Positions 1 through 64,000 of a stretch of 64,000 nt of DNA are shown piece after piece; positions within the stretch are counted from its first letter, which is position 1; every line of letters begins with the position of its first letter. The translations under genes and the position numbers were made by a program. Source of the stretch: Marinobacter sp. LQ44 (GTDB taxonomy: Bacteria > Pseudomonadota > Gammaproteobacteria > Pseudomonadales > Oleiphilaceae); the NCBI RefSeq assembly GCF_001447155.2, contig NZ_CP014754.1:1674001-1738000 (forward strand). The letters run 5' to 3'. The notes under the pieces were generated by a model. That model searched no databases and was not told where the DNA came from. It saw nothing but the letters and a program-made list of their open reading frames with translations.

Positions 1-28
1 ACACCACATTCTGATTGAGGTCTGTTCT

Positions 29-1015
29 ATGTTGATTGCAATCGGTGCCATTCTTGCCGGTCTTGTCTTGCTGGTCTGGAGCGCTGACAAATTTGTTGAG
101 GGCGCGGCAGCCACCGCCAAGCATCTGGGCATGCCGTCACTGCTGATTGGCATGGTGATTATCGGCTTCGGCACCTCGGCACCGGAGCTGGCAGTATCCG
201 CCATGGCTGCCGCAGATGGCAATCCCGGGCTGGCACTGGGCAACGGCTACGGCTCCAACATTACCAATATTGCCCTGATCGTCGGTCTGACAGCACTCAT
301 TGCCCCCATCGCCATGCACTCCCAGGTTATTCGCAAGGAGCTGCCGCTTCTGGTGGTGTTAACCCTGATCGCCGGGGCGCAATTAATTGATGGTGAATTA
401 ACAAGATTGGATGGCTGGGTGTTGCTGGGAGTCTTCGCCGCCGTGATGGGATGGTCGATTTATCAGGGCATCAAAAACAAAGACGACCCGCTGGGCAGCG
501 CGGCCGATGCCGAACTCATCGAACACCCAATGCCCATGAAAAGTGCCGTGATCTGGCTAATTATCGGTTTAATTCTTTTGATTGTCAGCTCCCGCCTGCT
601 GGTCTGGGGTGCGGTCACCATTGCCCAGAGCCTTGGCGTTAGTGACCTGATTATCGGCTTGACCATCGTGGCTATCGGCACGTCGCTACCGGAACTGGCC
701 TCGGCCATTGCCGCCGTTCGCAAAAACGAGCATGACCTGATTCTGGGCAACATCCTTGGCTCGGGTATTTTCAACACCCTGGCCGTGGTTGGCCTGGCTG
801 CTGCGATTCAGCCGTTGTCTGTGGGTCCGGAAGTGTTGTATCGGGACTGGACCCTGATGCTTGCGCTGACTGTTGGCTTGCTGCTAATGGGCTTCGGCCT
901 GACCGGCTGGCGCAAGCTGGTCTCGAGAGTGGATGGCGCGTTGCTGGTCACAGTGTATCTCGCTTACACCGGCTACCTTTTCTACACCGTCGTTGCCGCC
1001 AGCACGGGCGGTTAA
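29..1015 (+). CDS. Calcium/sodium antiporter (CaCA family, YrbG-like)
   Basis: This is a 328-residue inner-membrane exchanger that moves Ca2+ out in exchange for Na+ (or K+/H+). The protein has about ten hydrophobic segments arranged as two homologous halves. Each half carries the alpha-repeat signature of the family: GFGTSAPELAVSA near residue 47 and AIGTSLPELASA near residue 216, with the Ser-Pro-Glu type ion-binding residues intact. The length fits the family. It starts just inside the window after a short upstream stretch, so its operon partners cannot be seen. The next gene is convergent. The exact ion pair cannot be read from sequence. Confidence 0.9.
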   Translation: MLIAIGAILAGLVLLVWSADKFVEGAAATAKHLGMPSLLIGMVIIGFGTSAPELAVSAMAAADGNPGLALGNGYGSNITNIALIVGLTALIAPIAMHSQVIRKELPLLVVLTLIAGAQLIDGELTRLDGWVLLGVFAAVMGWSIYQGIKNKDDPLGSAADAELIEHPMPMKSAVIWLIIGLILLIVSSRLLVWGAVTIAQSLGVSDLIIGLTIVAIGTSLPELASAIAAVRKNEHDLILGNILGSGIFNTLAVVGLAAAIQPLSVGPEVLYRDWTLMLALTVGLLLMGFGLTGWRKLVSRVDGALLVTVYLAYTGYLFYTVVAASTGG

Positions 1016-1032
1016 TCGGCAGAGAGCCCCCT

Positions 1033-1797
1033 CTATTCAGGCTCTCCGTCACCCAGCAGTTGTTCAAGGCTCTGGCGCACCTCCGCCATAATCTGCGCCA
1101 GGTCTTCCTTGCTTTTACCCGCCGTATCAATCGGCGAGCCAACCCGGACATCGACCGGCTGGCCGAGATTGATCTGAACGCTCCGGGCCGGCAAAACCTG
1201 GTGAATGCCACGAATGGCCACCGGTACAATGACCGCCTCGGTATCCAGTGCCAGGTGAAAACAGCCTTTCTTGAACGGCAACAGTGTGCCATCGGAGGAG
1301 CGGGTGCCCTCTGGAGCCGCCCAGAGCACAATACCGTTTTCCATCATCTGCTTTGCCCGCTCCAGGTCCCGGACGGCGCGGATACGATTAGACCGGTCGA
1401 TCGAGGGAAACTCTGCTGCCGCCATCGCCTGCCCCAGCAGGGGAATCCGGAACAGTTCCTTTTTGGCAAGCATCCGGATGGAGCCAGGCAAAGACACAAA
1501 ACTCACCGGAATATCATAGTGGCTGGCATGGGTACTCATAATGATGTAGCGACGCCCGTCATTGAAGTCCGGAACCTCGCCCCGCACCGTCAGGCTTGCC
1601 CGAACCAGCTTCAGCAGCGCGGCAGACCACTCCCGGCAGTATTTGTCGACAATCGGCCGATTCAAACGACCAAACAACGCCCTCAGTAGCACCAGCAAGG
1701 AGTAGATGGCGGTAAGCCCGACCGAGCCCAATACAACAGCGGCTCGTCTTAGCAGCGTCGCAGACTCCGTCAGGGGGCTCAAGTTCAATCGTTTCAT
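1033..1797 (-). CDS. 1-acyl-sn-glycerol-3-phosphate acyltransferase family (PlsC-like)
   Basis: This is a membrane acyltransferase of the LPLAT/PlsC superfamily, 254 residues from the ATG at 1797. I chose that start because AAGGA lies 8 bases upstream; a GTG two codons earlier is the alternative. A hydrophobic anchor near residues 20-45 precedes the catalytic HX4D motif (HASHYD) and the substrate motif APEGTRS. The usual role is acylation of lysophosphatidic acid to phosphatidic acid. The exact acceptor is uncertain because such genomes carry several paralogues. It is convergent with the antiporter. Confidence 0.85.
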   Translation of the reverse strand: MKRLNLSPLTESATLLRRAAVVLGSVGLTAIYSLLVLLRALFGRLNRPIVDKYCREWSAALLKLVRASLTVRGEVPDFNDGRRYIIMSTHASHYDIPVSFVSLPGSIRMLAKKELFRIPLLGQAMAAAEFPSIDRSNRIRAVRDLERAKQMMENGIVLWAAPEGTRSSDGTLLPFKKGCFHLALDTEAVIVPVAIRGIHQVLPARSVQINLGQPVDVRVGSPIDTAGKSKEDLAQIMAEVRQSLEQLLGDGEPE

Positions 1798-1993
1798 GCA
1801 CACATCCTTCCGCTATGAGCCGGGCCACGATGGGACCGATGTAACTGGACCGAATTATAGCGGTTCGACCGCCCTCTGAATAACGGCCAAACGTATTGCT
1901 CAACTCTTGACCATAGACTATAAGTAATAAAGTTATAACCTGCCCATACGGGCAGTACACCGTCCAACGACAATCCCAACAAGGAGACGGAAC

Positions 1994-3220
1994 ATGAAAC
2001 AGCAGCAAGCCCTTGCACGGGGGCCCAACGATCCTGGGTTGGAAAACCCGACACGCCGAAACCTTCTGGTGGGTAGTGCCGGTGCCATGGCGGCGGTCAG
2101 CCTGCTGGGTATAACGCCCCTGGCCAAAGCCAGTGAGCCGAAATCACTCCCCGACTACGCCGCCTGGAAGGATCGCACTGCGCTGATCGTTCACAGTGCC
2201 AACACCATGGAAACCGAGAGGGGTGCCATTGGCAATGGTGTGATCACCGCCAGCGACCGGTTGTTTGTGCGCAACAACCTTCCAGCGCCACCCTCATCCA
2301 TCACCGACAATGCCGATGCCTGGGAGGTTCGCATTGAGGGTGTTCGTAATCCGCGCACCCTCACCGTAGGCGAACTCAAAACCATGGGCGTCACCACAGT
2401 AGCCTCCGTACTCCAGTGTTCCGGCAACGGGCGCGCCTTCTTCCCGCACGGCGCAGGCGGAACACAGTGGAAAACCGGCGCGGCGGGTTGCGTGATGTGG
2501 ACCGGCGCTCCCCTGAAAAACGTGGTTGAAGAGCTTGGCGGTATGGCCGATGGTGTCCGATACATCACCGGCACAGGCGGCGAATCCCTGCCCGATGGCC
2601 TGGACCCCAAGAGCATCATGGTGGAACGTTCGGTGCCCACAAGGGCCCTGGACACTGCACTTCTGGCCTGGGAAATGAATGATACGCCGCTGACGCACAC
2701 TCATGGCGGGCCATTACGGCTGGTGGTACCCGGGTATTACGGCGTGAACAATGTGAAGTATGTGAAGAACATTGCCTTCACCGAAAACCAGACCGACGCC
2801 AAGATCCAGGCCTCAGGCTACCGGGTTCGGGAGGTTGGCAAACCCGGTTCTCCGGATCAGCCCTCCATGTGGGAGATGAACGTCAAATCCTGGGTGACCG
2901 CCCCCCTGGCAACAGGCCGCAGCGGTCGCAACATGATTTACGGCGTGGCGTTCGGCGGTGTGACCGCACTGGAAAAGGTTGAAGTGTCTTTAGACGGCGG
3001 CAAAAGTTGGAAACAGGCCCGATTCCTGGGGCCTGATCTGGGCCCTTATGCCTGGAGACCATTTGTCATGGCCACTGAACTGAAACCGGGGGAGCACCGC
3101 ATTGTCAGCCGAGCCACCGATGCCGAAGGCAACAGCCAGCCCGAGGGCCGAGTTGATAATGAACGTGGCTATGGCCATAACGGCTGGAGTGACCACGGAG
3201 TAACGGTCACCGTCAGTTGA
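1994..3220 (+). CDS. sorA: Periplasmic sulfite dehydrogenase molybdopterin subunit (SorA-like)
   Basis: This molybdenum enzyme of the sulfite oxidase family oxidises sulfite to sulfate in the periplasm. The 408-residue protein begins with a Tat signal (twin Arg in TRRNLLVG at residues 20-27, hydrophobic stretch, AKA cleavage region near 44-46), as expected for a cofactor-loaded export substrate. The Mo-ligand cysteine is C142 in LQCSGNGR, and the C-terminal Mo-co dimerisation domain is complete (roughly residues 280-408). RBS AAGGAGA precedes the ATG. A small cytochrome c gene follows after 58 bases, the arrangement of SorAB. A general sulfite oxidase-like function on another substrate cannot be excluded. 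Confidence 0.88.
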   Translation: MKQQQALARGPNDPGLENPTRRNLLVGSAGAMAAVSLLGITPLAKASEPKSLPDYAAWKDRTALIVHSANTMETERGAIGNGVITASDRLFVRNNLPAPPSSITDNADAWEVRIEGVRNPRTLTVGELKTMGVTTVASVLQCSGNGRAFFPHGAGGTQWKTGAAGCVMWTGAPLKNVVEELGGMADGVRYITGTGGESLPDGLDPKSIMVERSVPTRALDTALLAWEMNDTPLTHTHGGPLRLVVPGYYGVNNVKYVKNIAFTENQTDAKIQASGYRVREVGKPGSPDQPSMWEMNVKSWVTAPLATGRSGRNMIYGVAFGGVTALEKVEVSLDGGKSWKQARFLGPDLGPYAWRPFVMATELKPGEHRIVSRATDAEGNSQPEGRVDNERGYGHNGWSDHGVTVTVS

Positions 3221-3278
3221 ACCATGACAGGGCGAGTGGTGGAGCCCCACTCGCCTTGGCTAAAACGGAAACAACAAG

Positions 3279-3590
3279 ATGCGAAAAATTGCAGTACTCG
3301 CAGCCCTGGCCGGACTGAGCCCCTGGGCAATGGCCGACAATACAGACCTGGGCAAGGAAGTCTTCACTCAGACAGCACAACCCTCCTGCACCATCTGCCA
3401 TGCTCTCGCCGATGCTGGCTCGTCCGGTGCCATCGGTCCTGACCTGGACGAACTGAGACCAAGCCGAGAACAGATCGTCAATGCGGTGGTAGGCGGAGTC
3501 GGTGTTATGCCGGCATTCGAAGATTCACTGTCTTCCGAACAGATTGAGGCTCTGGCCGACTACATCCTGTCGGTTACGTCTGACCAGTAA
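3279..3590 (+). CDS. sorB: Cytochrome c subunit of sulfite dehydrogenase (SorB-like)
   Basis: A 103-residue secreted monohaem cytochrome c. A signal peptide spans about residues 1-19 (cleavage after AMA). The haem-binding motif is CTICH (C37, C40, H41), and the probable sixth ligand is the Met in GVMPAFED. The size and position directly behind the SorA-like gene fit SorB, which accepts electrons from the molybdenum subunit and passes them to the respiratory chain. A strong hairpin follows the stop codon, so sorA-sorB is probably a complete bicistronic unit. Confidence 0.86.
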   Translation: MRKIAVLAALAGLSPWAMADNTDLGKEVFTQTAQPSCTICHALADAGSSGAIGPDLDELRPSREQIVNAVVGGVGVMPAFEDSLSSEQIEALADYILSVTSDQ

Positions 3591-3620
3591 ACTCATAGGG
3601 GCCTTAGCCCCCTTGAGTTT
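3589..3620. terminator. Bidirectional terminator between sorB and msrB
   Basis: The outer stem AAACTCA/TGAGTTT and inner stem GGGGC/GCCCC are separated by a 2-base internal bulge and a CTTA loop. A/T tracts lie at both ends, so it can serve both convergent genes. The stem touches the sorB and msrB stop codons. Confidence 0.75.
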
Positions 3621-4045
3621 CAACCCTGTTCCTCAAACACCATGGCAATGGAGTTCAGACAATACCGCTGACCGGTGGGCGCCGGACCGTCCGGGAACAC
3701 GTGCCCGAGATGACTGTCGCAGCGGGGGCAGCGGATCTCGGTGCGACTCATACCCAGGCTATGATCTTCAAGGTACCGGATATGCTCCGGGTCGAATGGC
3801 TGAAAGAAGCTTGGCCAGCCGGTTCCGGAATCGAATTTGGCGTCCGAGCTGAACAACGGGAGATCACACAGCCGGCACAGATAAACCCCGGCTTTCTTGT
3901 TGTCCAGCAAAGTGCCACAGAACGGATGCTCGGTACCATGATCCAGCAGTACCCGTTTCTCCTCAGCAGTCAATCCCGCTGCTTTATCGTCCACCTCTGC
4001 TTTGCTCAGGGGGGTCAGGTCATAGCCTTTTGCCGATACCGTCAT
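3620..4045 (-). CDS. msrB: Peptide-methionine (R)-S-oxide reductase MsrB
   Basis: Reduces methionine-R-sulfoxide in oxidised proteins. The 141-residue protein has the single SelR domain. Two zinc-binding CXXC pairs are visible (CRLCDLP and CPRCDSH), and the catalytic cysteine sits in the C-terminal RYCLNS motif. It is a selenium-free (Cys) form. It lies 11 bases downstream of msrA on the same strand, so the two stereospecific repair enzymes are probably co-transcribed. The neighbouring sulfite dehydrogenase adds a sulfur/oxidative theme, although that pair is convergent. Confidence 0.95.
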
Positions 4046-4056
4046 TAGGGAACTCC

Positions 4057-4707
4057 TCAGGCCAGGTCAGGATCATCGTCACTGAATTCGGGTTTCAAAT
4101 GGTCTGGCCAAGTGCTGACCAGCTTGGCCATCTTGGGTGCTGCCACCGCCAGAATGTAGGGCTGCCTGGGATTACGAGCTGCAAAATTCTGATGGTATGC
4201 CTCCGCAGGGTAGAACGCGGTGAGCGGCTCCAGTCGGGTAACAATCGGATCGGAATACACGCCGGCGGCATCAAGCTGGCGAATGTAGGCCTCGGCCACC
4301 TGCCTCTGATCATCCGTTTCGTAGAACACCGCTGAGCGATACTGGCTCCCAATGTCGTTACCCTGACGGTTCAGTTGGGTGGGGTCGTGAACCACCGAAA
4401 AGAACACTCTCAGCAACTCACCAAAGCTGACCTTCGCCGGGTCGTAGCGAACATCCACCACCTCCGCATGGCCAGTGGTCCCACTGCAGACAGCCTCATA
4501 GTTGGCCGCTTCGGCCGCACCGCCGGCGTATCCGGATTCCACACGAATGACACCGTCAATCGCCACCAAAACCGCTTCAACACACCAGAAGCAACCTCCA
4601 GCCAGAACCACCCGGGATTCACCCGCGGGCTCGTGCAGGTCTTTCTCAGGTGCCGGAAACCGGCTACGAGGCACGGTCAGTCCTGGAATGTTGCATGCAT
4701 CACTCAT
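4057..4707 (-). CDS. msrA: Peptide-methionine (S)-S-oxide reductase MsrA
   Basis: Reduces methionine-S-sulfoxide in proteins and free methionine. The 216-residue protein carries the catalytic signature GGCFWCVEA with C39 as the attacking cysteine, followed by the conserved ESGYAGG and [12 protein letters not shown] segments. A ~30-residue N-terminal extension precedes the domain, as in the long MsrA form of Pseudomonas-type bacteria. No signal peptide is evident, so it is cytoplasmic. It is first in the msrA-msrB unit. Confidence 0.95.
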
Positions 4708-4798
4708 CAGATTGCTCCAGTGGGTTCAGTTTATTCGATTGTGGCGGTTCTGGTTCGGAATTCCAAACGGGGAGTTCACGATTTTATACGTACGGGTG

Positions 4799-5977
4799 TT
4801 ACAAAAAGACCGCTCCGATTAGCGCACTGGCAGGTGCCAGCAGCCATACCGGCACCCGAAGGATGACCAGTGCCAGCCAGAACACCAGTGCCAGGGCGAA
4901 ATAGCCGGCGCCGTGAATGGCCGACGTCCAGACCGGGTCGTACAACGCTGCAAGGAGCAAGCCCACCACCCCGGCGTTGACGCCCGCCAGTGCCGCTCGT
5001 GCTTTCTCGTGCTCACGCAACCACTGCCACAACGGTAGACCGGCGAACACCAACAGGGTTCCAGGCAGAAACACCGCAACCACTGCAATCAGAACGCCCG
5101 CGATGCCGCCCTCGGCACCCCCGAGAAACGCAGAGAAACTGAACAGCGGCCCCGGAACCGCCTGCGCGACACCATAGCCAGCCAGGAAGGTATCGGCCGA
5201 CATATTACCGGAGACCACAAACCCCTCCTGGAGCCATGGCAACACCACGTGACCGCCGCCAAACACCAGGGCGCCGGCGCGATAAAGCTCCGCGCCAATC
5301 CAGGCCAGGGATCCCGTTACCTGGGGAACAAAGGAGAGTGCCAGCAACACCAAAAACAGCAGGGCAAACATTCCCGGCTTTCGCGATTGCAGAGGCACCT
5401 GCAAGGATTCTTGTTTATTTGCCGAGGGCAAGCCCAATGCCGTTCCCGCAACGGCCGCCAACGCCAGAACCAGTACCTGCATCCACACGGCACCGGCCAG
5501 CAGCAGAACAGCCGCCACCAGCATGGCGATCACCATGCGTGGCCGGTCCGGGCACAGCGACTGCCCCATCTGCCAGACGGCTTGTGCCACCACCGCCACC
5601 ACAAAAAGCTTCAGGCCGCTGACCCAGCCACCCTCGCCCAGGTCCGGCCAGAGCGTGAGCCCAAAGGCAAACAGCGCCATGACCAATACCGAGGGCAAAG
5701 TAAAACCCACCCAGGCCGCCAGCGCGCCACCATAATGCCCCCACAGGAAACCGATGGTCAGCCCCACCTGGCTGGACGCGGGGCCCGGTAACAGCTGGCA
5801 AAGGGCCACCACCTCACCGTAAGCGCTGTCTGACAGCCACTTACGTCGCTTGACAAACTCATCATGAAAATACGCCAGGTGAGCCGCCGGGCCACCAAAA
5901 GACGTCAGCCCCAGCCGCAGAAAGATCAGGAATACCTGCCAACTGCCTATTCGTACCGGCTTGTCGGATTCAGTCAT
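4799..5977 (-). CDS. chrA: Chromate transporter ChrA, two-domain form
   Basis: A 392-residue inner-membrane protein of the CHR family, exporting chromate or acting as a related anion carrier. Two homologous CHR halves are present. The first has LGLTSFGGPAAHLAYF (about residues 22-37) and QLLPGPASSQ. The second has the matching VFGGGHVVLPWLQ and VPGPLFSFSAFLGG segments. About ten hydrophobic segments are present and the length is that of the long-chain family. It stands alone, divergent from a metallophosphoesterase. Physiological chromate resistance is family knowledge, not shown here. Confidence 0.9.
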   Translation of the reverse strand: MTESDKPVRIGSWQVFLIFLRLGLTSFGGPAAHLAYFHDEFVKRRKWLSDSAYGEVVALCQLLPGPASSQVGLTIGFLWGHYGGALAAWVGFTLPSVLVMALFAFGLTLWPDLGEGGWVSGLKLFVVAVVAQAVWQMGQSLCPDRPRMVIAMLVAAVLLLAGAVWMQVLVLALAAVAGTALGLPSANKQESLQVPLQSRKPGMFALLFLVLLALSFVPQVTGSLAWIGAELYRAGALVFGGGHVVLPWLQEGFVVSGNMSADTFLAGYGVAQAVPGPLFSFSAFLGGAEGGIAGVLIAVVAVFLPGTLLVFAGLPLWQWLREHEKARAALAGVNAGVVGLLLAALYDPVWTSAIHGAGYFALALVFWLALVILRVPVWLLAPASALIGAVFL

Positions 5978-6115
5978 TACTCGTTGTCTCTCCTGGATGT
6001 GGGTGGATCAGTAAAACATGAACATTGTGTCTATCCGGTTGCACTACCCCGCTGACCATCCATAATGAGTGAAGGAATCAAACATAAGATTCCGCTCGGC
6101 ATCAGGACGATTCAC

Positions 6116-7090
6116 ATGACCGCAAGGGTTCGCGCACCAGAAGATCAGAACGAACTTCTCCAGTACCGACTCAGCCTTAGGCTTGGCCCGGTGCATGCCC
6201 GCCAGCGACTGGGCATCGAACAGGAAGCCGAGGCCCGCGTGTTCGGGCGCGATCGTCGCTCGTTCCACCTTGAGAACGTCGCCAACGCACCAAGGCTGAT
6301 TCAGTTTTGCCTGCAAGCCGTTGGTTTGTTTGGCCGGGCCCAGGACAACAGCCGCAAGCTGACCACTGCCCGGAACACCTTTACCCTGCCCGATTTACCG
6401 GAGGCATTCGAGGGGTTTCGCATCCTGCACCTGACCGACCTTCACGTTGACATGGATGAACAAAACCTGAACGCAGTGATCGATCAGATCACGCCTCTGG
6501 ACTATGACCTGTGTGTGCTCACCGGCGATTACCGGAAGCTCACCTGGGGGCCGATTGACGCAGCCCTTGAGGGCATGGCCCGCCTGCGCCAGGCTATCCG
6601 GGGCGATACCTACGCGGTACTGGGCAACCACGACAGCGTACGCATGGTACCTGCCCTTGAAGACATGGGCTATCGGCTGCTGATGAACGAAATGGCACCC
6701 ATTGCCCGTGGAGCAAGCAAGCTCTACCTGTCCGGAGTGGACGATGCCCATTACTACAAGGTTCACAACCTGCACCGGGCCGGCGATGATATTCCCCCCG
6801 GCGGCATCAGCCTGCTGCTAAGCCACACGCCCGAGATCTGGCGGGAAGCTGCCCATGCCGGATACGACGTGTTTCTGTGCGGACACACCCACGGCGGGCA
6901 ACTTTGCCTGCCCGGGGGCATTCCGGTCACCCTCGACTCCGACTGCCCTCGCCGGCTTGGCCGCGGTTTCTGGCAGGTTAACGGCATGCAAGGCTATACC
7001 TCGCCAGGCGCTGGTACGTCTGTTCTGAATGTCCGCCTGAACTGCCCACCGGAGGTTACCTTGCACACCTTGTCCCGGGGGCCCGAATAG
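6116..7090 (+). CDS. Metallophosphoesterase (YkuE/calcineurin-like)
   Basis: A 324-residue dinuclear-metal phosphoesterase. The metal-binding blocks are in order: LTDLHVD, TGDYR, GNHDS, LSHTPE and CGHTHGGQ. Such proteins hydrolyse phosphoester bonds, some on lipid A precursors or phospholipids; the substrate here is unknown. An N-terminal region of about 100 residues precedes the domain. I chose the ATG at 6116 because AGGA lies about 8 bases upstream. An in-frame ATG at 6065 would add 17 residues without a visible RBS. Its stop nearly abuts the convergent CarS-like gene. Confidence 0.82.
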   Translation: MTARVRAPEDQNELLQYRLSLRLGPVHARQRLGIEQEAEARVFGRDRRSFHLENVANAPRLIQFCLQAVGLFGRAQDNSRKLTTARNTFTLPDLPEAFEGFRILHLTDLHVDMDEQNLNAVIDQITPLDYDLCVLTGDYRKLTWGPIDAALEGMARLRQAIRGDTYAVLGNHDSVRMVPALEDMGYRLLMNEMAPIARGASKLYLSGVDDAHYYKVHNLHRAGDDIPPGGISLLLSHTPEIWREAAHAGYDVFLCGHTHGGQLCLPGGIPVTLDSDCPRRLGRGFWQVNGMQGYTSPGAGTSVLNVRLNCPPEVTLHTLSRGPE

Positions 7091-7095
7091 CTTCC

Positions 7096-7578
7096 TCAAT
7101 GGGGCTGTTTGCGGATACCCAGACGATAAAGCACCGGAGAGAACAGCATATTGCTCAGCGCAAACAGCAGCGCCACGGCAACCGCTTCCCACAACGGCAA
7201 GGATAACCAGAGCCACGCCATAGCCATGGGCAGCAAGGCTTCAGGCAACTGGTCCAGCCATAATGCCCGGGCACTGGACTTGAGCCCCATCCGACGTTTG
7301 ACAAAACTGCTGACAAGGTCCCCCAGCAGGGCCAGCAAACCGAACAACGCGCCAAACAACCAGCCCAGCCCCACCCAGGCCGAAAACAACAGACAAGACA
7401 TGGTGCCCGCGACCAATCCTCGCCAGGTCTTGCTTGGGCCTAGCACCGGGCGACCATCCCGCCAAACCCGACCGCCATCCACAGGCCGGTTGCCGGTCTG
7501 ATGCAACAGCCTGGCCACGACCACCGGCGAGCCATTGGCCAGAACCAGCATGACAAACAGCTCCAGGGACAGCAGCAA
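7096..7578 (-). CDS. CDP-archaeol synthase-like (CarS/DUF46) membrane protein
   Basis: A 160-residue integral membrane protein with about five hydrophobic segments. It contains GPSKTWRG (residues 47-54), LGDLVSSFVKRR (about 85-96) and LDQLPE, the motifs of the CarS/CdsA-like CDP-alcohol family. In archaea CarS makes CDP-archaeol. In bacteria the family probably activates some lipid with CTP, but the substrate is not established. It is upstream of and convergent with the phosphoesterase, and its end is 5 bases from it. Confidence 0.8.
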   Translation of the reverse strand: MLLSLELFVMLVLANGSPVVVARLLHQTGNRPVDGGRVWRDGRPVLGPSKTWRGLVAGTMSCLLFSAWVGLGWLFGALFGLLALLGDLVSSFVKRRMGLKSSARALWLDQLPEALLPMAMAWLWLSLPLWEAVAVALLFALSNMLFSPVLYRLGIRKQPH

Positions 7579-7603
7579 GAATGACTCCTCCGGTCTTGCC
7601 CGC

Positions 7604-8980
7604 TCAGGTCAACCCTCCACGGGTGAGCTTGAGTGGATCCATCAGTTTTTCCAGGTGTTGACGGCTGAGGCCGCTGCGCTCCTCGGCCACATCAATCACC
7701 GGCCGACCGGTGCGGTAGGCTTCCTTGGCGATATCCGCCGCCAGGGTATAGCCAATCTCTGGATTCAAGGCCGTCACCAGTACCGGATTACGCCCGACAC
7801 CGGCATTCAGATTATCAGCGTTCACCGTAAAGCCGTTCATCGCTTTGTCTGCGAGGATAGCGGAGGCCCCGGTTAACAGGCCGATCATGTCCAGCAGGTT
7901 GCCCCCCACCAGAGGCAGCATCACATTGAGCTGAAAATTTCCGGACTGGCCGGCAATGGCCACCGCATTGTCCAACCCCATCACCTGGGCGCCCACCATG
8001 GCAACCGACTCAGGAATAACCGGGTTCACCTTGCCCGGCATGATGCTACTGCCAGGCTGCAATGCCGGCAGGCTGATTTCTGCCAGCCCGTGAATCGGAC
8101 CGCTGTTCATCCAGCGCAGATCGTTGGCAATTTTGGTGAGCACCACCGCCACACCCCGCAGCTGGCCTGACAGGGCGACAGGCGCATCGACAGCGCTTTG
8201 ACCAACAAATTTGTGCTCCATGGAACGGAACGGGTAGCCGGTGTTGCTGCGCAGGAACTTGATAAACTGACCAGCGAATTCAGACGCCGCATTAACGCCG
8301 GTACCCACCGCGGTGCCACCCTGGGGCACATCCGCCAGTTCATCCATTGCCTGCTCAAGACGTTTCTCAGCCAGGGCCAGCTGTTCCCGCCAGGTCCGTA
8401 ATTCCTGGCCCAGGGTCACCGGCATGGCGTCCATCAGGTGAGTACGACCGGTTTTGACCTGGGCATTCAGTTCCGCTTCCCGCTCGTAAATGACACCCCG
8501 AAGGTGCGACAGGGCTGGCAGCAATTGCTCTTTTACGGCCAAAAGCGAACTGACGTGGATAGCCGTTGGTATCACATCGTTGGAGCTCTGGCTCATATTA
8601 ACGTGATCATTAGGGTGGACATCGACACCCTGATTCCGGGCAATGGCCGCAATCACTTCGTTTACATTCATGTTGGTGCTGGTGCCGGAGCCGGTCTGAT
8701 ACCGATCCACCGGAAACTGGTCTGCGTGTTCGCCCTGGATCAGTTGATCACAGGCGTCGGCAATAGCGTCTCGTAAACCGGCATCCAGCAACCCCAGCGA
8801 CGCGTTGGCCTGGGCTGCCGCCCACTTGATCTGCGCCACCGCCACAATGAACCGGGCCGGCATCGGCTGACCACTGACCGGAAAGTTATCGATGGCCCTT
8901 TGGGTTTGCGCGCCCCACAGGGCATTCGCGGGTACCTTGACTTCACCCAGGCTGTCTTTTTCCGTTCTGAACTCACTCAT
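7604..8980 (-). CDS. fumC: Class II fumarate hydratase
   Basis: Converts fumarate to L-malate in the TCA cycle; soluble homotetramer without iron-sulfur cluster. The 458-residue protein has the superfamily signature GSSIMPGKVNP and the substrate-binding GSGTSTNMNVNEV and TGRTHLMDAMPVTLGQE blocks. The ATG at 8980 was chosen because AGGAGGAC lies directly upstream. A longer in-frame ORF beginning at 9055 adds 25 residues with no family counterpart. The oxygen-stable enzyme fits an aerobic marine bacterium. Confidence 0.95.
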   Translation of the reverse strand: MSEFRTEKDSLGEVKVPANALWGAQTQRAIDNFPVSGQPMPARFIVAVAQIKWAAAQANASLGLLDAGLRDAIADACDQLIQGEHADQFPVDRYQTGSGTSTNMNVNEVIAAIARNQGVDVHPNDHVNMSQSSNDVIPTAIHVSSLLAVKEQLLPALSHLRGVIYEREAELNAQVKTGRTHLMDAMPVTLGQELRTWREQLALAEKRLEQAMDELADVPQGGTAVGTGVNAASEFAGQFIKFLRSNTGYPFRSMEHKFVGQSAVDAPVALSGQLRGVAVVLTKIANDLRWMNSGPIHGLAEISLPALQPGSSIMPGKVNPVIPESVAMVGAQVMGLDNAVAIAGQSGNFQLNVMLPLVGGNLLDMIGLLTGASAILADKAMNGFTVNADNLNAGVGRNPVLVTALNPEIGYTLAADIAKEAYRTGRPVIDVAEERSGLSRQHLEKLMDPLKLTRGGLT

Positions 8981-9012
8981 TGCGTCCTCCTTTTTGCTTG
9001 CCAGACGGGACA

Positions 9013-9156
9013 CTAAGCCCCTCGGTCCTGCGATCTTAGCCTGACATGGTCGCAAATGCCGGTCACTTGCTCAAAATTGAGAATCAGTGTGTGGACGGTG
9101 TTGGTGTAGGTATCATGCAGATGAAATTTGGTACGGGCATGCTCGGTGTGGCTCAT
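9013..9156 (-). CDS. Possible small protein, unknown function (47 aa)
   Basis: A short open frame lies between ercS and fumC on the same strand. Its ATG at 9156 is preceded by AGGAG with a 6-base spacer, an ideal ribosome-binding site, and the stop is at 9013. The peptide has a soluble, His- and Thr-rich N-terminal half (MSHTEHARTKFHLHDTY) and a mixed C-terminal half, with no signal peptide or membrane segment. I recognise no family. It could be co-transcribed with ercS, or it could be chance. The good Shine-Dalgarno sequence is the main support. Confidence 0.38.
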   Translation of the reverse strand: MSHTEHARTKFHLHDTYTNTVHTLILNFEQVTGICDHVRLRSQDRGA

Positions 9157-9221
9157 GACGGTCTCCTGAATCAAGGACTGGTTCAGGAATAAGTGTAGTC
9201 GTAAAGCGCAAGCCCGTGGGG

Positions 9222-10970
9222 TCAGGTTGACGGGGCGGCAAGACTGGCCAGCAACGCCCGCAAACGGTTGGGCTTGACGGGTTTGTTAAGGATGGGAAGA
9301 TACTGGGCCCTGAGCAGCGTGCGCACTTCATCACTGCGATCAGCAGTGATGATGGCCGCAGGAACATCATGGTCAAGTGCACGGCGAACGGCGTAGACAG
9401 CCTCACAACCGGTCGCGTTATTGTCCAGGTGGAAATCCGCCAGAATCACGTCCGGGACCAGGCCCTCACTCAGCATGTCCAGAGCACTGGATTCGCCGTC
9501 GGCCGGAAACACCTCACAACCCCAACCTTCGAGCAACGCGGCCATGCTTTCAAGCACCGCGGGCTCGTTGTCGACCACCAACACCGCCAGTCCGTCAAAG
9601 TTTCCGTGGGTGGCACCTCCGGCTGGAGATTGGCTTCGCCGGGCCTCATTTACCCGGTGTTCAAGCGGGATCGACACCTCAAATCTCGAACCTCGGCCGG
9701 GCCGTGAGTTCACCCGGATTCCGTAACCCAGAACCCGCACCATGCGCTCCACAATGGCCAGTCCCAATCCGACGCCTTGGCGACCGCCGGTGCCCTGGGG
9801 CAGTAGCTGGTGAAACTCAGTGAAAATATCCTGCAGCTTGTGGGCCTCGATCCCCACACCGGTGTCCCAGATTTCAATGGCCAGCCGATCCCGACGTTGC
9901 CTGACAGAGAGCATTACGCCGCCCTCACGGGTATAGCGGAAGGCATTACTCAACAGGTTACGGACAATCCGTGCCAGCATTCGGGGGTCGGTCCGAAGTG
10001 ATACCGATGGCACCCGGAGCCGGAACTGCAATCCGGCATTGGTAGCCACCGCCTCAAATTCTTCGCCCAACCCTTTCAGCATGGCAGCCAGATTGAGACA
10101 GGTCAGATCCGGCTTCATTGCCTGCTGGTCGAGTTTGGAAATATCCAACAAATCGGCCAACAAATCCTCGGCACCTTCCAGGGCCCGGTGCACCTGATGC
10201 ACCATCCGGTTTTCCGCCTCGGGTAACTGACTGTCCTGCAGGGCCGAAATCATCAGCCTGGCAGCATTCAGGGGTTGCAGCAGGTCATGACTGGCCGCCG
10301 CAAGATACTTGTCTTTACTGCGATTGGCTTCTTTGGCGGCGTTCACCGCCACTTTCAACTCCTGCTCAACCTTTTCCCGCTCCTCAATCTGATAACGCAG
10401 GTCCACGTTGACGTTTTGCAACGCCTCGGTGCGTTCCTCCACGCGTTTTTCCAGTTCGGCGTTCAGCTGCTCAAGTTTCTGCCGGGCCTGCACCCGCTCG
10501 GTAATGTCGGCAACGAAGGTTTCCACCACTTCCGGCCCAAGATCCGGCCGGCGGAGCATGGTTAGTGCCACATACACGGGGGTCTGGTCTGCTCGCCGAA
10601 GACGGGTCTCGCGAGCGCTCAGGCTGCCATGGTCGAGCAGTTCCTGGCGAAGCTGATCAAACTCTGCGGCGCTGCAGAACAGCTGCTCCCTGAGTCGAAT
10701 CACTTTTTTCTGCAATTGCTCCGGGTTGTCATAGCCGCAGATTCGGGCCATGGCAGGATTGCAGGCCAGAAAACCACCACGCAGGTTGGCCTGGAAGATG
10801 CCGTGCAGAGCGTTCTCAAACAGCCATTTGTAGCGGTTGCGCTCCTGCTCCAGTTCCTCCAGGCGCTCCTGCAACGCGGGGTAATAGCTTTTTCGGGCTG
10901 ACTGGCTGCTGAGCCCCAACAGATCGCCGATGTCGTAACCGGTGCTGGTTGGGTCAGAGGGCTTCTTCAT
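9222..10970 (-). CDS. ercS: PAS hybrid histidine kinase/response regulator ErcS-like
   Basis: A cytoplasmic hybrid sensor kinase of 582 residues. Domain order: PAS (about 45-165), coiled-coil linker (165-215), HisKA dimerisation domain with H228 in AASHDLLQPLNAARL, HATPase (about 330-445) with GVGLGLAIVERM, and a C-terminal receiver (about 465-580) with the acceptor Asp in VILADFHLD. No membrane segment, so it senses an internal signal. It is the last gene after ercA, overlapping its end, the order of P. aeruginosa pqqH-ercA-ercS, where the products control ethanol oxidation. It is a clear paralogue of the kinase at 38091-40364. Confidence 0.85.
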   Translation of the reverse strand: MKKPSDPTSTGYDIGDLLGLSSQSARKSYYPALQERLEELEQERNRYKWLFENALHGIFQANLRGGFLACNPAMARICGYDNPEQLQKKVIRLREQLFCSAAEFDQLRQELLDHGSLSARETRLRRADQTPVYVALTMLRRPDLGPEVVETFVADITERVQARQKLEQLNAELEKRVEERTEALQNVNVDLRYQIEEREKVEQELKVAVNAAKEANRSKDKYLAAASHDLLQPLNAARLMISALQDSQLPEAENRMVHQVHRALEGAEDLLADLLDISKLDQQAMKPDLTCLNLAAMLKGLGEEFEAVATNAGLQFRLRVPSVSLRTDPRMLARIVRNLLSNAFRYTREGGVMLSVRQRRDRLAIEIWDTGVGIEAHKLQDIFTEFHQLLPQGTGGRQGVGLGLAIVERMVRVLGYGIRVNSRPGRGSRFEVSIPLEHRVNEARRSQSPAGGATHGNFDGLAVLVVDNEPAVLESMAALLEGWGCEVFPADGESSALDMLSEGLVPDVILADFHLDNNATGCEAVYAVRRALDHDVPAAIITADRSDEVRTLLRAQYLPILNKPVKPNRLRALLASLAAPST

Positions 10971-12117
10971 AGACCACCTGAACATCCCGAAGTGACGACT
11001 TCCTTGGGTTGGTCAGTATGCAGGGGTCCTTCAATGCATAGCCGGAAAGGTAGGGAATATCAGAGGTGGTGACGCCGAGCTCCTTGAGCCGCGCCTCCAG
11101 GCCAACGGTCTTCTTGAGTTCAATAATGCGGGTCATCAACCGTGCCTTGACCTGTGCCCCGTTCATACCCCGGGTATCAATCGCCATGGCCTCAGCAACC
11201 CGGCGGAACCGGTCCTCGGCGGAAGGGAAATTATAGGCCACCACATGCTCCAGCAGCAGTGCATTACAGAGGCCATGGGGCAGATCCAGAAAACCGCCCA
11301 GGCTGTGGGACATCGCATGGACAGCCCCCAGAATGGCATTGGAGAAGGCCAGCCCCGCCTGCATGGACGCCAGCATGATCTGCTCTCGCAACACCGGGTT
11401 TGACGGGTTTGCCACCAGCGCTTCCAGGTTGCCGTTGATCAGTCGTATCGCTTCCAGTGCATGGGTATCGGTCAAAGGCCCGCTGCCGGTAGAAACAAAA
11501 GCCTCGATGGCGTGCACCAGTGCATCCACCCCGGTACAAGCGGTGAGGTAGGCGTCCATGGTTTCAGTGACTTCCGGGTCGATCAGCGAGACGTCCGGCA
11601 CCACCGCTTTGCTGATGATGGAAAACTTGAAGCGCCGATTGGGGTCCAAAATGATGGCAAACTGCGAGACGTCTGCTGACGTTCCGGCGGTGGTGGGAAT
11701 CAGGATCAGTGGTGGCGAAGGATTACGGATGGTATCCACACCCTCAAATTCCAGGATGCTGCGGCCATGGCTGGCCACAATGCCGATACCCTTGGCGCAA
11801 TCCATGGGGCTGCCGCCGCCGATCGCCACGATGACATCGCATTCGCTGGCCCGGTAGAGCTCGGCACCGGCCATCACCTCATCTACTTTGGGATTGGGCG
11901 ACACCGCTGTAAACGTGGTACAGCGCAACCCCGCCTCAATCAAAAGGGTTTCAACTTCGGCAACCCAGCCAGCGGCGACAACCCCAGGGTCAGACACCAG
12001 GAATACATGGCGGGCACCAAAATTACTGGCAAAGTTAGCAACCGACCGGCGAGAACCGGCGCCAAAGACGATCTCTGGAGAAACAAACTTGCGCAGCGCG
12101 GAAATATCGTAGCTCAT
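10954..12117 (-). CDS. ercA: Iron-containing alcohol dehydrogenase ErcA
   Basis: A 387-residue group III (iron-dependent) alcohol dehydrogenase. It has the NAD-binding GGGSPMDCAKGIG block and the iron-ligand region AVHAMSHSLGGFLDLPHG with the conserved histidines, plus the ITPTTAGT-like IPTTAGTSADVS. In Pseudomonas ErcA is needed for induction of the PQQ-ethanol system and is thought to have a regulatory rather than catabolic role, possibly producing or removing a signal metabolite. Position between the pqqH-like peptidase and ercS matches that cluster. Confidence 0.9.
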   Translation of the reverse strand: MSYDISALRKFVSPEIVFGAGSRRSVANFASNFGARHVFLVSDPGVVAAGWVAEVETLLIEAGLRCTTFTAVSPNPKVDEVMAGAELYRASECDVIVAIGGGSPMDCAKGIGIVASHGRSILEFEGVDTIRNPSPPLILIPTTAGTSADVSQFAIILDPNRRFKFSIISKAVVPDVSLIDPEVTETMDAYLTACTGVDALVHAIEAFVSTGSGPLTDTHALEAIRLINGNLEALVANPSNPVLREQIMLASMQAGLAFSNAILGAVHAMSHSLGGFLDLPHGLCNALLLEHVVAYNFPSAEDRFRRVAEAMAIDTRGMNGAQVKARLMTRIIELKKTVGLEARLKELGVTTSDIPYLSGYALKDPCILTNPRKSSLRDVQVVYEEAL

Positions 12118-12163
12118 GACGCTCAGGGATAACCGTTTTGTTGTTATAGGAGTAGTCGAGAGT

Positions 12164-14059
12164 TTAACTCAGTTTGTGCGCTGGTTCATTGTCCTTTTGG
12201 CGTATCTTGGGGTCGTCTGGGGCCAGGCTTCCATAGAACCGGTACAGCGATTCTAGCATGTGCGCCTGATTATCTGCCCTCTGAAACCCGTGGCCTTCAT
12301 CCTCATACCAGTGCAGTTCCACCGGCTGGCCCCGGGCCTGAAGCGCGGCTACCATGCGCCGGGTTTGCTCAGGCACCACAACGGCATCTTTCCCGCCCTG
12401 AAAAAAAATCGCTGGGCAGCGTATCCGGTCAGCGTGCAGCGCCGGCGTACGTGCCTGCCAGCGGGCATAATGTGATTGCGGATCTCCCAGCAGCCAGTCC
12501 AGGTAACCGGATTCAAACCGGTGGGTAGCAGTACGAAGGTGCCGTGGATCGGTCACGCCAAACAGGCTGCCAACGGCTTTGAAGCGGTCAGTCTGCACCG
12601 CCGCCATCAGTGCCGTATAGCCTCCGGAGCTTCGGCCCTGAATGAATACATTGTTGGCGCAGACCAGCCCTTGTGCCGTCAGATAATCCGCGCAGCGCAC
12701 CATGTCCAGTACATCCGCTTCGCCCCACCGGCCGGCCAGACGAAGACGAAAATCCCGACCCGCACCGGTGCTGCCGGTGTAATTCACCTCCGCTACGGCA
12801 AAGCCCCGCTGACACCAGAACTGAACCTGGGGGTTGTAGACCGCATAGGCGGCTGACGTGGGGCCGCCGTGGGCGATCAGGATGACCGGTGGTGCCGCGG
12901 TGGGTGCTGATACTGGAGGGTATAGAAACCCTTGAACCGAGGGCGTGTCGGGCGTTTCCGCATCCGCTACAAAAGCGACGGGCACCACCGGCACCATGAT
13001 TGAACGATCCGGCACTTGCCCGCCAGCCAGAATGGTTGCCGAGCCGGAGTCCGCACACACTTTCAGAACCGCATCGTGCCGCTCTGCAGCCCGCCCTACG
13101 CACACAAGGCCGTCGGCTGACGGAGTCAGATCCCGGAAATCCGTCCAGCCCTCAGCCACTCTCTGACTCTGGCCGGCCCGTTCCAGCCAAAGCTCACCGA
13201 TACCCTGACGGTATTGCACTCTGGCCCAACCACTCTCACGCAACGGGCAACTATGCCGCTCACCCAGTTGCCATGGGGCGTTGGCGTGATCGAGCATGGG
13301 CGCCGTGCTTTTCAGCCACTGGTCGCGGCCACCCTTGCGCGTTACCTGCCAGGGCTGCCACCAGCCCTCATGGTCGGATATGACCCACAGATGCTCACCG
13401 GCAAACTGCGGTTGCTGAACCGAGCCGGAAACCGGCGGGGGCTGCCCTGACGCACCTGCAATATTACCGTCAGCAGTGACCGTTGCCTGCCAGAGCGTTG
13501 ACTGCAACCAGGGCATATCCGGCAGTTGCCAGCTGCACCAGGCCATGCGAATACCGTCCTGGCTGACCTCCGGCGCGCCGTAGAAGTCCAGCCCCTGGTG
13601 TAACACCCGGACTTGCCCCGTGGCCTCGAGAGCCATCAACGCCTGTTGTTGATGCCGTTCACGCACCGCCAACACCCGGTCATGTTGCGGATCTGCCACC
13701 AGGCCTCCCCAGGTATTGTCAGCGTCCGAAACCAGCAAGGTTCGTTTACCCGTTATACGGTCCAGCTGCCAGACCCGTTGGTCATCCGCCACCCAGATCA
13801 CTCGCCCCGGCAGTACCGCATAGGCGCCACCCCCGTAGCCATTCAGGCGACTCCTGATACTGCCCGGGCCGGTGTTGACCTGGCAAATACCAGAGTGATC
13901 GGCTTGCCAGAGGGCAACAGAACCGGTTTCAGGATGGGAGGCAAGCCAGAAAATGGTGTCGCCGCACACTCTCAATTGGGTGTATTGGGAGAAACCAGCG
14001 CAGGCGTCCAGCGCGGAAATCGGCTCAGCCACGGTAAAGCAGTTTGGAGTTCCGGGCAT
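12164..14059 (-). CDS. pqqH: S9 family peptidase PqqH-like
   Basis: A 631-residue prolyl-oligopeptidase-family serine peptidase. The N-terminal beta-propeller (about 1-370) precedes an alpha/beta-hydrolase domain with the nucleophile in [11 protein letters not shown], the acid in the [10 protein letters not shown] region and the His in DEGHGF. No signal peptide. The start lies inside the end of pqqE (35-base overlap), implying translational coupling. P. aeruginosa has a homologue at the same place, named pqqH. A role in degrading or trimming the modified PqqA peptide is plausible but is inference. Confidence 0.85.
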
Positions 14060-15158
14060 TGCGGTATATCAGGTCATCCAGCCCCGCCGTGGCGTGATCA
14101 GCGGCGGTGCGGGCCGCCAGAATCCGATCATGGTGAGGTGATTTGGCGCAGACCGGGTCGGCGTTATCAGCATTACCGGTCAGCAAATAGGCCTGGCACC
14201 GGCAGCCGCCAAAATCCTTGTCTTTTTCATCGCAGGAGCGGCAGGGTTCGGGCATCCAGCTGTCACCGCGGTAATGGTTGAAGCCGGGGCTGTGATACCA
14301 GATGTCGTTCAGGGACTGGGTTTGCACGTTGGGAAAATCGATCGGCAACAGCCGGGCGCTGTGGCAAGGCAAAGCGGTGCCATCGGGTGCCACGGTCAGG
14401 AACAGGTTGCCCCAGCCATTCATGCAGGCCTTCGGGCGCTCCTCGTAGTAGTCCGGGGTGACGAAGATCACCTTCATGGGGCAGCCACGGTTACGGAGAT
14501 CGTGCCGGTAGTCATTTACCTCCTGTTCTGCCTGGACCAGCTGGGCTTTGGAGGGCATCAACCCTTCCCGATTTTTGAATGCCCAGCCATAGTACTGGCA
14601 GGTGGCCAACTCCACGTAATCGGCATCCAGGTTTTCACACAGGGCCAGAATGTCGTTCATCTGGTGAATGTTATGGCGGTGGATCACAAAGTTGAGCACC
14701 ATCGGGTAGCCGGCGGCCTTGACCGCCCTGGCCATAGCCAGTTTCTGGTCGAAGGCTTTGCGAGAGCCGGCCACGGCATTGTTCAGTTCAGGGTCTGAAG
14801 CCTGAAAGCTGACCTGAATGTGGTCCAGCCCCGCCTCGGCAAACGCCTGCACCTTCGCTTCAGTCAGCCCGATGCCGGAGGTAATCAGATTGGTGTAATA
14901 CCCCAGCTCCCGCGCTCCGGCGATCAGCTCCGGCAGATCCTGCCGCACCAGCGGCTCGCCGCCTGAGAAGCCCAATTGGGCCGCACCCATAGCCCGCCCC
15001 TGGCGCAACACATCCAGCCACTGCTCGGTGCTGAGTTCGTGCTCCTGGCTGGCGTAATCCAGCGGATTGGAACAATAAGGGCATTGAAGCGGGCAGCGGT
15101 AGGTCAGCTCCGCCAACAACCAAAGGGGTGGCCCGACCTGCCCTGCGGCTACCGTCAT
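14025..15158 (-). CDS. pqqE: PQQ biosynthesis radical SAM protein PqqE
   Basis: A 377-residue radical SAM enzyme that links the Glu and Tyr side chains of PqqA, the first step of PQQ synthesis. The SAM cluster motif is CPLQCPYC (CX3CX2C, near residues 21-28). Auxiliary iron-sulfur cysteines are in the SPASM region, including [17 protein letters not shown]. The ATG at 15158 overlaps the pqqD stop (ATGA), which fixes the start; the frame is open further upstream but that part is a shadow of pqqD. It works with PqqD, encoded just before. Confidence 0.96.
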
Positions 15159-15424
15159 GACAGTTCGATCCACTGTTGCTGAACGGCTTCTGCCAGAAAT
15201 GCCTCCACATCGGCCGCCAGCGGACCTGCATCCGGGAACTGCTGTTCCAGGGACTGGATAATCTCGTTTGCCGGGCGAACGCCATCCACTTCCGCCAGGA
15301 TGGCGCCGGCGCTGCCGTTGAGCTTGACCATACCTTCCGGATACAACAACACATGGCTTTCCTGAACCGGTTCCCATTGGAACCGGAAACCACGGCGGAG
15401 TTTGGGTATTTTCTCCAGGGTCAT
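15155..15424 (-). CDS. pqqD: PqqA-binding chaperone PqqD
   Basis: An 89-residue RiPP-recognition protein that binds the PqqA peptide and presents it to PqqE. The fold is recognisable from the Arg-rich start ([12 protein letters not shown]), the [18 protein letters not shown] beta-hairpin and the VDGVRP segment, all conserved in the family. It sits between pqqC and pqqE and overlaps pqqE by four bases, consistent with a stoichiometric partner. Cytoplasmic. Confidence 0.94.
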
Positions 15425-15435
15425 GGTAACGCTCC

Positions 15436-16191
15436 TTACAGGCCCCGATGCCAGACCGGCTGATCGGTGACCGTATGGTACGGCGGTGTGTGATGAACGT
15501 AAGCCATGGTCAGGGCATCCAGCAACGACCAGAGAATGTCCAGTTTGAACTGCAGAATGTCGAACGCCCGCTGCTGTTGGCCCGCGGTAACAAAATGGTC
15601 CAGGGTAATGGCCAGGCCGTGCTCCACGTCCCGTCTGGCCTCCGATAGGCGTTTGCGGAAATAACGGTAGCCATTCTCCTCAATCCACGGGTAATGCTGC
15701 GGCCAGCTGTCGAGCCGCGACTGGTGGATTTCCGGCGCAAAAAGCTCGGTCAGTGACGAGCAGGCCGCCTCTTGCCAGGTTGCCCGGCGCGCAAAGTTGA
15801 AATAAGCATCGACCGCAAAACGCACACCCGGGAGAACATGGCGTTCATCAATCACTTCTTCCCGGCTCAAGCCAACGGCCTCAGCCAGCGTCAACCAGGC
15901 CTCGATACCGCCCACATCCCCCTCATGGCCATCGTGGTCCAGAATGCGCTGCAGCCACAGGCGTCGCACCGAGGCATCCGGGCAGTTCGACATGATGGCG
16001 GCATCCTTCTGTGGAATCCGCACCTGGTAGTAGTATCGATTGGCGACCCACCCACGGATCTGTTCCGGCGTGCACTGGCCGCTGTACATGGCTCGATGAT
16101 AAGGGTGGTGAATATGGTAGTAGGCGCCTTTATCTCTGAGGGCCTGTTCGAAATCCTGCCGGTTCATGGCGGTGTTGGCTTTGGCGTTCAT
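15436..16191 (-). CDS. pqqC: Pyrroloquinoline-quinone synthase PqqC
   Basis: A 251-residue all-helical oxidase that performs the last ring closure and eight-electron oxidation giving PQQ, without metal or cofactor. Conserved segments are [33 protein letters not shown] and the [16 protein letters not shown] [13 protein letters not shown]. The start at 16191 overlaps the pqqB stop (ATGA), indicating coupling. An internal ATG nine codons on is the only reasonable alternative. Confidence 0.96.
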
Positions 16192-17117
16192 GGTTGCCCC
16201 GTCAGTTCAAAATGCATTCCGTCCCGGGCGACTTCGATGCCATGGGCCGTGAGCTCTGCCCGTTCCGGCGAGTCTTCGTCGAGTATCGGATTGGTATTGT
16301 TGATGTGGATCAGCACCTTGCGCCGCGCCGGCATGCCGTCCAGCAACTCGATCATGCCACCGGTGCCAGACTGGGCGAGATGCCCCATGGCCTGGCCGGT
16401 TTTGGTACCCACTTCCTGACGAATCATCTCGTCGTCGTGCCAGACCGTGCCATCTACCAGAAGCAAGTCCGCCCGCTGCATCCAGCCGCGAATGCGGGCA
16501 TCGGGCTGCCCCAGGCCGGGCGCATAGAGCATGGTCTGCCCGGTGCGGGTGTCTCGGATAAAGAGGCCGATATTGTCACCCGGATGAGGATTATCCCGGC
16601 GCGGGGAGTATGGCGGGGCGTTACTGAGCAACGGAATGGCCGTCAATTCAAGGGACGGCGCACAGGGCAGGCTGAAGGGCTGCTGCTCATCGGCCGGGAT
16701 CTCTCGCCAGTTCAGCCCGCCGTTCCAATGGCTCAGCATGGTGAACAGCGGGAAGCCGGAACTGAGATCATCGTGCACCTGCCGCGTGCACCACACATCC
16801 ATCGGCAGCCCCTCGCGAAGGGACAATAGCCCGGTAGTGTGGTCCACCTGGCTGTCCATCAGAACCACCGCAGAGATGCCAGTATCCCGCAGTGCCCGCG
16901 CCGGCTGCATGGCCGGGAAAGCCGCTAGTTGGGCACGAATATCTGGTGAAGCGTTAAACAGAATCCAGCGTTCGCCATCCTCGGAGATAGCAATGGACGA
17001 CTGGGTGCGAGCGGTCGCATTCAGCGTACCGGCGCGAAAGCCGGCACAGTTGCGGCAGTTGCAGTTCCATTGGGGAAAACCGCCGCCGGCGGCCGAGCCC
17101 AGAATATGCAGGTGCAT
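16188..17117 (-). CDS. pqqB: PqqB, metallo-beta-lactamase-fold PQQ biosynthesis protein
   Basis: A 309-residue protein of the metallo-hydrolase fold, proposed to hydroxylate the excised Glu-Tyr intermediate. The diagnostic start is [19 protein letters not shown] (the CXCXXC zinc motif), followed by [11 protein letters not shown]. The ATG at 17117 has GGGAG about 8 bases upstream; a longer frame to 17201 is not supported by the family. It follows pqqA after 52 bases and overlaps pqqC. Confidence 0.95.
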
Positions 17118-17169
17118 CAGCAGATCTCCCGAGCGGGAACGACCAGCCGCAGGGCTGGCCGGCCAGGGC

Positions 17170-17241
17170 TCACCGGTTGGCGAAGTACATGGTGACTTCA
17201 AAACCGATCCGCAGGTCTTCGTAAGCTGGCTTGGTCCACAT
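17170..17241 (-). CDS. pqqA: PQQ precursor peptide PqqA
   Basis: A 23-residue ribosomal peptide, too short for ordinary gene callers. It begins [16 protein letters not shown] and contains the substrate Glu and Tyr in EVTMY, spaced Glu-X3-Tyr exactly as required for PqqE crosslinking. AGGTGAG precedes the ATG at 17241. It opens the pqqABCDE operon. The common start MWTKP is typical of gammaproteobacterial PqqA. Confidence 0.96.
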
Positions 17242-17345
17242 GATGCTCACCTCTTGTCGTGATTATTAGTGCGTTGCATGTTGGTGCGAACGGGCTTTTG
17301 CCAGATGCACACCTTCATCGTAATCACAGACGCTGGCACCCCATA

Positions 17346-17358
17346 TGGTACTTTGGAA
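17346..17358 (-). promoter_or_regulatory. Island motif 1, pqqA / NosR-like intergenic copy
   Basis: TTCCAAAGTACCA on the minus strand. It is one of six related 13-mers in this island. It lies 104 bases upstream of the pqqA start and 110 bases upstream of the divergent NosR-like gene. In relation to the latter it has the same orientation and distance as the copies before exaC, pedH, exaB and erbR. The role as a regulator site is inference. Confidence 0.5.
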
Positions 17359-17468
17359 CTGTTTTCCGCCGGCTGAAAGTAGCAGTGGTTTGCCCCCGAG
17401 GTTGAATTGAGTCCAGCCCCCAACGGCCTAGCATGGGAGAAGAACAAGAATAACCTCAGGAGACCACC

Positions 17469-19580
17469 ATGGCCGGGCGCTTTCTGCTCTCGCTACTGCT
17501 TTGTTGTCTGGCTGCAACACCCCTGCGGGCAGAACTTTCCGACGACACCCGGCAGATCATCCAGGAACTGTTTCCCTCGGCCACCATTATCGAAGAGCAA
17601 CTGGCGGATTTCCCGGTGTATCCGGTTTACCAGCTCCAGGAACTGCTGGGTTACGCCTACGTTTCAACAGACTTCAGCAAATTGCCGGGCTTCGCCGGCA
17701 AGCCGATTACCATGATGATCGGCCTCGATACACGGGGTCGTTTCACCGGCGTGCGGGTACTGCACCACCACGAGCCGGTATTCCTTCATGGCCTGGGGGA
17801 GGAATCGCTCTACGAGTTTGTCGATCAATACGAGGGGCGCGCACTGACGGAGCAGATTGTGGTGAGTTCCTCGGGCCGTTCGGGCCGGACCTCCTCCGGC
17901 AATGTGGTGTACTTTGATGGCGTCAGCAAGGCCACGGTGTCGGTTCTGATCATCAACGATTCGGTGCTGTCCTCGGCCCTACAGGTGGCCCGCAACAAGC
18001 TTGAGGGCTTCGCCCAGGCTGCCCCCACCCGGGCCCGCCAGGACCTTTACGAACCGCTTACCTGGGAGCAACTATTGGAACGGGGTTACGTGACACGTCT
18101 GGAGGTCACGGCCGAGGAGGTGGAACAGCGACTGGGCCGCCCGCTGTCGGATTATCCTGGCAACCTTGAGCCCGATGACGGCGAGGCTTTCTCGGAACTC
18201 TATCTGGCCTATATGAACTCCCCTATGGTTGGACGCAACCTGCTGGGAGAGGAGCGATACCGGGCCTTCCGGGAGCGCCTCGGCGACAACGGCAAAGTAA
18301 TGCTGGTGCTGTCGCGGGGCCGTTATCCCCACGTTGGCGATAACTTTGTGCCGGGCAGCACCCCCGACCGATTTGGTCTGAGCCAGAATCAGCTGTCTGT
18401 TGAGATGCGAGACCTGAACTGGCTGGAAAACGGCCAAAGCTTCGCCGCTGCCGGTATGCCGGAGATGACGGCGGTCAACCTGTTCCGGGTGGGCGGTAAC
18501 GCCGGCTTTAATCCTGGGGCTGAGTCCACTCTGACGCTGAATGCCGTGTTGGCCCGCAACCATCTGGTGGTGGACACCGCCCGTTTCGAGCTGCCGGTAG
18601 CCTTCCCGGAAGAGCTGTTTGAGACCGTAGACATTGCTGCCGGACCGACGCAGCACCGGGCGCCCATGTGGATTGGGCTCTGGAAGGAACGCTGGTGGCA
18701 AATCACCTTACTGGTGCTAAGCCTCACGGTACTGACGATTTTCTTTGCCCGCCAGAAAACCCTGACCCGGCATCCGAAGCTGGTTCACCGGTTCCGCTGG
18801 GGCTTCCTGTTCTTCACCCTGTTCTTTATCGGCTTCTACGCCCAGGGCCAGTTGTCGGTGGTGAATATCTACACCTTACTGCTGGCCATCAAGGATGGTT
18901 TCAGCCTGAACATGTTCCTGCTGGACCCGGTGATCTTTATCCTCTGGACCTACACGTTCGTCACCCTTTTCATCTGGGGTCGGGGGGTGTTCTGTGGCTG
19001 GCTGTGCCCGTTTGGCGTGCTGCAGGAGATGGCCTCCTGGCTGGGCCAGAAACTCCGGTTCCGGCAGATCAAGGTACCGGAGCGCTGGCACCGGAAGCTG
19101 ATTCTGATCAAGTACCCGGTGCTGCTGGCCATCGTTATTGCTTCGTTTTATTCGCTGACGCTGGCGGAACAGCTATCTGAAGTGGAACCCTTCAAAACCA
19201 GCATCACGTTGTTCTTCGTGCGCTACTGGCCGTTTGTGGTCTATGCGGTGGCACTGCTGGCGGTGGGTATGTTTATCCACAAGTTTTACTGCCGTTACCT
19301 GTGCCCCCTGGGGGCAGGCCTGGCGGTATTGGGCAAGTTCCGGATTTTCAGCTGGCTGGAGCGGGTTGACCGTTGCGGACAGCCCTGCCAGCACTGCAAG
19401 AATGCCTGTGGCATCAACGCCATTCGCAAGGATGGCCGGATCGATTATGACGAGTGTATCCAGTGCCTGGAGTGCGTGGTGATTCTCCGCGACCAGAACC
19501 AGTGCGTGGATGCCATTGTCCGCAACAAGCAGCAACAAAAGCAGGCACGGATTCTGGCCACGGACGCGGCCGGGGCCTGA
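17469..19580 (+). CDS. NosR-like FMN-binding, polyferredoxin-type membrane protein
   Basis: A 703-residue membrane redox protein. Order: signal peptide (1-21), periplasmic FMN-binding domain (about 75-180) with the covalent-flavin type motif DGVSKATVS (T156 the likely attachment site), a long periplasmic linker, then five or six membrane segments from about 410 to 605. Two CX3CP motifs follow (CGWLCP 509-514, CRYLCP 608-613), then a ferredoxin-like tail with C636, C640, C643, C647 and C663, C666, C669, C679. This is the architecture of NosR/NirI, which feed electrons to N2O reductase. No nos genes are nearby; instead it is divergent from pqqA. It may exchange electrons with the PQQ system or its maturation (inference). 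Confidence 0.85.
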   Translation: MAGRFLLSLLLCCLAATPLRAELSDDTRQIIQELFPSATIIEEQLADFPVYPVYQLQELLGYAYVSTDFSKLPGFAGKPITMMIGLDTRGRFTGVRVLHHHEPVFLHGLGEESLYEFVDQYEGRALTEQIVVSSSGRSGRTSSGNVVYFDGVSKATVSVLIINDSVLSSALQVARNKLEGFAQAAPTRARQDLYEPLTWEQLLERGYVTRLEVTAEEVEQRLGRPLSDYPGNLEPDDGEAFSELYLAYMNSPMVGRNLLGEERYRAFRERLGDNGKVMLVLSRGRYPHVGDNFVPGSTPDRFGLSQNQLSVEMRDLNWLENGQSFAAAGMPEMTAVNLFRVGGNAGFNPGAESTLTLNAVLARNHLVVDTARFELPVAFPEELFETVDIAAGPTQHRAPMWIGLWKERWWQITLLVLSLTVLTIFFARQKTLTRHPKLVHRFRWGFLFFTLFFIGFYAQGQLSVVNIYTLLLAIKDGFSLNMFLLDPVIFILWTYTFVTLFIWGRGVFCGWLCPFGVLQEMASWLGQKLRFRQIKVPERWHRKLILIKYPVLLAIVIASFYSLTLAEQLSEVEPFKTSITLFFVRYWPFVVYAVALLAVGMFIHKFYCRYLCPLGAGLAVLGKFRIFSWLERVDRCGQPCQHCKNACGINAIRKDGRIDYDECIQCLECVVILRDQNQCVDAIVRNKQQQKQARILATDAAGA

Positions 19581-19581
19581 A

Positions 19582-20565
19582 TCAGCCCGCTACGGGAATA
19601 ACGATACGACCGCGGATCTTGCCGTCCATGAGACGGCTGGCCGCATCGATGGCATCATCGAAGGCCACTTCGGTGATCATACTGTCGAGCAGCTCCGGGG
19701 ACAGGTCCTCGGCCAGTCGTTTCCACGCGTAAAGGCGGTCTGCTTTCGGGGCCATCACACTGTCGATGCCACACAGGGTCACGCCGCGCAGGATGAACGG
19801 TGCCACGGTGGACGGGAAGTCCATGCCGGCGGCCAAGCCGCAGGCCGCGACCACACCCTGGTATTTCATACCGGCGCAGACATTCGCCAGCACCTGGCCA
19901 CCAGCCACATCGATGGCCCCGGCCCAGGTCTCGCGGGCGAGGGGTTTACCCGGTTCACTCAGCTCAGCGCGATCCATAATCTGCTTGGCGCCCAGCGACT
20001 TCAGATAAGCTTCTTCTTCCTTTCGGCCGGTCACCGCGGTCACGGAATAACCCAGCTTGGCCAGAATGGCGACGGCCACACTGCCAACACCACCGGTGGC
20101 ACCAGTCACCAGAATATCGCCAGACCCAGGCTTCACGCCGTGCTTCTCCAGGGCGATGACACACAGCATGGCGGTGTAACCGGCGGTACCAATGGCCATG
20201 GCCTGACGAGCCGTGAACGGAGCTTGTAAGGGGATCAGCCAGTCGCCGGACAACCGGGCTTTCTGGGCCAAGCCGCCCCAGTGTTTCTCACCCACACCCC
20301 AGCCGTTCAGCACCACTTCGTCTCCGGCCTTGAAGTCGGGATTGGACGATTCAGTAACCACACCGGCCAGATCAATACCCGGCACCATCGGATAGGTCTT
20401 GGCAATGGGCGCACGGCCGGTAATGGCCAGAGCGTCCTTGTAGTTCAGGGTGCTGTATACCACATCCACAGTCACGTCGCCTTCCGGCAACTGCGCTTCA
20501 TCTATGGACTTCAGGGACACCTGCTGGTCGCCCCGGCTGCCTTCGATCAGAATACCTTTGAACAT
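19582..20565 (-). CDS. acuI: Acrylyl-CoA reductase AcuI/YhdH-type oxidoreductase
   Basis: A 327-residue zinc-free medium-chain dehydrogenase. The N-terminal GroES-like domain contains [21 protein letters not shown] and PGIDLAGVV. The NADPH-binding motif is [15 protein letters not shown]. AcuI/YhdH proteins reduce acryloyl-CoA to propionyl-CoA and are quinone-reductase-like. It is convergent with the NosR-like gene, separated by a single base, and may protect against reactive enals or take part in propanoid/C3-alcohol metabolism (inference from location). A general quinone reductase activity is the alternative. Confidence 0.88.
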
Positions 20566-20686
20566 ATGCCCTCCTCCAATCAGCGGCCAAAGTAAACGCC
20601 AGAGCGCCGGCGGTCAGCCTCAGCCAAAAATATAATTTACGAAGTCTCCCTCACTGTAGCGTAAACGGCTGTAAAAATAGAGGAAT

Positions 20687-20708
20687 AAAAAAGGCCCTGG
20701 GAAGGGCC
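20687..20708 (-). terminator. Rho-independent terminator downstream of exaC
   Basis: On the minus strand GGCCCT pairs with AGGGCC across a four-base loop and is followed by six T. It lies about 130 bases after the exaC stop, leaving a stretch (20709-20840) in which I see no gene. Confidence 0.85.
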
Positions 20709-20840
20709 TAAGGAGAGTGTAGAAGATCCCGCGCTCCCGAAGGAGCTACCTGACAAATGCCAGGCCAACAATGTGCACCGTCCCTGTGCGGTCACACGAA
20801 ACGGGACCCGTGTGGATGGGCCCCAACTGCCACTTGCAGA

Positions 20841-22361
20841 TCAGAAGAACCCGAGTGGGTTGGTGTCATAGCTGGTCAACATGCACTTGGTCTGCTGGTA
20901 ATGCTCCAGCGCCATCTTGTGGGTTTCACGGCCAACACCGGACTTCTTGTAACCACCGAACGCGGCATGGGCCGGGTACGCGTGGTAACAGTTCATCCAT
21001 ACCCGACCGGCCTGAATGTTGCGGCCCATCCGGTAAGCAAGATTAGTGTCGCGGGTCCAGACGCCGGCACCCAGGCCAAACTCGGTGTCGTTGGCGATGG
21101 CCAAGGCTTCTTCCTCAGTCTTGAAGGTGGTGACACCCACCACCGGGCCGAAGATTTCTTCCTGGAACACACGCATCTTGTTGTCGCCCTTGAACAGGGT
21201 CGGCTGGATGTAGAAGCCGTTGTTGAATTCACCTTCCAGATGCTCACGGTCACCACCGGTCAGCACAACCGCGCCTTCCTGACGGCCAATCTCCATGTAC
21301 GACATGATCTTGTCGAACTGTTCCTTGGACGCCTGGGCACCCACCTGAACGTCGGTATCCAGCGGGTTGCCACGCTTGATGGCCTTGGTGCGCTCAACCA
21401 CTTTCTGCATAAATTCTTCGAACATGTCTTCCTGAACCAGCGCCCGTGACGGGCAGGTGCAGACTTCGCCCTGGTTGAAGAACGCCAGCACCAGACCTTC
21501 CACGCACTTGTCGATGAACTCCGGCTCAGCCTTCATCACGTCAGAGAAGTAAATGTTCGGTGACTTGCCACCCAGCTCAACGGTAGACGGGATAATGTTT
21601 TCAGCCGCGCACTTGAGGATGTGGGAGCCCACCGGGGTGGAGCCAGTAAAGGCGATCTTGGCAATGCGCTTGCTGGTGGCCAGAGCCTGGCCGGCTTCAA
21701 TACCGTAGCCGTTAACAATGTTGAGCACGCCCGGCGGCAGCAGGTCGCCGATGACTTCCATCAGTACCAGAATGCTGGCAGGGGTCTGCTCGGCGGGCTT
21801 CAGCACCGTGCAGTTACCGGCCGCCAGGCACGGGCCCAGCTTCCAGGCCGCCATCAGCAGCGGGAAGTTCCAGGGGATAATCTGGCCAACCACACCCAGC
21901 GGCTCGTGGAAATGATAAGCCACGGTGTTGTGGTCGATTTCGCCCATATGGCCTTCCTGGGCACGCAGGCAGCCGGCGAAGTAACGGAAGTGGTCCGCCG
22001 CCAGGGGAATATCGGCGTTCAGGGTTTCGCGAACGGCCTTGCCGTTGTCCCAGGTTTCCGCCACCGCGAGCTTCTCGAGATTGGCTTCAATGCGGTCAGC
22101 AATTTTCAGCAGGATGTTGGAACGCTCGGTGGGAGACGTCTTGCCCCAGGCCGGCGCTGCTTTGTGGGCGGCGTCCAGCGCCAGCTCGATGTCTTCAGCG
22201 GTCGAGCGCGGGATCTCACAGAAAGCCTCGCCAGTGACCGGCGTTATGTTCTCAAAATACTGGCCCTTAACCGGCGCTACCCATTCACCGCCAATGTAGT
22301 TCTCATAGCGGGATTTAAAAGAAACAACGGAGCCGTCCTTTCCTGGTTGTGCGTAGATCAT
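20841..22361 (-). CDS. exaC: NAD-dependent aldehyde dehydrogenase ExaC
   Basis: A 506-residue cytoplasmic aldehyde dehydrogenase that oxidises acetaldehyde and other aldehydes made by the PQQ dehydrogenases. Catalytic residues are the Glu in VELGGKSPN and the Cys in [20 protein letters not shown] is the nucleotide-binding loop. The last residues [15 protein letters not shown] are typical of the ExaC/AcoD group. The ATG at 22361 was chosen for AGAGGT upstream. It has its own promoter region with a copy of island motif 1 and its own terminator. Confidence 0.94.
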
Positions 22362-22476
22362 GATATCGACCTCTTTGTTGTGTTTGTCGCATGGCAACGC
22401 GGCCTTTCGCGTTTACTCATTCAATGTAGACCCCATGCCGGATTCCGTGAATGCGTCGTTGGGGGCGAAAAACTCG

Positions 22477-22489
22477 TTCCTTGGTAGTA
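22477..22489 (+). promoter_or_regulatory. Island motif 1, exaC copy
   Basis: TTCCTTGGTAGTA, with the adjacent bases GACGCTT also resembling the exaB/pedE copy. It lies 115 bases upstream of the exaC start, on the strand opposite to the gene. Candidate response-regulator site. Confidence 0.5.
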
Positions 22490-22516
22490 GACGCTTTGAG
22501 CAGCTATGCTGAAAAA

Positions 22517-22543
22517 GCAAAAAGGGCTGCCCGAAGGCAGCCC
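22517..22543 (-). terminator. Rho-independent terminator downstream of pedH-like gene
   Basis: On the minus strand GGGCTGCC pairs with GGCAGCCC across a TTCG tetraloop, followed by TTTTTGC. It begins 24 bases after the dehydrogenase stop codon. Confidence 0.9.
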
Positions 22544-22566
22544 AAAGGTCGATCAGTCAAGACAAC

Positions 22567-24342
22567 TTACTTGCCAGCCACCCGGTCTTTCGGCAGTTTG
22601 AAAGTCCAGACCATGCCGCCCTGGTTAAAGTCTCTGACCACCTTGGCCACTTCACCCCCCCAAAGCGGAACCGCACCACCCCAACCGGAGGCGACGGAGA
22701 CGAATTGCTCGCCGTCCATCTCCCAGGTCACCGGGGTACCAACCACCCCGGAACCGGTGTTGAACTTCCAGAGCTCTTCGCCGGTTTTGGCGTCAAAGGC
22801 TTTCAGGAAACCTTCCGGTGTGCCGGTGAACACCAGGCCACCGGCGGTCGTCATTACGCCACCCCACAGTGGAGCCGGGTTGTTCTGGCGCCAGACTTCT
22901 TTACCGGTTTTCGGGTCCATGGCACGCAGCACGCCGATAAAGTCATCGTTAGCCGGCTTGATGGTGAAGCCTGCCCCCAGATAAGCAGCGCCTTTCTTGT
23001 AGGACACGGGCTCGTTCCAGATGTCCATGGACCACTCGTTGGAAGGCACATAGAACAGTTCGGTATCCGGGCTGTAAGCCATTGGCATCCAGTTCTTGCC
23101 GCCCAGGAAGGCCGGGAAGGCGACAACGGTTTCACCCTTTTCCCCATCCAGGTCCGCCGGGTTACCCGGGCGACCGCCTTCTTTCAGGATCGGGCGACCG
23201 GTTTTCGGGTCAAGGCCGGTTGCCCAACTGATGGTGTCGACAAACGGGAAACCGCGAATGAACGAGCCATCCTCACGGTTGAGCACGTAGAAAAACCCGT
23301 TACGGTCCGCGGTGGCTGCCGCTTTGATGGTTTTTCCTTTTTCTTTCAGATCAAAGGAAATCAGCTCATTAACACCATCGTAATCCCAGCCATCATTTGG
23401 GGTAGTCTGGAAATGCCACTTGATGCTGCCGTCGTTCGGATCGATCGCAACCCGAGACGCGGAGTACAGGTTATCCCCAGGGCGCAGGTGCGAGTTCCAG
23501 GGAGCCGGGTTACCGGTACCGAAGAACAGGGTATCGGTTTCCGGATCGTAGGTGCCGCCCAGCCACGTTGCCGCGCCGCCGGTCTTCCACATGTCACCAG
23601 GCCAGGTCTTGCCTGCCTCGCCACCGGAAATACCGTTCTCGACTTTCTTGCCATCCTTGTAGACGTAGCCCATGTGGCCCTCAACCGTCGGGCGGGTCCA
23701 AAGCAAATCACCGGTGTTGGCGTCATAGGCTTCAACCTTACCCACGATACCGAACTCCCCCCCAGACACGCCGGTAATCAACTTGCCGTTGACCACGATG
23801 GGCGCAGCTGTGATGGCATAGCCTTCCTGGTAATCGGCAACCTTCTTGATCCAGACCACCTTACCGGTGTCTTTATTGAGCGCGACCAGCTTGGCATCCA
23901 GAGTACCGAAGTAAACCTTGTCACCATATATGGCAGCGCCCCGGTTGATCACGTCACAGCAGGGCATAATGCCGTCGGGCAGGCGGGCATCGTACTGCCA
24001 CAGTTCTTCACCGGTGCGAGCGTCTACTGCCCACATGCGGGAGTAGGAACCGGTCACGTACATTACGCCATCTTTGATCAGCGGTTGCGATTCCTGGCCA
24101 CGCTGTTTCTCTCCACCGAAGGAGAACGCCCACGCTGGCTGGAGATATTTAACGTTTTTGGTGTTCAGGGTTTTCATAGGGCTGTAGCGCTGGCCCTGAT
24201 AGCCCATGCCGTAGGTAACGATACTGTCGATGCTTTGATGGTCGTTCAGCAGGTCTTGGTCGGTGACCGCGTGGGCCCCGAAGGAAACGGCTAATGCAAG
24301 GGCACTGGCCGCAAAGGTCTTGCCGATCGCGATTGATCTCAT
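22567..24342 (-). CDS. pedH: PQQ alcohol dehydrogenase, lanthanide type (PedH-like)
   Basis: A 591-residue periplasmic quinoprotein that oxidises alcohols to aldehydes. Signal peptide 1-25 (AHA cleavage). The eight-bladed propeller carries the vicinal disulfide C128-C129 (MPCCDV), metal ligands E196 (GGEFG) and N278 (GTGNPAPWN) and catalytic D320. The residue two after it is D322 (WDYDG). This extra Asp marks lanthanide-dependent enzymes such as XoxF and PedH. The ATG at 24342 follows GGAGAACG; the frame is open 30 codons further upstream but that part has no signal peptide. It has its own terminator and both candidate cis-motifs upstream. Metal choice is inferred from the motif. Confidence 0.9.
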
Positions 24343-24387
24343 GGTTGCGTTCTCCAATTCTCTTGTTTTCAGATTCGATAGCGAACC

Positions 24388-24401
24388 GGGAACTTTTCCC
24401 G
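24388..24401. promoter_or_regulatory. Island motif 2 (palindrome), pedH copy
   Basis: GGGAACTTTTCCCG, an inverted repeat GGGAA-N3-TTCCC. It lies 45 bases upstream of the pedH start, close to where a core promoter should be. The identical 14-mer occurs before the pedE-like gene. Candidate operator; which regulator binds is unknown. Confidence 0.5.
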
Positions 24402-24466
24402 CCTCTCTACCCATTCTTGTTGGCCCCCGCATTTACAACAATTAACCCCACGCACAGGTTTTCTCA

Positions 24467-24479
24467 TCACTTGGTAGTA
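24467..24479 (+). promoter_or_regulatory. Island motif 1, pedH copy
   Basis: TCACTTGGTAGTA, 124 bases upstream of the pedH start and opposite in strand to the gene, between the terminator of the binding-protein gene and motif 2. Confidence 0.5.
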
Positions 24480-24495
24480 AGACTCCGCCAGAAAC

Positions 24496-24520
24496 GAAAA
24501 AGCCCGCACTGGGGCGGGCT
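24496..24520 (-). terminator. Rho-independent terminator after the binding-protein gene
   Basis: On the minus strand AGCCCGC pairs with GCGGGCT across a 6-base loop, followed by TTTT. It isolates exaB and the binding protein from the downstream pedH promoter. Confidence 0.85.
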
Positions 24521-24538
24521 GGATTCGGTCCACAAAGG

Positions 24539-25468
24539 CTACTCGGCTTCTTCCGGCCCGAGAATCGCGTCATAGTATCCAGGGCGGCTAAAGGAGAGCC
24601 CATGCCGCTGATACAGCTGGGCCACTTCGCCATTGCGGATCATTCGGTCCACAGCGCCTTCAACGGCGTATCCCAGGGCACGATGGGTGTGCCGTATGGC
24701 GATGCCGACATCCCAAACCGGTTTACTGATACCAGGAAAGCCGTTGCTGGCCTTTTTGAAGGGACGGTCCGGATAAGACTTCAGACTGTGTTCCAGCTCC
24801 GCGCGCATGCCCATGACGGCGCTGACCTCACCGCTTGCCATCGCCTCGAACGCCTTGGCGACGGTCATGTAGTGATGCACCTGATCGCGCATGCGACCGC
24901 CAAAAGAGGAGGTCATGTAGGTGGCCGGCAGGGTATCGATCTCCACTCCGATCGGGTGGTACTGGAATTTGGCGACAGTATTGATTTCATCCAACTTGTC
25001 GGCATCGAACACAATCTGCCAACGCTCCTGCTGATAAGGCGCCACAAACACCACCTGCTCATTGATCATCTCGCCGGTTGAGTCGCGCATGTACTTGAAC
25101 ACACTGTCATGGGGGACCCGCATCATGATGTCGGCCACGCGTGTTTTGGACAGGTAATGACCTTTCCAGATGTGGTTGCGAAGATCGTCCCCCAGGTTTT
25201 CATCTGGAATGATCCAGTAGGGCCGGAATTCCACCCCCAGTGCCTCGGCGATCTGACGACCGAGATCCGCATCCACGCCTTTCGCTTCACCATTTTCCTC
25301 GTAGGAGTAAGGCGGAAAGTCCTTGTACATGCCGACGTTCAGAAAGCCCGAATCCTGGATAATATCCAGGGTGCGATCCGGAATGAGCAGGCGCGGCTGC
25401 TGCCCGTAGGCCATTGCCGCCAGCATCGTAAACACTACAAGTAATACACGAAACGCAGTTTTCATCAC
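24539..25468 (-). CDS. Quinoprotein-associated periplasmic binding protein (MoxJ/PedG-like)
   Basis: A 309-residue solute-binding protein of the SBP_bac_3 type. Signal peptide about 1-22, then LNVGMYKDFPPYSYEENGEA and KGVDADLGRQIAEALGV, typical of the amino-acid-binding fold. No ABC permease is adjacent. Homologues (MoxJ, PedG, XoxJ) always accompany PQQ alcohol dehydrogenases and are thought to help activate or assemble the dehydrogenase rather than transport a solute. It is 35 bases downstream of exaB and followed by a terminator, so exaB and this gene form one unit. The second of two ATGs could be the start. Confidence 0.86.
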   Translation of the reverse strand: MMKTAFRVLLVVFTMLAAMAYGQQPRLLIPDRTLDIIQDSGFLNVGMYKDFPPYSYEENGEAKGVDADLGRQIAEALGVEFRPYWIIPDENLGDDLRNHIWKGHYLSKTRVADIMMRVPHDSVFKYMRDSTGEMINEQVVFVAPYQQERWQIVFDADKLDEINTVAKFQYHPIGVEIDTLPATYMTSSFGGRMRDQVHHYMTVAKAFEAMASGEVSAVMGMRAELEHSLKSYPDRPFKKASNGFPGISKPVWDVGIAIRHTHRALGYAVEGAVDRMIRNGEVAQLYQRHGLSFSRPGYYDAILGPEEAE

Positions 25469-25503
25469 TCACCCTCCTGACGACGAATCATCACCAAACC
25501 GGA

Positions 25504-25932
25504 TTACTCCGGCTTGGGCAGCGATTCAACGTAGGTGCGAATGGCCCAGATCGCAGTCTGATCCAGGTTGTCCTTGAAGGAGGGCATACCGCGGCCGGTG
25601 CCGTTGGTCACCCGACCAATAAAATATTCGTCGTCCCACTCTTCCAATTCACGAAGATCCGGTGTCAGGCCGCCGGACATGGCCTCAATGCCATGGCACA
25701 CGGCACAGTTACCGGCATAGCCACTGCGCCCGACTTTGATCGCCTCTTCGTTGAGTGAGCCATGTTCGTTGCCCTCACGGAACGGATTTTCCGCGCGCAG
25801 CTCCTTGCCCAGGTCGGGCAAGGCACCGGTATCAACCGGTTGCGGTGTCACATCCCCGTGAGACCAGGCGGAGGAAGCGCCAACAGACAAAGTGGCAACG
25901 AGCAGGGTTCGAATGAAAACGTGTGTCAGCAT
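25504..25932 (-). CDS. exaB: Cytochrome c550 ExaB/PedF-like
   Basis: A 142-residue periplasmic monohaem cytochrome c, the electron acceptor of PQQ alcohol dehydrogenases. Signal peptide about 1-24, haem motif CAVCH (C76, C79, H80), probable Met ligand in GRGMPSFKD. It is divergent from the calcium-type dehydrogenase and precedes the MoxJ/PedG-like gene. It could serve both PQQ dehydrogenases since only one such cytochrome is present in the island. Confidence 0.92.
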   Translation of the reverse strand: MLTHVFIRTLLVATLSVGASSAWSHGDVTPQPVDTGALPDLGKELRAENPFREGNEHGSLNEEAIKVGRSGYAGNCAVCHGIEAMSGGLTPDLRELEEWDDEYFIGRVTNGTGRGMPSFKDNLDQTAIWAIRTYVESLPKPE

Positions 25933-26061
25933 GGTTAGACCACCTCTTGTTTTGAATCACGATGGCTGGCGCTGTTTTTGTGTGACGTCAACCAGCAGCT
26001 TTCCACAAGTATGGTGAGGCCGTGCTAGCGATAGAATGCCACTTTCGCTTTCAGACACTAG

Positions 26062-26074
26062 TTCCTTAGTAGTA
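26062..26074 (+). promoter_or_regulatory. Island motif 1, exaB/pedE copy
   Basis: TTCCTTAGTAGTA followed by AACGCTGAGAG, the copy closest to the exaC site (TTCCTTGGTAGTAGACGCT). Same strand relation and distance to exaB as the exaC and pedH copies have to their genes. Confidence 0.5.
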
Positions 26075-26157
26075 AACGCTGAGAGTCAACGCCAAAGCAT
26101 GAGTTTCCGCATTACCCATATAGAACGCCCGGTTTTTCATGATGATGGCCGTACCTT

Positions 26158-26171
26158 GGGAACTTTTCCCG
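26158..26171. promoter_or_regulatory. Island motif 2 (palindrome), pedE copy
   Basis: GGGAACTTTTCCCG, identical over 14 bases to the pedH copy, 129 bases upstream of the pedE-like start. Confidence 0.5.
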
Positions 26172-26300
26172 AATCCTGTTGGTTTCATCCCATTGATCCG
26201 ATGCTTTTTTCCGTCGCCACAGCGTCCCCCCAAGCCAATACTCGTGGCGTCGATGCCTTGAGCAAGACGATGGGTACAACAAAAAACAAGGGGAAAGACA

Positions 26301-28157
26301 ATGAACTTCAAGACACGCAAGCGCCCGCTACTGCGGGGGATAGGACTGGCTCTGGCCCTCGGATCAGCGGTAGGTCTCGCCAGCCAGGCAAATGCTGGAA
26401 ACGTAACCTGGGAAGATATCGCCAATGATGCACAAACAACCGAGAACGTGCTGGGCTACGGCATAGGCCCCAAGGCCCAACGATACAGCCCGATGACCAC
26501 CATCAACCGGGACAACGTGGAACGACTGGTTCCGGCCTGGTCATTTTCGTTTGGCGATGAAAAACAACGGGGGCAGGAATCCCAGGCACTGGTTCATGAC
26601 GGTGTTATCTATGTAACCGGCTCCTACTCTCGCATGTGGGCCCTGGATGCAAAAACCGGAAAACGGCTATGGGAATACAGTCACCGGCTGCCAGAAGGCA
26701 TTCGCCCCTGTTGCGATGTGGTCAACCGTGGCGCTGCCATTTTTGGTGATAAAGTATTCTTCGGTACTCTGGATGCGGGCATTGTTGCCCTGAACAAGGA
26801 TACCGGTAAGGTCGTCTGGCGAAAGAAATTCGGTGACCACGAAGCCGGCTACACCATGACCGGCGCACCCACGCTCGCGAAGGATCAGAAGACCGGTAAA
26901 GTTTTGCTGATTCACGGATCCTCAGGTGATGAATTTGGCGTTGTAGGCAAGCTGTTTGCCCGAGACCCGGATACCGGCGAAGAAATCTGGATGCGCCCGT
27001 TCGTCGAGGGCCATTATGGCCGTCTCAACGGTAAAAAAAGCACGCCAACCGGTGATCCTCGCGCGCCCAGTTGGCCCGACGACGCCTCCCGTGACACCGG
27101 TAAGGTTGAAGCCTGGAGTCATGGCGGTGGAGCCCCCTGGCAAAGCGCCAGCTTCGACGCGGAGACCAACACCATCATCATCGGTGCCGGCAATCCCGCA
27201 CCCTGGAACACCTGGGCCCGCACATCACCGGGTGGCAATCCTCAGGATTATGACAACCTCTATACGTCAGGACAGGTTGGCGTAGACCCCACAACAGGTG
27301 AGGTGAAGTGGTTCTATCAACACACACCGAACGATGCCTGGGATTTTTCCGGTAATAACGAGCTTGTGCTGTTTGAGTACACAGATGACGGGCGTGAGGT
27401 AAAAGCCACCGCGCACGCTGACCGCAATGGCTTTTTCTACGTGGTCGACCGCACGAACGGCAAGCTCGAGAAAGCGTTCCCATTTGTTGACAATATTACC
27501 TGGGCCAGCCACATCGACCTGGAGACAGGCCGCCCCGTGGAAAGAAAAGGCCAGCGCCCACCACCCGTCCCGAAGGGTGAAACCCGTGGCGAATCCATCG
27601 AAGTCTCTCCGCCCTTCCTGGGTGGCAAAAACTGGAATCCTATGGCTTACAGTCAGGACACCGGGCTGTTCTACATACCCGCCAACCACTGGAAAGAAGA
27701 TTACTGGACCGAAGAAGTTACCTACAAGAAAGGGGCTGCCTATCTGGGACAAGGCTTTCGAATCAAGCGAATGTATGACGACCACGTAGGCATCCTTCGA
27801 GCCATGAACCCACTCACCGGCGAGATCGAATGGGAACACAAAGAGCGGTTGCCACTTTGGGCCGGCGTTCTGACCACCAAAGGCGGCCTTGTGTTCACAG
27901 GCACTGGAGACGGCTACCTGAAGGCATTCGATGCCAAGACCGGTGAGGAACTTTGGAAATTCCAGACCGGCTCGGGAATCATCTCTTCGCCGATCACCTG
28001 GGAGATGGATGGCGAGCAATACATAGGCATCGCCTCCGGCTACGGCGGTGCAGTTCCGCTTTGGGGCGGCGATATGGCCGAACTGACCAAACCTGTCTCC
28101 CAGGGAGGTTCGTTCTGGGTATTCAAGATGCCCTCCTGGGCACAGGCCTCCCGCTAA
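26301..28157 (+). CDS. pedE: PQQ alcohol dehydrogenase, calcium type (PedE/ExaA-like)
   Basis: A 618-residue periplasmic quinoprotein alcohol dehydrogenase. Signal peptide about 1-32, vicinal disulfide C137-C138 (RPCCDV), metal ligands E211 (GDEFG) and N298 (GAGNPAPWN), catalytic D348. Two residues later is S350 (WDFSG) instead of Asp, the pattern of calcium-dependent PedE. It differs from the other dehydrogenase by an insertion near residues 245-270 ([11 protein letters not shown]) and a loop near 305-318. RBS GGGGAAAG fixes the start. It is followed by a strong terminator. Substrates are probably short and aromatic alcohols, as in the Pseudomonas homologues. Confidence 0.92.
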
Positions 28158-28171
28158 CGTTCCTCCGGACT

Positions 28172-28200
28172 GGGCCTGGCAGTTCGCCGGGCCCTTTTTT
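28172..28200 (+). terminator. Rho-independent terminator after the pedE-like gene
   Basis: GGGCCTGGC pairs with GCCGGGCCC (one G-T pair) across AGTTC, followed by six T. Confidence 0.92.
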
Positions 28201-28225
28201 CTGCCTATGAGTCAGAGGTGAAATC

Positions 28226-28879
28226 ATGAAACCTGTTATTACCGCCTCATTGTTACTGTTCACCGCATCGGCACTGGCCAGTGACTATATGGCCGATATG
28301 GATCAAATCCCCGTCATCAACGGCTGCAAGCTGGAACGCAAAGCTAGTTGCGCCGGCGCTGACCTGCAGGGGGCGGATCTGTCCAATATGGACCTTCACT
28401 CAGCCAACTTGCGCGGTGCCAACCTGTCTGGCGCAAATATCAGCCATACCAGCCTCCGAGGTGCCAACCTTGATGGGGCGAATCTCGACAATGTTACCGG
28501 CTATCGACTCCAGGCCTACCGGGCCAGCATGAGGGGCGCGTCACTGAAGAATGCCCAGTTACAGGGTATACAGGGCGAGTATCTGTTCGCCCAGGGAGCA
28601 GACTTCAGTGAGGCAGACCTGACCGGAGCCAACTTCGACTTCTCGCGTTTTTCCGGTGCCACTCTGGTGAACGCCACTATGCCCTTCAGCAGCTTCGAGA
28701 TCTCCTGGATGCCAAAGGCAAATCTGGAGGGCGCCAACCTGAGGGGAGCAAACCTTCAGGAAGCGAAGCTGGGGCTGGCCAACCTGGCTGATGCCGACCT
28801 GACCGGAACCCGCATTCACTACGCCACGTTCGAGGGAACCCATATGGAGGGCTGCACAGCCTGCCCCTTTGACTGGTGA
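28226..28879 (+). CDS. Secreted pentapeptide-repeat protein
   Basis: A 217-residue exported protein. Signal peptide about 1-18, then a short region with two cysteines (NGCKLERKASCAG), then about 25 consecutive A(D/N)LXX repeats (ADLQGADLSN, ANLRGANLSG and so on), expected to form a right-handed quadrilateral beta-helix. The tail has GCTACPF. A homologous gene sits beside exaA/pedE in Pseudomonas, so it belongs to the alcohol-oxidation system; its function is not known. It has its own RBS (AGAGGTG) after the pedE terminator. Confidence 0.85.
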   Translation: MKPVITASLLLFTASALASDYMADMDQIPVINGCKLERKASCAGADLQGADLSNMDLHSANLRGANLSGANISHTSLRGANLDGANLDNVTGYRLQAYRASMRGASLKNAQLQGIQGEYLFAQGADFSEADLTGANFDFSRFSGATLVNATMPFSSFEISWMPKANLEGANLRGANLQEAKLGLANLADADLTGTRIHYATFEGTHMEGCTACPFDW

Positions 28880-28891
28880 ACCAGGGCGGGC

Positions 28892-29548
28892 TCAGACCCG
28901 CCTTGCTTCCTCCAGCTGACCATAGCGAACAAGGCCAGCATCCACCGCCAGATGAATCAGCTCCACTGACGAGGAAACCTGAAGCTTGCTCTTCAGGCCC
29001 GCCAAGTGGTTAGACACTGTCTTGTTGCTGACGCACAATCGACCAGCGATACCTGAAACACTCTCACCCCGGGCATACATCAGAAGAACCTCCATTTCCC
29101 TTTGGGTCATATCCCTGAGCCGATGATCTACCGGCCGCTCCTGGTTCATTGCCAGACGGGTCGCAATCGGATGCTCGATGTAGGGCTGGCCAGCAGCGAC
29201 CCGTTTCACCGCTTCAGCCAACTCCTCCGGGGCGCAGCTTTTTGAGACAAACCCCAAACCGCCAATATCCAGAGCCTGCCTGACCATGGGCAGCTCATCG
29301 TGCATGGTGAAGAAAAGAATGGCCGCCCCACGCCAGCGCTGTCGCAGTCGGCGACCAACCTCCAAACCAGAGATATCGGGAAGCCCCATATCTAGTAACA
29401 CCACATTTGGCCGCAACCATCCATAGCAAGCGACCGCATCCTCGCCGTTGTCGACTTCGGTGATCGCCACCGCAGGCAGCATTGAACGCAGGAGATTCGC
29501 AATCCCCTGGCGAACGACCTGGTGATCATCCACAATCATGAGCTTCAC
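28892..29548 (-). CDS. exaE: NarL-type response regulator ExaE/EraR/PedR2-like
   Basis: A 218-residue two-component regulator: receiver domain (about 3-118) with D53 in VVLLDMGLPD, and a LuxR-type HTH (about 145-215) with VSGIAGRLCVSNKTVSNH. I chose the GTG at 29548 because GGGGAG lies six bases upstream and it overlaps the kinase stop (GTGA). An ATG eight codons upstream lies inside the kinase. In Pseudomonas this regulator controls exaA/pedE and, with the lanthanide-responsive kinase, the switch to pedH. Likely binder of one of the island motifs (inference). Confidence 0.88.
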   Translation of the reverse strand: MKLMIVDDHQVVRQGIANLLRSMLPAVAITEVDNGEDAVACYGWLRPNVVLLDMGLPDISGLEVGRRLRQRWRGAAILFFTMHDELPMVRQALDIGGLGFVSKSCAPEELAEAVKRVAAGQPYIEHPIATRLAMNQERPVDHRLRDMTQREMEVLLMYARGESVSGIAGRLCVSNKTVSNHLAGLKSKLQVSSSVELIHLAVDAGLVRYGQLEEARRV

Positions 29549-30777
29549 AGGATGCTCCCCGGGATTGGGCACAGTCGGGAAAGCGGGACGGCAAGCCGGA
29601 TTCGGGTGCCCTCGCCCATTCGACTGAAGAACTTTACTTCACCACCCAGGCATCTGGCTCGCTCACGCATGGACCGCACACCCAGGCCGGCGTTGTCGGG
29701 CAGACAATCGTTTCCGACGCCATCATCACGTACCTCAATGCTCAGTTCCGTGGCGTTAAGGGCTACCGCCAATGTCGCGCAGGATGCATTGGCATGACGG
29801 GATACGTTGTTCAAGGCCTCCTGGAGAAACCGGTACAGGTGTGTCTGTTGCTCACCGGTAAATTCTGGCAGGCGGTCGTCCATCGCAAGGCGACACTCCA
29901 GGCCGCTAAGCTGTTGCCATTGTTCGGTCAGATGCCGGATTGCGCTGCCCAGACCCAACTGCTCCATCACCAGCGGATGCAAATCCTGGAGCAGGTGACG
30001 GAAATGCCTCTGGATGGTCTCACAGTTTTCCGCCAGGTCACTGGCCTGTTTCTTCTGCCGATCGTTCAGGCCGGAATCGTAGAGCAGGCTTCGCGCCTGG
30101 GCACGGATACCCGTCAGGTATTGCCCCAGGTCGTCATGGAGTACGCGGGCGATATGTTCACGCTCCCGGTCCTGCAACCGAAGCAGTTCGTTGAGCAGTC
30201 GACTGACGGTCTGCTGTTCCACCTGAAGCGCCTCGGCCATGGTATTGAAACGGCAAACCAGGGAGTCCAGTTCTTGTTCTTGCTGACGCGGTAGCCGGGA
30301 AGTGAGTTGACCCGCCGAGATTGCCCCCATGGCTTCAGAGAGGCTGGCGAGGGTACGCATGCCGCGCCTGACCATAACAAACAGCGCGAGGAAGCACAGG
30401 CAGGTACCAATCGCGTAGGCACCGGAAACCAGCAGGAACCCTTCCCAGATTTCCTCAACCTCATCGGCGGGATCAACCTGCCAGCCATTAATCACTGGCC
30501 GGTGGAGTTCTCTGGCAATCAGTGCTGAGAACCAGGCCGGCACATCCCTGCTTAGGCCAGAACCTGTATCACCCGCCGGCGTCAGGTGACGCATGCCGCT
30601 AACGACAGATTCCGGGAGATCGTCGGGGCTTTCCAAACTCTGTGCAAGCCCGGCAACACCGTCAAGTTCCCGCTGGACATCATGGCGGGCCTGCTGGATA
30701 TAAAACAGCGCTCCGAGCAGATAGATGAGCAGAAAAACCGCCAGCATCAATAGAGATATCTTCCGATATACCGTCAT
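29545..30777 (-). CDS. exaD: Membrane histidine kinase ExaD/EraS/PedS2-like
   Basis: A 410-residue sensor kinase. TM1 (about 8-27), a periplasmic loop of roughly 85 residues, TM2 (about 114-137), HAMP (about 138-190), HisKA_3 domain with H214 in ARVLHDDLGQYLTG, and a C-terminal ATPase with the N-box EALNNVSRHA. The loop contains an acidic stretch DPADEVEE (102-109). PedS2 of P. putida responds to lanthanides from the periplasm; the same role here would explain the paired dehydrogenases, but the ligand is inferred. Co-transcribed with the regulator by overlap. Confidence 0.88.
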   Translation of the reverse strand: MTVYRKISLLMLAVFLLIYLLGALFYIQQARHDVQRELDGVAGLAQSLESPDDLPESVVSGMRHLTPAGDTGSGLSRDVPAWFSALIARELHRPVINGWQVDPADEVEEIWEGFLLVSGAYAIGTCLCFLALFVMVRRGMRTLASLSEAMGAISAGQLTSRLPRQQEQELDSLVCRFNTMAEALQVEQQTVSRLLNELLRLQDREREHIARVLHDDLGQYLTGIRAQARSLLYDSGLNDRQKKQASDLAENCETIQRHFRHLLQDLHPLVMEQLGLGSAIRHLTEQWQQLSGLECRLAMDDRLPEFTGEQQTHLYRFLQEALNNVSRHANASCATLAVALNATELSIEVRDDGVGNDCLPDNAGLGVRSMRERARCLGGEVKFFSRMGEGTRIRLAVPLSRLCPIPGSIL

Positions 30778-30847
30778 TGTTTTTATCCATTGCGGGTAAA
30801 CAGCCTGTCCACCCTCATGCTAAACCCGCCAGCTTTAACCGGAATAG

Positions 30848-30860
30848 TTCTTTAGTACTG
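30848..30860 (+). promoter_or_regulatory. Island motif 1, exaD / ABC-module copy
   Basis: TTCTTTAGTACTG lies between the divergent exaD and the ABC-module operon, 70 bases from the former and 80 from the latter. It is the least well-spaced of the six copies. Confidence 0.42.
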
Positions 30861-30940
30861 GCACTTTCCTACTTTCTGAATATTTCACCGGCATTGCCCC
30901 TTCTCTAAGCTGGAATTACAACAATAAACCGGAGAATCCA

Positions 30941-32113
30941 ATGTCTTTGTTATCCAGGACAGCGGCAGCCACCCTGCTCACTATGCTCAGCGCAGCTCCT
31001 CTCCACGCGGAGGCGCTCGACGTTCGCATCGGCTACCTGCAGTGGGTGCCAGACAAAGGCCCCGTGTTATCCAATATCATTCCAGAGCCCGAGGATGCGG
31101 GCCTGCGAGGAGCCGAGCTGGGACTGGCTGACAACCAGACCACCGGACGCTTTCTGGGGCAGAACTATAAGCTGGAAAGTGAAGTGGTGGATTCCCATGA
31201 GGAAGCCTTGGGAGCATTTGAGCTGATGCAAACCAGCGGCACCCAACTGTTCGTGGTTAACGCCCCCGCACAGACTGTCCAGGCGATCATGGGCATGGCC
31301 AGCGAAAATGCACTGATTTTCAACGCTGGAGCAAAAGACGACCAACTGCGCACCGACCAGTGCCATCCAAATCTTCTACACACCGTGCCCAGCTACGCCA
31401 TGCTCACCGACTCGCTGGGCCAGTGGCTGAATATGCGGCGCTGGAACGACCTATTCCTGATTACTGGCCCGACCGAGGAAGACAAAGCCTGGGCCGATGC
31501 GTTTCGCCGGTCCGCCAAGCGCTTTGGCCTGAAGATTGTCCAGGACAAACCCTGGACCTTCGACGCCGACCTGCGCCGCACCGCCGCCAAGGAACTGCCC
31601 GCATTCACCCAGGCCCGCAACTATGATGCCGTGGTCGTGGCCGACGTGCGTGGCGATTTCGGCGAATACGTTCCCTTCAATACCTGGCTGCCGAGGCCGG
31701 TGGTCGGCACCCAGGGCATGGTGCCGGTTACCTGGCACCGGGTGGTTGAAGCCTGGGGCGCAGCGCAGCTTCAGAACCGGTTCCGGGCCCTGGCCGAGCG
31801 CGACATGAATGGCGACGACTACGCTGCCTGGGCCGCTGTCCGTTCAATTGGCACGGCGGTCACCGATCTGAAAGTGGCCGACGCCAACGAGATTCGCGAC
31901 TTCCTGTTTACCGACAAGTTCCAACTGGCCGCCTTCAAGGGCCGCAGCTTGAGCTTTAGGGACTGGAATGGGCAGTTACGCCAGCCGATTCCGCTGGTTC
32001 ACCCCAGAAGCCTGGTGGCTCAGGCCCCCTTCGAGGGCTTTCTGCATCCCAATACCGAAATGGACACCCTCGGGTTCGACAAACCCGAGAGCCAGTGTCG
32101 CATCAACGGCTGA
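30941..32113 (+). CDS. PQQ-system ABC substrate-binding protein (branched-chain type)
   Basis: A 390-residue exported binding protein of the type I periplasmic fold. Signal peptide about 1-23 (LHAEA), then LDVRIGYLQWVPDKGP, and a region with LRGAELGLADNQTTGRFLGQ that resembles the Leu/Ile/Val-binding family. It heads an operon with a beta-propeller protein and an ABC ATPase/permease pair. This gene set recurs next to PQQ alcohol dehydrogenases (PQQ-ABC families). What it binds is unknown; proposals include the alcohol or a product. Confidence 0.85.
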   Translation: MSLLSRTAAATLLTMLSAAPLHAEALDVRIGYLQWVPDKGPVLSNIIPEPEDAGLRGAELGLADNQTTGRFLGQNYKLESEVVDSHEEALGAFELMQTSGTQLFVVNAPAQTVQAIMGMASENALIFNAGAKDDQLRTDQCHPNLLHTVPSYAMLTDSLGQWLNMRRWNDLFLITGPTEEDKAWADAFRRSAKRFGLKIVQDKPWTFDADLRRTAAKELPAFTQARNYDAVVVADVRGDFGEYVPFNTWLPRPVVGTQGMVPVTWHRVVEAWGAAQLQNRFRALAERDMNGDDYAAWAAVRSIGTAVTDLKVADANEIRDFLFTDKFQLAAFKGRSLSFRDWNGQLRQPIPLVHPRSLVAQAPFEGFLHPNTEMDTLGFDKPESQCRING

Positions 32114-32154
32114 CCCTGCGCGGCGCCAACCTGAAAACAAGAAGGAGTAACACC

Positions 32155-33129
32155 ATGAAATCAATATTCAAGAAAGCCGCACTGGCAGCCATGATCGGGC
32201 TCTCTGGGCCAGCAATGGCCAGCCTGGCCTATGTATCCAACGAGAAAGACAACACCCTTTCGGTCATCGATACCAAAACCCACGAAGTTATTGAAACCAT
32301 TGATGTGGGTGCTCGCCCAAGGGGCATTCTGCTGTCCAAGGACTTCACCAAGCTCTATATCTGCGCCAGTGACGACGACACGGTGCAGGTGCTGGACCTG
32401 GCCACCCGGAAGATCATCGACACCCTGCCCTCCGGCGAGGACCCAGAGCAGTTTGCCCTGCATCCGAACAACCGGCATCTATACATCGCCAATGAGGACG
32501 ATGCCATCGTGACGGTGGTAGACGTACAAACCAAGGACGTGCTGGCGCAGATTGATGTGGGCATCGAACCAGAGGGTATGGCGGTCAGCCCGGACGGTAA
32601 ATGGGCGGTCAACACCAGTGAAACCACCAGCATGTTGCACTGGATCAACACCGAGACCTTTGAGATCGAGAAGAACGTGGTCGTTGGCCAGCGCCCCCGC
32701 CATGTGGAGTTCACCAAAGACAGCAAGATTGCCTGGGCCTCCGCAGAAATTGGCGGCACCGTGCACATCTTTGATGTCGACACCATCGAAGAGATCAAGC
32801 AGATTGATTTCAAGATCCGCGGCGTACCCCAGGACCGCGTTCAGCCGGTTGGCATTCAGCTGACCTCTGACGGCAAGTACGCCTTTGTGGCCTTGGGGCC
32901 GTCCAACCACGTCGCCGTGGTGGATGCCCAGACCTATGAGGTTCTGGACTATCTGCTGGTCGGTTCCCGGGTATGGCAGCTGGCACTGGATAAGGATGAG
33001 AAGTTCCTTTACACCACCAACGGTGTCTCTGGCGATGTCTCTGTGATTGATGTAGACGAGCTCAAGGTCATCAAGTCTATCAAGGTGGGCCGCTACCCCT
33101 GGGGTGTGGTGATTGATCCGACTTCATGA
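32155..33129 (+). CDS. PQQ-associated periplasmic beta-propeller protein (YVTN repeats)
   Basis: A 324-residue exported protein: signal peptide about 1-22 (AMA cleavage), then about seven YVTN-type blades such as LAYVSNEKDNTLSVIDTKTH, LYICASDDDTVQVLDLATR and LYIANEDDAIVTVVDVQTK. The ATG at 32155 is preceded by AAGGAG. Its stop overlaps the ABC ATPase start (ATGA), so expression is coupled. The family is found only with PQQ alcohol catabolism clusters as far as I know; a scaffold or PQQ/metal-binding role is conjecture. Confidence 0.85.
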   Translation: MKSIFKKAALAAMIGLSGPAMASLAYVSNEKDNTLSVIDTKTHEVIETIDVGARPRGILLSKDFTKLYICASDDDTVQVLDLATRKIIDTLPSGEDPEQFALHPNNRHLYIANEDDAIVTVVDVQTKDVLAQIDVGIEPEGMAVSPDGKWAVNTSETTSMLHWINTETFEIEKNVVVGQRPRHVEFTKDSKIAWASAEIGGTVHIFDVDTIEEIKQIDFKIRGVPQDRVQPVGIQLTSDGKYAFVALGPSNHVAVVDAQTYEVLDYLLVGSRVWQLALDKDEKFLYTTNGVSGDVSVIDVDELKVIKSIKVGRYPWGVVIDPTS

Positions 33130-33848
33130 CCATTGAAGCCCGGGACATCAGCTTCCACTACGGAGACAAAGCGGTTCTGAAGGAGGTCAGCTTCGCGCTG
33201 AGCTCTGGCCGTTTCCATGCACTTCTGGGCCCAAACGGGGCAGGTAAATCCACCCTGTTTGGCTTGCTCACCCGGCTACTGGCCTTGCAGCAGGGCGATG
33301 TCTTGCTGGGCGGCCAGTCGCTCAGAAAACAGCCCGCAGAGGCGATGCGGAAGATCGGCGTGGTGTTCCAGCAGAATGCCCTGGATCTGGACTTGTCCGT
33401 TCGCCAGAATCTGCACTACCACGCCGCGCTGCATGGCCTGTCCCGCAAAGAAGCCCGGGCCCGTGGTGACCGGGAGCTGACCCGGTTCAATCTGCTCGAC
33501 CGGGCCGACGACGCGGTTCGCCAGCTCAATGGGGGGCACCGGCGGCGGGTGGAAATTGCGCGTGCACTGCTTCATCAACCCTCCCTGTTACTTCTGGATG
33601 AGCCCACCGTAGGCCTCGATGTCGCCAGCCGGCGGGCACTCAACGAACACGTTCGGACCCTGTGCGAGCAAGACGGGCTGACCGTACTCTGGGCCACGCA
33701 CCTGATTGAAGAGGTTCAGGAGCAAGACAAGGTGTTGATTCTGCACCAGGGCCGCTTGCTGGCAAACGGCACGGGACAGGTGATCTGCGAGGAGCAAGGC
33801 GCACAGAATCTGGCAGACACGTTCCACAAACTGACCGGAGCCGGCTGA
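33126..33848 (+). CDS. ABC transporter ATP-binding protein, PQQ alcohol system (PedB-like)
   Basis: A 240-residue ABC ATPase. Walker A is GPNGAGKST (about 36-44), Walker B LLLLDEPTVGLD, H-loop WATHLIEE. The signature is LNGGHRRRVEIARA instead of the usual LSGGQ, a natural variant seen in drug/Nod-factor-type exporters. It is closest in style to the ABC-2 export ATPases. Overlaps the propeller gene and is followed by its permease after one base. Homologous to the pedB type of Pseudomonas. Confidence 0.88.
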   Translation: MTIEARDISFHYGDKAVLKEVSFALSSGRFHALLGPNGAGKSTLFGLLTRLLALQQGDVLLGGQSLRKQPAEAMRKIGVVFQQNALDLDLSVRQNLHYHAALHGLSRKEARARGDRELTRFNLLDRADDAVRQLNGGHRRRVEIARALLHQPSLLLLDEPTVGLDVASRRALNEHVRTLCEQDGLTVLWATHLIEEVQEQDKVLILHQGRLLANGTGQVICEEQGAQNLADTFHKLTGAG

Positions 33849-33849
33849 T

Positions 33850-34653
33850 ATGAAAGCCATCGATTATTGGCACTGTTTTATGGGCATCCAGACCCGGGAA
33901 TGGCTCAGGTTCTGGCAGCAACGCACTCGCTTTGCCAGTGCGCTGGTGCGGCCCCTGCTCTGGCTGGTGGTATTCGCCGCCGGGTTCCGGGCGGTTCTGG
34001 GCATTTCCATTATCCCCCCGTACCAGACCTACATCACTTATGAAACCTACATCGTGCCCGGACTGTGCGGCATGATTATCCTGTTCAACAGTATGCAGGG
34101 GGCCCTGTCGATGGTGTATGACCGGGAACTGGGCAGCATGCGGGTGCTGTTGATGAGCCCCCTGCCCAGGCCATTTCTGCTGATTACCAAACTGCTGGCC
34201 ATGGGTTTTGTGTCAGTGGCCCAGGTTTATGTTTTTCTGCTGATCGCATGGCTGGTTGGCGTAGAGCCACCCCGATGGGGGTACCTGGCGATTCTGCCCG
34301 CATTGATCCTCACCAGCCTGATGCTGGGCGCACTGGGATTGCTGATAGCCACCTGGATAAAACAACTGGAGAACTTCGCGGGGGTGATGAACTTTGTCAT
34401 TTTCCCGATGTTCTTTATGTCTTCGGCCCTGTATCCGCTGTGGCGCATGAACGAAGCCAGCCCGTGGCTTTACTGGATCTGCCAGTTCAATCCGTTTACC
34501 CACGCAGTTGAAGCGATCCGGTTTTCACTCTACCTGGAATGGAACCCTCTGGCCGTCGGCATAACCGCCGGCGTGACCATCGTACTTTCGCTGTTCGCTA
34601 CCGCGGGTTTTCGCCCCCAGCGGACGAAAATCCTGGGGAGCAAGCCCGCCTGA
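33850..34653 (+). CDS. ABC-2 type permease, PQQ alcohol system (PedC-like)
   Basis: A 267-residue inner-membrane protein with six hydrophobic segments and the ABC-2 signature region (VYDRELGSMRVLLMSPLPR, then the FPMFFMSSALYPLW segment). ABC-2 permeases usually export. With the neighbouring ATPase it makes a complete transporter. It is the last gene of the operon beginning at 30941 and is convergent with the following ABC importer. The cargo is not known. Confidence 0.88.
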   Translation: MKAIDYWHCFMGIQTREWLRFWQQRTRFASALVRPLLWLVVFAAGFRAVLGISIIPPYQTYITYETYIVPGLCGMIILFNSMQGALSMVYDRELGSMRVLLMSPLPRPFLLITKLLAMGFVSVAQVYVFLLIAWLVGVEPPRWGYLAILPALILTSLMLGALGLLIATWIKQLENFAGVMNFVIFPMFFMSSALYPLWRMNEASPWLYWICQFNPFTHAVEAIRFSLYLEWNPLAVGITAGVTIVLSLFATAGFRPQRTKILGSKPA

Positions 34654-34665
34654 TCCGGTCGAGTG

Positions 34666-35337
34666 TCAGGAGCCCACTCTATCCAGCCTCCTCAGCTGCT
34701 CCAACAACTCGCGAACGGCTCCCGACTCCACCACCCGGTCGTCCCATTGCAACCTTGCCGGCTTACCATCGAGGTACCAGAGCCGGTTTGCCAGTAACTC
34801 TGCATCACCGCTGTCGTGGGTCACACAGATCATGGCCATATCCGGGTTTGCGTCCAATATGCCGGCAATCAGCTGTTTCAGATCTCCCGCCATGATCGGG
34901 TCGAGCGAGGCAAAGGGCTCGTCCAGCAGCAAAAGATCCGGCTTGACTGCCAGACAGCGGGCCAAAGCAGCACGGCGCGCCATCCCCAGTGAAAGCTGAT
35001 CCGGCAGGTAATGGCCATAACCGGCCAGACCAACCTGTCGCAACAGGTGCTCAGCCTCCTCATCGCTCGCGCCCACCAGCCGGAGGTTGGCTTTCAGGCT
35101 TCGCCAGGGCAACAGCCGATGCTCCTGAAACAGGTACCCGACTCGCAGTGTTTCACGACCAACCACCGCACCGGCCGGCATTGAGTTATCCAGGCCGGCG
35201 ATGGCATTGATCAGCGTGGTCTTACCGATGCCAGACGGCCCCAGCAAGCAGATGCGGTCGCCACGCTTGATGGTGGCAAAAACTTCGCCCAGCACGGGCT
35301 GTGCATAGTCTCGACCGCGTATTCTCAGCTCAAGCAT
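34666..35337 (-). CDS. NitT/TauT-type ABC transporter ATP-binding protein
   Basis: A 223-residue ATPase with Walker A GPSGIGKTT, signature LSLGMARRAALARCL (degenerate LSGGQ) and Walker B LLLLDEPFASLD. The start ATG at 35337 overlaps the permease end by eight bases, so the three genes form one operon (binding protein, permease, ATPase). It belongs to the nitrate/taurine/aliphatic sulfonate importer group, but is short and lacks other specificity clues. Confidence 0.85.
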   Translation of the reverse strand: MLELRIRGRDYAQPVLGEVFATIKRGDRICLLGPSGIGKTTLINAIAGLDNSMPAGAVVGRETLRVGYLFQEHRLLPWRSLKANLRLVGASDEEAEHLLRQVGLAGYGHYLPDQLSLGMARRAALARCLAVKPDLLLLDEPFASLDPIMAGDLKQLIAGILDANPDMAMICVTHDSGDAELLANRLWYLDGKPARLQWDDRVVESGAVRELLEQLRRLDRVGS

Positions 35338-36106
35338 GGGCCTGCTCCGGCTGTCGCCAGCGATTAGCCCGCCTTTCCACAGGCTGTAACAGCCCCAGTT
35401 CAATCAACTGCACAACGGCGATAAACGCCAGGCTGTAGGCCAGAATGGCGGCAACGTCGAACACCTGGAACGCCAGGTGCAGCTGAAAACCAATACCGCT
35501 GGAACGCCCCAGCAGTTCAACCACCAGAACGATTTTCCAGATCAGTGAAAGCCCTCCCCGGGTGGCCGCCATCAGATAAGGAAAGAGCTGCGGCACCCAC
35601 ACCTCACGGAGCCGCTGCCAGCGGGTAAATCCGTACACGGTAGCCATCTGTTCCAGCCGGTAGTCCAGGCTGCGTGCACCTTCTCGGACTGTGACGGCAA
35701 CGTTCGGGATCTTGTTGATAACAACCGCCATCACCGCGGCCGCTTCCACCAGCCCGAACCAGACATACATCAGTATGATCGTGACCAGCGCAGGCAGGTT
35801 CAGAAGCAACACCAGCATGGGATCAAACAGTGCGTTGGCGGTGCGCGACCGACCCATCACAATGCCGATACACGTACCCAGCAGCATCGCCAGGGTAAAC
35901 GCCACCGCGACCCGTGCCAGCGTGGCGCCCAGATGGAACCAGAGTTGACCGCCCCGCGCTTCCTTCATCAAGGTTTCCAGCACCTGCAATGGTCCGGGTA
36001 GCAGCGGGGACTCCAGGTGCCAGGCAAACAGTCCCCAGCACACAATAAACAGCGGCAGTACCAACCAGTAGCTCCAGAATGGCGGGTGACCTGTCTGGCT
36101 GCTCAC
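35330..36106 (-). CDS. NitT/TauT-type ABC transporter permease
   Basis: A 258-residue inner-membrane protein of the BPD_transp_1 family with about six hydrophobic segments. The EAA-type cytoplasmic loop is visible as EQMATVYGFTRWQRLREVWV (about 151-170). It overlaps the binding-protein gene (ATGA-like) and the ATPase gene. Substrate unknown. Confidence 0.87.
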   Translation of the reverse strand: MSSQTGHPPFWSYWLVLPLFIVCWGLFAWHLESPLLPGPLQVLETLMKEARGGQLWFHLGATLARVAVAFTLAMLLGTCIGIVMGRSRTANALFDPMLVLLLNLPALVTIILMYVWFGLVEAAAVMAVVINKIPNVAVTVREGARSLDYRLEQMATVYGFTRWQRLREVWVPQLFPYLMAATRGGLSLIWKIVLVVELLGRSSGIGFQLHLAFQVFDVAAILAYSLAFIAVVQLIELGLLQPVERRANRWRQPEQAHA

Positions 36107-37131
36107 GGCGGGCTCCGGTAGAACAGGGCTTCGGGCATCAGGGCCTCGGTATCAGCGCCTGTAAGCACCAGCAGCCGCTGGAGATCGCCACGGCGCTGCT
36201 CGGTCAGCGGCGCCGGGGTGCCCGCCACAAAGCCATCCCGCAGGGCTTCGAACACGGCCTCTGTGGACTGCCCCATCAGAGGCCTTAACCGCTGCCAGTG
36301 CGATGGTTCACCGGCCAGCTCGGCTTTTGCCTGTTGCAGCGAACGGGCAAAGCGTTCAATCAACCCGGCATGCTGTTGCGCCCATTCTGAGGGAAAGACA
36401 TAACCCAGTACCGGCAGGTTTGGGTCCAGGTCCAGAGCCCTGAGCAGGTCCGCCATCCCGAAAGCCGAACGCCAGCCGCCCTCGCCTCTGAGCCGGGCAG
36501 AGAAGTGCCAGTAGGTGACGATGGCATCAACCTGCTCACGCTTTAGCGCCTGGTTCAGTAGTGGCGGGGCGGCGAACTGCACCCGGGCATCTTGAGCCAG
36601 ATCGATACCCTGTCGCTCTGCCACCTTGGTCAACAGCACCCAGCCCTTGCTGTCCGGCCCGCCGGCTACGCCGATGCGTTTGCCTGCCAGGTCAGCCACC
36701 GAGCGAATCGCAGACGCCTCCGGCACGACGATATCCCCGATCTGGCTTGAGAACGGCACATACAGGTAGGGGGTGCCAGCTTGGAATCGAGACTGCGCCC
36801 AGAGCAAATCGGCCACCGCGCCATGCACGGAACCACTGGTGACTGCCAGCCGTGACGCCGGCAAATTCGCCACCAGTTTCAGATCAAGCCGATAGCCGTT
36901 CTTCTGGTCCAGCTTTCTGTGTTGCAGATGATCCAGCTCCCAGTGGGCGGTACCGAACTGAAGCACGCTGATGCTGAGAACGGGCAAGCCTGCCGGTTCC
37001 TGCGAATAGCCGTTGTCCGGTGTTACCAGAAAAACCACGGCAAACACCAGGCTGAGTGCGCGAAAGCCCCGTGAGAACCACCCCTTGAGGCCCGGGTGTA
37101 CGGCTTGAGTTATTCTTGTGTGATGCTTCAT
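36103..37131 (-). CDS. NitT/TauT-type ABC substrate-binding protein (SsuA/NMT1-like)
   Basis: A 342-residue exported binding protein. The signal peptide lies within about 20-45 (FRALSLVFAVVFLVTPDNGYS), and the mature part contains IRSVADLAGKRIGVAGGP, the hinge motif of the SsuA/ThiY group. The ATG at 37131 was chosen because the 88 upstream in-frame codons look non-coding and run through the promoter region. Island motif 1 lies only 36 bases upstream. The transport substrate is unclear; a thiamine-precursor, sulfonate or unusual ligand cannot be separated by sequence. Confidence 0.8.
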   Translation of the reverse strand: MKHHTRITQAVHPGLKGWFSRGFRALSLVFAVVFLVTPDNGYSQEPAGLPVLSISVLQFGTAHWELDHLQHRKLDQKNGYRLDLKLVANLPASRLAVTSGSVHGAVADLLWAQSRFQAGTPYLYVPFSSQIGDIVVPEASAIRSVADLAGKRIGVAGGPDSKGWVLLTKVAERQGIDLAQDARVQFAAPPLLNQALKREQVDAIVTYWHFSARLRGEGGWRSAFGMADLLRALDLDPNLPVLGYVFPSEWAQQHAGLIERFARSLQQAKAELAGEPSHWQRLRPLMGQSTEAVFEALRDGFVAGTPAPLTEQRRGDLQRLLVLTGADTEALMPEALFYRSPP

Positions 37132-37166
37132 GCCATCACGATACGAAGCCCTCAGCCCTTCAAGAA

Positions 37167-37179
37167 TAGTACTTTGGTG
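37167..37179 (-). promoter_or_regulatory. Island motif 1, erbR copy
   Basis: CACCAAAGTACTA on the minus strand, 122 bases upstream of the erbR start, opposite to that gene, matching the geometry at exaC, pedH and exaB. It is also 35 bases from the importer operon start. Confidence 0.48.
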
Positions 37180-37301
37180 CCTGTTTTTTGGTGCGATGGT
37201 CGCATTCAACCCAAGTCCAATATGGCGTGTAATGAAAACATCACAATAATAAACAGAAGGTGATCGCACCCATGCAGACACCTTCTGCACAGGAGGCCGC
37301 C

Positions 37302-38075
37302 ATGTTAACCGAGCTTGATGCCGCACTCTCGTCGGAAAAACGCTATGATGAATCCGACACCACTCCCGAAGACGACAATAAACAGGCAGAAACATCCATG
37401 GAGCCGGCGTATAAGATTCTGATTGCTGACGACCACCCCCTGTTCCGGGAAGCGATCAGCAGTGTGATCGCCTCAGGATTCCAGCGCAGTGAGATTATCG
37501 AAACCGATGATCTGGACAGCGCTCTGGAAATCACCCGCGAAAACGACGACCTCGACCTCATCCTGCTGGATCTGAACATGCCAGGTATGCACGGCCTGAA
37601 CGGCCTGATCACCCTGCGCAACGAGGCGCCGACCATCCCGGTGGTGATCGTTTCCGCCGAGGAAGACAAACAGGTGGTTCTGCAGGCGATCACTTACGGC
37701 GCGGTGGGTTTCATCACCAAATCCTCGCCCCGGGCCCAGATGACCGAAGCCATCCAGCAGATCCTGAATGGCAACGTATACCTGCCCTCCGATATCATTC
37801 GCACCGGCAAGGAAAGTAACAGCCGCAGAGCCCGGCACGAGGACAACCCCATTTCCCCGGAACTGCTCAACTCCCTGACCCGTCGCCAGTTACTTGTGCT
37901 GGAAAGAATGTCCAAAGGCGAGTCCAACAAGCAGATCGCCTACAACCTGAACATTGCAGAAACCACCGTAAAAGCCCACGTTTCGGCCATTCTGAGGAAA
38001 CTCGGTGTGCACAACCGGGTGCAGGCCATTCTGTCGGCCAGTGATGTGGATTTCAGCCAGTACCTGAAGCGTTGA
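37302..38075 (+). CDS. erbR: LuxR-type response regulator ErbR/AgmR-like
   Basis: A 257-residue regulator with an unusually long acidic N-terminal tail (about 32 residues), a receiver with D90 in [13 protein letters not shown], and a LuxR HTH near 190-250 ([19 protein letters not shown]). The start at 37302 has AGGAGG five bases upstream; earlier in-frame GTG (37260) and ATG (37272) have poorer sites. AgmR/ErbR activates PQQ-dependent alcohol oxidation genes in Pseudomonas. It faces the NahK-like kinase tail to tail, a likely partner. Confidence 0.88.
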
Positions 38076-38078
38076 CCA

Positions 38079-38105
38079 GTCTTGAGGGGCTCAGCCCCTC
38101 AAGAC
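38079..38105. terminator. Bidirectional hairpin between erbR and the NahK-like gene
   Basis: GTCTTGAGGGGC and GCCCCTCAAGAC form a perfect 12-bp stem with a 3-base loop. No long U tract. It overlaps the kinase stop. Confidence 0.65.
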
Positions 38106-40364
38106 ATGATTGAGCACCGATCTTAATTTCAGCGGCTTGACCGGCTTGTTCATCAGCAAATACCCCAGCTCGCGGATGTGCTGTTTCAGCTCGTTGGTGT
38201 AATTGGCCGTGATCATCAATACCGGCGCCGGCTGACTGCGCCGGCCATTGATCTGGGCAACCGCATCCACACCGTTCTCATCGTTATCCAGATGGTAATC
38301 CGCCAGGATCAGGTCCACCGGTGCACTGGCGATATCCACTTTGGCGTCCAGATCAGGCACAGAGACGGCGGTCACCACCCTGCAATCCCAACCCTCCAGC
38401 AGGGTTTTCATCCCCTCACAGATGGCCAGATCGTTGTCGATAACCCACACCCTGGCGCCGGACATGCCGTGATCCACTTCGACCTTCTGGATGTCCGTGG
38501 TCGCCGCCGGCAAGGGCTGCAACTGCCCCAGCGGCACCCGCACGCTGAACACCGAGCCTTTGCCCTCAGTCGACGCCACAGATACTTCATGCCCAAGCAT
38601 GCGGGATATCTTGTCGACGATCGCCAGCCCCAGGCCAAGCCCCTTGTCGGCCTGAGAGCCACTGGGGCGAATACGTTTGAATTCCTGGAAGATCTCGGTC
38701 AGCTTGTCTTCGGGAATACCCGGGCCGGTGTCCCAAACCTGCAGCAACACGTGATCATGCCGGCGGCGAACACCGAGCAGGATGCGCCCCTGACCGGTAT
38801 AACGGATCGCGTTGGTCAGGAAGTTTCTCAGGATTCTGGCCAACAGCTGGGAGTCCGACTGCACCACCGCCGACGATGGCACGAAATCCAGCCGCAGCCC
38901 CTCTGCCAAAGCCATCTGACGGAATTCCCGGGCGATGTTGTTGAGCAGATCCCGCAGATCAAAGGCGGTCACGTCCGGTTTGATCACCCCGGCGTCGAGC
39001 TTGGAAATGTCCACCAGCGTGCCCAGCAGGTTCTCAACGTCATCCAGCGAGGTGCTGACCGAGCGCACCAGGCCCTCGGCTCTGGGGCCGAAGCTTTGCT
39101 CCTGCAAGGCGCTGGTGAACAGACGGGCAGCATTGAGCGGCTGCAGCAGATCGTGACTGACGGCGGCCAGAAACTTGGTTTTCGACAGATTGGCCCGCTC
39201 AGCCTCCAGTTTGGCCTCCCTGAGGCGCGCCTCAACCGCTGCACGCTCGGAGATCTCCTGACGAAGCTGGGCGTTGAGGCCGGTCAGTGCCGCTGTGCGC
39301 TCCCGTACCCGCTTCTCCAGGTTGTCATAGGCCTGCTCCAGCGCCAGCGCGGTTTTTCGGCGATCGGTAATATCACGAATCAGCACGAAGAAGCCGACCA
39401 CTTCGCCATTGTCATCAACGTTGGGCACATACGATCTGAGCATGTACCGCTGCTCACCCCGAACACCGGTTTCGTCAAACTCGAAGGTCACGCTGTGGCC
39501 GTCCATGACCTCCAGAATCTGGGGTAGCAGCCGCTGGTAAAATTCAGGCTCGTGCACCTCGTCCAGGCGCATACCCAGGGGCGACTGCCCGGGCTGGCCA
39601 TACCAGGCCCGGTAAACCTTGTTGCAGAACTGCACGGTCAGATCAGCGCCCACGTATGCAATCAATGCCGGCACGTGATCTGTCACCACGCGAATCCAAC
39701 GCTCGCTTTCTTCCAGCGCCTTGATACGGCGCGCCATTTCGCTGTTCTTGACGTCAGTAATGTCGGAATACAGCACCACAAGCCCGCCTTCCCGCGTGGG
39801 CCTTTCGGTCATCTGCACCCAGCGACCGTTGGACAGCAGGAACACCGTGCCCTCGGCATCTTCGTGGCTGTGCTCTTCCACGACCAAGCCGGAGCTCAGC
39901 GCTTTCGATTTCACCTGGTCGATCGGGGTGCCCGCTGCCGGCACCGGCACACCGGCATGGCGCCAGTAACTCCGGAAACGGCTATTGGTCTGAATGAGAC
40001 AGTGGTTATGGTCGAACAGCACGAAACCATCGGCAATGCTCTCAATGGCATCGTTCAGGCGTTGGCGCGAGGTCTCCGCCTCTTCCCGGGCACGAATCAA
40101 GGCTTTGTTACTGACCTTCAGTTCTTCCATGGTCAGATTCAGGGCTTCCGTGCGCTCACGGACCTGCTCGGCCAGTATCACCGAGTGCTCGAATGCCGCG
40201 TAGGGCTCCGGCTTGTGGGCCGAGCCAGACTCCACCCGAACAATCAGGGCGTCCCGGATGTCACGCAGGCGCCGGTTCTCGGCTTCCAGTTCCGCAATAC
40301 GCTGGTCTTTGGCGGACTCACCGGAAGATTCGGGGAGATCAGGTAATGAACTCAGGCCGGCCAA
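38091..40364 (-). CDS. nahK: Multi-PAS hybrid histidine kinase NahK/ErcS'-like
   Basis: A 757-residue soluble hybrid kinase from a TTG at 40364 with GGGGGTGG upstream; the frame stays open to an ATG at 40472 but that part lies in the FIST gene. Order: coiled coil (about 20-50), PAS regions (about 100-340, including ITDRRKTALALEQAYDNLEK), HisKA with the His in AVSHDLLQPLNAARL, HATPase and a C-terminal receiver with LILADYHLDNDENG. In Pseudomonas NahK is co-encoded with the NO sensor NosP and passes phosphate to HptB. The overlap with the FIST gene supports that pairing. Very similar to ErcS at 9222. Confidence 0.84.
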   Translation of the reverse strand: MAGLSSLPDLPESSGESAKDQRIAELEAENRRLRDIRDALIVRVESGSAHKPEPYAAFEHSVILAEQVRERTEALNLTMEELKVSNKALIRAREEAETSRQRLNDAIESIADGFVLFDHNHCLIQTNSRFRSYWRHAGVPVPAAGTPIDQVKSKALSSGLVVEEHSHEDAEGTVFLLSNGRWVQMTERPTREGGLVVLYSDITDVKNSEMARRIKALEESERWIRVVTDHVPALIAYVGADLTVQFCNKVYRAWYGQPGQSPLGMRLDEVHEPEFYQRLLPQILEVMDGHSVTFEFDETGVRGEQRYMLRSYVPNVDDNGEVVGFFVLIRDITDRRKTALALEQAYDNLEKRVRERTAALTGLNAQLRQEISERAAVEARLREAKLEAERANLSKTKFLAAVSHDLLQPLNAARLFTSALQEQSFGPRAEGLVRSVSTSLDDVENLLGTLVDISKLDAGVIKPDVTAFDLRDLLNNIAREFRQMALAEGLRLDFVPSSAVVQSDSQLLARILRNFLTNAIRYTGQGRILLGVRRRHDHVLLQVWDTGPGIPEDKLTEIFQEFKRIRPSGSQADKGLGLGLAIVDKISRMLGHEVSVASTEGKGSVFSVRVPLGQLQPLPAATTDIQKVEVDHGMSGARVWVIDNDLAICEGMKTLLEGWDCRVVTAVSVPDLDAKVDIASAPVDLILADYHLDNDENGVDAVAQINGRRSQPAPVLMITANYTNELKQHIRELGYLLMNKPVKPLKLRSVLNHVLRG

Positions 40365-41499
40365 TGACCACCCCCGTAAAGGTCTGATTGATGTGCATAC
40401 CGTTGAATTGCTCCCCGTAGGTGTTAAATCCCACCACACGGTGCGCTTTAAGAAATTCGGAAACCGCGTCACTTTGGCCGGTCAGCTCTGCTTCGAGCCG
40501 CCGTAAAAAGCAGTCGCACCCCAGTGTCACCAGCGGTGTGCCGACCACCCGCTCGGAGGCTTCAATCTGGGTTCGTACACTGTCCAGGAGCGAACCCGGC
40601 GCCATGGCGGTCATCACAATGCCAGTCTCCACTGCGCAATAGAACGTGAGACTGCGATCAGGATTGACTCTCTGGATAGAGCGAACGAAATAGTTCCCGC
40701 CCACTCGAACGCCTAGGGGCCGCAGGGCAAACACCTTGCGGTCCAGTTGCTCCGGCGACACCCCGACCATCCGCGCATAAACGTCGGCCGCAGGCTCTGC
40801 ATTCAACTCATAGACGGTTCTGCTTTGCGGGCAGGCCCGGGTAACCACCAGCTTTTCATCCAGCGGCTCCATGTGGTGGGTGGAAAACACGCGAAAATCC
40901 AGCGGTGTATTCACCAGCATGACGGTGGCCGCCCCGCAGTGAAATTCACCATCGTAATAAACGTGGGTATCGGCCAGGCGTTCATCATCCCCCGCGGAAC
41001 CGCCAAACTGAGGGATGGTGCCCAAAGCTGCATTGAGGGTCGCCAGCACCAACTCTTCCCGACTGGAAAGCCCGTCCAGCAAGGTAATGGCGAAAGTATT
41101 ACCCTTGACCGGCGCCAGGTTGGCATCCCGGCAGGTGGCCAGCATCTGGTCAATGACACCCTGGGCGTCCTGCAAGGTGAATCGGTCCAGCTGCCGAATC
41201 AAAGCACAATCGATAGCGAAGTAGCGGGCATCAAAACCGATAGCGCTGATGCAGCCCCGGTCGTATCCCTGCTCGGTAATTTCACCGGCCGAGGTGCAAC
41301 CGTGTACGCGCACACCAGAGAAAGCTCTCTGCAGAGCGGGACCCAGTGTCTGCAGGTCATACTCAACAGAGCAGAAAAACAGCACGCAACCCAGGTTGTC
41401 GTGCACAAGCTGTTCGGCAAGTTCAGCGGCGGCCAGCTCTGGCTTGCGGACGCTGGAACTGGCGACTCGCACTGCGGGTAACTGCCTGACTGGCGTCAT
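40339..41499 (-). CDS. nosP: FIST-domain sensor, NosP-like
   Basis: A 386-residue cytoplasmic protein with FIST N and C domains, including CTSAGEITEQGY, TFAITLLDGLSSREE, FGGSAGDDERLADTHVYYDG and a C-terminal HRVVGFNTYGEQFNGMHIN. FIST proteins next to NahK bind haem and sense nitric oxide. The frame is open to 41610, but those 37 codons look non-coding and a TATAAT lies just upstream of that ATG, so I take the ATG at 41499. It overlaps the kinase by 26 bases. Haem binding is inferred from the family. Confidence 0.83.
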   Translation of the reverse strand: MTPVRQLPAVRVASSSVRKPELAAAELAEQLVHDNLGCVLFFCSVEYDLQTLGPALQRAFSGVRVHGCTSAGEITEQGYDRGCISAIGFDARYFAIDCALIRQLDRFTLQDAQGVIDQMLATCRDANLAPVKGNTFAITLLDGLSSREELVLATLNAALGTIPQFGGSAGDDERLADTHVYYDGEFHCGAATVMLVNTPLDFRVFSTHHMEPLDEKLVVTRACPQSRTVYELNAEPAADVYARMVGVSPEQLDRKVFALRPLGVRVGGNYFVRSIQRVNPDRSLTFYCAVETGIVMTAMAPGSLLDSVRTQIEASERVVGTPLVTLGCDCFLRRLEAELTGQSDAVSEFLKAHRVVGFNTYGEQFNGMHINQTFTGVVIGRPEFIT

Positions 41500-41754
41500 C
41501 GGTAGCCTGCTCGGAATACGGGAATCTGATACCGATTCTACGCCTCCTGAACCACCAGCCAATGCGACTTCAGTGCACTTTGTCGGCGCGCCAAATCTTC
41601 CGTAAGTCATTGATTATATTCCCCTTGAATCAATGTCCGGTGACGCAGCCAGGTTTTGGCAAGAGCAAACCGGCACTTTAGTCTGAGACGGCCATCGCAG
41701 GCGCACCGGCTTCCTGCCGGCTACCTGCAAGGCCATAGACAGGAGCGAAGCTCC

Positions 41755-42858
41755 TCAGAACATCACAACGGCACCCAGTGCCAGAGTGTTGGCGTCTGCG
41801 GCTTTCACACCGGTAGACTTGGTTTCCTGCTCGAACATGTTGTATTCGGCCACCAGCTTGAAGTTGCTGTTGACGTCATGGAACACGGCCACAGAGGTGT
41901 TCTCGGTCTCGAAATTGCCCTGATCGGAATCGGTTTCACCGTAAGACAGCACAAAGCGGTTCGCCCCCAGGGTGTAGGAAGCCTGAACCAGGTAGCCATC
42001 GGCGTCTTCTTCAGAGGCCAGAGCCCCATCCGCAATCAGAAGCGGCACATCGCCTTTTGAAGTGAAGCCTGAAGCCGTCAGGGACAGACCGGCCACAGCC
42101 GCTTTCACACCATAGCCAACGCCCTGACTGTCGATCTTGGTAGTGGCGTTTTCGGAGCTCTGATGACGACCGTTCACCCAACCCGTCAAGGCCACGCCGT
42201 TCAGGTCCGCGCTGTAGGTGACTTCCGCCTCAAAACGCGGGGCAGACTGCTCAGACTGGGCGCCCGGCGTGGTGTTGGCAGGCTCAAAAATACCCGCTGC
42301 AACGTTCAGGCCACCCATGTCCGGTGTGCGATAGGTGATCTGGGCGGAAGGGTTCGGGTAAGGATAACCAGTGCGGATATTGCCGAAAGACACGCCTGTG
42401 GCTGCACCCGGAGAACCAAAACCCATCAGGATCTCATCCAGGAAGATATTTGAACGGGCGTACAGGCCAAAGTCTTTACCAATCAGGACCTGACCAAAAC
42501 TGCCATCCACCGTTGCATAAAGTTGACGCACATCGATTGCGGTGTCGGTCGGCGAATCCAGGCTGTCGTTGATGGTGCTCCAGAACGATGAACGGCCACC
42601 CAGTGTCAGGTCGCCCATCTCCTTACTGAAATTGAAGCCGATGGTGTTCGGCAAAAAACCCATCTTGACGTCGGAATTGCGCACGTCAGCAACTTTGTCA
42701 TCACGGTTCACGTAAAACGCATTGAAGTAGCCATCCACCGAAAAGCTGGTGCCGTCCTCGTTGTACAGTTCAATGGCTGCATTGGCTCCGGCACTGGCTC
42801 CCATGGCCGCCATCATGGCAATGGCCAACCCTGACTTTCTGAAGTTGTTGTTTTTCAT
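41755..42858 (-). CDS. Outer-membrane porin
   Basis: A 367-residue beta-barrel porin of the gammaproteobacterial general porin type. Signal peptide 1-27 (ANA cleavage), alternating beta-strand pattern throughout, and terminal Phe (ALGAVVMF), the outer-membrane sorting signal. It lies at the right end of the PQQ island and may admit alcohols, but it could be a general or osmoporin. I see no clear terminator; a hairpin AGGAGC/GCTCCT after the stop lacks a U tract. Confidence 0.85.
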   Translation of the reverse strand: MKNNNFRKSGLAIAMMAAMGASAGANAAIELYNEDGTSFSVDGYFNAFYVNRDDKVADVRNSDVKMGFLPNTIGFNFSKEMGDLTLGGRSSFWSTINDSLDSPTDTAIDVRQLYATVDGSFGQVLIGKDFGLYARSNIFLDEILMGFGSPGAATGVSFGNIRTGYPYPNPSAQITYRTPDMGGLNVAAGIFEPANTTPGAQSEQSAPRFEAEVTYSADLNGVALTGWVNGRHQSSENATTKIDSQGVGYGVKAAVAGLSLTASGFTSKGDVPLLIADGALASEEDADGYLVQASYTLGANRFVLSYGETDSDQGNFETENTSVAVFHDVNSNFKLVAEYNMFEQETKSTGVKAADANTLALGAVVMF

Positions 42859-43036
42859 ACATCCCCCGGTTGTTTTTTGGAAATCTGGGATAAGAGGACC
42901 GGTTATCCGATCGCTCCAGGCGAGGTCTGACGCCTGATTTCCATGGTCGGTGATGCAACAACAGGGGGGAATGCTTCCAGCGAGCAGGTTTTCTGCTCAT
43001 TTGGGAGGCATTTGAAACGAAACTTTGGAAGTACGA

Positions 43037-44428
43037 CTACGTGGAAAGACCACCCGGGAACTGGTCCAGTTCAGACAAGCAGTCATCAAGAAACTCATGG
43101 GGGTTGGCCAGAATGGCCTCGTCCGCCACCACACCAAACTGCACCTGACCGGCGTAACTGACAATACTCACACCCAACCCGATATCGCCGGCCTGGGGCA
43201 CCCAGAACATCTGTTCGGTGATGGCACAACCGGCCAGGTAACGGGTCTCCGGCGTACCAGGTACATTGGACACCACCGCAGAGGCCTTGCGGAAAAACAG
43301 GTCAGCCAGTGGTTTGCGCCCCACCTCCGGCAACAGCGCGGCGCTGGCCGTCAGCCCCCAGGCAATACCCGGCTGCCAGCTCTTCTTGAGCTTGCGGGTT
43401 TCATGCTTGATGCGGAACAGCCGTTCCAGGGCACTGGCACCATCCACCGGCATGGGCACGAACACCGTGCCAAAGCAGTTGCCGGGCTCGCCGTCCTCCG
43501 GCCGAACCCCCTCCGGCATCCGGGACCGGATATCCACGGGCACAGCCGCATGCATGACCGCATCGTCCAACTGTTCTGGTGACATCCCCAGCCGTGGGCG
43601 CACAGCAGCCGCCACACAGGCCAGTAACACATCGTTGATCGTAGTATGAGTGGCCGATGCGACTGCACGAAAACGGTCAAGCGCCAACGGTTCAGACCAC
43701 CGACAGCTACGCCGGCCCAGCAATGGCCGCCGCAACTCAGAGGGCGTATCGGCCGGTTCCACCAGAAACTCGCTGAGCTCATGCACCATTCGGGCACTGG
43801 CCTCCAGTGCCCGCCCGGCGTGCCCCGCCCCTTTGGTGGGGCCATCATCCGGTATCGCGCCGGAAACCTGGCCTGCCTGGGCAGCCATATTTCCCAGCCA
43901 TTGCCTGGCGTAGGTTGTCCACCGTTCCAGCTGCGGCAACTCGGCGGCGCCATAGATGGCCGGGTACTGCCGGGGCGACGGCGGGCATAGTGTTGAGAAA
44001 ATGCCCAGCAGGGACAGGCCGTCGGCGTAACAATGATGCAGGCGCAGCAGCAAGGCCGCACCATCCTGGGCGTTGGGCGCCAGCCAGAACTTCCAGCCCG
44101 GGCGATACCGCGGCAGCGGCTCGTTCAGCCGCGCCGACACCCAGTCCTGCAACTGATGCTGATCAAACCGGTCTATCACCACATCAAGGTGATGGGAGAC
44201 GGAAAACGTGGGGTCTTTCTGCCAGTACCAGGCCGGCGCTTTCCAGACCGGGCGGCAGAGAAAACGCTCCCAGGCGGTCCAGTACACCTCCAGAAATTCC
44301 CGGAACCGGCCGGCCGTCAAGCCGTCAACCCGGAGCATAATGGTAATGGTCATGGGGTTTTCCGGCCGTTCCAAAGCCAGCCAGGCCGAATCCGAAGGCA
44401 GCATGAGATGCGATTGCTCCTGGTTCAA
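43037..44428 (-). CDS. Wax ester synthase/diacylglycerol acyltransferase (WS/DGAT)
   Basis: A 463-residue acyltransferase that esterifies long-chain alcohols or diacylglycerol with acyl-CoA for storage lipid. The active-site motif HHXXXDG is H131-H132...D136-G137 in HHCYADG. Other family marks are NDVLLACVAAA (substrate binding) and the C-terminal PGTPETRYLAGC region. Typical WS/DGAT opening MLPSDSAWLALE. Wax ester synthases are a hallmark of Marinobacter. It is alone in a minus-strand unit upstream of the porin. Confidence 0.94.
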   Translation of the reverse strand: MNQEQSHLMLPSDSAWLALERPENPMTITIMLRVDGLTAGRFREFLEVYWTAWERFLCRPVWKAPAWYWQKDPTFSVSHHLDVVIDRFDQHQLQDWVSARLNEPLPRYRPGWKFWLAPNAQDGAALLLRLHHCYADGLSLLGIFSTLCPPSPRQYPAIYGAAELPQLERWTTYARQWLGNMAAQAGQVSGAIPDDGPTKGAGHAGRALEASARMVHELSEFLVEPADTPSELRRPLLGRRSCRWSEPLALDRFRAVASATHTTINDVLLACVAAAVRPRLGMSPEQLDDAVMHAAVPVDIRSRMPEGVRPEDGEPGNCFGTVFVPMPVDGASALERLFRIKHETRKLKKSWQPGIAWGLTASAALLPEVGRKPLADLFFRKASAVVSNVPGTPETRYLAGCAITEQMFWVPQAGDIGLGVSIVSYAGQVQFGVVADEAILANPHEFLDDCLSELDQFPGGLST

Positions 44429-44614
44429 ACCTGATAGTCCCCGATGAATAACGTGCCCGATAAGTAAAAAGCCAATCCCGCATTGTGCCAGAGTCCTTTA
44501 CGGGGCTCCATCACCGTGCGTCGCCCACAGCGTTACAAAAAATTACCTGCAAGTAACCCTCCGGTTCTATACTGGTTATATGTAATGATGCAATGGTTAT
44601 AGAGAAGGACCACG

Positions 44615-44695
44615 ATGCTGCGCGATTGGCTACAGATCTCCGGAAATCCCGGCGGTAGTGCCACTAACTCGCCCAGCCAAACGCGGTACAAATGA
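44615..44695 (+). CDS. Possible 26-residue leader peptide
   Basis: The 324-base gap between the wax synthase and the hydrolase (44429-44752) holds one plausible small frame: ATG at 44615 with GAAGGA seven bases upstream, ending at TGA 44693-44695. The peptide begins MLRDWLQISG and is rich in Ser, Asn and Thr. No family is recognisable. It could be a translated leader of the hydrolase gene or chance. I see nothing else firm in the gap. Confidence 0.28.
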   Translation: MLRDWLQISGNPGGSATNSPSQTRYK

Positions 44696-44752
44696 GAGAC
44701 CGGCACAACCAAAACCAATAACAGTCCATTGCAATGCCGGGGGAGATGAATC

Positions 44753-45676
44753 ATGAAAGCCAGTCATGTTCGCAAACTGATCAAGCCTATCGAGAGCGCC
44801 TATTCAGAAATGTTCTCAGGCCGGGTTTACCGTGTTGGTAAAGGCGCCGTATCGGTGCGGAATCATAGCGGCGCTGCGGAACATACCGTCATCGGCGTCC
44901 ACGGCTTTCTGGAAAATCACTGTTACTTCACCCAGGCCTATGACGGCCCGACCACCGAACTGATTCTTCTCACCTGCAGCAACTACCATATTCCGGTAAA
45001 CGGTGTCACGCCGGAGAACCCGGGCTGGGAAGTGCCCATCAAACACCTGGAAGGTACCATTGAGTATGATGCCTGTGTTCTGAATCAGGCACTGCAAAAC
45101 CTGCCCAGCACCCGCAATATCCGGATCCACGGCCACTCCAGGGGTGGTGCGGTGATTCTTGAAGCCATCAAGCAGTGGCCAGAGCTGTACGAAGATGTCG
45201 AAATTGTGCTGGAAGCGCCAGTGCTGCCCCAGGGCAAACTGCACGCCCTGGTGACCACCCTGCTGGAGCCGGTCAGCCACGGCATGTGGCCCTGGCTGAT
45301 CCGTCTGATCAACAGCGCGCCGCAATCCGCCTATGGCCAGACATTCTTTGGCAAGATGAACCCGAGAAAACGGCAGCTGCTGAACAAATTGTTCTATGCC
45401 ACCAAGGATCATCTGACCATCGTGCGCAACATTGAAAATATCATGGAGTGGATGGTCCGCACAGACACCTCGGTGTACCAGCATGTGCGCCATGGCACGT
45501 TCCTGATACCTGCGACGGATCGCATCCTGGATCGCAATGCCATGCTGGCCAGTGCCCGTACCAGCCCGACCAACATGCGCATCATCGAAACCGAAGCCCC
45601 CAGCCACTTCATCACGCTGGACAGCAAGGAATGGGTACCCGGTCTGGAAACTCTGCCTGTTGCCGCCGAGGGCTGA
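44753..45676 (+). CDS. Alpha/beta hydrolase
   Basis: A 307-residue predicted hydrolase. The oxyanion region is VIGVHGFLENHCYFT (about 46-60), the nucleophile elbow GHSRGG has S129, and the late His is in EAPSHFITLD. No signal peptide, so cytoplasmic. It may act on esters or lipids; neighbouring wax synthase makes a storage-lipid role conceivable but it is divergent from it and nothing else supports this. RBS GGGGGAG upstream of the ATG. Confidence 0.82.
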   Translation: MKASHVRKLIKPIESAYSEMFSGRVYRVGKGAVSVRNHSGAAEHTVIGVHGFLENHCYFTQAYDGPTTELILLTCSNYHIPVNGVTPENPGWEVPIKHLEGTIEYDACVLNQALQNLPSTRNIRIHGHSRGGAVILEAIKQWPELYEDVEIVLEAPVLPQGKLHALVTTLLEPVSHGMWPWLIRLINSAPQSAYGQTFFGKMNPRKRQLLNKLFYATKDHLTIVRNIENIMEWMVRTDTSVYQHVRHGTFLIPATDRILDRNAMLASARTSPTNMRIIETEAPSHFITLDSKEWVPGLETLPVAAEG

Positions 45677-45770
45677 ACCTTAACAGGTGCAGCCCGGTTT
45701 CCGCTTCGCTAAACTGAGCGCCTTTTTCTGAGGCCATGCCTCTTGTCGCCGGTTTTATTGGAGCCCCTGC

Positions 45771-46520
45771 ATGTATCGTGAGCGCCTGGTCACAACGGAC
45801 GTGAATTCAGAAAACGCCCACCGGCTTAAACGCCTGCTACTGGAATACCACGACTTTCGCCAGCTCAAGTCAGCCCACCCCCTGCTGGAAGACACCCGCC
45901 GCATCGCCGACTGGCAAGCGGAACGGCTGAAAGCCACGCACCAGGACCTTTACCAGAACCCCGGCTATCACACTGGCCTGGAATTCTTGCTGACAGACCT
46001 TTACGCCCCTGCTGGCATGACCCAACGGGACGATAACATCGACCGGGTCTTCCCGAAGATGGTGAAGTGGCTACCAGACCACCTCTTGGGCACCTTTGCC
46101 GGGCTGGTTGAACTGAACCTGGTCACCCAGAGCCTGGATCTTGAACTGGCACAATGGTTTGACCGGCACAACCTGAGTACCAACTCAATCACCACCAGCG
46201 ACTATTGCGACGCTTATCGGGCCAGCGGCCAGTTGAGCATCCGCAGCCGGCAACTGGAACTGGTGGCCGACACTGGCCAGCAGTTGGACCGCTACGTGCG
46301 CAACCGCACCCTGGGCTGGCTGCTGTCGATGAGCCGGGGGCCGGCGGAAATGGCCGAGCTGGGCGATCTGCACAGTTTCCTGCACCGGGGCTACAGCGCA
46401 TTCCGGAAGATGGAGGATGTCGACGTGCTGATTGAACGGCTGATCGGCCGGGAAAGACAGGTGATGGAGAACATTCTGGCCGGCCACCCGGAACCCTTCT
46501 CGGTACCGGGCAACCTGTAA
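45771..46520 (+). CDS. Conserved hypothetical protein (FFLEE-motif family-like)
   Basis: A 249-residue, mostly helical soluble protein. It resembles a family carrying a motif around a segment of the form ...YHTGLEFLLTDLYAP, where the present sequence has a divergent form of the FFLEE motif. The N-terminal part has a coiled-coil-like LKRLLLEYHDFRQLKS. No catalytic residues are recognised. It is downstream of the hydrolase on the same strand and convergent with the small PHA-system protein. Confidence 0.7.
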   Translation: MYRERLVTTDVNSENAHRLKRLLLEYHDFRQLKSAHPLLEDTRRIADWQAERLKATHQDLYQNPGYHTGLEFLLTDLYAPAGMTQRDDNIDRVFPKMVKWLPDHLLGTFAGLVELNLVTQSLDLELAQWFDRHNLSTNSITTSDYCDAYRASGQLSIRSRQLELVADTGQQLDRYVRNRTLGWLLSMSRGPAEMAELGDLHSFLHRGYSAFRKMEDVDVLIERLIGRERQVMENILAGHPEPFSVPGNL

Positions 46521-46526
46521 ACGGGC

Positions 46527-46805
46527 TCAGGCTGTGAGAATCTGGTCCAGTTGCGAGTGAATTTCCTGCTCGATACGGGATTTGAACGGGCGCAGCATCA
46601 GCCCCAGTTCCAGGCGGATGTGCAAATCACTGTCAGAGAGGTTCAGGTGGCCTTTCACCCCACTGCGCTTGAACGTGAGCAGGTCGCCCTCCCACTGGTA
46701 ATTGACGTCGAACTGCTTCGACAGATCTTTCGCCAGGGTTTCTGCCGCTTCACGGGCGTGGGCTTTGTCCAGGGAGTGGGCGCGATGAATATCAATGACA
46801 GACAT
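46527..46805 (-). CDS. Polyhydroxyalkanoic-acid-system family protein
   Basis: A 92-residue small protein of the PHA_gran_rgn family, found in Pseudomonas and Marinobacter beside ubiE. Segments SLDKAHAREAAETLAKDLSK and HLNLSDSDLHIRLELGLML fit the family. Function not firmly known; associated with granule or polyhydroxyalkanoate loci. It is divergent from ubiE, sharing a promoter region. Confidence 0.82.
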   Translation of the reverse strand: MSVIDIHRAHSLDKAHAREAAETLAKDLSKQFDVNYQWEGDLLTFKRSGVKGHLNLSDSDLHIRLELGLMLRPFKSRIEQEIHSQLDQILTA

Positions 46806-46861
46806 GGATCAGTTTTCTCGGTTGTTTGGAGACAGATTTACAGTGTAAGTCGGCAATAAAC

Positions 46862-46889
46862 TTGTAGCCAACCCCTCAAAGGTTAGAAT
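46862..46889 (+). promoter_or_regulatory. Candidate sigma70 promoter of the ubiE operon
   Basis: TTGTAG at 46862-46867 and TAGAAT at 46884-46889, separated by 16 bases and 32 bases before the ubiE ATG. Neither hexamer is perfect. Confidence 0.4.
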
Positions 46890-46921
46890 ACCAACCTGAG
46901 ATTCTGACAGGACCAACACCC

Positions 46922-47704
46922 ATGAGCGAGCAGCAAACACCGGGCACCCCCGGCAACGGCCAGGACGACGTAACCCACTTCGGGTTCCGCAATGTACCCA
47001 AGAGCCAGAAAGCCAGCCAGGTGGCCGAGGTTTTCCACAGCGTGGCCGGCAAATACGACCTCATGAACGATTTGATGTCCATGGGCATCCACCGGCTTTG
47101 GAAGCGTTTCACCATTGAGCTCAGCGGTGTTCGCCAGGGCCATCAGGTACTGGATATTGCCGGTGGCACCGGCGATCTGACCATGAAATTTTCTGACCTG
47201 GTCGGCCCCACCGGCAAGGTGGTGCTGGCCGACATCAATGCCTCCATGCTGCAGGTGGGCCGCAGCCGGCTGACAGACCGGGGCTGCGCAGGCAACATCG
47301 AGTATGTGCAGGCCGATGCCGAGCACCTGCCGTTCCCGGACAACAGCTTCCAGGCCGTGTCCATTGCCTTCGGCCTTCGTAACGTCACCGACAAGGATCA
47401 AGCCCTGCGTGACATGGCCCGGGTACTGAAGCCCGGCGGCAAGCTGATGGTGCTGGAATTCTCCAAGCCCACCAATCCGCTGCTGAGCAAAGCCTACGAC
47501 ACCTATTCCTTTACCGCCCTGCCCCTGATGGGCCAGCTGATTGCCGGCGACAGTGAAAGCTACAAGTACCTGGCCGAGTCCATCCGCATGCACCCGGACC
47601 AGGACACCCTGAAAGGTATGATGGAACAGGCCGGTCTGGTGAACTGCAAGTACTACAACATGACCGGTGGCATTGTCGCCCTGCACGTGGGAATCAAACC
47701 CTGA
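46922..47704 (+). CDS. ubiE: UbiE C-methyltransferase
   Basis: A 260-residue SAM-dependent methyltransferase for ubiquinone and menaquinone synthesis. Motifs: [19 protein letters not shown], the SAM motif [17 protein letters not shown] and [28 protein letters not shown]. First gene of ubiE-ubiJ-ubiB, the usual gammaproteobacterial order. Its stop overlaps the ubiJ start. Confidence 0.97.
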
Positions 47705-48345
47705 TGTTCCCCGGCCCGACCCTTTTGTCCGCTGCCAGCGCCATTGTAGAGATCGCGCTGAACCGGGCATTGGAGCTGGACACAGCGGGCCGGCAGTCCC
47801 TGCTGGACGCCCTGACCGGGCCGGCACAATTCAACATCAGCGCACCGGTCCCGTTGACCTGGACCCTGGAGCGTGTGGGCGAACGGGTTCAGGTGCGCAG
47901 TCAGCCCGCCGATGCCCCCGAGTTGGTCATTACCGGCCGCCCCATGGCCTTTGTTGCCCTCGCCCTGGGCGATGATCAGGTGTTTGCGGACAATCGGCTG
48001 GGCGTGCAGGGCAATACCGCCCTGGCCCACCAACTGCAACGTGCCCTGAACCAGCTGGAACCGGACTGGGAAGCAGCCATGGCCCGACACCTTGGCGACC
48101 TTCCGGCACATTTTCTGGGCAAGCGCATCCGCAGTGCTGTGCAGTGGAGCCGGCATGCTGCGAATGCCATGAACGCCAATCTGGAAGAGTACCTGCACGA
48201 AGAGAGCCGGGCCCTGCCCGGCCGCAGAGAGCTGGAGGCCACCTTCCAGGACATTGACCAGCTCAACCTGCGTACTGAACGCCTGGAAGCCCGGCTGACG
48301 CAGCTGGAAAGTTCCGGTAGCGACAACGATACGGAGACCCTGTGA
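47704..48345 (+). CDS. ubiJ: UbiJ, ubiquinone-synthesis accessory protein
   Basis: A 213-residue protein with an SCP2-like N-terminal domain (about 20-110) and a coiled-coil C-terminus (about 180-205, [14 protein letters not shown]). UbiJ binds lipid and organises the ubiquinone metabolon with UbiK. It sits between ubiE and ubiB, overlapping both. Confidence 0.92.
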
Positions 48346-49985
48346 CCCGCCTGCAACGCCTGTTCCGAATTGCCTGGGTATTCTGCCGCTACCGGCTGGA
48401 CACGTTTCTGCCCCTGGCGGAACTGCCCACGCCGCTGAAGATCTTCTTCCTGCTGGCGCCCTGGCACCTGTTCCCCCAGCCCAAACTGAGCCGCGGCGAC
48501 CGCCTGCGACTGGCGCTGGAGGAACTGGGGCCGGTGTTTGTCAAATTCGGCCAGATTCTCTCCACCCGGCGGGACCTGCTGCCCGACGACATGGCTGAAT
48601 CCCTGAAACAACTGCAGGATCGGGTGCCGCCGTTCCCCAGCGACCAGGCCCGGGAGATCATCGAGAAATCCCTGGGCGCGCCGGTGTCGGAGCTGTTCGC
48701 CGAGTTCAGCCCGGACCCGATGGCCTCGGCCTCCGTGGCCCAGGTACACGCCGCCACCCTGCCCAATGGCCAGAGAGTGGTGGTCAAGGTGCTGCGCCCG
48801 GGTATCGACAAGGTGATCCGCCAGGACCTTGGCCTGATGTACCTGATGGCCGGCCTGCTGGAAAAATACTGGTCTGAAGGCAAACGCCTGCACCCGGTAG
48901 ACGTAGTGGCCGATTACGACGCCACCATCCACGATGAGCTGGACCTGCAGCGCGAAGCCGCCAATGCCAGCCAGTTGCGCCGCAACTTCGACAACTCACC
49001 GCTGATCTACATTCCGTTCATCGACTGGGACTATACCCGCAAATCCGTGCTGGTGATGGAGCGCATTCACGGCATACCCATTGCCGACGTAGACAGCCTG
49101 AAAGCGGCCGGCGTCAATATGAAAGTGCTGGCCGAAAAAGGCGTGGAGATCTTCTTCACCCAGGTGTTCCGGGACAGCTTCTTTCACGCCGACATGCACC
49201 CGGGCAACATCTTTGTCGACGTCTCCAACCCGGCTGACCCGAAGTACATCGCCATCGATTTCGGCATTGTGGGCACCCTGGCGCCAGACGACCAGAGCTA
49301 CCTGGCCCGTAACCTGCTGGCCTTCTTCCGCCGGGATTACCGCCAGGTGGCCCAGCTGCACATACAGTCCGGCTGGGTGCCGCCGGACACCCGGGTGAAT
49401 GAATTCGAGGCGGCCATCCGTACCGTGTGCGAGCCAATCTTCGAACGACCACTGAAAGACATCTCCTTCGGCCACTTCCTTCTGCGGTTGTTCCAGACCG
49501 CCCGCCGTTTCAATATGGAAGTGCAGCCGCAGCTGGTACTGCTGCAGAAAACCCTGCTGAACGTCGAGGGCCTGGGCCGCCAGCTGTACCCGGACCTGGA
49601 CCTGTGGAGCACCGCCCAGCCGTTCCTGGAGAAGTGGATGCGCCAGCGCATCGGCCCCGCCGGGCTGATCAAATCGCTGCAAACGCACCTGCCGGCGTGG
49701 CTTGAACAGTCGCCAGAGATGCCGCAACTGGTTCATGATGCGCTATTACAGCTTCGAAGCAGCGGCCCCACGGAAGAACAGAATCGGGCTACGCTTGAGT
49801 TAATGAAAGAGCAGCAACAGCGCAGCGACCGCCGGTGGCGCCGGGGTTTCATTGCCGCCGCACTCGCCGCCGCAGCCCTGGCGGGCACTCAGGAGCAGGC
49901 CACGCAGCTGGTGGCCAATGCGCCACTTTGGAGCTGGGCCTTGCTCGCCCTTGCCGGCGCGGTCATGCTCCGGGGCAGCCGTTAA
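48342..49985 (+). CDS. ubiB: UbiB, ABC1/ADCK-type atypical kinase
   Basis: A 547-residue atypical kinase/ATPase for ubiquinone synthesis. KxGQ motif ([15 protein letters not shown]), Ala-rich loop ([11 protein letters not shown]), catalytic HADMHPGN and DFG (IDFGIVG), and two C-terminal TM segments (about 505-545). The GTG start at 48342 overlaps the ubiJ stop. Confidence 0.96.
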
Positions 49986-50013
49986 ACGAATGGATTTATC
50001 AGGATTCACAAAA

Positions 50014-50430
50014 ATGCAAGATTCCCCCGCTAACGTCGTACAGCCTGACTGGCTCAACGAGATTCGCTGGACAGAAGACGGCCTGGTACCGGCCATCGCC
50101 CAGGATGCCGACAACGGCGACATCCTGATGATGGCGTGGATGAATGCCGAGTCACTGAAGCTGACCGTTGAGGAAGGCCAGGCGGTGTACTGGTCCCGAT
50201 CCCGGGGCAAGCTCTGGCGTAAGGGCGAAAGCTCCGGACACCAGCAGGTACTCCGGGATATCCGGCTCGACTGCGATGCCGACGTCATTTTGCTGAAAGT
50301 GGAACAAAAAGGCGGTATTGCCTGCCATACTGGTCGGCGAAGCTGTTTTTACCGGACCCTGAAAGACGGCCAATGGGTCAGCGCCGAGCCGGTGCTGAAA
50401 GACCCGAACGCCATCTACGGCAGTGATTGA
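50014..50430 (+). CDS. hisI: Phosphoribosyl-AMP cyclohydrolase
   Basis: A 138-residue zinc/magnesium enzyme opening the purine ring in histidine synthesis. Motifs: [29 protein letters not shown] and the cysteines in LDCDADV and ACHTGRRSC. Start at 50014 chosen for AGGA upstream; an ATG at 49990 is possible. It is 28 bases after ubiB. Confidence 0.94.
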
Positions 50431-50442
50431 GGAGCAGAGACC

Positions 50443-50772
50443 GTGAGTGATGTACTGGAACGCCTGGCCCAGGTCCTGGAAGCCCGCAAGGAAGCCGACC
50501 CGGAAACCTCCTACGTGGCCAGCCTGCACGCCAAGGGGCTGAACAAGATTCTGGAGAAGGTGGGCGAAGAGTGCACCGAAACACTGCTGGCCGCCAAAGA
50601 CGCCGAACACTCCGGGAACACCCGGGATGTGGTGTACGAAACGGCCGATCTGTGGTTCCACAGCATGGTGATGCTCTCCCGGCTTGGGCTCGGCCCAAAA
50701 GATGTGATTGATGAACTGGCCAGTCGTTTCGACCTGTCAGGCCTTGAAGAGAAAGCGTCGCGGAACTCGTAA
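50443..50772 (+). CDS. hisE: Phosphoribosyl-ATP pyrophosphatase
   Basis: A 109-residue MazG-like all-alpha enzyme that removes pyrophosphate from phosphoribosyl-ATP. Conserved [16 protein letters not shown] metal-binding segment and [15 protein letters not shown]. Follows hisI by 12 bases; separate proteins rather than the HisIE fusion of enterics. GTG start with GGAG upstream. Confidence 0.94.
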
Positions 50773-50858
50773 AGAGGTACCCCTAACGGGGATTTCCGGG
50801 AACGGTCGCCGTTGGCGTACAATGTCATGGAACAGCAACAATTGAACGAGGAACCCTC

Positions 50859-51089
50859 ATGGGTATCAGCATCTGGCAACTTTTAATCGTACTCGGCATC
50901 GTCATCCTGTTGTTCGGAACCAAGAAACTGCGCAACATCGGCAGTGATCTGGGCGGCGCGATTCGTGGCTTCAAGAAATCCATGAGCGACGAAGAGGAAA
51001 AATCCGCCGATCAGAGCACGCTGGAAGGCCAGCAGGCTGAGAAAACTGAGGCCCCGGCCGAAGAGAAGCCCCGGGAAAAGCAAAGCTGA
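50859..51089 (+). CDS. tatA: Sec-independent protein translocase TatA
   Basis: A 76-residue pore component of Tat export. One N-terminal TM helix (about 5-20, [19 protein letters not shown]), the FGTKKL hinge and an amphipathic helix followed by an acidic tail. The SorA-like enzyme earlier in the window is an obvious Tat client. First of tatABC, RBS GAGGA. Confidence 0.95.
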
Positions 51090-51100
51090 GTACCGCCTGA

Positions 51101-51565
51101 ATGTTCGACATTGGCTTCATTGAGCTGCTGATCTGCGGCATCATCGCGCTGCTTGTACTTGGGCCTGAGCGCCTGCCTACCGCTGCCCGGGCTGCGGGCC
51201 GGTGGATTGGCGGCGCGCGGCGCATGGTGGGCCAGTTCACCTCGGAACTGGATCGCCAGCTCAAGGCAGAAGAGCTGCGGGAAGAGCTCCGCAAGGCCGG
51301 TGACGTCGGCCTGGACGACATGGAGAAAACCGTCCGCGGCGCCCTCGATGAAGCCAAGAAATACGAACACATGATCCTGCCAGACAGCGAGACCCGAAAA
51401 CCGCGGCCCGCACCGGCAACCCGCAGGCTTGCCGGCGAGGAAGGCACGAATCAGTCCACCGCCGAGTCTCCGCAACCCGCTCCGCAAGGCGACAACGCCG
51501 ATCAGGAAGCCAGCGGTGAGGCCAGCAGCACGACACCAGAGCGGCCATCGGATAATCGTTCATGA
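51101..51565 (+). CDS. tatB: Sec-independent protein translocase TatB
   Basis: A 154-residue receptor component of Tat. N-terminal FDIGFIELLICGIIALLVLG helix, GPERLP hinge, amphipathic helix and a long polar tail rich in Pro, Ala and acidic residues. Overlaps tatC by four bases. Confidence 0.94.
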   Translation: MFDIGFIELLICGIIALLVLGPERLPTAARAAGRWIGGARRMVGQFTSELDRQLKAEELREELRKAGDVGLDDMEKTVRGALDEAKKYEHMILPDSETRKPRPAPATRRLAGEEGTNQSTAESPQPAPQGDNADQEASGEASSTTPERPSDNRS

Positions 51566-52344
51566 GCGACCCAGGCAGTAACCCGATACCTCCTGAACAA
51601 CAGGAGATGCCCCTGATCGAGCACCTGCTCGAATTGCGCAACCGGCTCCTGAAAATGGTGCTGGCCGTGATTGTGTGTTTTGCCTTTATCTACCCGTTCG
51701 CCAACGACCTTTACCTCTGGCTGTCGTTACCACTGCGCGAGCTGCTACCGGTGGGCCAGACCATGATCGCCACCGACATCACCTCGCCTTTCTTTGCGCC
51801 CCTGAAACTGGCCCTGGTGCTGGCGGTATTTGCCGCCATCCCGGTGATCCTGTATCAGCTATGGAGCTTCGTAGCGCCGGGCCTGTATGCCCATGAAAAA
51901 CGCCTGGCGTTTCCCCTGCTGTTTACCTCAGTCATCTTGTTCTATGCCGGCGCGGCCTTTGCCTATTACGTGGTATTCCCTCTGGTCTTCGGATTCTTTA
52001 CCGCCATTGGGCCCGAGGGCATTATCGAGCTGCCTGACATCAGCAGTTACCTGAACTTCGTTCTGAAAATGTTCTTTGCCTTCGGCGTGGCCTTCGAGAT
52101 TCCCATTGCCACCGTACTCCTGATCCTCACAGGTGCCACTACACCCCAGGATCTGGCCGCAAAACGCCCCTACGTGGTGGTGGCCTGCTTTATCATCGGC
52201 ATGCTGCTGACCCCGCCCGACATTATTTCCCAGACCCTGCTGGCGGTGCCCATGTGGATTCTGTTCGAATTCGGCATCCTGTTCGGGCGCCTGGCATACC
52301 GACGTGTCGATGACGCCTCTGAGGGCGAGTCCGACTCCGCATGA
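51562..52344 (+). CDS. tatC: Sec-independent protein translocase TatC
   Basis: A 260-residue six-helix membrane protein that recognises twin-Arg signals. Segments LIEHLLELRNRL and FFAPLKLALVLAVFAAIPVI are family hallmarks, as is the GVAFEIPIA segment. Its stop overlaps the rsmE start, so tatABC-rsmE is one unit. Confidence 0.96.
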   Translation: MSDPGSNPIPPEQQEMPLIEHLLELRNRLLKMVLAVIVCFAFIYPFANDLYLWLSLPLRELLPVGQTMIATDITSPFFAPLKLALVLAVFAAIPVILYQLWSFVAPGLYAHEKRLAFPLLFTSVILFYAGAAFAYYVVFPLVFGFFTAIGPEGIIELPDISSYLNFVLKMFFAFGVAFEIPIATVLLILTGATTPQDLAAKRPYVVVACFIIGMLLTPPDIISQTLLAVPMWILFEFGILFGRLAYRRVDDASEGESDSA

Positions 52345-53060
52345 ATCTGGCGCTGCTGTTCGACGAAGACTTCACCGGCACAGACCGGGTGCTGCTCCGC
52401 GGTCGCCGCCTTGAACACCTGAGGACCGTACTCAAAGCCAGTACCGGCCACCAGATTCCGGTCGGCCGGGCCAACGGCGCCATGGGCACCGGTGAGATTC
52501 TGACCCTGACAGACTCCGAAGCGGAGCTGAAAGTAACGCTCAGCCAACGCCCACCACAGCCCCTGCCACTGACCCTGATCCTGGCCATGCCACGGCCAAA
52601 GATGTTCCGCCGCGTGCTGCAGACCTGCTCGTCACTGGGGGTGAAAGATATCTGGCTGATTAACAGCTACAAGGTGGAAAAAAGCTTCTGGCAAACTCCG
52701 TGGCTGTCAGACGACAACCTGAAGGAAAACCTGACACTGGGCCTTGAGCAGGCTAAAGATACGGTGATGCCACAGGTGCATATCCGCAAGCTGTTCAAAC
52801 CCTTTGTGGAAGACGAACTACCGGCCCTGCTGGCAAATAAAATCGCACTGGTGGCGCATCCCGGCACCACCGCACCCTGCCCCGTTCACCTGAACGAGCC
52901 GGCAGCCTTGTGCATCGGCCCTGAGGGTGGTTTTACCGATTATGAAGTGGGCAAACTGGAAGAGGCCGGGTGCCAGGGTGTGCATCTGGGGCCCCGCATT
53001 CTGCGGGTGGAAACGGCCGTGCCAGTGCTGATCAGCCGGCTGTTTGACGCCTGCAGCTGA
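52341..53060 (+). CDS. rsmE: 16S rRNA m3U1498 methyltransferase RsmE
   Basis: A 239-residue SPOUT-class methyltransferase modifying U1498 of 16S rRNA. PUA-like N-terminal domain with LRGRRLEHLRTVLKA, knot motif ALCIGPEGGFTDYEV and LGPRILRVETAVPV. Convergent with the next gene. Confidence 0.94.
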   Translation: MNLALLFDEDFTGTDRVLLRGRRLEHLRTVLKASTGHQIPVGRANGAMGTGEILTLTDSEAELKVTLSQRPPQPLPLTLILAMPRPKMFRRVLQTCSSLGVKDIWLINSYKVEKSFWQTPWLSDDNLKENLTLGLEQAKDTVMPQVHIRKLFKPFVEDELPALLANKIALVAHPGTTAPCPVHLNEPAALCIGPEGGFTDYEVGKLEEAGCQGVHLGPRILRVETAVPVLISRLFDACS

Positions 53061-53080
53061 GCTGGCCGCAAAGCCGTCAC

Positions 53081-54304
53081 TTATTCAGTGATACCCATGG
53101 CTTCTGCCGCCACCCGATTCTTCAGCACGGGCAACTGGTTAAGCCAGCGCATACCGGTATTCCGTAACCAGCGAACCGGCAGCTCGTCCCGGGCAAACAG
53201 CTGCTTGAAACCTTCCATCGCCGCCATCATGGTGAGATTTTCCCCTTTCCGGCGCCGCTGATAGCGGGCCAGCACCAGGGCATCGTCCGGGGCCAGGTTG
53301 CGGGCTTTTGCCCGAGCCAACTCTTCCAGCAGGGCCCGCACATCGCCATAGCCCAGGTTGGCACCCTGGCCTGCCAGCGGGTGAATGGTGTGGGCGGCAT
53401 CCCCTACCAGTGCCAGGCCGTCGGTAACATAGTCCTTGGCGTGGCGCTGGCGCAGCGGGAAGGCAAAACGCCCGGAAACCTCCAGTACCTCACCCAGTTG
53501 CTGCTCAATGGCAACGCCCAACGCCTGCCGAAACGCCTCGGTGTCCAGCGCCATCAGGCGTTTGGCTTCCAGCGTATCCTGAGACCAGACAATCGAGCAG
53601 AAATGGTCATCGCCGGCTTCGTTCAGTAGCGGCAAAAAGGCCAACGGCCCGGTTGGCGAAAAGCGCTGCCAAGCAGTATAGCGGTGCGACTGGCTGGTGC
53701 GGACCGTGCACACAATAGCCTGCTGGTCGTAATCCCATTCCCGCGTCGCCAGGCCGCTCCATTGCCGCAAGCGAGACAAGGCGCCGTCGGCTCCGACCAC
53801 AAGGCGGGCATTCAGGCGCCGACCATCTTCCAGCTCGACACCGTCACGGCCATGCCAGGCCTTCACCCGGACGCCGTCAAACAGGGTAACGCCACTGTCG
53901 GCCAGCTCTTCAAACAGCGCGCGCACAATGTTCCGGTTCTCAACAATGGTGCCCAGTGAACTGGCGTGCAGCTCCGCTGCATCAAAATGGATACGCCCGG
54001 TGCCGTCACCATCCCACACCGTCATCTGGCGGTAGCCACAGTGGCGACTGTCCTGGACCCGCTGCCAGGCGCCCAGTTCAGCCAGCAGGCGCTGGCTGGC
54101 CAGGGAGATAGCGCTGACTCTGGGCTCAAAGTCGTTCACATCCGTTGCCGGGGCCGCCGGTGCGACCAGCTCTGCTACCGTGGCACCTTCAATCAACCCG
54201 ACCTGCCAACCCTGGCGGGACAGCCCCAGGGCCAGTGCTGAGCCAATCATGCCTCCACCCACAATTAGGATATCCATCTGCGAATTGCCGGAATCACTGG
54301 TCAT
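53081..54304 (-). CDS. UbiI/VisC-type FAD-dependent ubiquinone hydroxylase
   Basis: A 407-residue flavoprotein monooxygenase. Rossmann GGGMIGSALALGLSRQGW near the N-terminus and LVGDAAHTIHPLAGQGANLGYGD as the FAD/ring motif. The start at 54304 overlaps the ubiH end and follows GGAGCC; an internal ATG at 54277 is also possible. By place after ubiH it is a ring hydroxylase (UbiI, UbiF or UbiM-type); the precise position hydroxylated is uncertain. Confidence 0.86.
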   Translation of the reverse strand: MTSDSGNSQMDILIVGGGMIGSALALGLSRQGWQVGLIEGATVAELVAPAAPATDVNDFEPRVSAISLASQRLLAELGAWQRVQDSRHCGYRQMTVWDGDGTGRIHFDAAELHASSLGTIVENRNIVRALFEELADSGVTLFDGVRVKAWHGRDGVELEDGRRLNARLVVGADGALSRLRQWSGLATREWDYDQQAIVCTVRTSQSHRYTAWQRFSPTGPLAFLPLLNEAGDDHFCSIVWSQDTLEAKRLMALDTEAFRQALGVAIEQQLGEVLEVSGRFAFPLRQRHAKDYVTDGLALVGDAAHTIHPLAGQGANLGYGDVRALLEELARAKARNLAPDDALVLARYQRRRKGENLTMMAAMEGFKQLFARDELPVRWLRNTGMRWLNQLPVLKNRVAAEAMGITE

Positions 54305-55580
54305 TGCGGGCAGGCTCCTTCGAACAATCGGCACGGGAAACAACGGGTTTACGGCCACCGGTGCCCATGGCTTTGCGGGCAAACCAGCGCTTGGCGCCGG
54401 GCACCAGATCCAGGCCTACCAGGCCCGCGTCCCGGGCTGCCGCCAGAGGTGGCAATGATTGCCCGAACACACGAATCAGGGAATCCGAAAACTGCACGGT
54501 TTGCTGCCAGTCCTGCCGGTGCAGGCGCTGGTACTCTCCCAGAATCGACAGATCGCCCAAAGGCGTGCCTTCGTCCACCGCCCGCAGGAACTGCTCCACC
54601 AGGGTCATCAGCCCACGCAGGGCCAGGTTAAACCCCTGCCCGGCGACCGGGTGCAGCGCGTGGGCCGCGTTACCCACCAGGGCAACGCCCGGGCGCACGG
54701 CCTCATCCACCGTGGTCAGTTTCAGCGGGTAGTGATGGCACTCGCCTATCCGGGTAAAGCGCCCCAGGCGCCAGCCAAAGCGTTCCTGCAAGGCCTGGCA
54801 TCGCTGGTCATCGGACAGTGCCAGCACCTGCTCCAGCGCACTGTCGGTGAGGGTCCACACCAGGGCGGACTGGTTTTCCGCCGTCACCGGCGAGCCATGG
54901 GGCAGCAAGGCCATAGGGCCCGCCTCGGTGAAGCGTTCAAAAGCGGTAAACCCGTGTGCGTCACTGGTAGAGACGTTGGCAATCAGGGCGTTCTGACCGT
55001 AGTCTTCGGTGCGGGTCACAAACCCCAGCTGTTCCCGCAGGCCAGAGCGGCCGCCATCAGCCACCACCAGGCACTGCCCGGTCAGACTGTATTGCTCGTC
55101 ACCCTTGCGAATCTCGACACGAACACCACCAGGCATCGGCGTCATACCGGTGACTTCCGCCGGCGCCTGCCAGCTCACGGGGGTGTCCAGCAGCGCCCGC
55201 ATCAGGCTCAGGCCCATCCAGCGGTTATCGGCAACATAGCCCAGGGCGGCCTGACCATGATCCTGCGCATGCAAACGGGTTGCGCCAAATCGCCCCCGGT
55301 CCGACACGTGGATGTGGTGGATTGGCGTGGCATGTTCCGCCAGTACCTGCCACAGCCCAAGGTTTTCGAAGATCAGCCGCGAGCCCCAGGCCAACGCCGT
55401 GGAGCGTGCGTCGTAACTGGGCTGGTAGTCTTCGGGCAAGGCATCCGGCGACAGTGGAAAGGTTTCAACTACCGTTACCCGTAACTCCGGCACCACGCGC
55501 GCCAGCGCCAGCGCCAGAGTGGCCCCGGCCAGGCCGCCACCGGCAATGATCAGATCGGTATCGGTGCGGGTGTCTGTCAC
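54294..55580 (-). CDS. ubiH: UbiH, 2-octaprenyl-6-methoxyphenol hydroxylase
   Basis: A 428-residue FAD monooxygenase of ubiquinone synthesis. GGGLAGATLALALAR nucleotide motif and GNAAHALHPVAGQGFNLALRG. It lies between pepP and the ubiI-like gene in the usual pepP-ubiH-ubiI operon. Confidence 0.9.
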   Translation of the reverse strand: MTDTRTDTDLIIAGGGLAGATLALALARVVPELRVTVVETFPLSPDALPEDYQPSYDARSTALAWGSRLIFENLGLWQVLAEHATPIHHIHVSDRGRFGATRLHAQDHGQAALGYVADNRWMGLSLMRALLDTPVSWQAPAEVTGMTPMPGGVRVEIRKGDEQYSLTGQCLVVADGGRSGLREQLGFVTRTEDYGQNALIANVSTSDAHGFTAFERFTEAGPMALLPHGSPVTAENQSALVWTLTDSALEQVLALSDDQRCQALQERFGWRLGRFTRIGECHHYPLKLTTVDEAVRPGVALVGNAAHALHPVAGQGFNLALRGLMTLVEQFLRAVDEGTPLGDLSILGEYQRLHRQDWQQTVQFSDSLIRVFGQSLPPLAAARDAGLVGLDLVPGAKRWFARKAMGTGGRKPVVSRADCSKEPARNDQ

Positions 55581-55584
55581 TGTG

Positions 55585-56904
55585 TCAGTCCGCCATCAGC
55601 GCTTCAATCTCGGCAATGGTCTTCGGAACATCGCCAGTGAGAACCCGGCAACCTTCCTTGGTGACCACCACATCGTCTTCAATGCGAATGCCAATGCCTC
55701 GCCATTTGGCGTCTACATTGGCATTGTCCGGCGCGATGTAAAGCCCGGGCTCCACCGTCAACGCCATGCCCGGTTCCAGTTCGCGCCAGGCATCACCCAC
55801 CTTATAGTCGCCCACATCGTGCACATCCAGGCCCAACCAGTGACCGGTCCGGTGCATAAAGAAGGGCTTGTAGGCCTCGCTGGCGATGGCGTCATCGAGC
55901 GAACCAGAGAGCAGCCCCAGGTCAATCAACCCCTGGGTAAGCACTTTCAGTGCCGCCTCGTGAGGATGGTTCCAGTGATTGCCTGGCCGCACGGCGTCAA
56001 TTGCCGCGTACTGGGCCGCCAGCACCACTTCGTACAGGGCTTTCTGCTCCGAACTGAAACGGCCGCTGACCGGGAAGGTACGGGTGATATCCGAGGCGTA
56101 GCATTCCAGCTCGCAGCCGGCATCAATCAACACCAGATCGCCCTCTTTCAGGGGCGAGCTGTTTTCGATGTAATGCAGGATGCAACCGTTGGCACCGCCA
56201 CCCACGATGGAAGGATACGCCGTTGAACGGGCACCGTGTTCCATGAAGGTATGGATCAGCTCGGCTTCCAGGTTGTATTCGTAACCGCCCCGGCGTGCCC
56301 GCTTCATGGCACGGCAATGGGCTTCGGCGCTGATCTGTCCGGCCTTGGCCATCACTTTCACTTCAGCGGCGCTTTTGTACAACCGCATGTCATGCAGCAG
56401 GTGTTCCAGGGCCACGAACTCGCCGGGAGGATGGGCGCCTGCGCGCACCTTGCTGCGGATAACCTTGACCCAGTCCATCACCCGGTTATCGAAGGCGTGA
56501 TCCTTGCCCAGCGGGTAATAGACCCGGCTGCGGCCTTCAATCATTCCGGGCAGGATGTCGTCGATGTCGGAAATCGGAAAGGCATCGTCCATACCGAAGC
56601 GCTCAATGGCGCCCTCCGGCCCCACCAGGAAACCGTCCCACAGTTCTTTCTCCGGGTTCCGCTCTTTGCAAAACAGCACGGTTTCACCGTGCTCACGGCC
56701 GGGAATCAGAGCCAGCACGGCTTCGGGCTCACCGAAGCCAGTCAGATACTGGAAATCGCTGTCCTGGCGGAACGGATGCAACACATCCCGGTTTCTGACC
56801 CGTTCCGGGGCCGCCGGCAGAATCGCGATGCTGTCTGGCGCCATCCGGTCCATCAACTTGCGCCGGCGCTCAGCAAACTCTTTAACGGAAATCATTGAGG
56901 TCAT
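55585..56904 (-). CDS. pepP: Xaa-Pro aminopeptidase II PepP
   Basis: A 439-residue M24 metallopeptidase removing N-terminal residues before Pro. Metal ligands in VLIDAGCELECYASDITR, HRTGHWLGLDVHDVG, TVEPGLY and IRIEDDVVV. GGAGA precedes the ATG; a second ATG three codons on is possible. Between ygfB and ubiH as in E. coli. Confidence 0.94.
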   Translation of the reverse strand: MTSMISVKEFAERRRKLMDRMAPDSIAILPAAPERVRNRDVLHPFRQDSDFQYLTGFGEPEAVLALIPGREHGETVLFCKERNPEKELWDGFLVGPEGAIERFGMDDAFPISDIDDILPGMIEGRSRVYYPLGKDHAFDNRVMDWVKVIRSKVRAGAHPPGEFVALEHLLHDMRLYKSAAEVKVMAKAGQISAEAHCRAMKRARRGGYEYNLEAELIHTFMEHGARSTAYPSIVGGGANGCILHYIENSSPLKEGDLVLIDAGCELECYASDITRTFPVSGRFSSEQKALYEVVLAAQYAAIDAVRPGNHWNHPHEAALKVLTQGLIDLGLLSGSLDDAIASEAYKPFFMHRTGHWLGLDVHDVGDYKVGDAWRELEPGMALTVEPGLYIAPDNANVDAKWRGIGIRIEDDVVVTKEGCRVLTGDVPKTIAEIEALMAD

Positions 56905-56916
56905 GATGTCTCCAGG

Positions 56917-57513
56917 TCAATGCAGGGTCGGGGTGTTGGCCGGTTTTTCCGGTTCGTTGAACTCGGTAAACACTGCCAGCGCACCCAGCCGGATGTATTC
57001 GGTAATCTCCAGCAACTGCTGCTCGCTTTCTTCATCCGATTCTTCATCTTCCGACAACTGGCTGATGGCCACCATGTCTTCAATCAGCTCGCGAATCTCA
57101 TCCGGGGCCTGCCCCAGGGATGCTCCGGCTGCCAGTGCCATGCCTTCCAGGAAACCCCGAACCCAGGCCACCAGTGCCTCAAGGCGCTGATCAAGGGCGT
57201 AATCATCATCCGGCAGTAACGGGTGAAAACTGAGGTCTGACGACTGCAACTGCGCGAGCGCCGTCTGGTAGGCACCGTTCATAAATGGCGCCAGATCTCC
57301 TGACTCTTCCATGGCCTGGGTGCCAAGCCCCATCTGTTCACAAACCATGGCCAGCCATTCGTCTTCCTGAATACGGGAACCCGCCGCCAATCGACCACAC
57401 AACGCACCATGCAGCTCAGAGGGGTGGCTGAACGCCTTGTGTGAGGTGTAAACATTGGCCCAGCGTTCAAATTCAGCGGCGCGGGCAGCACCTGTGCTAT
57501 CGGTGTCAGACAT
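56917..57513 (-). CDS. YgfB/UPF0149 family protein
   Basis: A 198-residue helical protein of the YgfB (YecA-like) family, with SELHGALCGRLAAG and VRGFLEGMALAAG as typical segments. Lies directly before pepP as in other gammaproteobacteria. In P. aeruginosa a YgfB homologue affects peptidoglycan-recycling gene expression. Start at 57513 after GGGG; the ORF is open further upstream without family match. Confidence 0.88.
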   Translation of the reverse strand: MSDTDSTGAARAAEFERWANVYTSHKAFSHPSELHGALCGRLAAGSRIQEDEWLAMVCEQMGLGTQAMEESGDLAPFMNGAYQTALAQLQSSDLSFHPLLPDDDYALDQRLEALVAWVRGFLEGMALAAGASLGQAPDEIRELIEDMVAISQLSEDEESDEESEQQLLEITEYIRLGALAVFTEFNEPEKPANTPTLH

Positions 57514-57661
57514 GAAACCCCGTGTTCCTGTGTCAGGGGAGCCTGGCCGTTCTACCAGCCGGGTTCCGTATACATTTGAGCAAGCCTCTATCCTAGCATT
57601 CCGGCAGACAAGTGGCACTTCCGGGTACCGGCAGGCTTGCTTTTGCACTGGCAAAAATCAA

Positions 57662-57679
57662 AAATGTTATAACGTATCA
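57662..57679 (+). promoter_or_regulatory. Candidate Zur box
   Basis: AAATGTTATAACGTATCA, with the palindromic core GTTATAAC at 57666-57673. This resembles the gammaproteobacterial Zur operator. It lies 21 bases before the zrgA-like start, where repressor binding would block transcription. Confidence 0.7.
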
Positions 57680-57700
57680 AAGCTGCGAGAGGTACCAACC

Positions 57701-58306
57701 ATGTTTTACCCACGCGCATCCGCACGTTTTGCAACCCTGCTGCTATCACTCAGCCTGGCCGCATGGCCGGTTCTAGCCTCCGACAACCCGGGCGCACACC
57801 AGCATGGGCACGCCGATCTGCAAATGGCGATTGATAACGAGCGCGTAGATCTGCTGCTTCTGTCACCCGCCTACAACCTGATCGGCTTCGAGCACAAGCC
57901 CCGCACTGATGAACAGCAACAACGGGTGAACGACACCGAACAATGGGCCAGTGAAACTGCCATGATCAATACCGTGGCGGGCAACTGCACCCTGGTCTCC
58001 AGCGCCATGCACGTGGGCTGGAGTGAAGCGAAAGGCGACGGCCACAAGCATGACAATGGTCACACCCATAGCCATAGCCATAGTCACAATCATGACCACG
58101 ACCATGACCACGACTCCGGTCACGCAGACATCGAAGTTACCCAGACGCTCAACTGCCCGAATCTATCGGAGTCCGCTCAGTTCGAAACCGGCCTGATGGC
58201 CCGCTTCCCTGAACTCCAACACCTGAACGTGCAGTGGGTCGGCCCACTGGGACAAGGCGCCACACGTCTGTCACCGGGTAACATCCAGTTCCGGCTGACC
58301 CGGTAG
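57701..58306 (+). CDS. His-rich periplasmic zinc-system protein (DUF2796, ZrgA-like)
   Basis: A 201-residue exported protein. Signal peptide 1-27, HQHGHADLQ near residue 33, and a His/Asp-rich loop at about 115-141 (GHTHSHSHSHNHDHDHD) likely to bind zinc. The family is zinc-regulated in Vibrio (zrgA) and P. aeruginosa, where it accompanies an ABC transporter. The upstream Zur-like box supports that. The ORF is open to 57455, but the ATG at 57701 has GAGAGGT upstream and a signal peptide. Confidence 0.86.
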   Translation: MFYPRASARFATLLLSLSLAAWPVLASDNPGAHQHGHADLQMAIDNERVDLLLLSPAYNLIGFEHKPRTDEQQQRVNDTEQWASETAMINTVAGNCTLVSSAMHVGWSEAKGDGHKHDNGHTHSHSHSHNHDHDHDHDSGHADIEVTQTLNCPNLSESAQFETGLMARFPELQHLNVQWVGPLGQGATRLSPGNIQFRLTR

Positions 58307-58318
58307 TAGCCCGGTGAA

Positions 58319-58840
58319 CTACTCGCTGTAGGGTTTGACCGACGTCGCTACCAGCGAGTAGGAGGACGTACCGAGATCATTCTCGGTACGTTCGATGACC
58401 AATTCGCCTTCTATCCACACCGGGTCATACAAAGCCCGGAGCGTGAATCCTTCTTCATATTTGACGTGAATAATCTGGTTCGGTGGTGGCGGAGGCACAT
58501 GAATGCAGGCGCCGTAGTAGGGGACCAGGAAGAACTCGAGGATACGCATGTCGTTGGTGACTTTCAGGGGCACGACAAAACCCGGAACCCGGCCTTCAAC
58601 GTTACCCATCTCCGGAACAACCCGGCCGGTCATGATTTCATCCGGCAACAGGGCGGGGCCGTCTCCTTCGTGTTCAATTTCCGGCATACTCTCCAGCAAC
58701 GCCAGATCCTCGGCCGGCATCAGTTCCAGCCAGTCGATCTCCCGCGGCTCTGCCAGGGCAATGGATGAAACCATCAGCAGTATCATCGGTCCAAGCCGCG
58801 CAAGCAGGTTCCGGGTTTGCAAGGTATCGAACATGTACAA
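58319..58840 (-). CDS. DUF3299 exported protein of the zinc locus
   Basis: A 173-residue protein with an N-terminal signal segment (about 10-30) and the conserved GACIHVPPPPPNQIIHV motif (Cys, His and Pro cluster) plus VEGRVPGFVVPLK. DUF3299 proteins accompany the ZrgA-type ABC transporter. It is on the minus strand, convergent with the zrgA-like gene and divergent from the ABC genes. Confidence 0.82.
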   Translation of the reverse strand: MYMFDTLQTRNLLARLGPMILLMVSSIALAEPREIDWLELMPAEDLALLESMPEIEHEGDGPALLPDEIMTGRVVPEMGNVEGRVPGFVVPLKVTNDMRILEFFLVPYYGACIHVPPPPPNQIIHVKYEEGFTLRALYDPVWIEGELVIERTENDLGTSSYSLVATSVKPYSE

Positions 58841-58903
58841 CCACTCCCCATGGGGTCAACCGTGTAACGGACGCCATCATACAACGGCAAAGACAATACG
58901 GAT

Positions 58904-59617
58904 ATGAGCACCGAGACAGTAAGAAACCAATCCGGTTCCAGTATACCGGAACCTGCGATCGTGACACGCCAACTGGCCTTTCGATGGCCCGGCCAGACAA
59001 CCGCCACGGCCTTTCCCGATATCCGGCTTGTCCAGGGAGAGCATCTGTTCCTGCATGGCCCCAGCGGCACCGGCAAGAGTACTCTGCTGGGATTACTGGC
59101 GGGTATGCTGGCCCCGGAGTCTGGCACCATCGAACTTCTGGGGCAGCCGGTGTCCAGGCTGAAGGCCGGCACTCGCGACCGGTTCCGGGCAAATCACATG
59201 GGCGTGATCTTCCAGCAGTTCAACCTGGTGCCTTACCTGAGCGCGCTGGCCAACGTGACCCTGCCCTGCCGCCTGTCTGCGGTGCGCCGCACCCGCACCA
59301 GCCCAGACCCCGAGACATCGGCAGCGGACCTGCTCAGGCAGTTGGCGATCCCGGACGACCACTGGCACAAAGGCGTGACCGAACTCTCCGTTGGCCAGCA
59401 ACAGCGGGTGGCGGCTGCCCGGGCACTGATTGGCGCGCCGGAAATCATCCTGGCTGATGAGCCAACCTCGGCACTGGATGCAGACAACCGGGACCGTTTT
59501 CTGGACCTGCTACTGGCGTTGGCTGAACAGCGGCGCAGCTCGGTTATCTTTGTCAGCCATGACCGCGCGCTGGCCAGCCACTTCCATCACCAAGTGGCTT
59601 TGGGAGCGACCCCATGA
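58904..59617 (+). CDS. MacB/LolD-type ABC ATPase of the zinc locus
   Basis: A 237-residue ATPase. Walker A GPSGTGKST, signature LSVGQQQRVAAARAL, Walker B IILADEPTSALD. Overlaps the following permease gene by four bases. MacB-like ATPases act with FtsX-fold permeases rather than as classic importers. Confidence 0.87.
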   Translation: MSTETVRNQSGSSIPEPAIVTRQLAFRWPGQTTATAFPDIRLVQGEHLFLHGPSGTGKSTLLGLLAGMLAPESGTIELLGQPVSRLKAGTRDRFRANHMGVIFQQFNLVPYLSALANVTLPCRLSAVRRTRTSPDPETSAADLLRQLAIPDDHWHKGVTELSVGQQQRVAAARALIGAPEIILADEPTSALDADNRDRFLDLLLALAEQRRSSVIFVSHDRALASHFHHQVALGATP

Positions 59618-60891
59618 GCAAAGTAAAACTTGCCCTCTCCCTCGCTACCGCCAGCCTCTGGTATCGCCGCCGAGTGCTTGCTCTGGTCTGCCTGACACTG
59701 ACTCTGAGCGTATCTCTGCTGCTGGGCATCCAGTACCTGCGCACCGAAATCCGCCAGTCTTTCACCAGCACCATCAGCGGAACCGACCTGATTGTCGGTG
59801 CCCGCAGCGGACAGCTCAACCTGCTGCTGTACACGGTGTTTCATATTGGTGATGCCACCAACAACATCCGCTGGTCCAGCTTCCAGAAGCTAGAGCAGGA
59901 TCGCCGAATTGATTGGGCCATCCCCATTTCACTGGGGGACAGCTATCGTGGCTATCGGGTGGTCGCCACCAACGACCAGTTTCTGGCCCGGCTCCAGTTC
60001 GGCAACAACCAGTCTCTGGAACTGGCCCAAGGCGAGTGGTTTGACGACCTGTTCGACGTGGTCCTCGGCGCCGGTGTTGCCAGGCAACTCGACCATCACC
60101 TCAACGATGAGATCGTGTTGTCTCACGGGGGCGGTCGTACCAGCTTCTCCAATCACACCGACCTGCCCTTCAGGATATCCGGCGTACTTGCCCCAACCGG
60201 CACACCAGTGGACCAGGCGGTTTTTATTAGCCTGGAGGCCATGGAAGCGATTCATGTAGGCTGGGAATCCGGTGTTGCCATCCCTGGCCGGGGGCTGTCC
60301 GCGGACCGAGCCAGGGCCCGGGACTTTACACCAGACTCCATCACGGCGGCCTTTGTCGGCCTGAGTCAGCCCATCCTCACGTTTCAGGTACAACGGGAAC
60401 TGAACCAGTCCCGGGACGAGCCGTTATCCGCCATTCTCCCCGGTGTCGCGCTGAGCGAGCTCTGGCGCATGATGGGGCAATTTGAAAAAGCGCTGCTCGG
60501 CATCAGCGCCTTCGTGGTTGTTACCAGCCTGGTCGGCCTGGTGGCCGTCCTGTTGACCCTGCAGGCCCAGCGCCAACGCGAAGTGGCGGTTTTAAGGGCC
60601 ACAGGCGCATCCCCGGCGCTGATCGCATCACTTTACAGTTTTGAGTGCGTAGTATTGGCCCTCACCGCCTGCCTGCTCGCCCTGATTGTCGGGGCTGGCG
60701 CAATTGCCGGTCTGAGCCCCTGGCTGCTGGAGCAGTTCGGCATTCAGATCAGCCTGCGCCCGCTGAAACAGGACGAGTGGCTATTGCTGGCAGCCGTTCC
60801 TGTGTCGGCCATGCTGGTATCACTGGTGCCGGCCACCAGCACCTGGCGAAAGAGCCGGAAACAGGGCTTTGGTGCCGCCAATACAGAATGA
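59614..60891 (+). CDS. FtsX-like ABC permease of the zinc locus
   Basis: A 425-residue membrane protein: one N-terminal TM (about 20-40), a large periplasmic domain and three C-terminal TM segments (about 290-415), the FtsX/MacB topology. The ATGA overlap with the ATPase shows coupling. Substrate or role in zinc handling is inferred from homologous Zur-regulated loci. Confidence 0.86.
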   Translation: MSKVKLALSLATASLWYRRRVLALVCLTLTLSVSLLLGIQYLRTEIRQSFTSTISGTDLIVGARSGQLNLLLYTVFHIGDATNNIRWSSFQKLEQDRRIDWAIPISLGDSYRGYRVVATNDQFLARLQFGNNQSLELAQGEWFDDLFDVVLGAGVARQLDHHLNDEIVLSHGGGRTSFSNHTDLPFRISGVLAPTGTPVDQAVFISLEAMEAIHVGWESGVAIPGRGLSADRARARDFTPDSITAAFVGLSQPILTFQVQRELNQSRDEPLSAILPGVALSELWRMMGQFEKALLGISAFVVVTSLVGLVAVLLTLQAQRQREVAVLRATGASPALIASLYSFECVVLALTACLLALIVGAGAIAGLSPWLLEQFGIQISLRPLKQDEWLLLAAVPVSAMLVSLVPATSTWRKSRKQGFGAANTE

Positions 60892-61010
60892 ACTTGCGCC
60901 GAAGGTGATGGCCATCACGGGAATCCGCGCCATGACAATGCGTTAAATTGACCGGTCTGGCGTCGGCACTTATAGTTACTCACACTTACATCACCGTTGT
61001 TGGGCACGTC

Positions 61011-61217
61011 ATGGAACAGTCCGAAGTACAGGCATTAGCGGACAAGCTGGACAAGCTGATTGAACGCTGCGAAAAGCTGGAGAAGGATAACGCCGTGTTG
61101 CGCGAGCTGCAGGACGACTGGAATCGGGAACGAGCCCAGCTAATGCACAAGAACGATCTTGCCAAAAACAAGATTGAAGCCATGATAGGCCGCCTGAGGG
61201 CGCTGGAGCACCACTGA
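61011..61217 (+). CDS. ZapB-like coiled-coil protein (TIGR02449-type)
   Basis: A 68-residue protein that is almost entirely a coiled coil (LADKLDKLIERCEKLEKDN onward). Conserved upstream of zapA, with which it overlaps by one base, suggesting a cell-division role. The start at 61011 is the ATG nearest to the coiled coil; upstream codons to 60948 look non-coding. Confidence 0.86.
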   Translation: MEQSEVQALADKLDKLIERCEKLEKDNAVLRELQDDWNRERAQLMHKNDLAKNKIEAMIGRLRALEHH

Positions 61218-61513
61218 TGTCAAAGTCATCAACCACCGTTGAAGTCAGAATACTCGACAAGGAATACCTGGTGGCTTGCCCGCAGGAAGAGCAAGAGGCG
61301 TTGCTTCGTGCGGCCCGGCATCTGGACAACAAAATGCGGGAAATCCGCTCCAGTGGCAAAGTGTTCGGAACCGAGCGCATTGCCGTGATGGCCGCGCTGA
61401 ACATTACCCACGAACTGCTGGAGCGCGACACCATGTCTCACGCAACCAGCAATTTGCTCAGAGCCATGGACAACCGGCTGGATGAAGCCCTCGGAGAATC
61501 GTCCGGAGATTGA
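61217..61513 (+). CDS. zapA: Cell division protein ZapA
   Basis: A 98-residue FtsZ-associated protein. N-terminal VEVRILDKEYLVACPQEE domain and C-terminal coiled coil. Followed by 6S RNA and ygfA, the conserved zapA-ssrS-ygfA order. Confidence 0.94.
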   Translation: MSKSSTTVEVRILDKEYLVACPQEEQEALLRAARHLDNKMREIRSSGKVFGTERIAVMAALNITHELLERDTMSHATSNLLRAMDNRLDEALGESSGD

Positions 61514-61539
61514 TTTCAGAAAGATTCCGGGAAATGGGG

Positions 61540-61570
61540 TTGCAATCGGCCCCGACCCTGCCCGTATAAT
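61540..61570 (+). promoter_or_regulatory. Promoter of 6S RNA
   Basis: A perfect -10 box TATAAT at 61565-61570 with TTGCAA at 61540-61545 (19-base spacing, long). The RNA starts about seven bases after the -10. Confidence 0.7.
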
Positions 61571-61576
61571 GGGATC

Positions 61577-61755
61577 AACTTCCTGGGCTGTTCGCTGGTC
61601 GGGTACGTCCTCGAGCCGATGCGCACTACCCAGGTGGCCACTTCAGGGCATTGTGAGCACGTCCCCCAAGGGGGAAAGCCTAATATGTCACAGCGGCCAC
61701 CGACCTTGAACTTTGGGTTCAAGGGCTACATCCGATAACGGCAGCCCGGGAAGCT
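61577..61755 (+). ncRNA. ssrS: 6S RNA
   Basis: A structured RNA regulating RNA polymerase in stationary phase. The 5' CTTCCTGGGCTGTT and 3' AACGGCAGCCCGGGAAG pair to close the long hairpin. Conserved interior segments GTCCTCGAGCCGAT and GGTTCAAGGGCTACATCC match the gammaproteobacterial 6S core. Position between zapA and ygfA agrees. Ends are approximate. Confidence 0.92.
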
Positions 61756-61760
61756 TTATT

Positions 61761-62396
61761 TTGAGTCATTTCCACTCCCCCCAACCGTTTGAATCCCATC
61801 CGGACACCCTGTCCAGGACCGAGCTCCGCAGGCACCTCAGGCAAAAACGCCGAGCCTTATCCTTCGAGCAGCAACAGCAAGCCTCGGAACGACTGGCACT
61901 GAACCTTCTGAAGCACCCCGACCTTTACCGTGCCAAACATATTGGCATCTATCTGCCCAATGATGGCGAGATCGACCCAAGCCTTTTCATCGATCTGGGC
62001 CGGCGCAAGGGCATTCGGTTTTACCTGCCAATTCTGCACCCGGTGTATCCGGGCAAACTGGTGTTCAGCCCGTATTTTGACGGCGTTGAACTGACCGCCA
62101 ATCGGTTTGGTATTCCGGAGCCGGCGTTTCCGCGCTCAAGGCGCAGACCGGCCTGGGCACTGGATGCGGTACTGTTTCCGCTGGTAGGTTTTGATGAGCA
62201 GGGGGGAAGGCTCGGCATGGGCGGTGGGTTCTATGACCGCACGTTCGCCTTCAGCCGGATAAGGCCGGCCATGGCGCCCAAGCTGATAGGGCTGGCCCAC
62301 GATTTTCAGAAAGTCCGTGAATTACCGATAGAATCCTGGGATGTGCCCCTGCACGGCGTGGTTACGGAGCAGCGCTGTTACCGGTTCAGACCCTGA
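61761..62396 (+). CDS. ygfA: 5-formyltetrahydrofolate cyclo-ligase
   Basis: A 211-residue enzyme making 5,10-methenyl-THF from 5-formyl-THF. LRRHLRQKRRAL N-terminal basic helix, ATP-binding LGMGGGFYDRTF. The start is probably the TTG at 61761 with GGAAG seven bases upstream, just after the 6S RNA end; frames upstream lie within the RNA. Processed together with 6S RNA in related bacteria. Confidence 0.88.
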   Translation: MSHFHSPQPFESHPDTLSRTELRRHLRQKRRALSFEQQQQASERLALNLLKHPDLYRAKHIGIYLPNDGEIDPSLFIDLGRRKGIRFYLPILHPVYPGKLVFSPYFDGVELTANRFGIPEPAFPRSRRRPAWALDAVLFPLVGFDEQGGRLGMGGGFYDRTFAFSRIRPAMAPKLIGLAHDFQKVRELPIESWDVPLHGVVTEQRCYRFRP

Positions 62397-62545
62397 TTGG
62401 CAGACTGGATAAACCCGACCGCTGGCGCAGCCGCTCGGTCGGCACGTTTGTCTTCTGAGGCCTGGATGGAAGTGAAGCCGGTAATGACAAGGCCGACAGC
62501 AAAGATGAGCACGATGGCGCGGATGATGTCAGGCTTGTTACCCAT
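62378..62545 (-). CDS. Small single-pass membrane protein, 55 aa
   Basis: An open frame with ATG at 62545 and stop at 62378, overlapping the end of ygfA by 19 bases in the opposite direction. The peptide has a short charged N-terminus (MGNKPDIIRA), one hydrophobic segment (about 9-27, IVLIFAVGLVITGF) and a charged tail (EDKRADRAAAP). GGGA lies upstream of the ATG. I recognise no named family. Coding status is supported by TM-like composition and RBS. Confidence 0.55.
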   Translation of the reverse strand: MGNKPDIIRAIVLIFAVGLVITGFTSIQASEDKRADRAAAPAVGFIQSANQGLNR

Positions 62546-62717
62546 TACGTATTTCCCGTTTTTTCTTTGAGTTAATTAGTTGGAAAATCAGCTAGCTATT
62601 CTCGGGTCCGAGAATTAGACGAAAGACTAACACGTAACTTCAATTTTACAATTTTTGACTCGTTACAGTTATGTAAGGGTTTTTGGTGCTAGCAGGCCGA
62701 ATCGATCCTGGGTCCCC

Positions 62718-62834
62718 GAATCAGGGGGTGGATGGGCTTTCCGAAACACGCTCCTTCGGCACATCCATGTGACGCTTGGGCTCCGCCATCCATGGCTCCG
62801 CACAGTTTCGTAAAGCCCATCCACCCCCTGATTC
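62718..62834. repeat. Long inverted repeat (117 bp), MITE/REPIN-like
   Basis: Two 23-base arms (62718-62740 and 62812-62834) are perfect reverse complements. Inside, GAAAC and GTTTC (62743-62747 and 62805-62809) also pair, and the loop has CCATCCATGG. The element sits between the small protein and ilvA in a gap of 313 bases; the first part of that gap (62546-62717) is AT-rich with no gene. It may also end ilvA transcription, but no U tract is present. Confidence 0.75.
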
Positions 62835-62858
62835 TGCTTGGGTGATTTGGCCCGATTT

Positions 62859-64000
62859 CTAACGTTCGCTTGCGCTTCCGTTTCCCGCGCCCAGGAACAG
62901 CCGGTAGGCTTCGTTATCGGTCATGTTTTCGTAACGGAAACCCACCTTCTCCAGCATCTTTTCGAAATCGGGGATTTCCGCTTCGTTGACCTGCGCTCCC
63001 AGCAGCACGCGGCTGTAGGCGGCGCCGTGGTTTCGGTAGTGGAACAGGGAGATGTTCCAGCGGGTGCCGAGGGACATCAGGAATTTCAGCAGGGCGCCCG
63101 GGCGTTCGGGGAATTCGAACTGGTACACCACTTCGTTATCCACCGATGGCGCATGGCCGCCGACCATGTGGCGGATGTGTTGTTTGGCCAGGTCGCTGTC
63201 GGTGAGGTCGATCACAGAGTAGCCGTTTTCGCGGAGTTCCTGTACCAGGTCTTCCCGGCCGTGGCCGCCGGCCTGGATCTGGATACCGACGAAGATGGTG
63301 GCGTCGTCAGAGTCCGAATAGCGGTAGTTGAATTCGGTGATGCTGCGCTTGTGCAAGGCGTTGATAAAGGTCTTGAAGGCACCCGGGCGTTCCGGGATGG
63401 TGACCGCCAGGATGGCCTCGCGCTTCTCACCGATTTCGGTGCGCTCTGAAATGTAACGCAAACGGTCGAAATTCATGTTGGCGCCACTGAGCGTGGCGAT
63501 CAGGTTTTCGTTTTCGATCTGCTCACGCTCGATGTATTTCTTGATGCCGGCAACACCTAAAGCCCCAGCGGGCTCGGCGATGGAGCGGGTGTCTTCGAAC
63601 ACATCCTTAATGGCTGCGCAGATTTCGTCGGTGGAAACGGTGATCACTTCGTCCACGTAATCTTTGCAGATTTCCCAAGGGTATTTGCCAATCTGCTTGA
63701 CCGCCACACCGTCGGCAAAGATGCCCACTTCGTCCAGGACCACCCGCTCACCGGCCGCGAGCGCTGCTTGCAAGCAGTTGGAATCTTCGGGTTCAACACC
63801 GATTACCTTGATCTCCGGGCGAAGGTATTTGATGTAGGCGGCCATACCGGCAATCAGGCCACCGCCGCCCACGCAGATAAAGATGGCGTGGATGGGCTGG
63901 CTGAACTGCCACATGATTTCCATGGCCACCGTGCCCTGCCCGGCGATGACGTCCGGGTCATCGTAGGGCGGGATGTAGGTATAGCCGTGTTTCTTGATCA
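62859..64000 (-). CDS. ilvA: Threonine ammonia-lyase IlvA (3' part)
   Basis: The C-terminal 380 codons of biosynthetic threonine dehydratase, cut by the window edge. Visible: GQGTVAMEI and FICVGGGGLIAGMAAYIK (PLP phosphate region), then two ACT-like regulatory domains (about residues 180-355 of the visible part), each with an RPGA-type turn (ERPGAFKTFINAL and ERPGALLKFLMSL). It makes 2-oxobutanoate for isoleucine. The active-site Lys is outside the window. Confidence 0.94.
   Translation of the reverse strand, partial: IKKHGYTYIPPYDDPDVIAGQGTVAMEIMWQFSQPIHAIFICVGGGGLIAGMAAYIKYLRPEIKVIGVEPEDSNCLQAALAAGERVVLDEVGIFADGVAVKQIGKYPWEICKDYVDEVITVSTDEICAAIKDVFEDTRSIAEPAGALGVAGIKKYIEREQIENENLIATLSGANMNFDRLRYISERTEIGEKREAILAVTIPERPGAFKTFINALHKRSITEFNYRYSDSDDATIFVGIQIQAGGHGREDLVQELRENGYSVIDLTDSDLAKQHIRHMVGGHAPSVDNEVVYQFEFPERPGALLKFLMSLGTRWNISLFHYRNHGAAYSRVLLGAQVNEAEIPDFEKMLEKVGFRYENMTDNEAYRLFLGAGNGSASER

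Follow-up and report, generated by a model that had tools for sequence, protein, structure and literature searches.

The regulon of the response regulator AgmR/ErbR/PedR1 was reportedly studied by Gliese and co-workers in 2004. Among the gene names used below, pedI is taken to be exaC. Genetic work in P. putida shows that pedF, pedI, pedE and pedS2R2 require PedR1, and supplying PedR1 makes the pedS2R2 promoter respond in E. coli. AgmR is an activator of the core ped genes and of pqq (PMC13390443, PMC12997753). No ErbR operator sequence was found in the available sections of these two papers, nor was a published ErbR or PedR2 operator found in searches of an open-licence library. The locus described here shares its targets with the regulon as set out in those sections, i.e., exaB/pedF, exaC/pedI, exaDE/pedS2R2 and pqq, but differs in that a box is proposed for them and that pedH and erbR are added (PMC13390443, PMC12997753).

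The closest described box is ACTU of the CrbR/ErdR system, which at acs reads TACTACCATCGTCGAAT and has a TACTAC half (Sepulveda and Lupas 2017, PMC5715377). According to the available text of that paper, ACTU resembles the element presented here, box 1, in being an imperfect inverted repeat some 17 bp long that has a TACTAC half-site and immediately precedes a sigma-70 promoter, with a LuxR-type response regulator as its known or, here, putative binder. ACTU differs in its GTC right half, in its targets, acs and actP, and in its position at acs, -52 to -36, as against two phasings at the present locus. The third system is the PedS2/PedR2 lanthanide switch. In 2018 the activator of pedH was called unknown, and the available sections of that paper held no cis-element (PMC6115532). 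Here a second box, box 2, is present at both switched genes, in an activator-like and a repressor-like position, and ErbR is proposed as the activator of pedH.

Six box 1 sites in the alcohol oxidation cluster

The window, i.e., the whole stretch of DNA that was analysed, comprises 64,000 nt of Marinobacter sp. LQ44 (NZ_CP014754.1, positions 1,674,001-1,738,000). Six 13-mers had been reported from it in a preliminary description, and all were found, at 17346-17358(-), 22477-22489(+), 24467-24479(+), 26062-26074(+), 30848-30860(+) and 37167-37179(-). The sites are genuine, but the true element is longer: the 13-mer makes up most of an imperfect inverted repeat of 16-18 bp, with TASTACYWWRGTASTA as the ideal box 1. 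The features are as follows; box 1 is the putative ErbR box.

17170..17241 (-), pqqA, 23 aa, absent from the preliminary list (translation; TIGR02107, 45.6 bits)
17344..17361 (-), box 1 of pqqA, common to the divergent NosR-like gene; -10 TACGAT at 17317-17322 (-), phasing +30
17469..19580 (+), NosR-like membrane flavo-iron-sulfur protein, divergent to pqqA (scores under the cut-off of the NosR model)
20841..22361 (-), exaC acetaldehyde dehydrogenase, start corrected
22473..22490 (-), box 1 of exaC, CTACTACCAAGGAACGAG; -10 TACATT at 22423-22428 (-)
22567..24342 (-), pedH-like PQQ alcohol dehydrogenase, start corrected
24463..24480 (-), box 1 of pedH, TTACTACCAAGTGATGAG; -10-like AAGAAT at 24413-24418 (-)
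25504..25932 (-), exaB/pedF cytochrome c550 (TIGR04494)
26058..26075 (-), box 1 of exaB/pedF, TTACTACTAAGGAACTAG; -10-like CATACT at 26008-26013 (-), by count
28892..29572 (-), exaE (eraR/pedR2) response regulator, putative binder of box 2
29545..30777 (-), exaD (eraS/pedS2), sensor kinase gene that opens the exaDE unit
30844..30861 (-), box 1 of exaDE, CCAGTACTAAAGAACTAT; -10 TAGCAT at 30817-30822 (-); 16.6 bits
37167..37182 (+), box 1 of erbR, TAGTACTTTGGTGCCT; -10-like TGTAAT at 37228-37233 (+)
37302..38075 (+), erbR (agmR/pedR1), LuxR-type response regulator, putative binder of box 1 (Response_reg, GerE)

The start of erbR was chosen by its ribosome binding site and by conservation, and the Response_reg and GerE domains were matched on the longer open reading frame.

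The consensus first proposed, YYCYWWRGTASYR, fits four of the six sites and misses those at 24467 and 37167. When A is permitted at position 3 it has five matches in the window, all of them reported sites, where first-order Markov sequences lead one to expect 0.48; this excess alone is weak evidence, since the consensus was derived from the same sites. Together with the comparative data given below, the six sites are not due to chance. The statement that the motif runs opposite to five genes, 110-130 nt upstream of their starts, holds for both strand and distance, with gaps of 110 nt (NosR-like gene), 115 (exaC), 124 (pedH), 129 (exaB) and 122 (erbR). However, the single constant distance gives way to two promoter phasings.

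Two of the sites were assigned differently. The 17346 site had been given to the NosR-like gene, and the divergent pqqA, whose ATG at 17241 lies 104 nt from the 13-mer on the opposite side, had been overlooked; the site lies between the two genes and may serve both. The 30848 site belongs to exaD, at a gap of 70 nt that the preliminary description missed. With a matrix trained without it, this site (30844) scores 16.6 bits, a score expected by arithmetic about 0.03 times in the window.

Conservation and promoter phasing of box 1

Box 1 is conserved in relatives. In a comparison of orthologous intergenic regions, as suggested in the preliminary description, the top unseeded motif upstream of exaC, pedH and exaB was box 1 (80 loci from Marinobacter, Pseudomonas and relatives, and the window itself). 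The log-likelihoods of the EM search were 141, 293 and 488, from 17, 25 and 53 de-duplicated sequences respectively, as against 44-71 for shuffled input. The best sites share one orientation in 25/25 exaC, 39/39 pedH and 73/73 exaB upstreams, as counted on the matrices' own training sequences. The idea of a shared activator site of fixed strand and distance is thus supported.

The unseeded motif upstream of pqqA, in a separate genome set, was again box 1 (401 vs 71 and 67 shuffled). Scores above 10 on the matrix's own training sequences are found in 45 of 63 pqqA rows, all in the same orientation and 70-112 nt from the ATG. Box 1 was not found in the other 18 rows, 16 from other genera and 2 from Marinobacter. 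Second-copy pqqA rows carry it in 6 of 7 cases. It should be noted that three pqqA loci (L229-L231) yielded no gene by the expression used, and that L211 and L238_1 denote one gene. Strong matches near contig ends in L100 and L065 front exaC, not pqqA.

In 300-nt upstreams of erbR or pedA1 box 1 was not the top EM motif, nor was it for exaD or erbR after strong box 1 matches had been masked, and targeted scans were needed for the latter two genes. Of 49 exaD upstreams, 25 have a best sense site within 700 nt that scores at least 12, against a mean of 0.33 and a maximum of 2 in shuffled sequences. For erbR, exact NASTACTTTRG is present within 900 nt in 36 of 41 loci (shuffled mean 0.025). One locus of each gene was skipped at a contig edge.

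A matrix scan of 1.66 Mb gave 193 matches where about 8 were expected, an excess that is partly circular because the matrix was scored on its own training sequences; 167 of the matches precede a cluster gene by no more than 450 nt. The collection of sites holds 77 distinct 19-mers from 137 sites, with those scoring below 14 excluded. The genome-wide survey combined pattern searches with a sequence-only model, whose first look scored 150 of 827 candidates. With the exaC/pedH/exaB matrix, the pqqA and erbR sites of the window score below 7; thus the description of all six as one motif rests on a common core and on phasing. The right half-site of box 1 is weak or variable, with the largest departure at pedH.

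Important is the spacing between box 1 and the promoter. Counted from the box centre, the likely -10 element starts at about +53 in exaC, exaB, pedH and erbR, and at +30/31 in exaD and pqqA, which places the box centres near -65 and -42. TAnnnT occurs at +53 in 18/19 exaC sequences, at +53/54 in 46/59 for exaB and at +30/31 in 35/41 for pqqA; the largest count at any offset in the shuffled control is 6. In exaD it occurs at +30 or +31 in 24 of the 25 high-scoring upstreams, this set having been widened to 49 upstreams from an initial n of 6. In the same phasing scan pedH shows no preferred TAnnnT offset, and the commonest offset in erbR is +24 (10/32). With -10-like patterns picked after inspection of the sequences, pedH has A[AG]NAAT at +53 in 37/37 (37 of the 39 were used), and 30 of the 36 erbR loci with NASTACTTTRG have [TC][GT]TAAT at +52 to +54. 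Sites above 12 bits were used (10 for pqqA, the exact pattern for erbR), de-duplicated except for erbR; numbers are therefore smaller than the gene counts.

Of the two divergent genes at the first site, only pqqA shows the standard promoter phasing. An assignment to the NosR-like gene alone was rejected, since pqqA at 104 nt has this phasing and second pqqA copies mostly keep the site. On the NosR-like side a -10-like TAGCAT lies at +75 by count, and this gene may use the site as well. The sixth site was also considered as that of the neighbouring tauA-like ABC gene. This was rejected because L042 and L045 retain the site although their exaE and erbR, less than 1 kb from each other, leave no space for that gene.

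Candidate binders of box 1

The best explanation, and a likely one, is that box 1 is an operator of the LuxR/NarL-type regulator ErbR (AgmR/PedR1), acting from two phasings. In its DNA-binding helices ErbR matches ErdR/CrbR at 20 of 31 residues, and the ACTU box of the latter has one half-site in common with box 1. A dimer of ErbR, probably phosphorylated, would bind the 16-18 bp imperfect inverted repeat, often through one strong half-site, and would activate a sigma-70-type promoter from two helically equivalent positions: class I, centred near -65, at exaC, exaB, pedH and erbR, and class II, near -42, at exaDE and pqqA. An alcohol signal would pass via ErbR to the cytochrome, the aldehyde dehydrogenase, the lanthanide-type alcohol dehydrogenase, PQQ synthesis, the second-tier ExaDE and ErbR itself, and ExaE would then use its own box to choose between the two dehydrogenases. 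That box 1 occurs at these genes, is conserved and keeps its orientation and phasing is observed directly; its binder, the transcription starts, the class I and II action and the autoactivation of erbR are inferred. Box 1 is present at genes that genetically need AgmR/PedR1 (exaB, exaC, exaDE and pqqA), and ErbR is encoded in 11 of 11 genomes checked, which were hand-picked, not random.

Binding by ErdR/CrbR is unlikely; it would make these sites ACTU boxes and place the cluster directly in the acetate regulon. The TAC-type left half of the inverted repeat is the same in box 1 and ACTU (PMC5715377), and ErdR is a paralogue of ErbR, identical to it at 20 of 31 residues in the DNA-binding helices, and could bind box 1 as well; according to a review and to work on P. 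aeruginosa, ErdR stands above both ethanol oxidation and the expression of exaA. However, the ErdR targets mapped in P. aeruginosa include acsA and not ercS or agmR, and ethanol use by P. putida is unaffected by erdR loss. The right half of ACTU is GTC-type, whereas ped boxes are mostly of G[GA]A- or GTA-type (65 of the 77 distinct 19-mers plus the pedH site of the window were compared), and the GTC type is not seen in exaC GGAACGAG, exaB GGAACTAG or pedH GTGATGAG. Ped boxes front alcohol genes, not the acetate genes acs and actP. The same genome has separate ACTU-like sites upstream of acetate-CoA ligase and a FadL-like gene, and the acs upstream carries its own weak ACTU-like site with 2 mismatches.

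The preliminary description had named EraR/ExaE or ErbR as the regulator, and the evidence favours ErbR. ExaE (PedR2) is the local response regulator, but as the binder of box 1 it is very unlikely: it shares just 9 of 31 DNA-binding residues with ErbR, the pedS2R2 promoter requires PedR1 alone (PMC13390443, PMC12997753), and the PedR2-controlled exaA and pedH promoters have another palindrome in common. ExaE is also absent from 2 of 8 genomes, one of which, L107, retains the exaB box (23.3 bits); its exaC site is weak (5.7 bits). It is equally improbable that the motif is no operator but an extension of the core promoter or some other conserved DNA. Its fixed distances from a -10-like box would suit such an element, but two discrete phasings about 23 bp apart, the imperfect dyad symmetry and the single functional set of genes point to an operator. 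Near-palindromic sites are also rare: just 7 places in the 4.4 Mb genome differ from TASTACYWWRGTASTA by 2 mismatches or fewer, and 3 of these lie inside the window.

PQQ-dependent alcohol oxidation has ErbR/AgmR/PedR1 as its master regulator. As an operator of ErbR, a box of fixed phase would make this regulon predictable from sequence and separate it from the acetate regulon of the paralogue ErdR. The box may also assist the design of alcohol biosensor promoters.

Box 2 and the lanthanide switch

EraR/ExaE probably has its own box, the palindrome CGGGAA-N3-TTCCCG, which lies upstream at exaA and just past the predicted start at pedH.

24387..24401 (-), box 2 of pedH, CGGGAAAAGTTCCCG; centred some 12 nt downstream of the predicted start
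26157..26171 (+), box 2 of exaA/pedE, TGGGAACTTTTCCCG
26301..28157 (+), exaA/pedE PQQ alcohol dehydrogenase

Among the matches listed for the genome, box 2 of pedH is the only exact match to the pattern used. In relatives box 2 is found with at most 3 mismatches at exaA in 78/81 cases and at pedH in 38/39. The two genomes that lack ExaE have weak matches, with 2 and 3 mismatches, at odd positions; three loci that encode ExaE (L061, L101 and L102) have 4 mismatches at the exaA box. No fixed TAnnnT offset from box 2 was found at exaA.

The placement of box 2 fits ExaE/PedR2 activating exaA and repressing pedH. It is fairly probable that the two boxes form a cis-code of the lanthanide switch, whereby ErbR at -65 would activate pedH, the position of the ExaE/PedR2 palindrome would reverse its sign, and the -42 and -65 boxes would tie PQQ synthesis, exaDE and erbR to the same signal. 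This names a testable activator of pedH and would explain by position the lanthanide switching of the two alcohol dehydrogenases.

Box 2 alone is unspecific, with 213 places in the genome at up to 2 mismatches compared with 115 for the reversed control. Among pedA1 upstreams, 20 of 40 have box 2 at 2-3 mismatches.

A conserved inverted repeat in the PQQ gene cluster

Pfam and NCBIfam models identify in the window genes for a NosR-like protein, ExaC, two PQQ alcohol dehydrogenases (pedH-like and exaA/pedE), cytochrome c550, an exaDE-like two-component pair, PedA1A2BC, the response regulator ErbR, an NahK-like protein and NosP. The genes called exaD, exaE, pedH and erbR were named from their order and their similarity to the ped cluster reviewed in PMC12997753. 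A preliminary description had placed a 13-bp motif at 17346(-), 22477(+), 24467(+), 26062(+), 30848(+) and 37167(-), here the first to sixth sites, and all six are present at these positions. Its consensus fits four of the six as written and misses the other two; when position 3 may also be A, five places in the window match, all of them reported sites, where 0.48 are expected under a first-order Markov model.

For comparison, 80 loci with close ExaA relatives were sampled from Marinobacter, Marinobacterium, Pseudomonas, Stutzerimonas, Halopseudomonas and others. The nearest ExaA relatives identify the host as a Marinobacter. Unseeded discovery in this set returned the same motif as the top motif upstream of exaC, pedH and exaB, and it recurs at these orthologous promoters across genera. 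The constant strand claimed for it also holds: the best sites have one orientation in 25/25 exaC, 39/39 pedH and 73/73 exaB sequences, counts that, like the pqqA scores below, come from matrices applied to their own training sequences. Read in the gene sense at these sites, CTACTACCAAGGGASKAG, the motif is an inverted repeat (box 1) with one strong and one weaker half-site. Near-perfect repeats are found at erbR of the relative L042 (CAGTACTTTAGTACTG), at one pqqA (TCAGTACTAAAGTAGTAG) and upstream of exaD in several loci (TCAGTACCAAGGTAGTAA). In unseeded discovery other motifs ranked ahead of box 1 in the 300-nt upstream sequences of erbR and pedA1, and likewise after masking for exaD and erbR; thus the box 1 sites at these genes rest on targeted scans.

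Whole-genome searches covered one 4.44-Mb contig, of which the window is part. Within two mismatches TASTACYWWRGTASTA is found at 7 places (48 for the reversed control), three of which are exaB, exaC and exaD. The sequence TASTACYWWRGRASKAG occurs exactly at two places, exaC and exaB, and within two mismatches at 13, four of them inside the cluster. The top three matches of the model are exaC, exaB and pedH (E 0.02-0.17), all from the training set. Of 12 other near matches examined, six lie in coding frames, four either came up with the GTC-type pattern of ACTU, the published inverted repeat of ErdR/CrbR, or look like it, and two are neither. The four include weak matches upstream of an acetate-CoA ligase gene and a FadL-like gene. 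One of the remaining two, the near-palindrome TAATACCATAGTAGAA at 3861826 (L261), precedes an AMP-binding enzyme gene by 121 nt and has a -10-like hexamer at +31; it is a possible additional target of ErbR or ErdR.

Genes served and promoter phasing

The first site had been assigned to the NosR-like gene, which does flank it; pqqA, on the other side, had been overlooked.

Features flanking the first site
17241 (start), minus strand: pqqA, encoding a 23-residue peptide, 104 nt from the first site
17469-19580, divergent from pqqA: NosR-like protein, NosR model score below the curated cut-off

Since this score is below the cut-off, a connection between the NosR-like protein and PQQ metabolism could be of interest. 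Unseeded discovery upstream of pqqA in other genomes gave CAGTnCSAAAGTACCATW. Scores above 10 were obtained in 45 of 63 pqqA rows, in a single orientation and at distances of 70-112 nt; the other 18 comprise 16 rows from other genera and two from Marinobacter. A second pqqA in the same genome, at 1419746, has GTCCAAAGTACCA upstream.

This second pqqA-like peptide gene (G000:C1:1419746-1419805, L170), with its own box-like site, is followed by a radical SAM/SPASM gene; a NarL gene lies about 0.8 kb upstream of the peptide gene, and an NnrS gene is nearby. Similar second copies were found in six other genomes among 77 searched.

The fifth site precedes exaD by 70 nt. Of 49 exaD upstream sequences from relatives, 25 have a best sense site of at least 12 bits within 700 nt of the gene (0.33 in shuffles). 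In Marinobacter and one Halopseudomonas this site is about 66-82 nt from exaD. In the Pseudomonas and Stutzerimonas loci (L060-L099) it lies about 500-540 nt ahead of the start position extrapolated from exaD of the window and keeps the +30/31 phasing, which hints that exaD is longer in these loci or that an additional gene intervenes.

The sixth site is that of erbR, as had been proposed; the erbR start at 37302 is supported by a ribosome-binding site and conservation. In an alignment of 13 rows from Marinobacter, with the window among them, 11 keep the site. Assignment to a tauA-like neighbour was rejected, since L042 and L045 keep the site without room for that gene. Exact NASTACTTTRG lies within 900 nt upstream of erbR in 36 of 41 loci (shuffled mean 0.025), in 17 of these 36 at 650-880 nt, possibly in front of some gene preceding erbR.

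Phasing was measured as the offset of the first base of a hexamer from the repeat centre. TAnnnT is at +53 in 18/19 exaC, at +53/+54 in 46/59 exaB and at +30/+31 in 35/41 pqqA sequences, with at most 6 at any offset in shuffled controls. Among the exaD sites of at least 12 bits, 24/25 have TAnnnT at +30 or +31, as do 41/49 of all best sites. The pedH sequences show no preferred TAnnnT offset, and the commonest at erbR is +24 (10/32). Patterns picked after viewing the sequences give A[AG]NAAT at +53 in 37/37 pedH and [TC][GT]TAAT at +52 to +54 in 30/36 erbR sequences. In the window the offsets are +53 for exaC, exaB (CATACT), pedH and erbR, and +30 for exaD and pqqA. Should the hexamer be the -10 element, the boxes would be centred near -65 and -42. 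These positions, separated by 23 bp, would be helically equivalent, which is the arrangement expected of class I and class II activation. The pqqA promoters of L213, L214, L233, L234 and L236 apparently have two boxes with a spacing of about 23-24 bp, one at -65 and one at -42, the second a weak match in several.

The regulator of box 1

Box 1 is a real, conserved putative operator, most likely that of ErbR. The regulator is known; its operator would be new and related to the ACTU box. EraR/ExaE or ErbR had been suggested, and ErbR is the best candidate because of the helix comparison, the AgmR/PedR1 genetics and the occurrence of ErbR and ExaE. The DNA-binding helices of ErbR share 20 of 31 residues with ErdR and 9 of 31 with ExaE. 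ErbR is present in all 11 genomes checked, which were hand-picked rather than random; ExaE is lacking in two of eight tested, with only 33-37% paralogues there. The ExaE-less locus L107 keeps a strong exaB box (23.3 bits) and a weak exaC box (5.7). We take pedI of the genetic studies to be exaC. According to these studies, AgmR/PedR1 genetically controls exaB, exaC, exaDE, pqq and exaA; the promoter of pedS2R2 requires only PedR1 and works in E. coli.

The main alternative is that ErdR binds box 1. Work in P. aeruginosa places ErdR above exaA; however, the ErdR mapping there missed agmR and ercS. ErdR/CrbR is known to depend on ACTU, an inverted repeat exemplified by TACTACCATCGTCGAAT at acs (PMC5715377); the left half of ACTU is the same as that of box 1, and the right half differs. 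The ErdR candidate of this genome, the best match to the ErdR model (288 bits, below the cut-off of 390), adjoins the acetate-CoA ligase gene. An operator of ErbR/AgmR/PedR1 or PedR2 was not found in the accessible portions of the open-licence literature. A 2021 study that reportedly mapped P. aeruginosa response regulators by DAP-seq may contain one. The literature basis consists of parts of PMC5715377, PMC12997753, PMC8402216, PMC9927353, PMC8546858, PMC8041468, PMC13390443 and PMC6115532.

A second box and a proposed model of the lanthanide switch

Discovery after masking in exaA and pedH upstream sequences gave a palindrome (box 2) common to these promoters in many genera.

Box 2 in the window
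24387-24401: CGGGAA-N3-TTCCCG, upstream of pedH
26157-26171: CGGGAA-N3-TTCCCG, upstream of exaA

Box 2 is present within three mismatches in 78/81 exaA and 38/39 pedH upstream sequences (33 of the latter perfect), exaB and exaA having a common upstream region in this count. It has two or three mismatches in 20/40 pedA1 and mostly four or five in exaC, erbR and exaD upstream sequences. At two mismatches it is common in the genome (213 places, 115 for the reversed control). We propose it as a candidate ExaE/PedR2 box. L061, L101 and L102 have ExaE, yet no clear box 2 at exaA. At pedH the centres of box 1 and box 2 are 77 or 78 nt apart in 36/37 sequences, with box 2 centred about 12 nt beyond the predicted start. 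The exaA copy precedes the start codon by a median of about 124 nt, and exaA showed no fixed -10 offset. According to PMC6115532, PedR2 in its phosphorylated form activates pedE but represses pedH, and the position of box 2 would explain these opposite signs. With box 2, a model of the lanthanide switch becomes concrete and testable.

A third conserved block, TSCTACTTTCTGMATATTTC, lies at 30867-30886, about 54 nt before pedA1, and blocks of this type score above 8 in a single orientation in 40/40 pedA1 upstream sequences. By eye, A-rich ACAACAA/ACAATAATAA stretches are seen just before the ribosome-binding sites of exaC, pedH, exaA, erbR and the NosR-like gene; they look similar to AAnAAnAA, the Crc motif given in PMC5715377.
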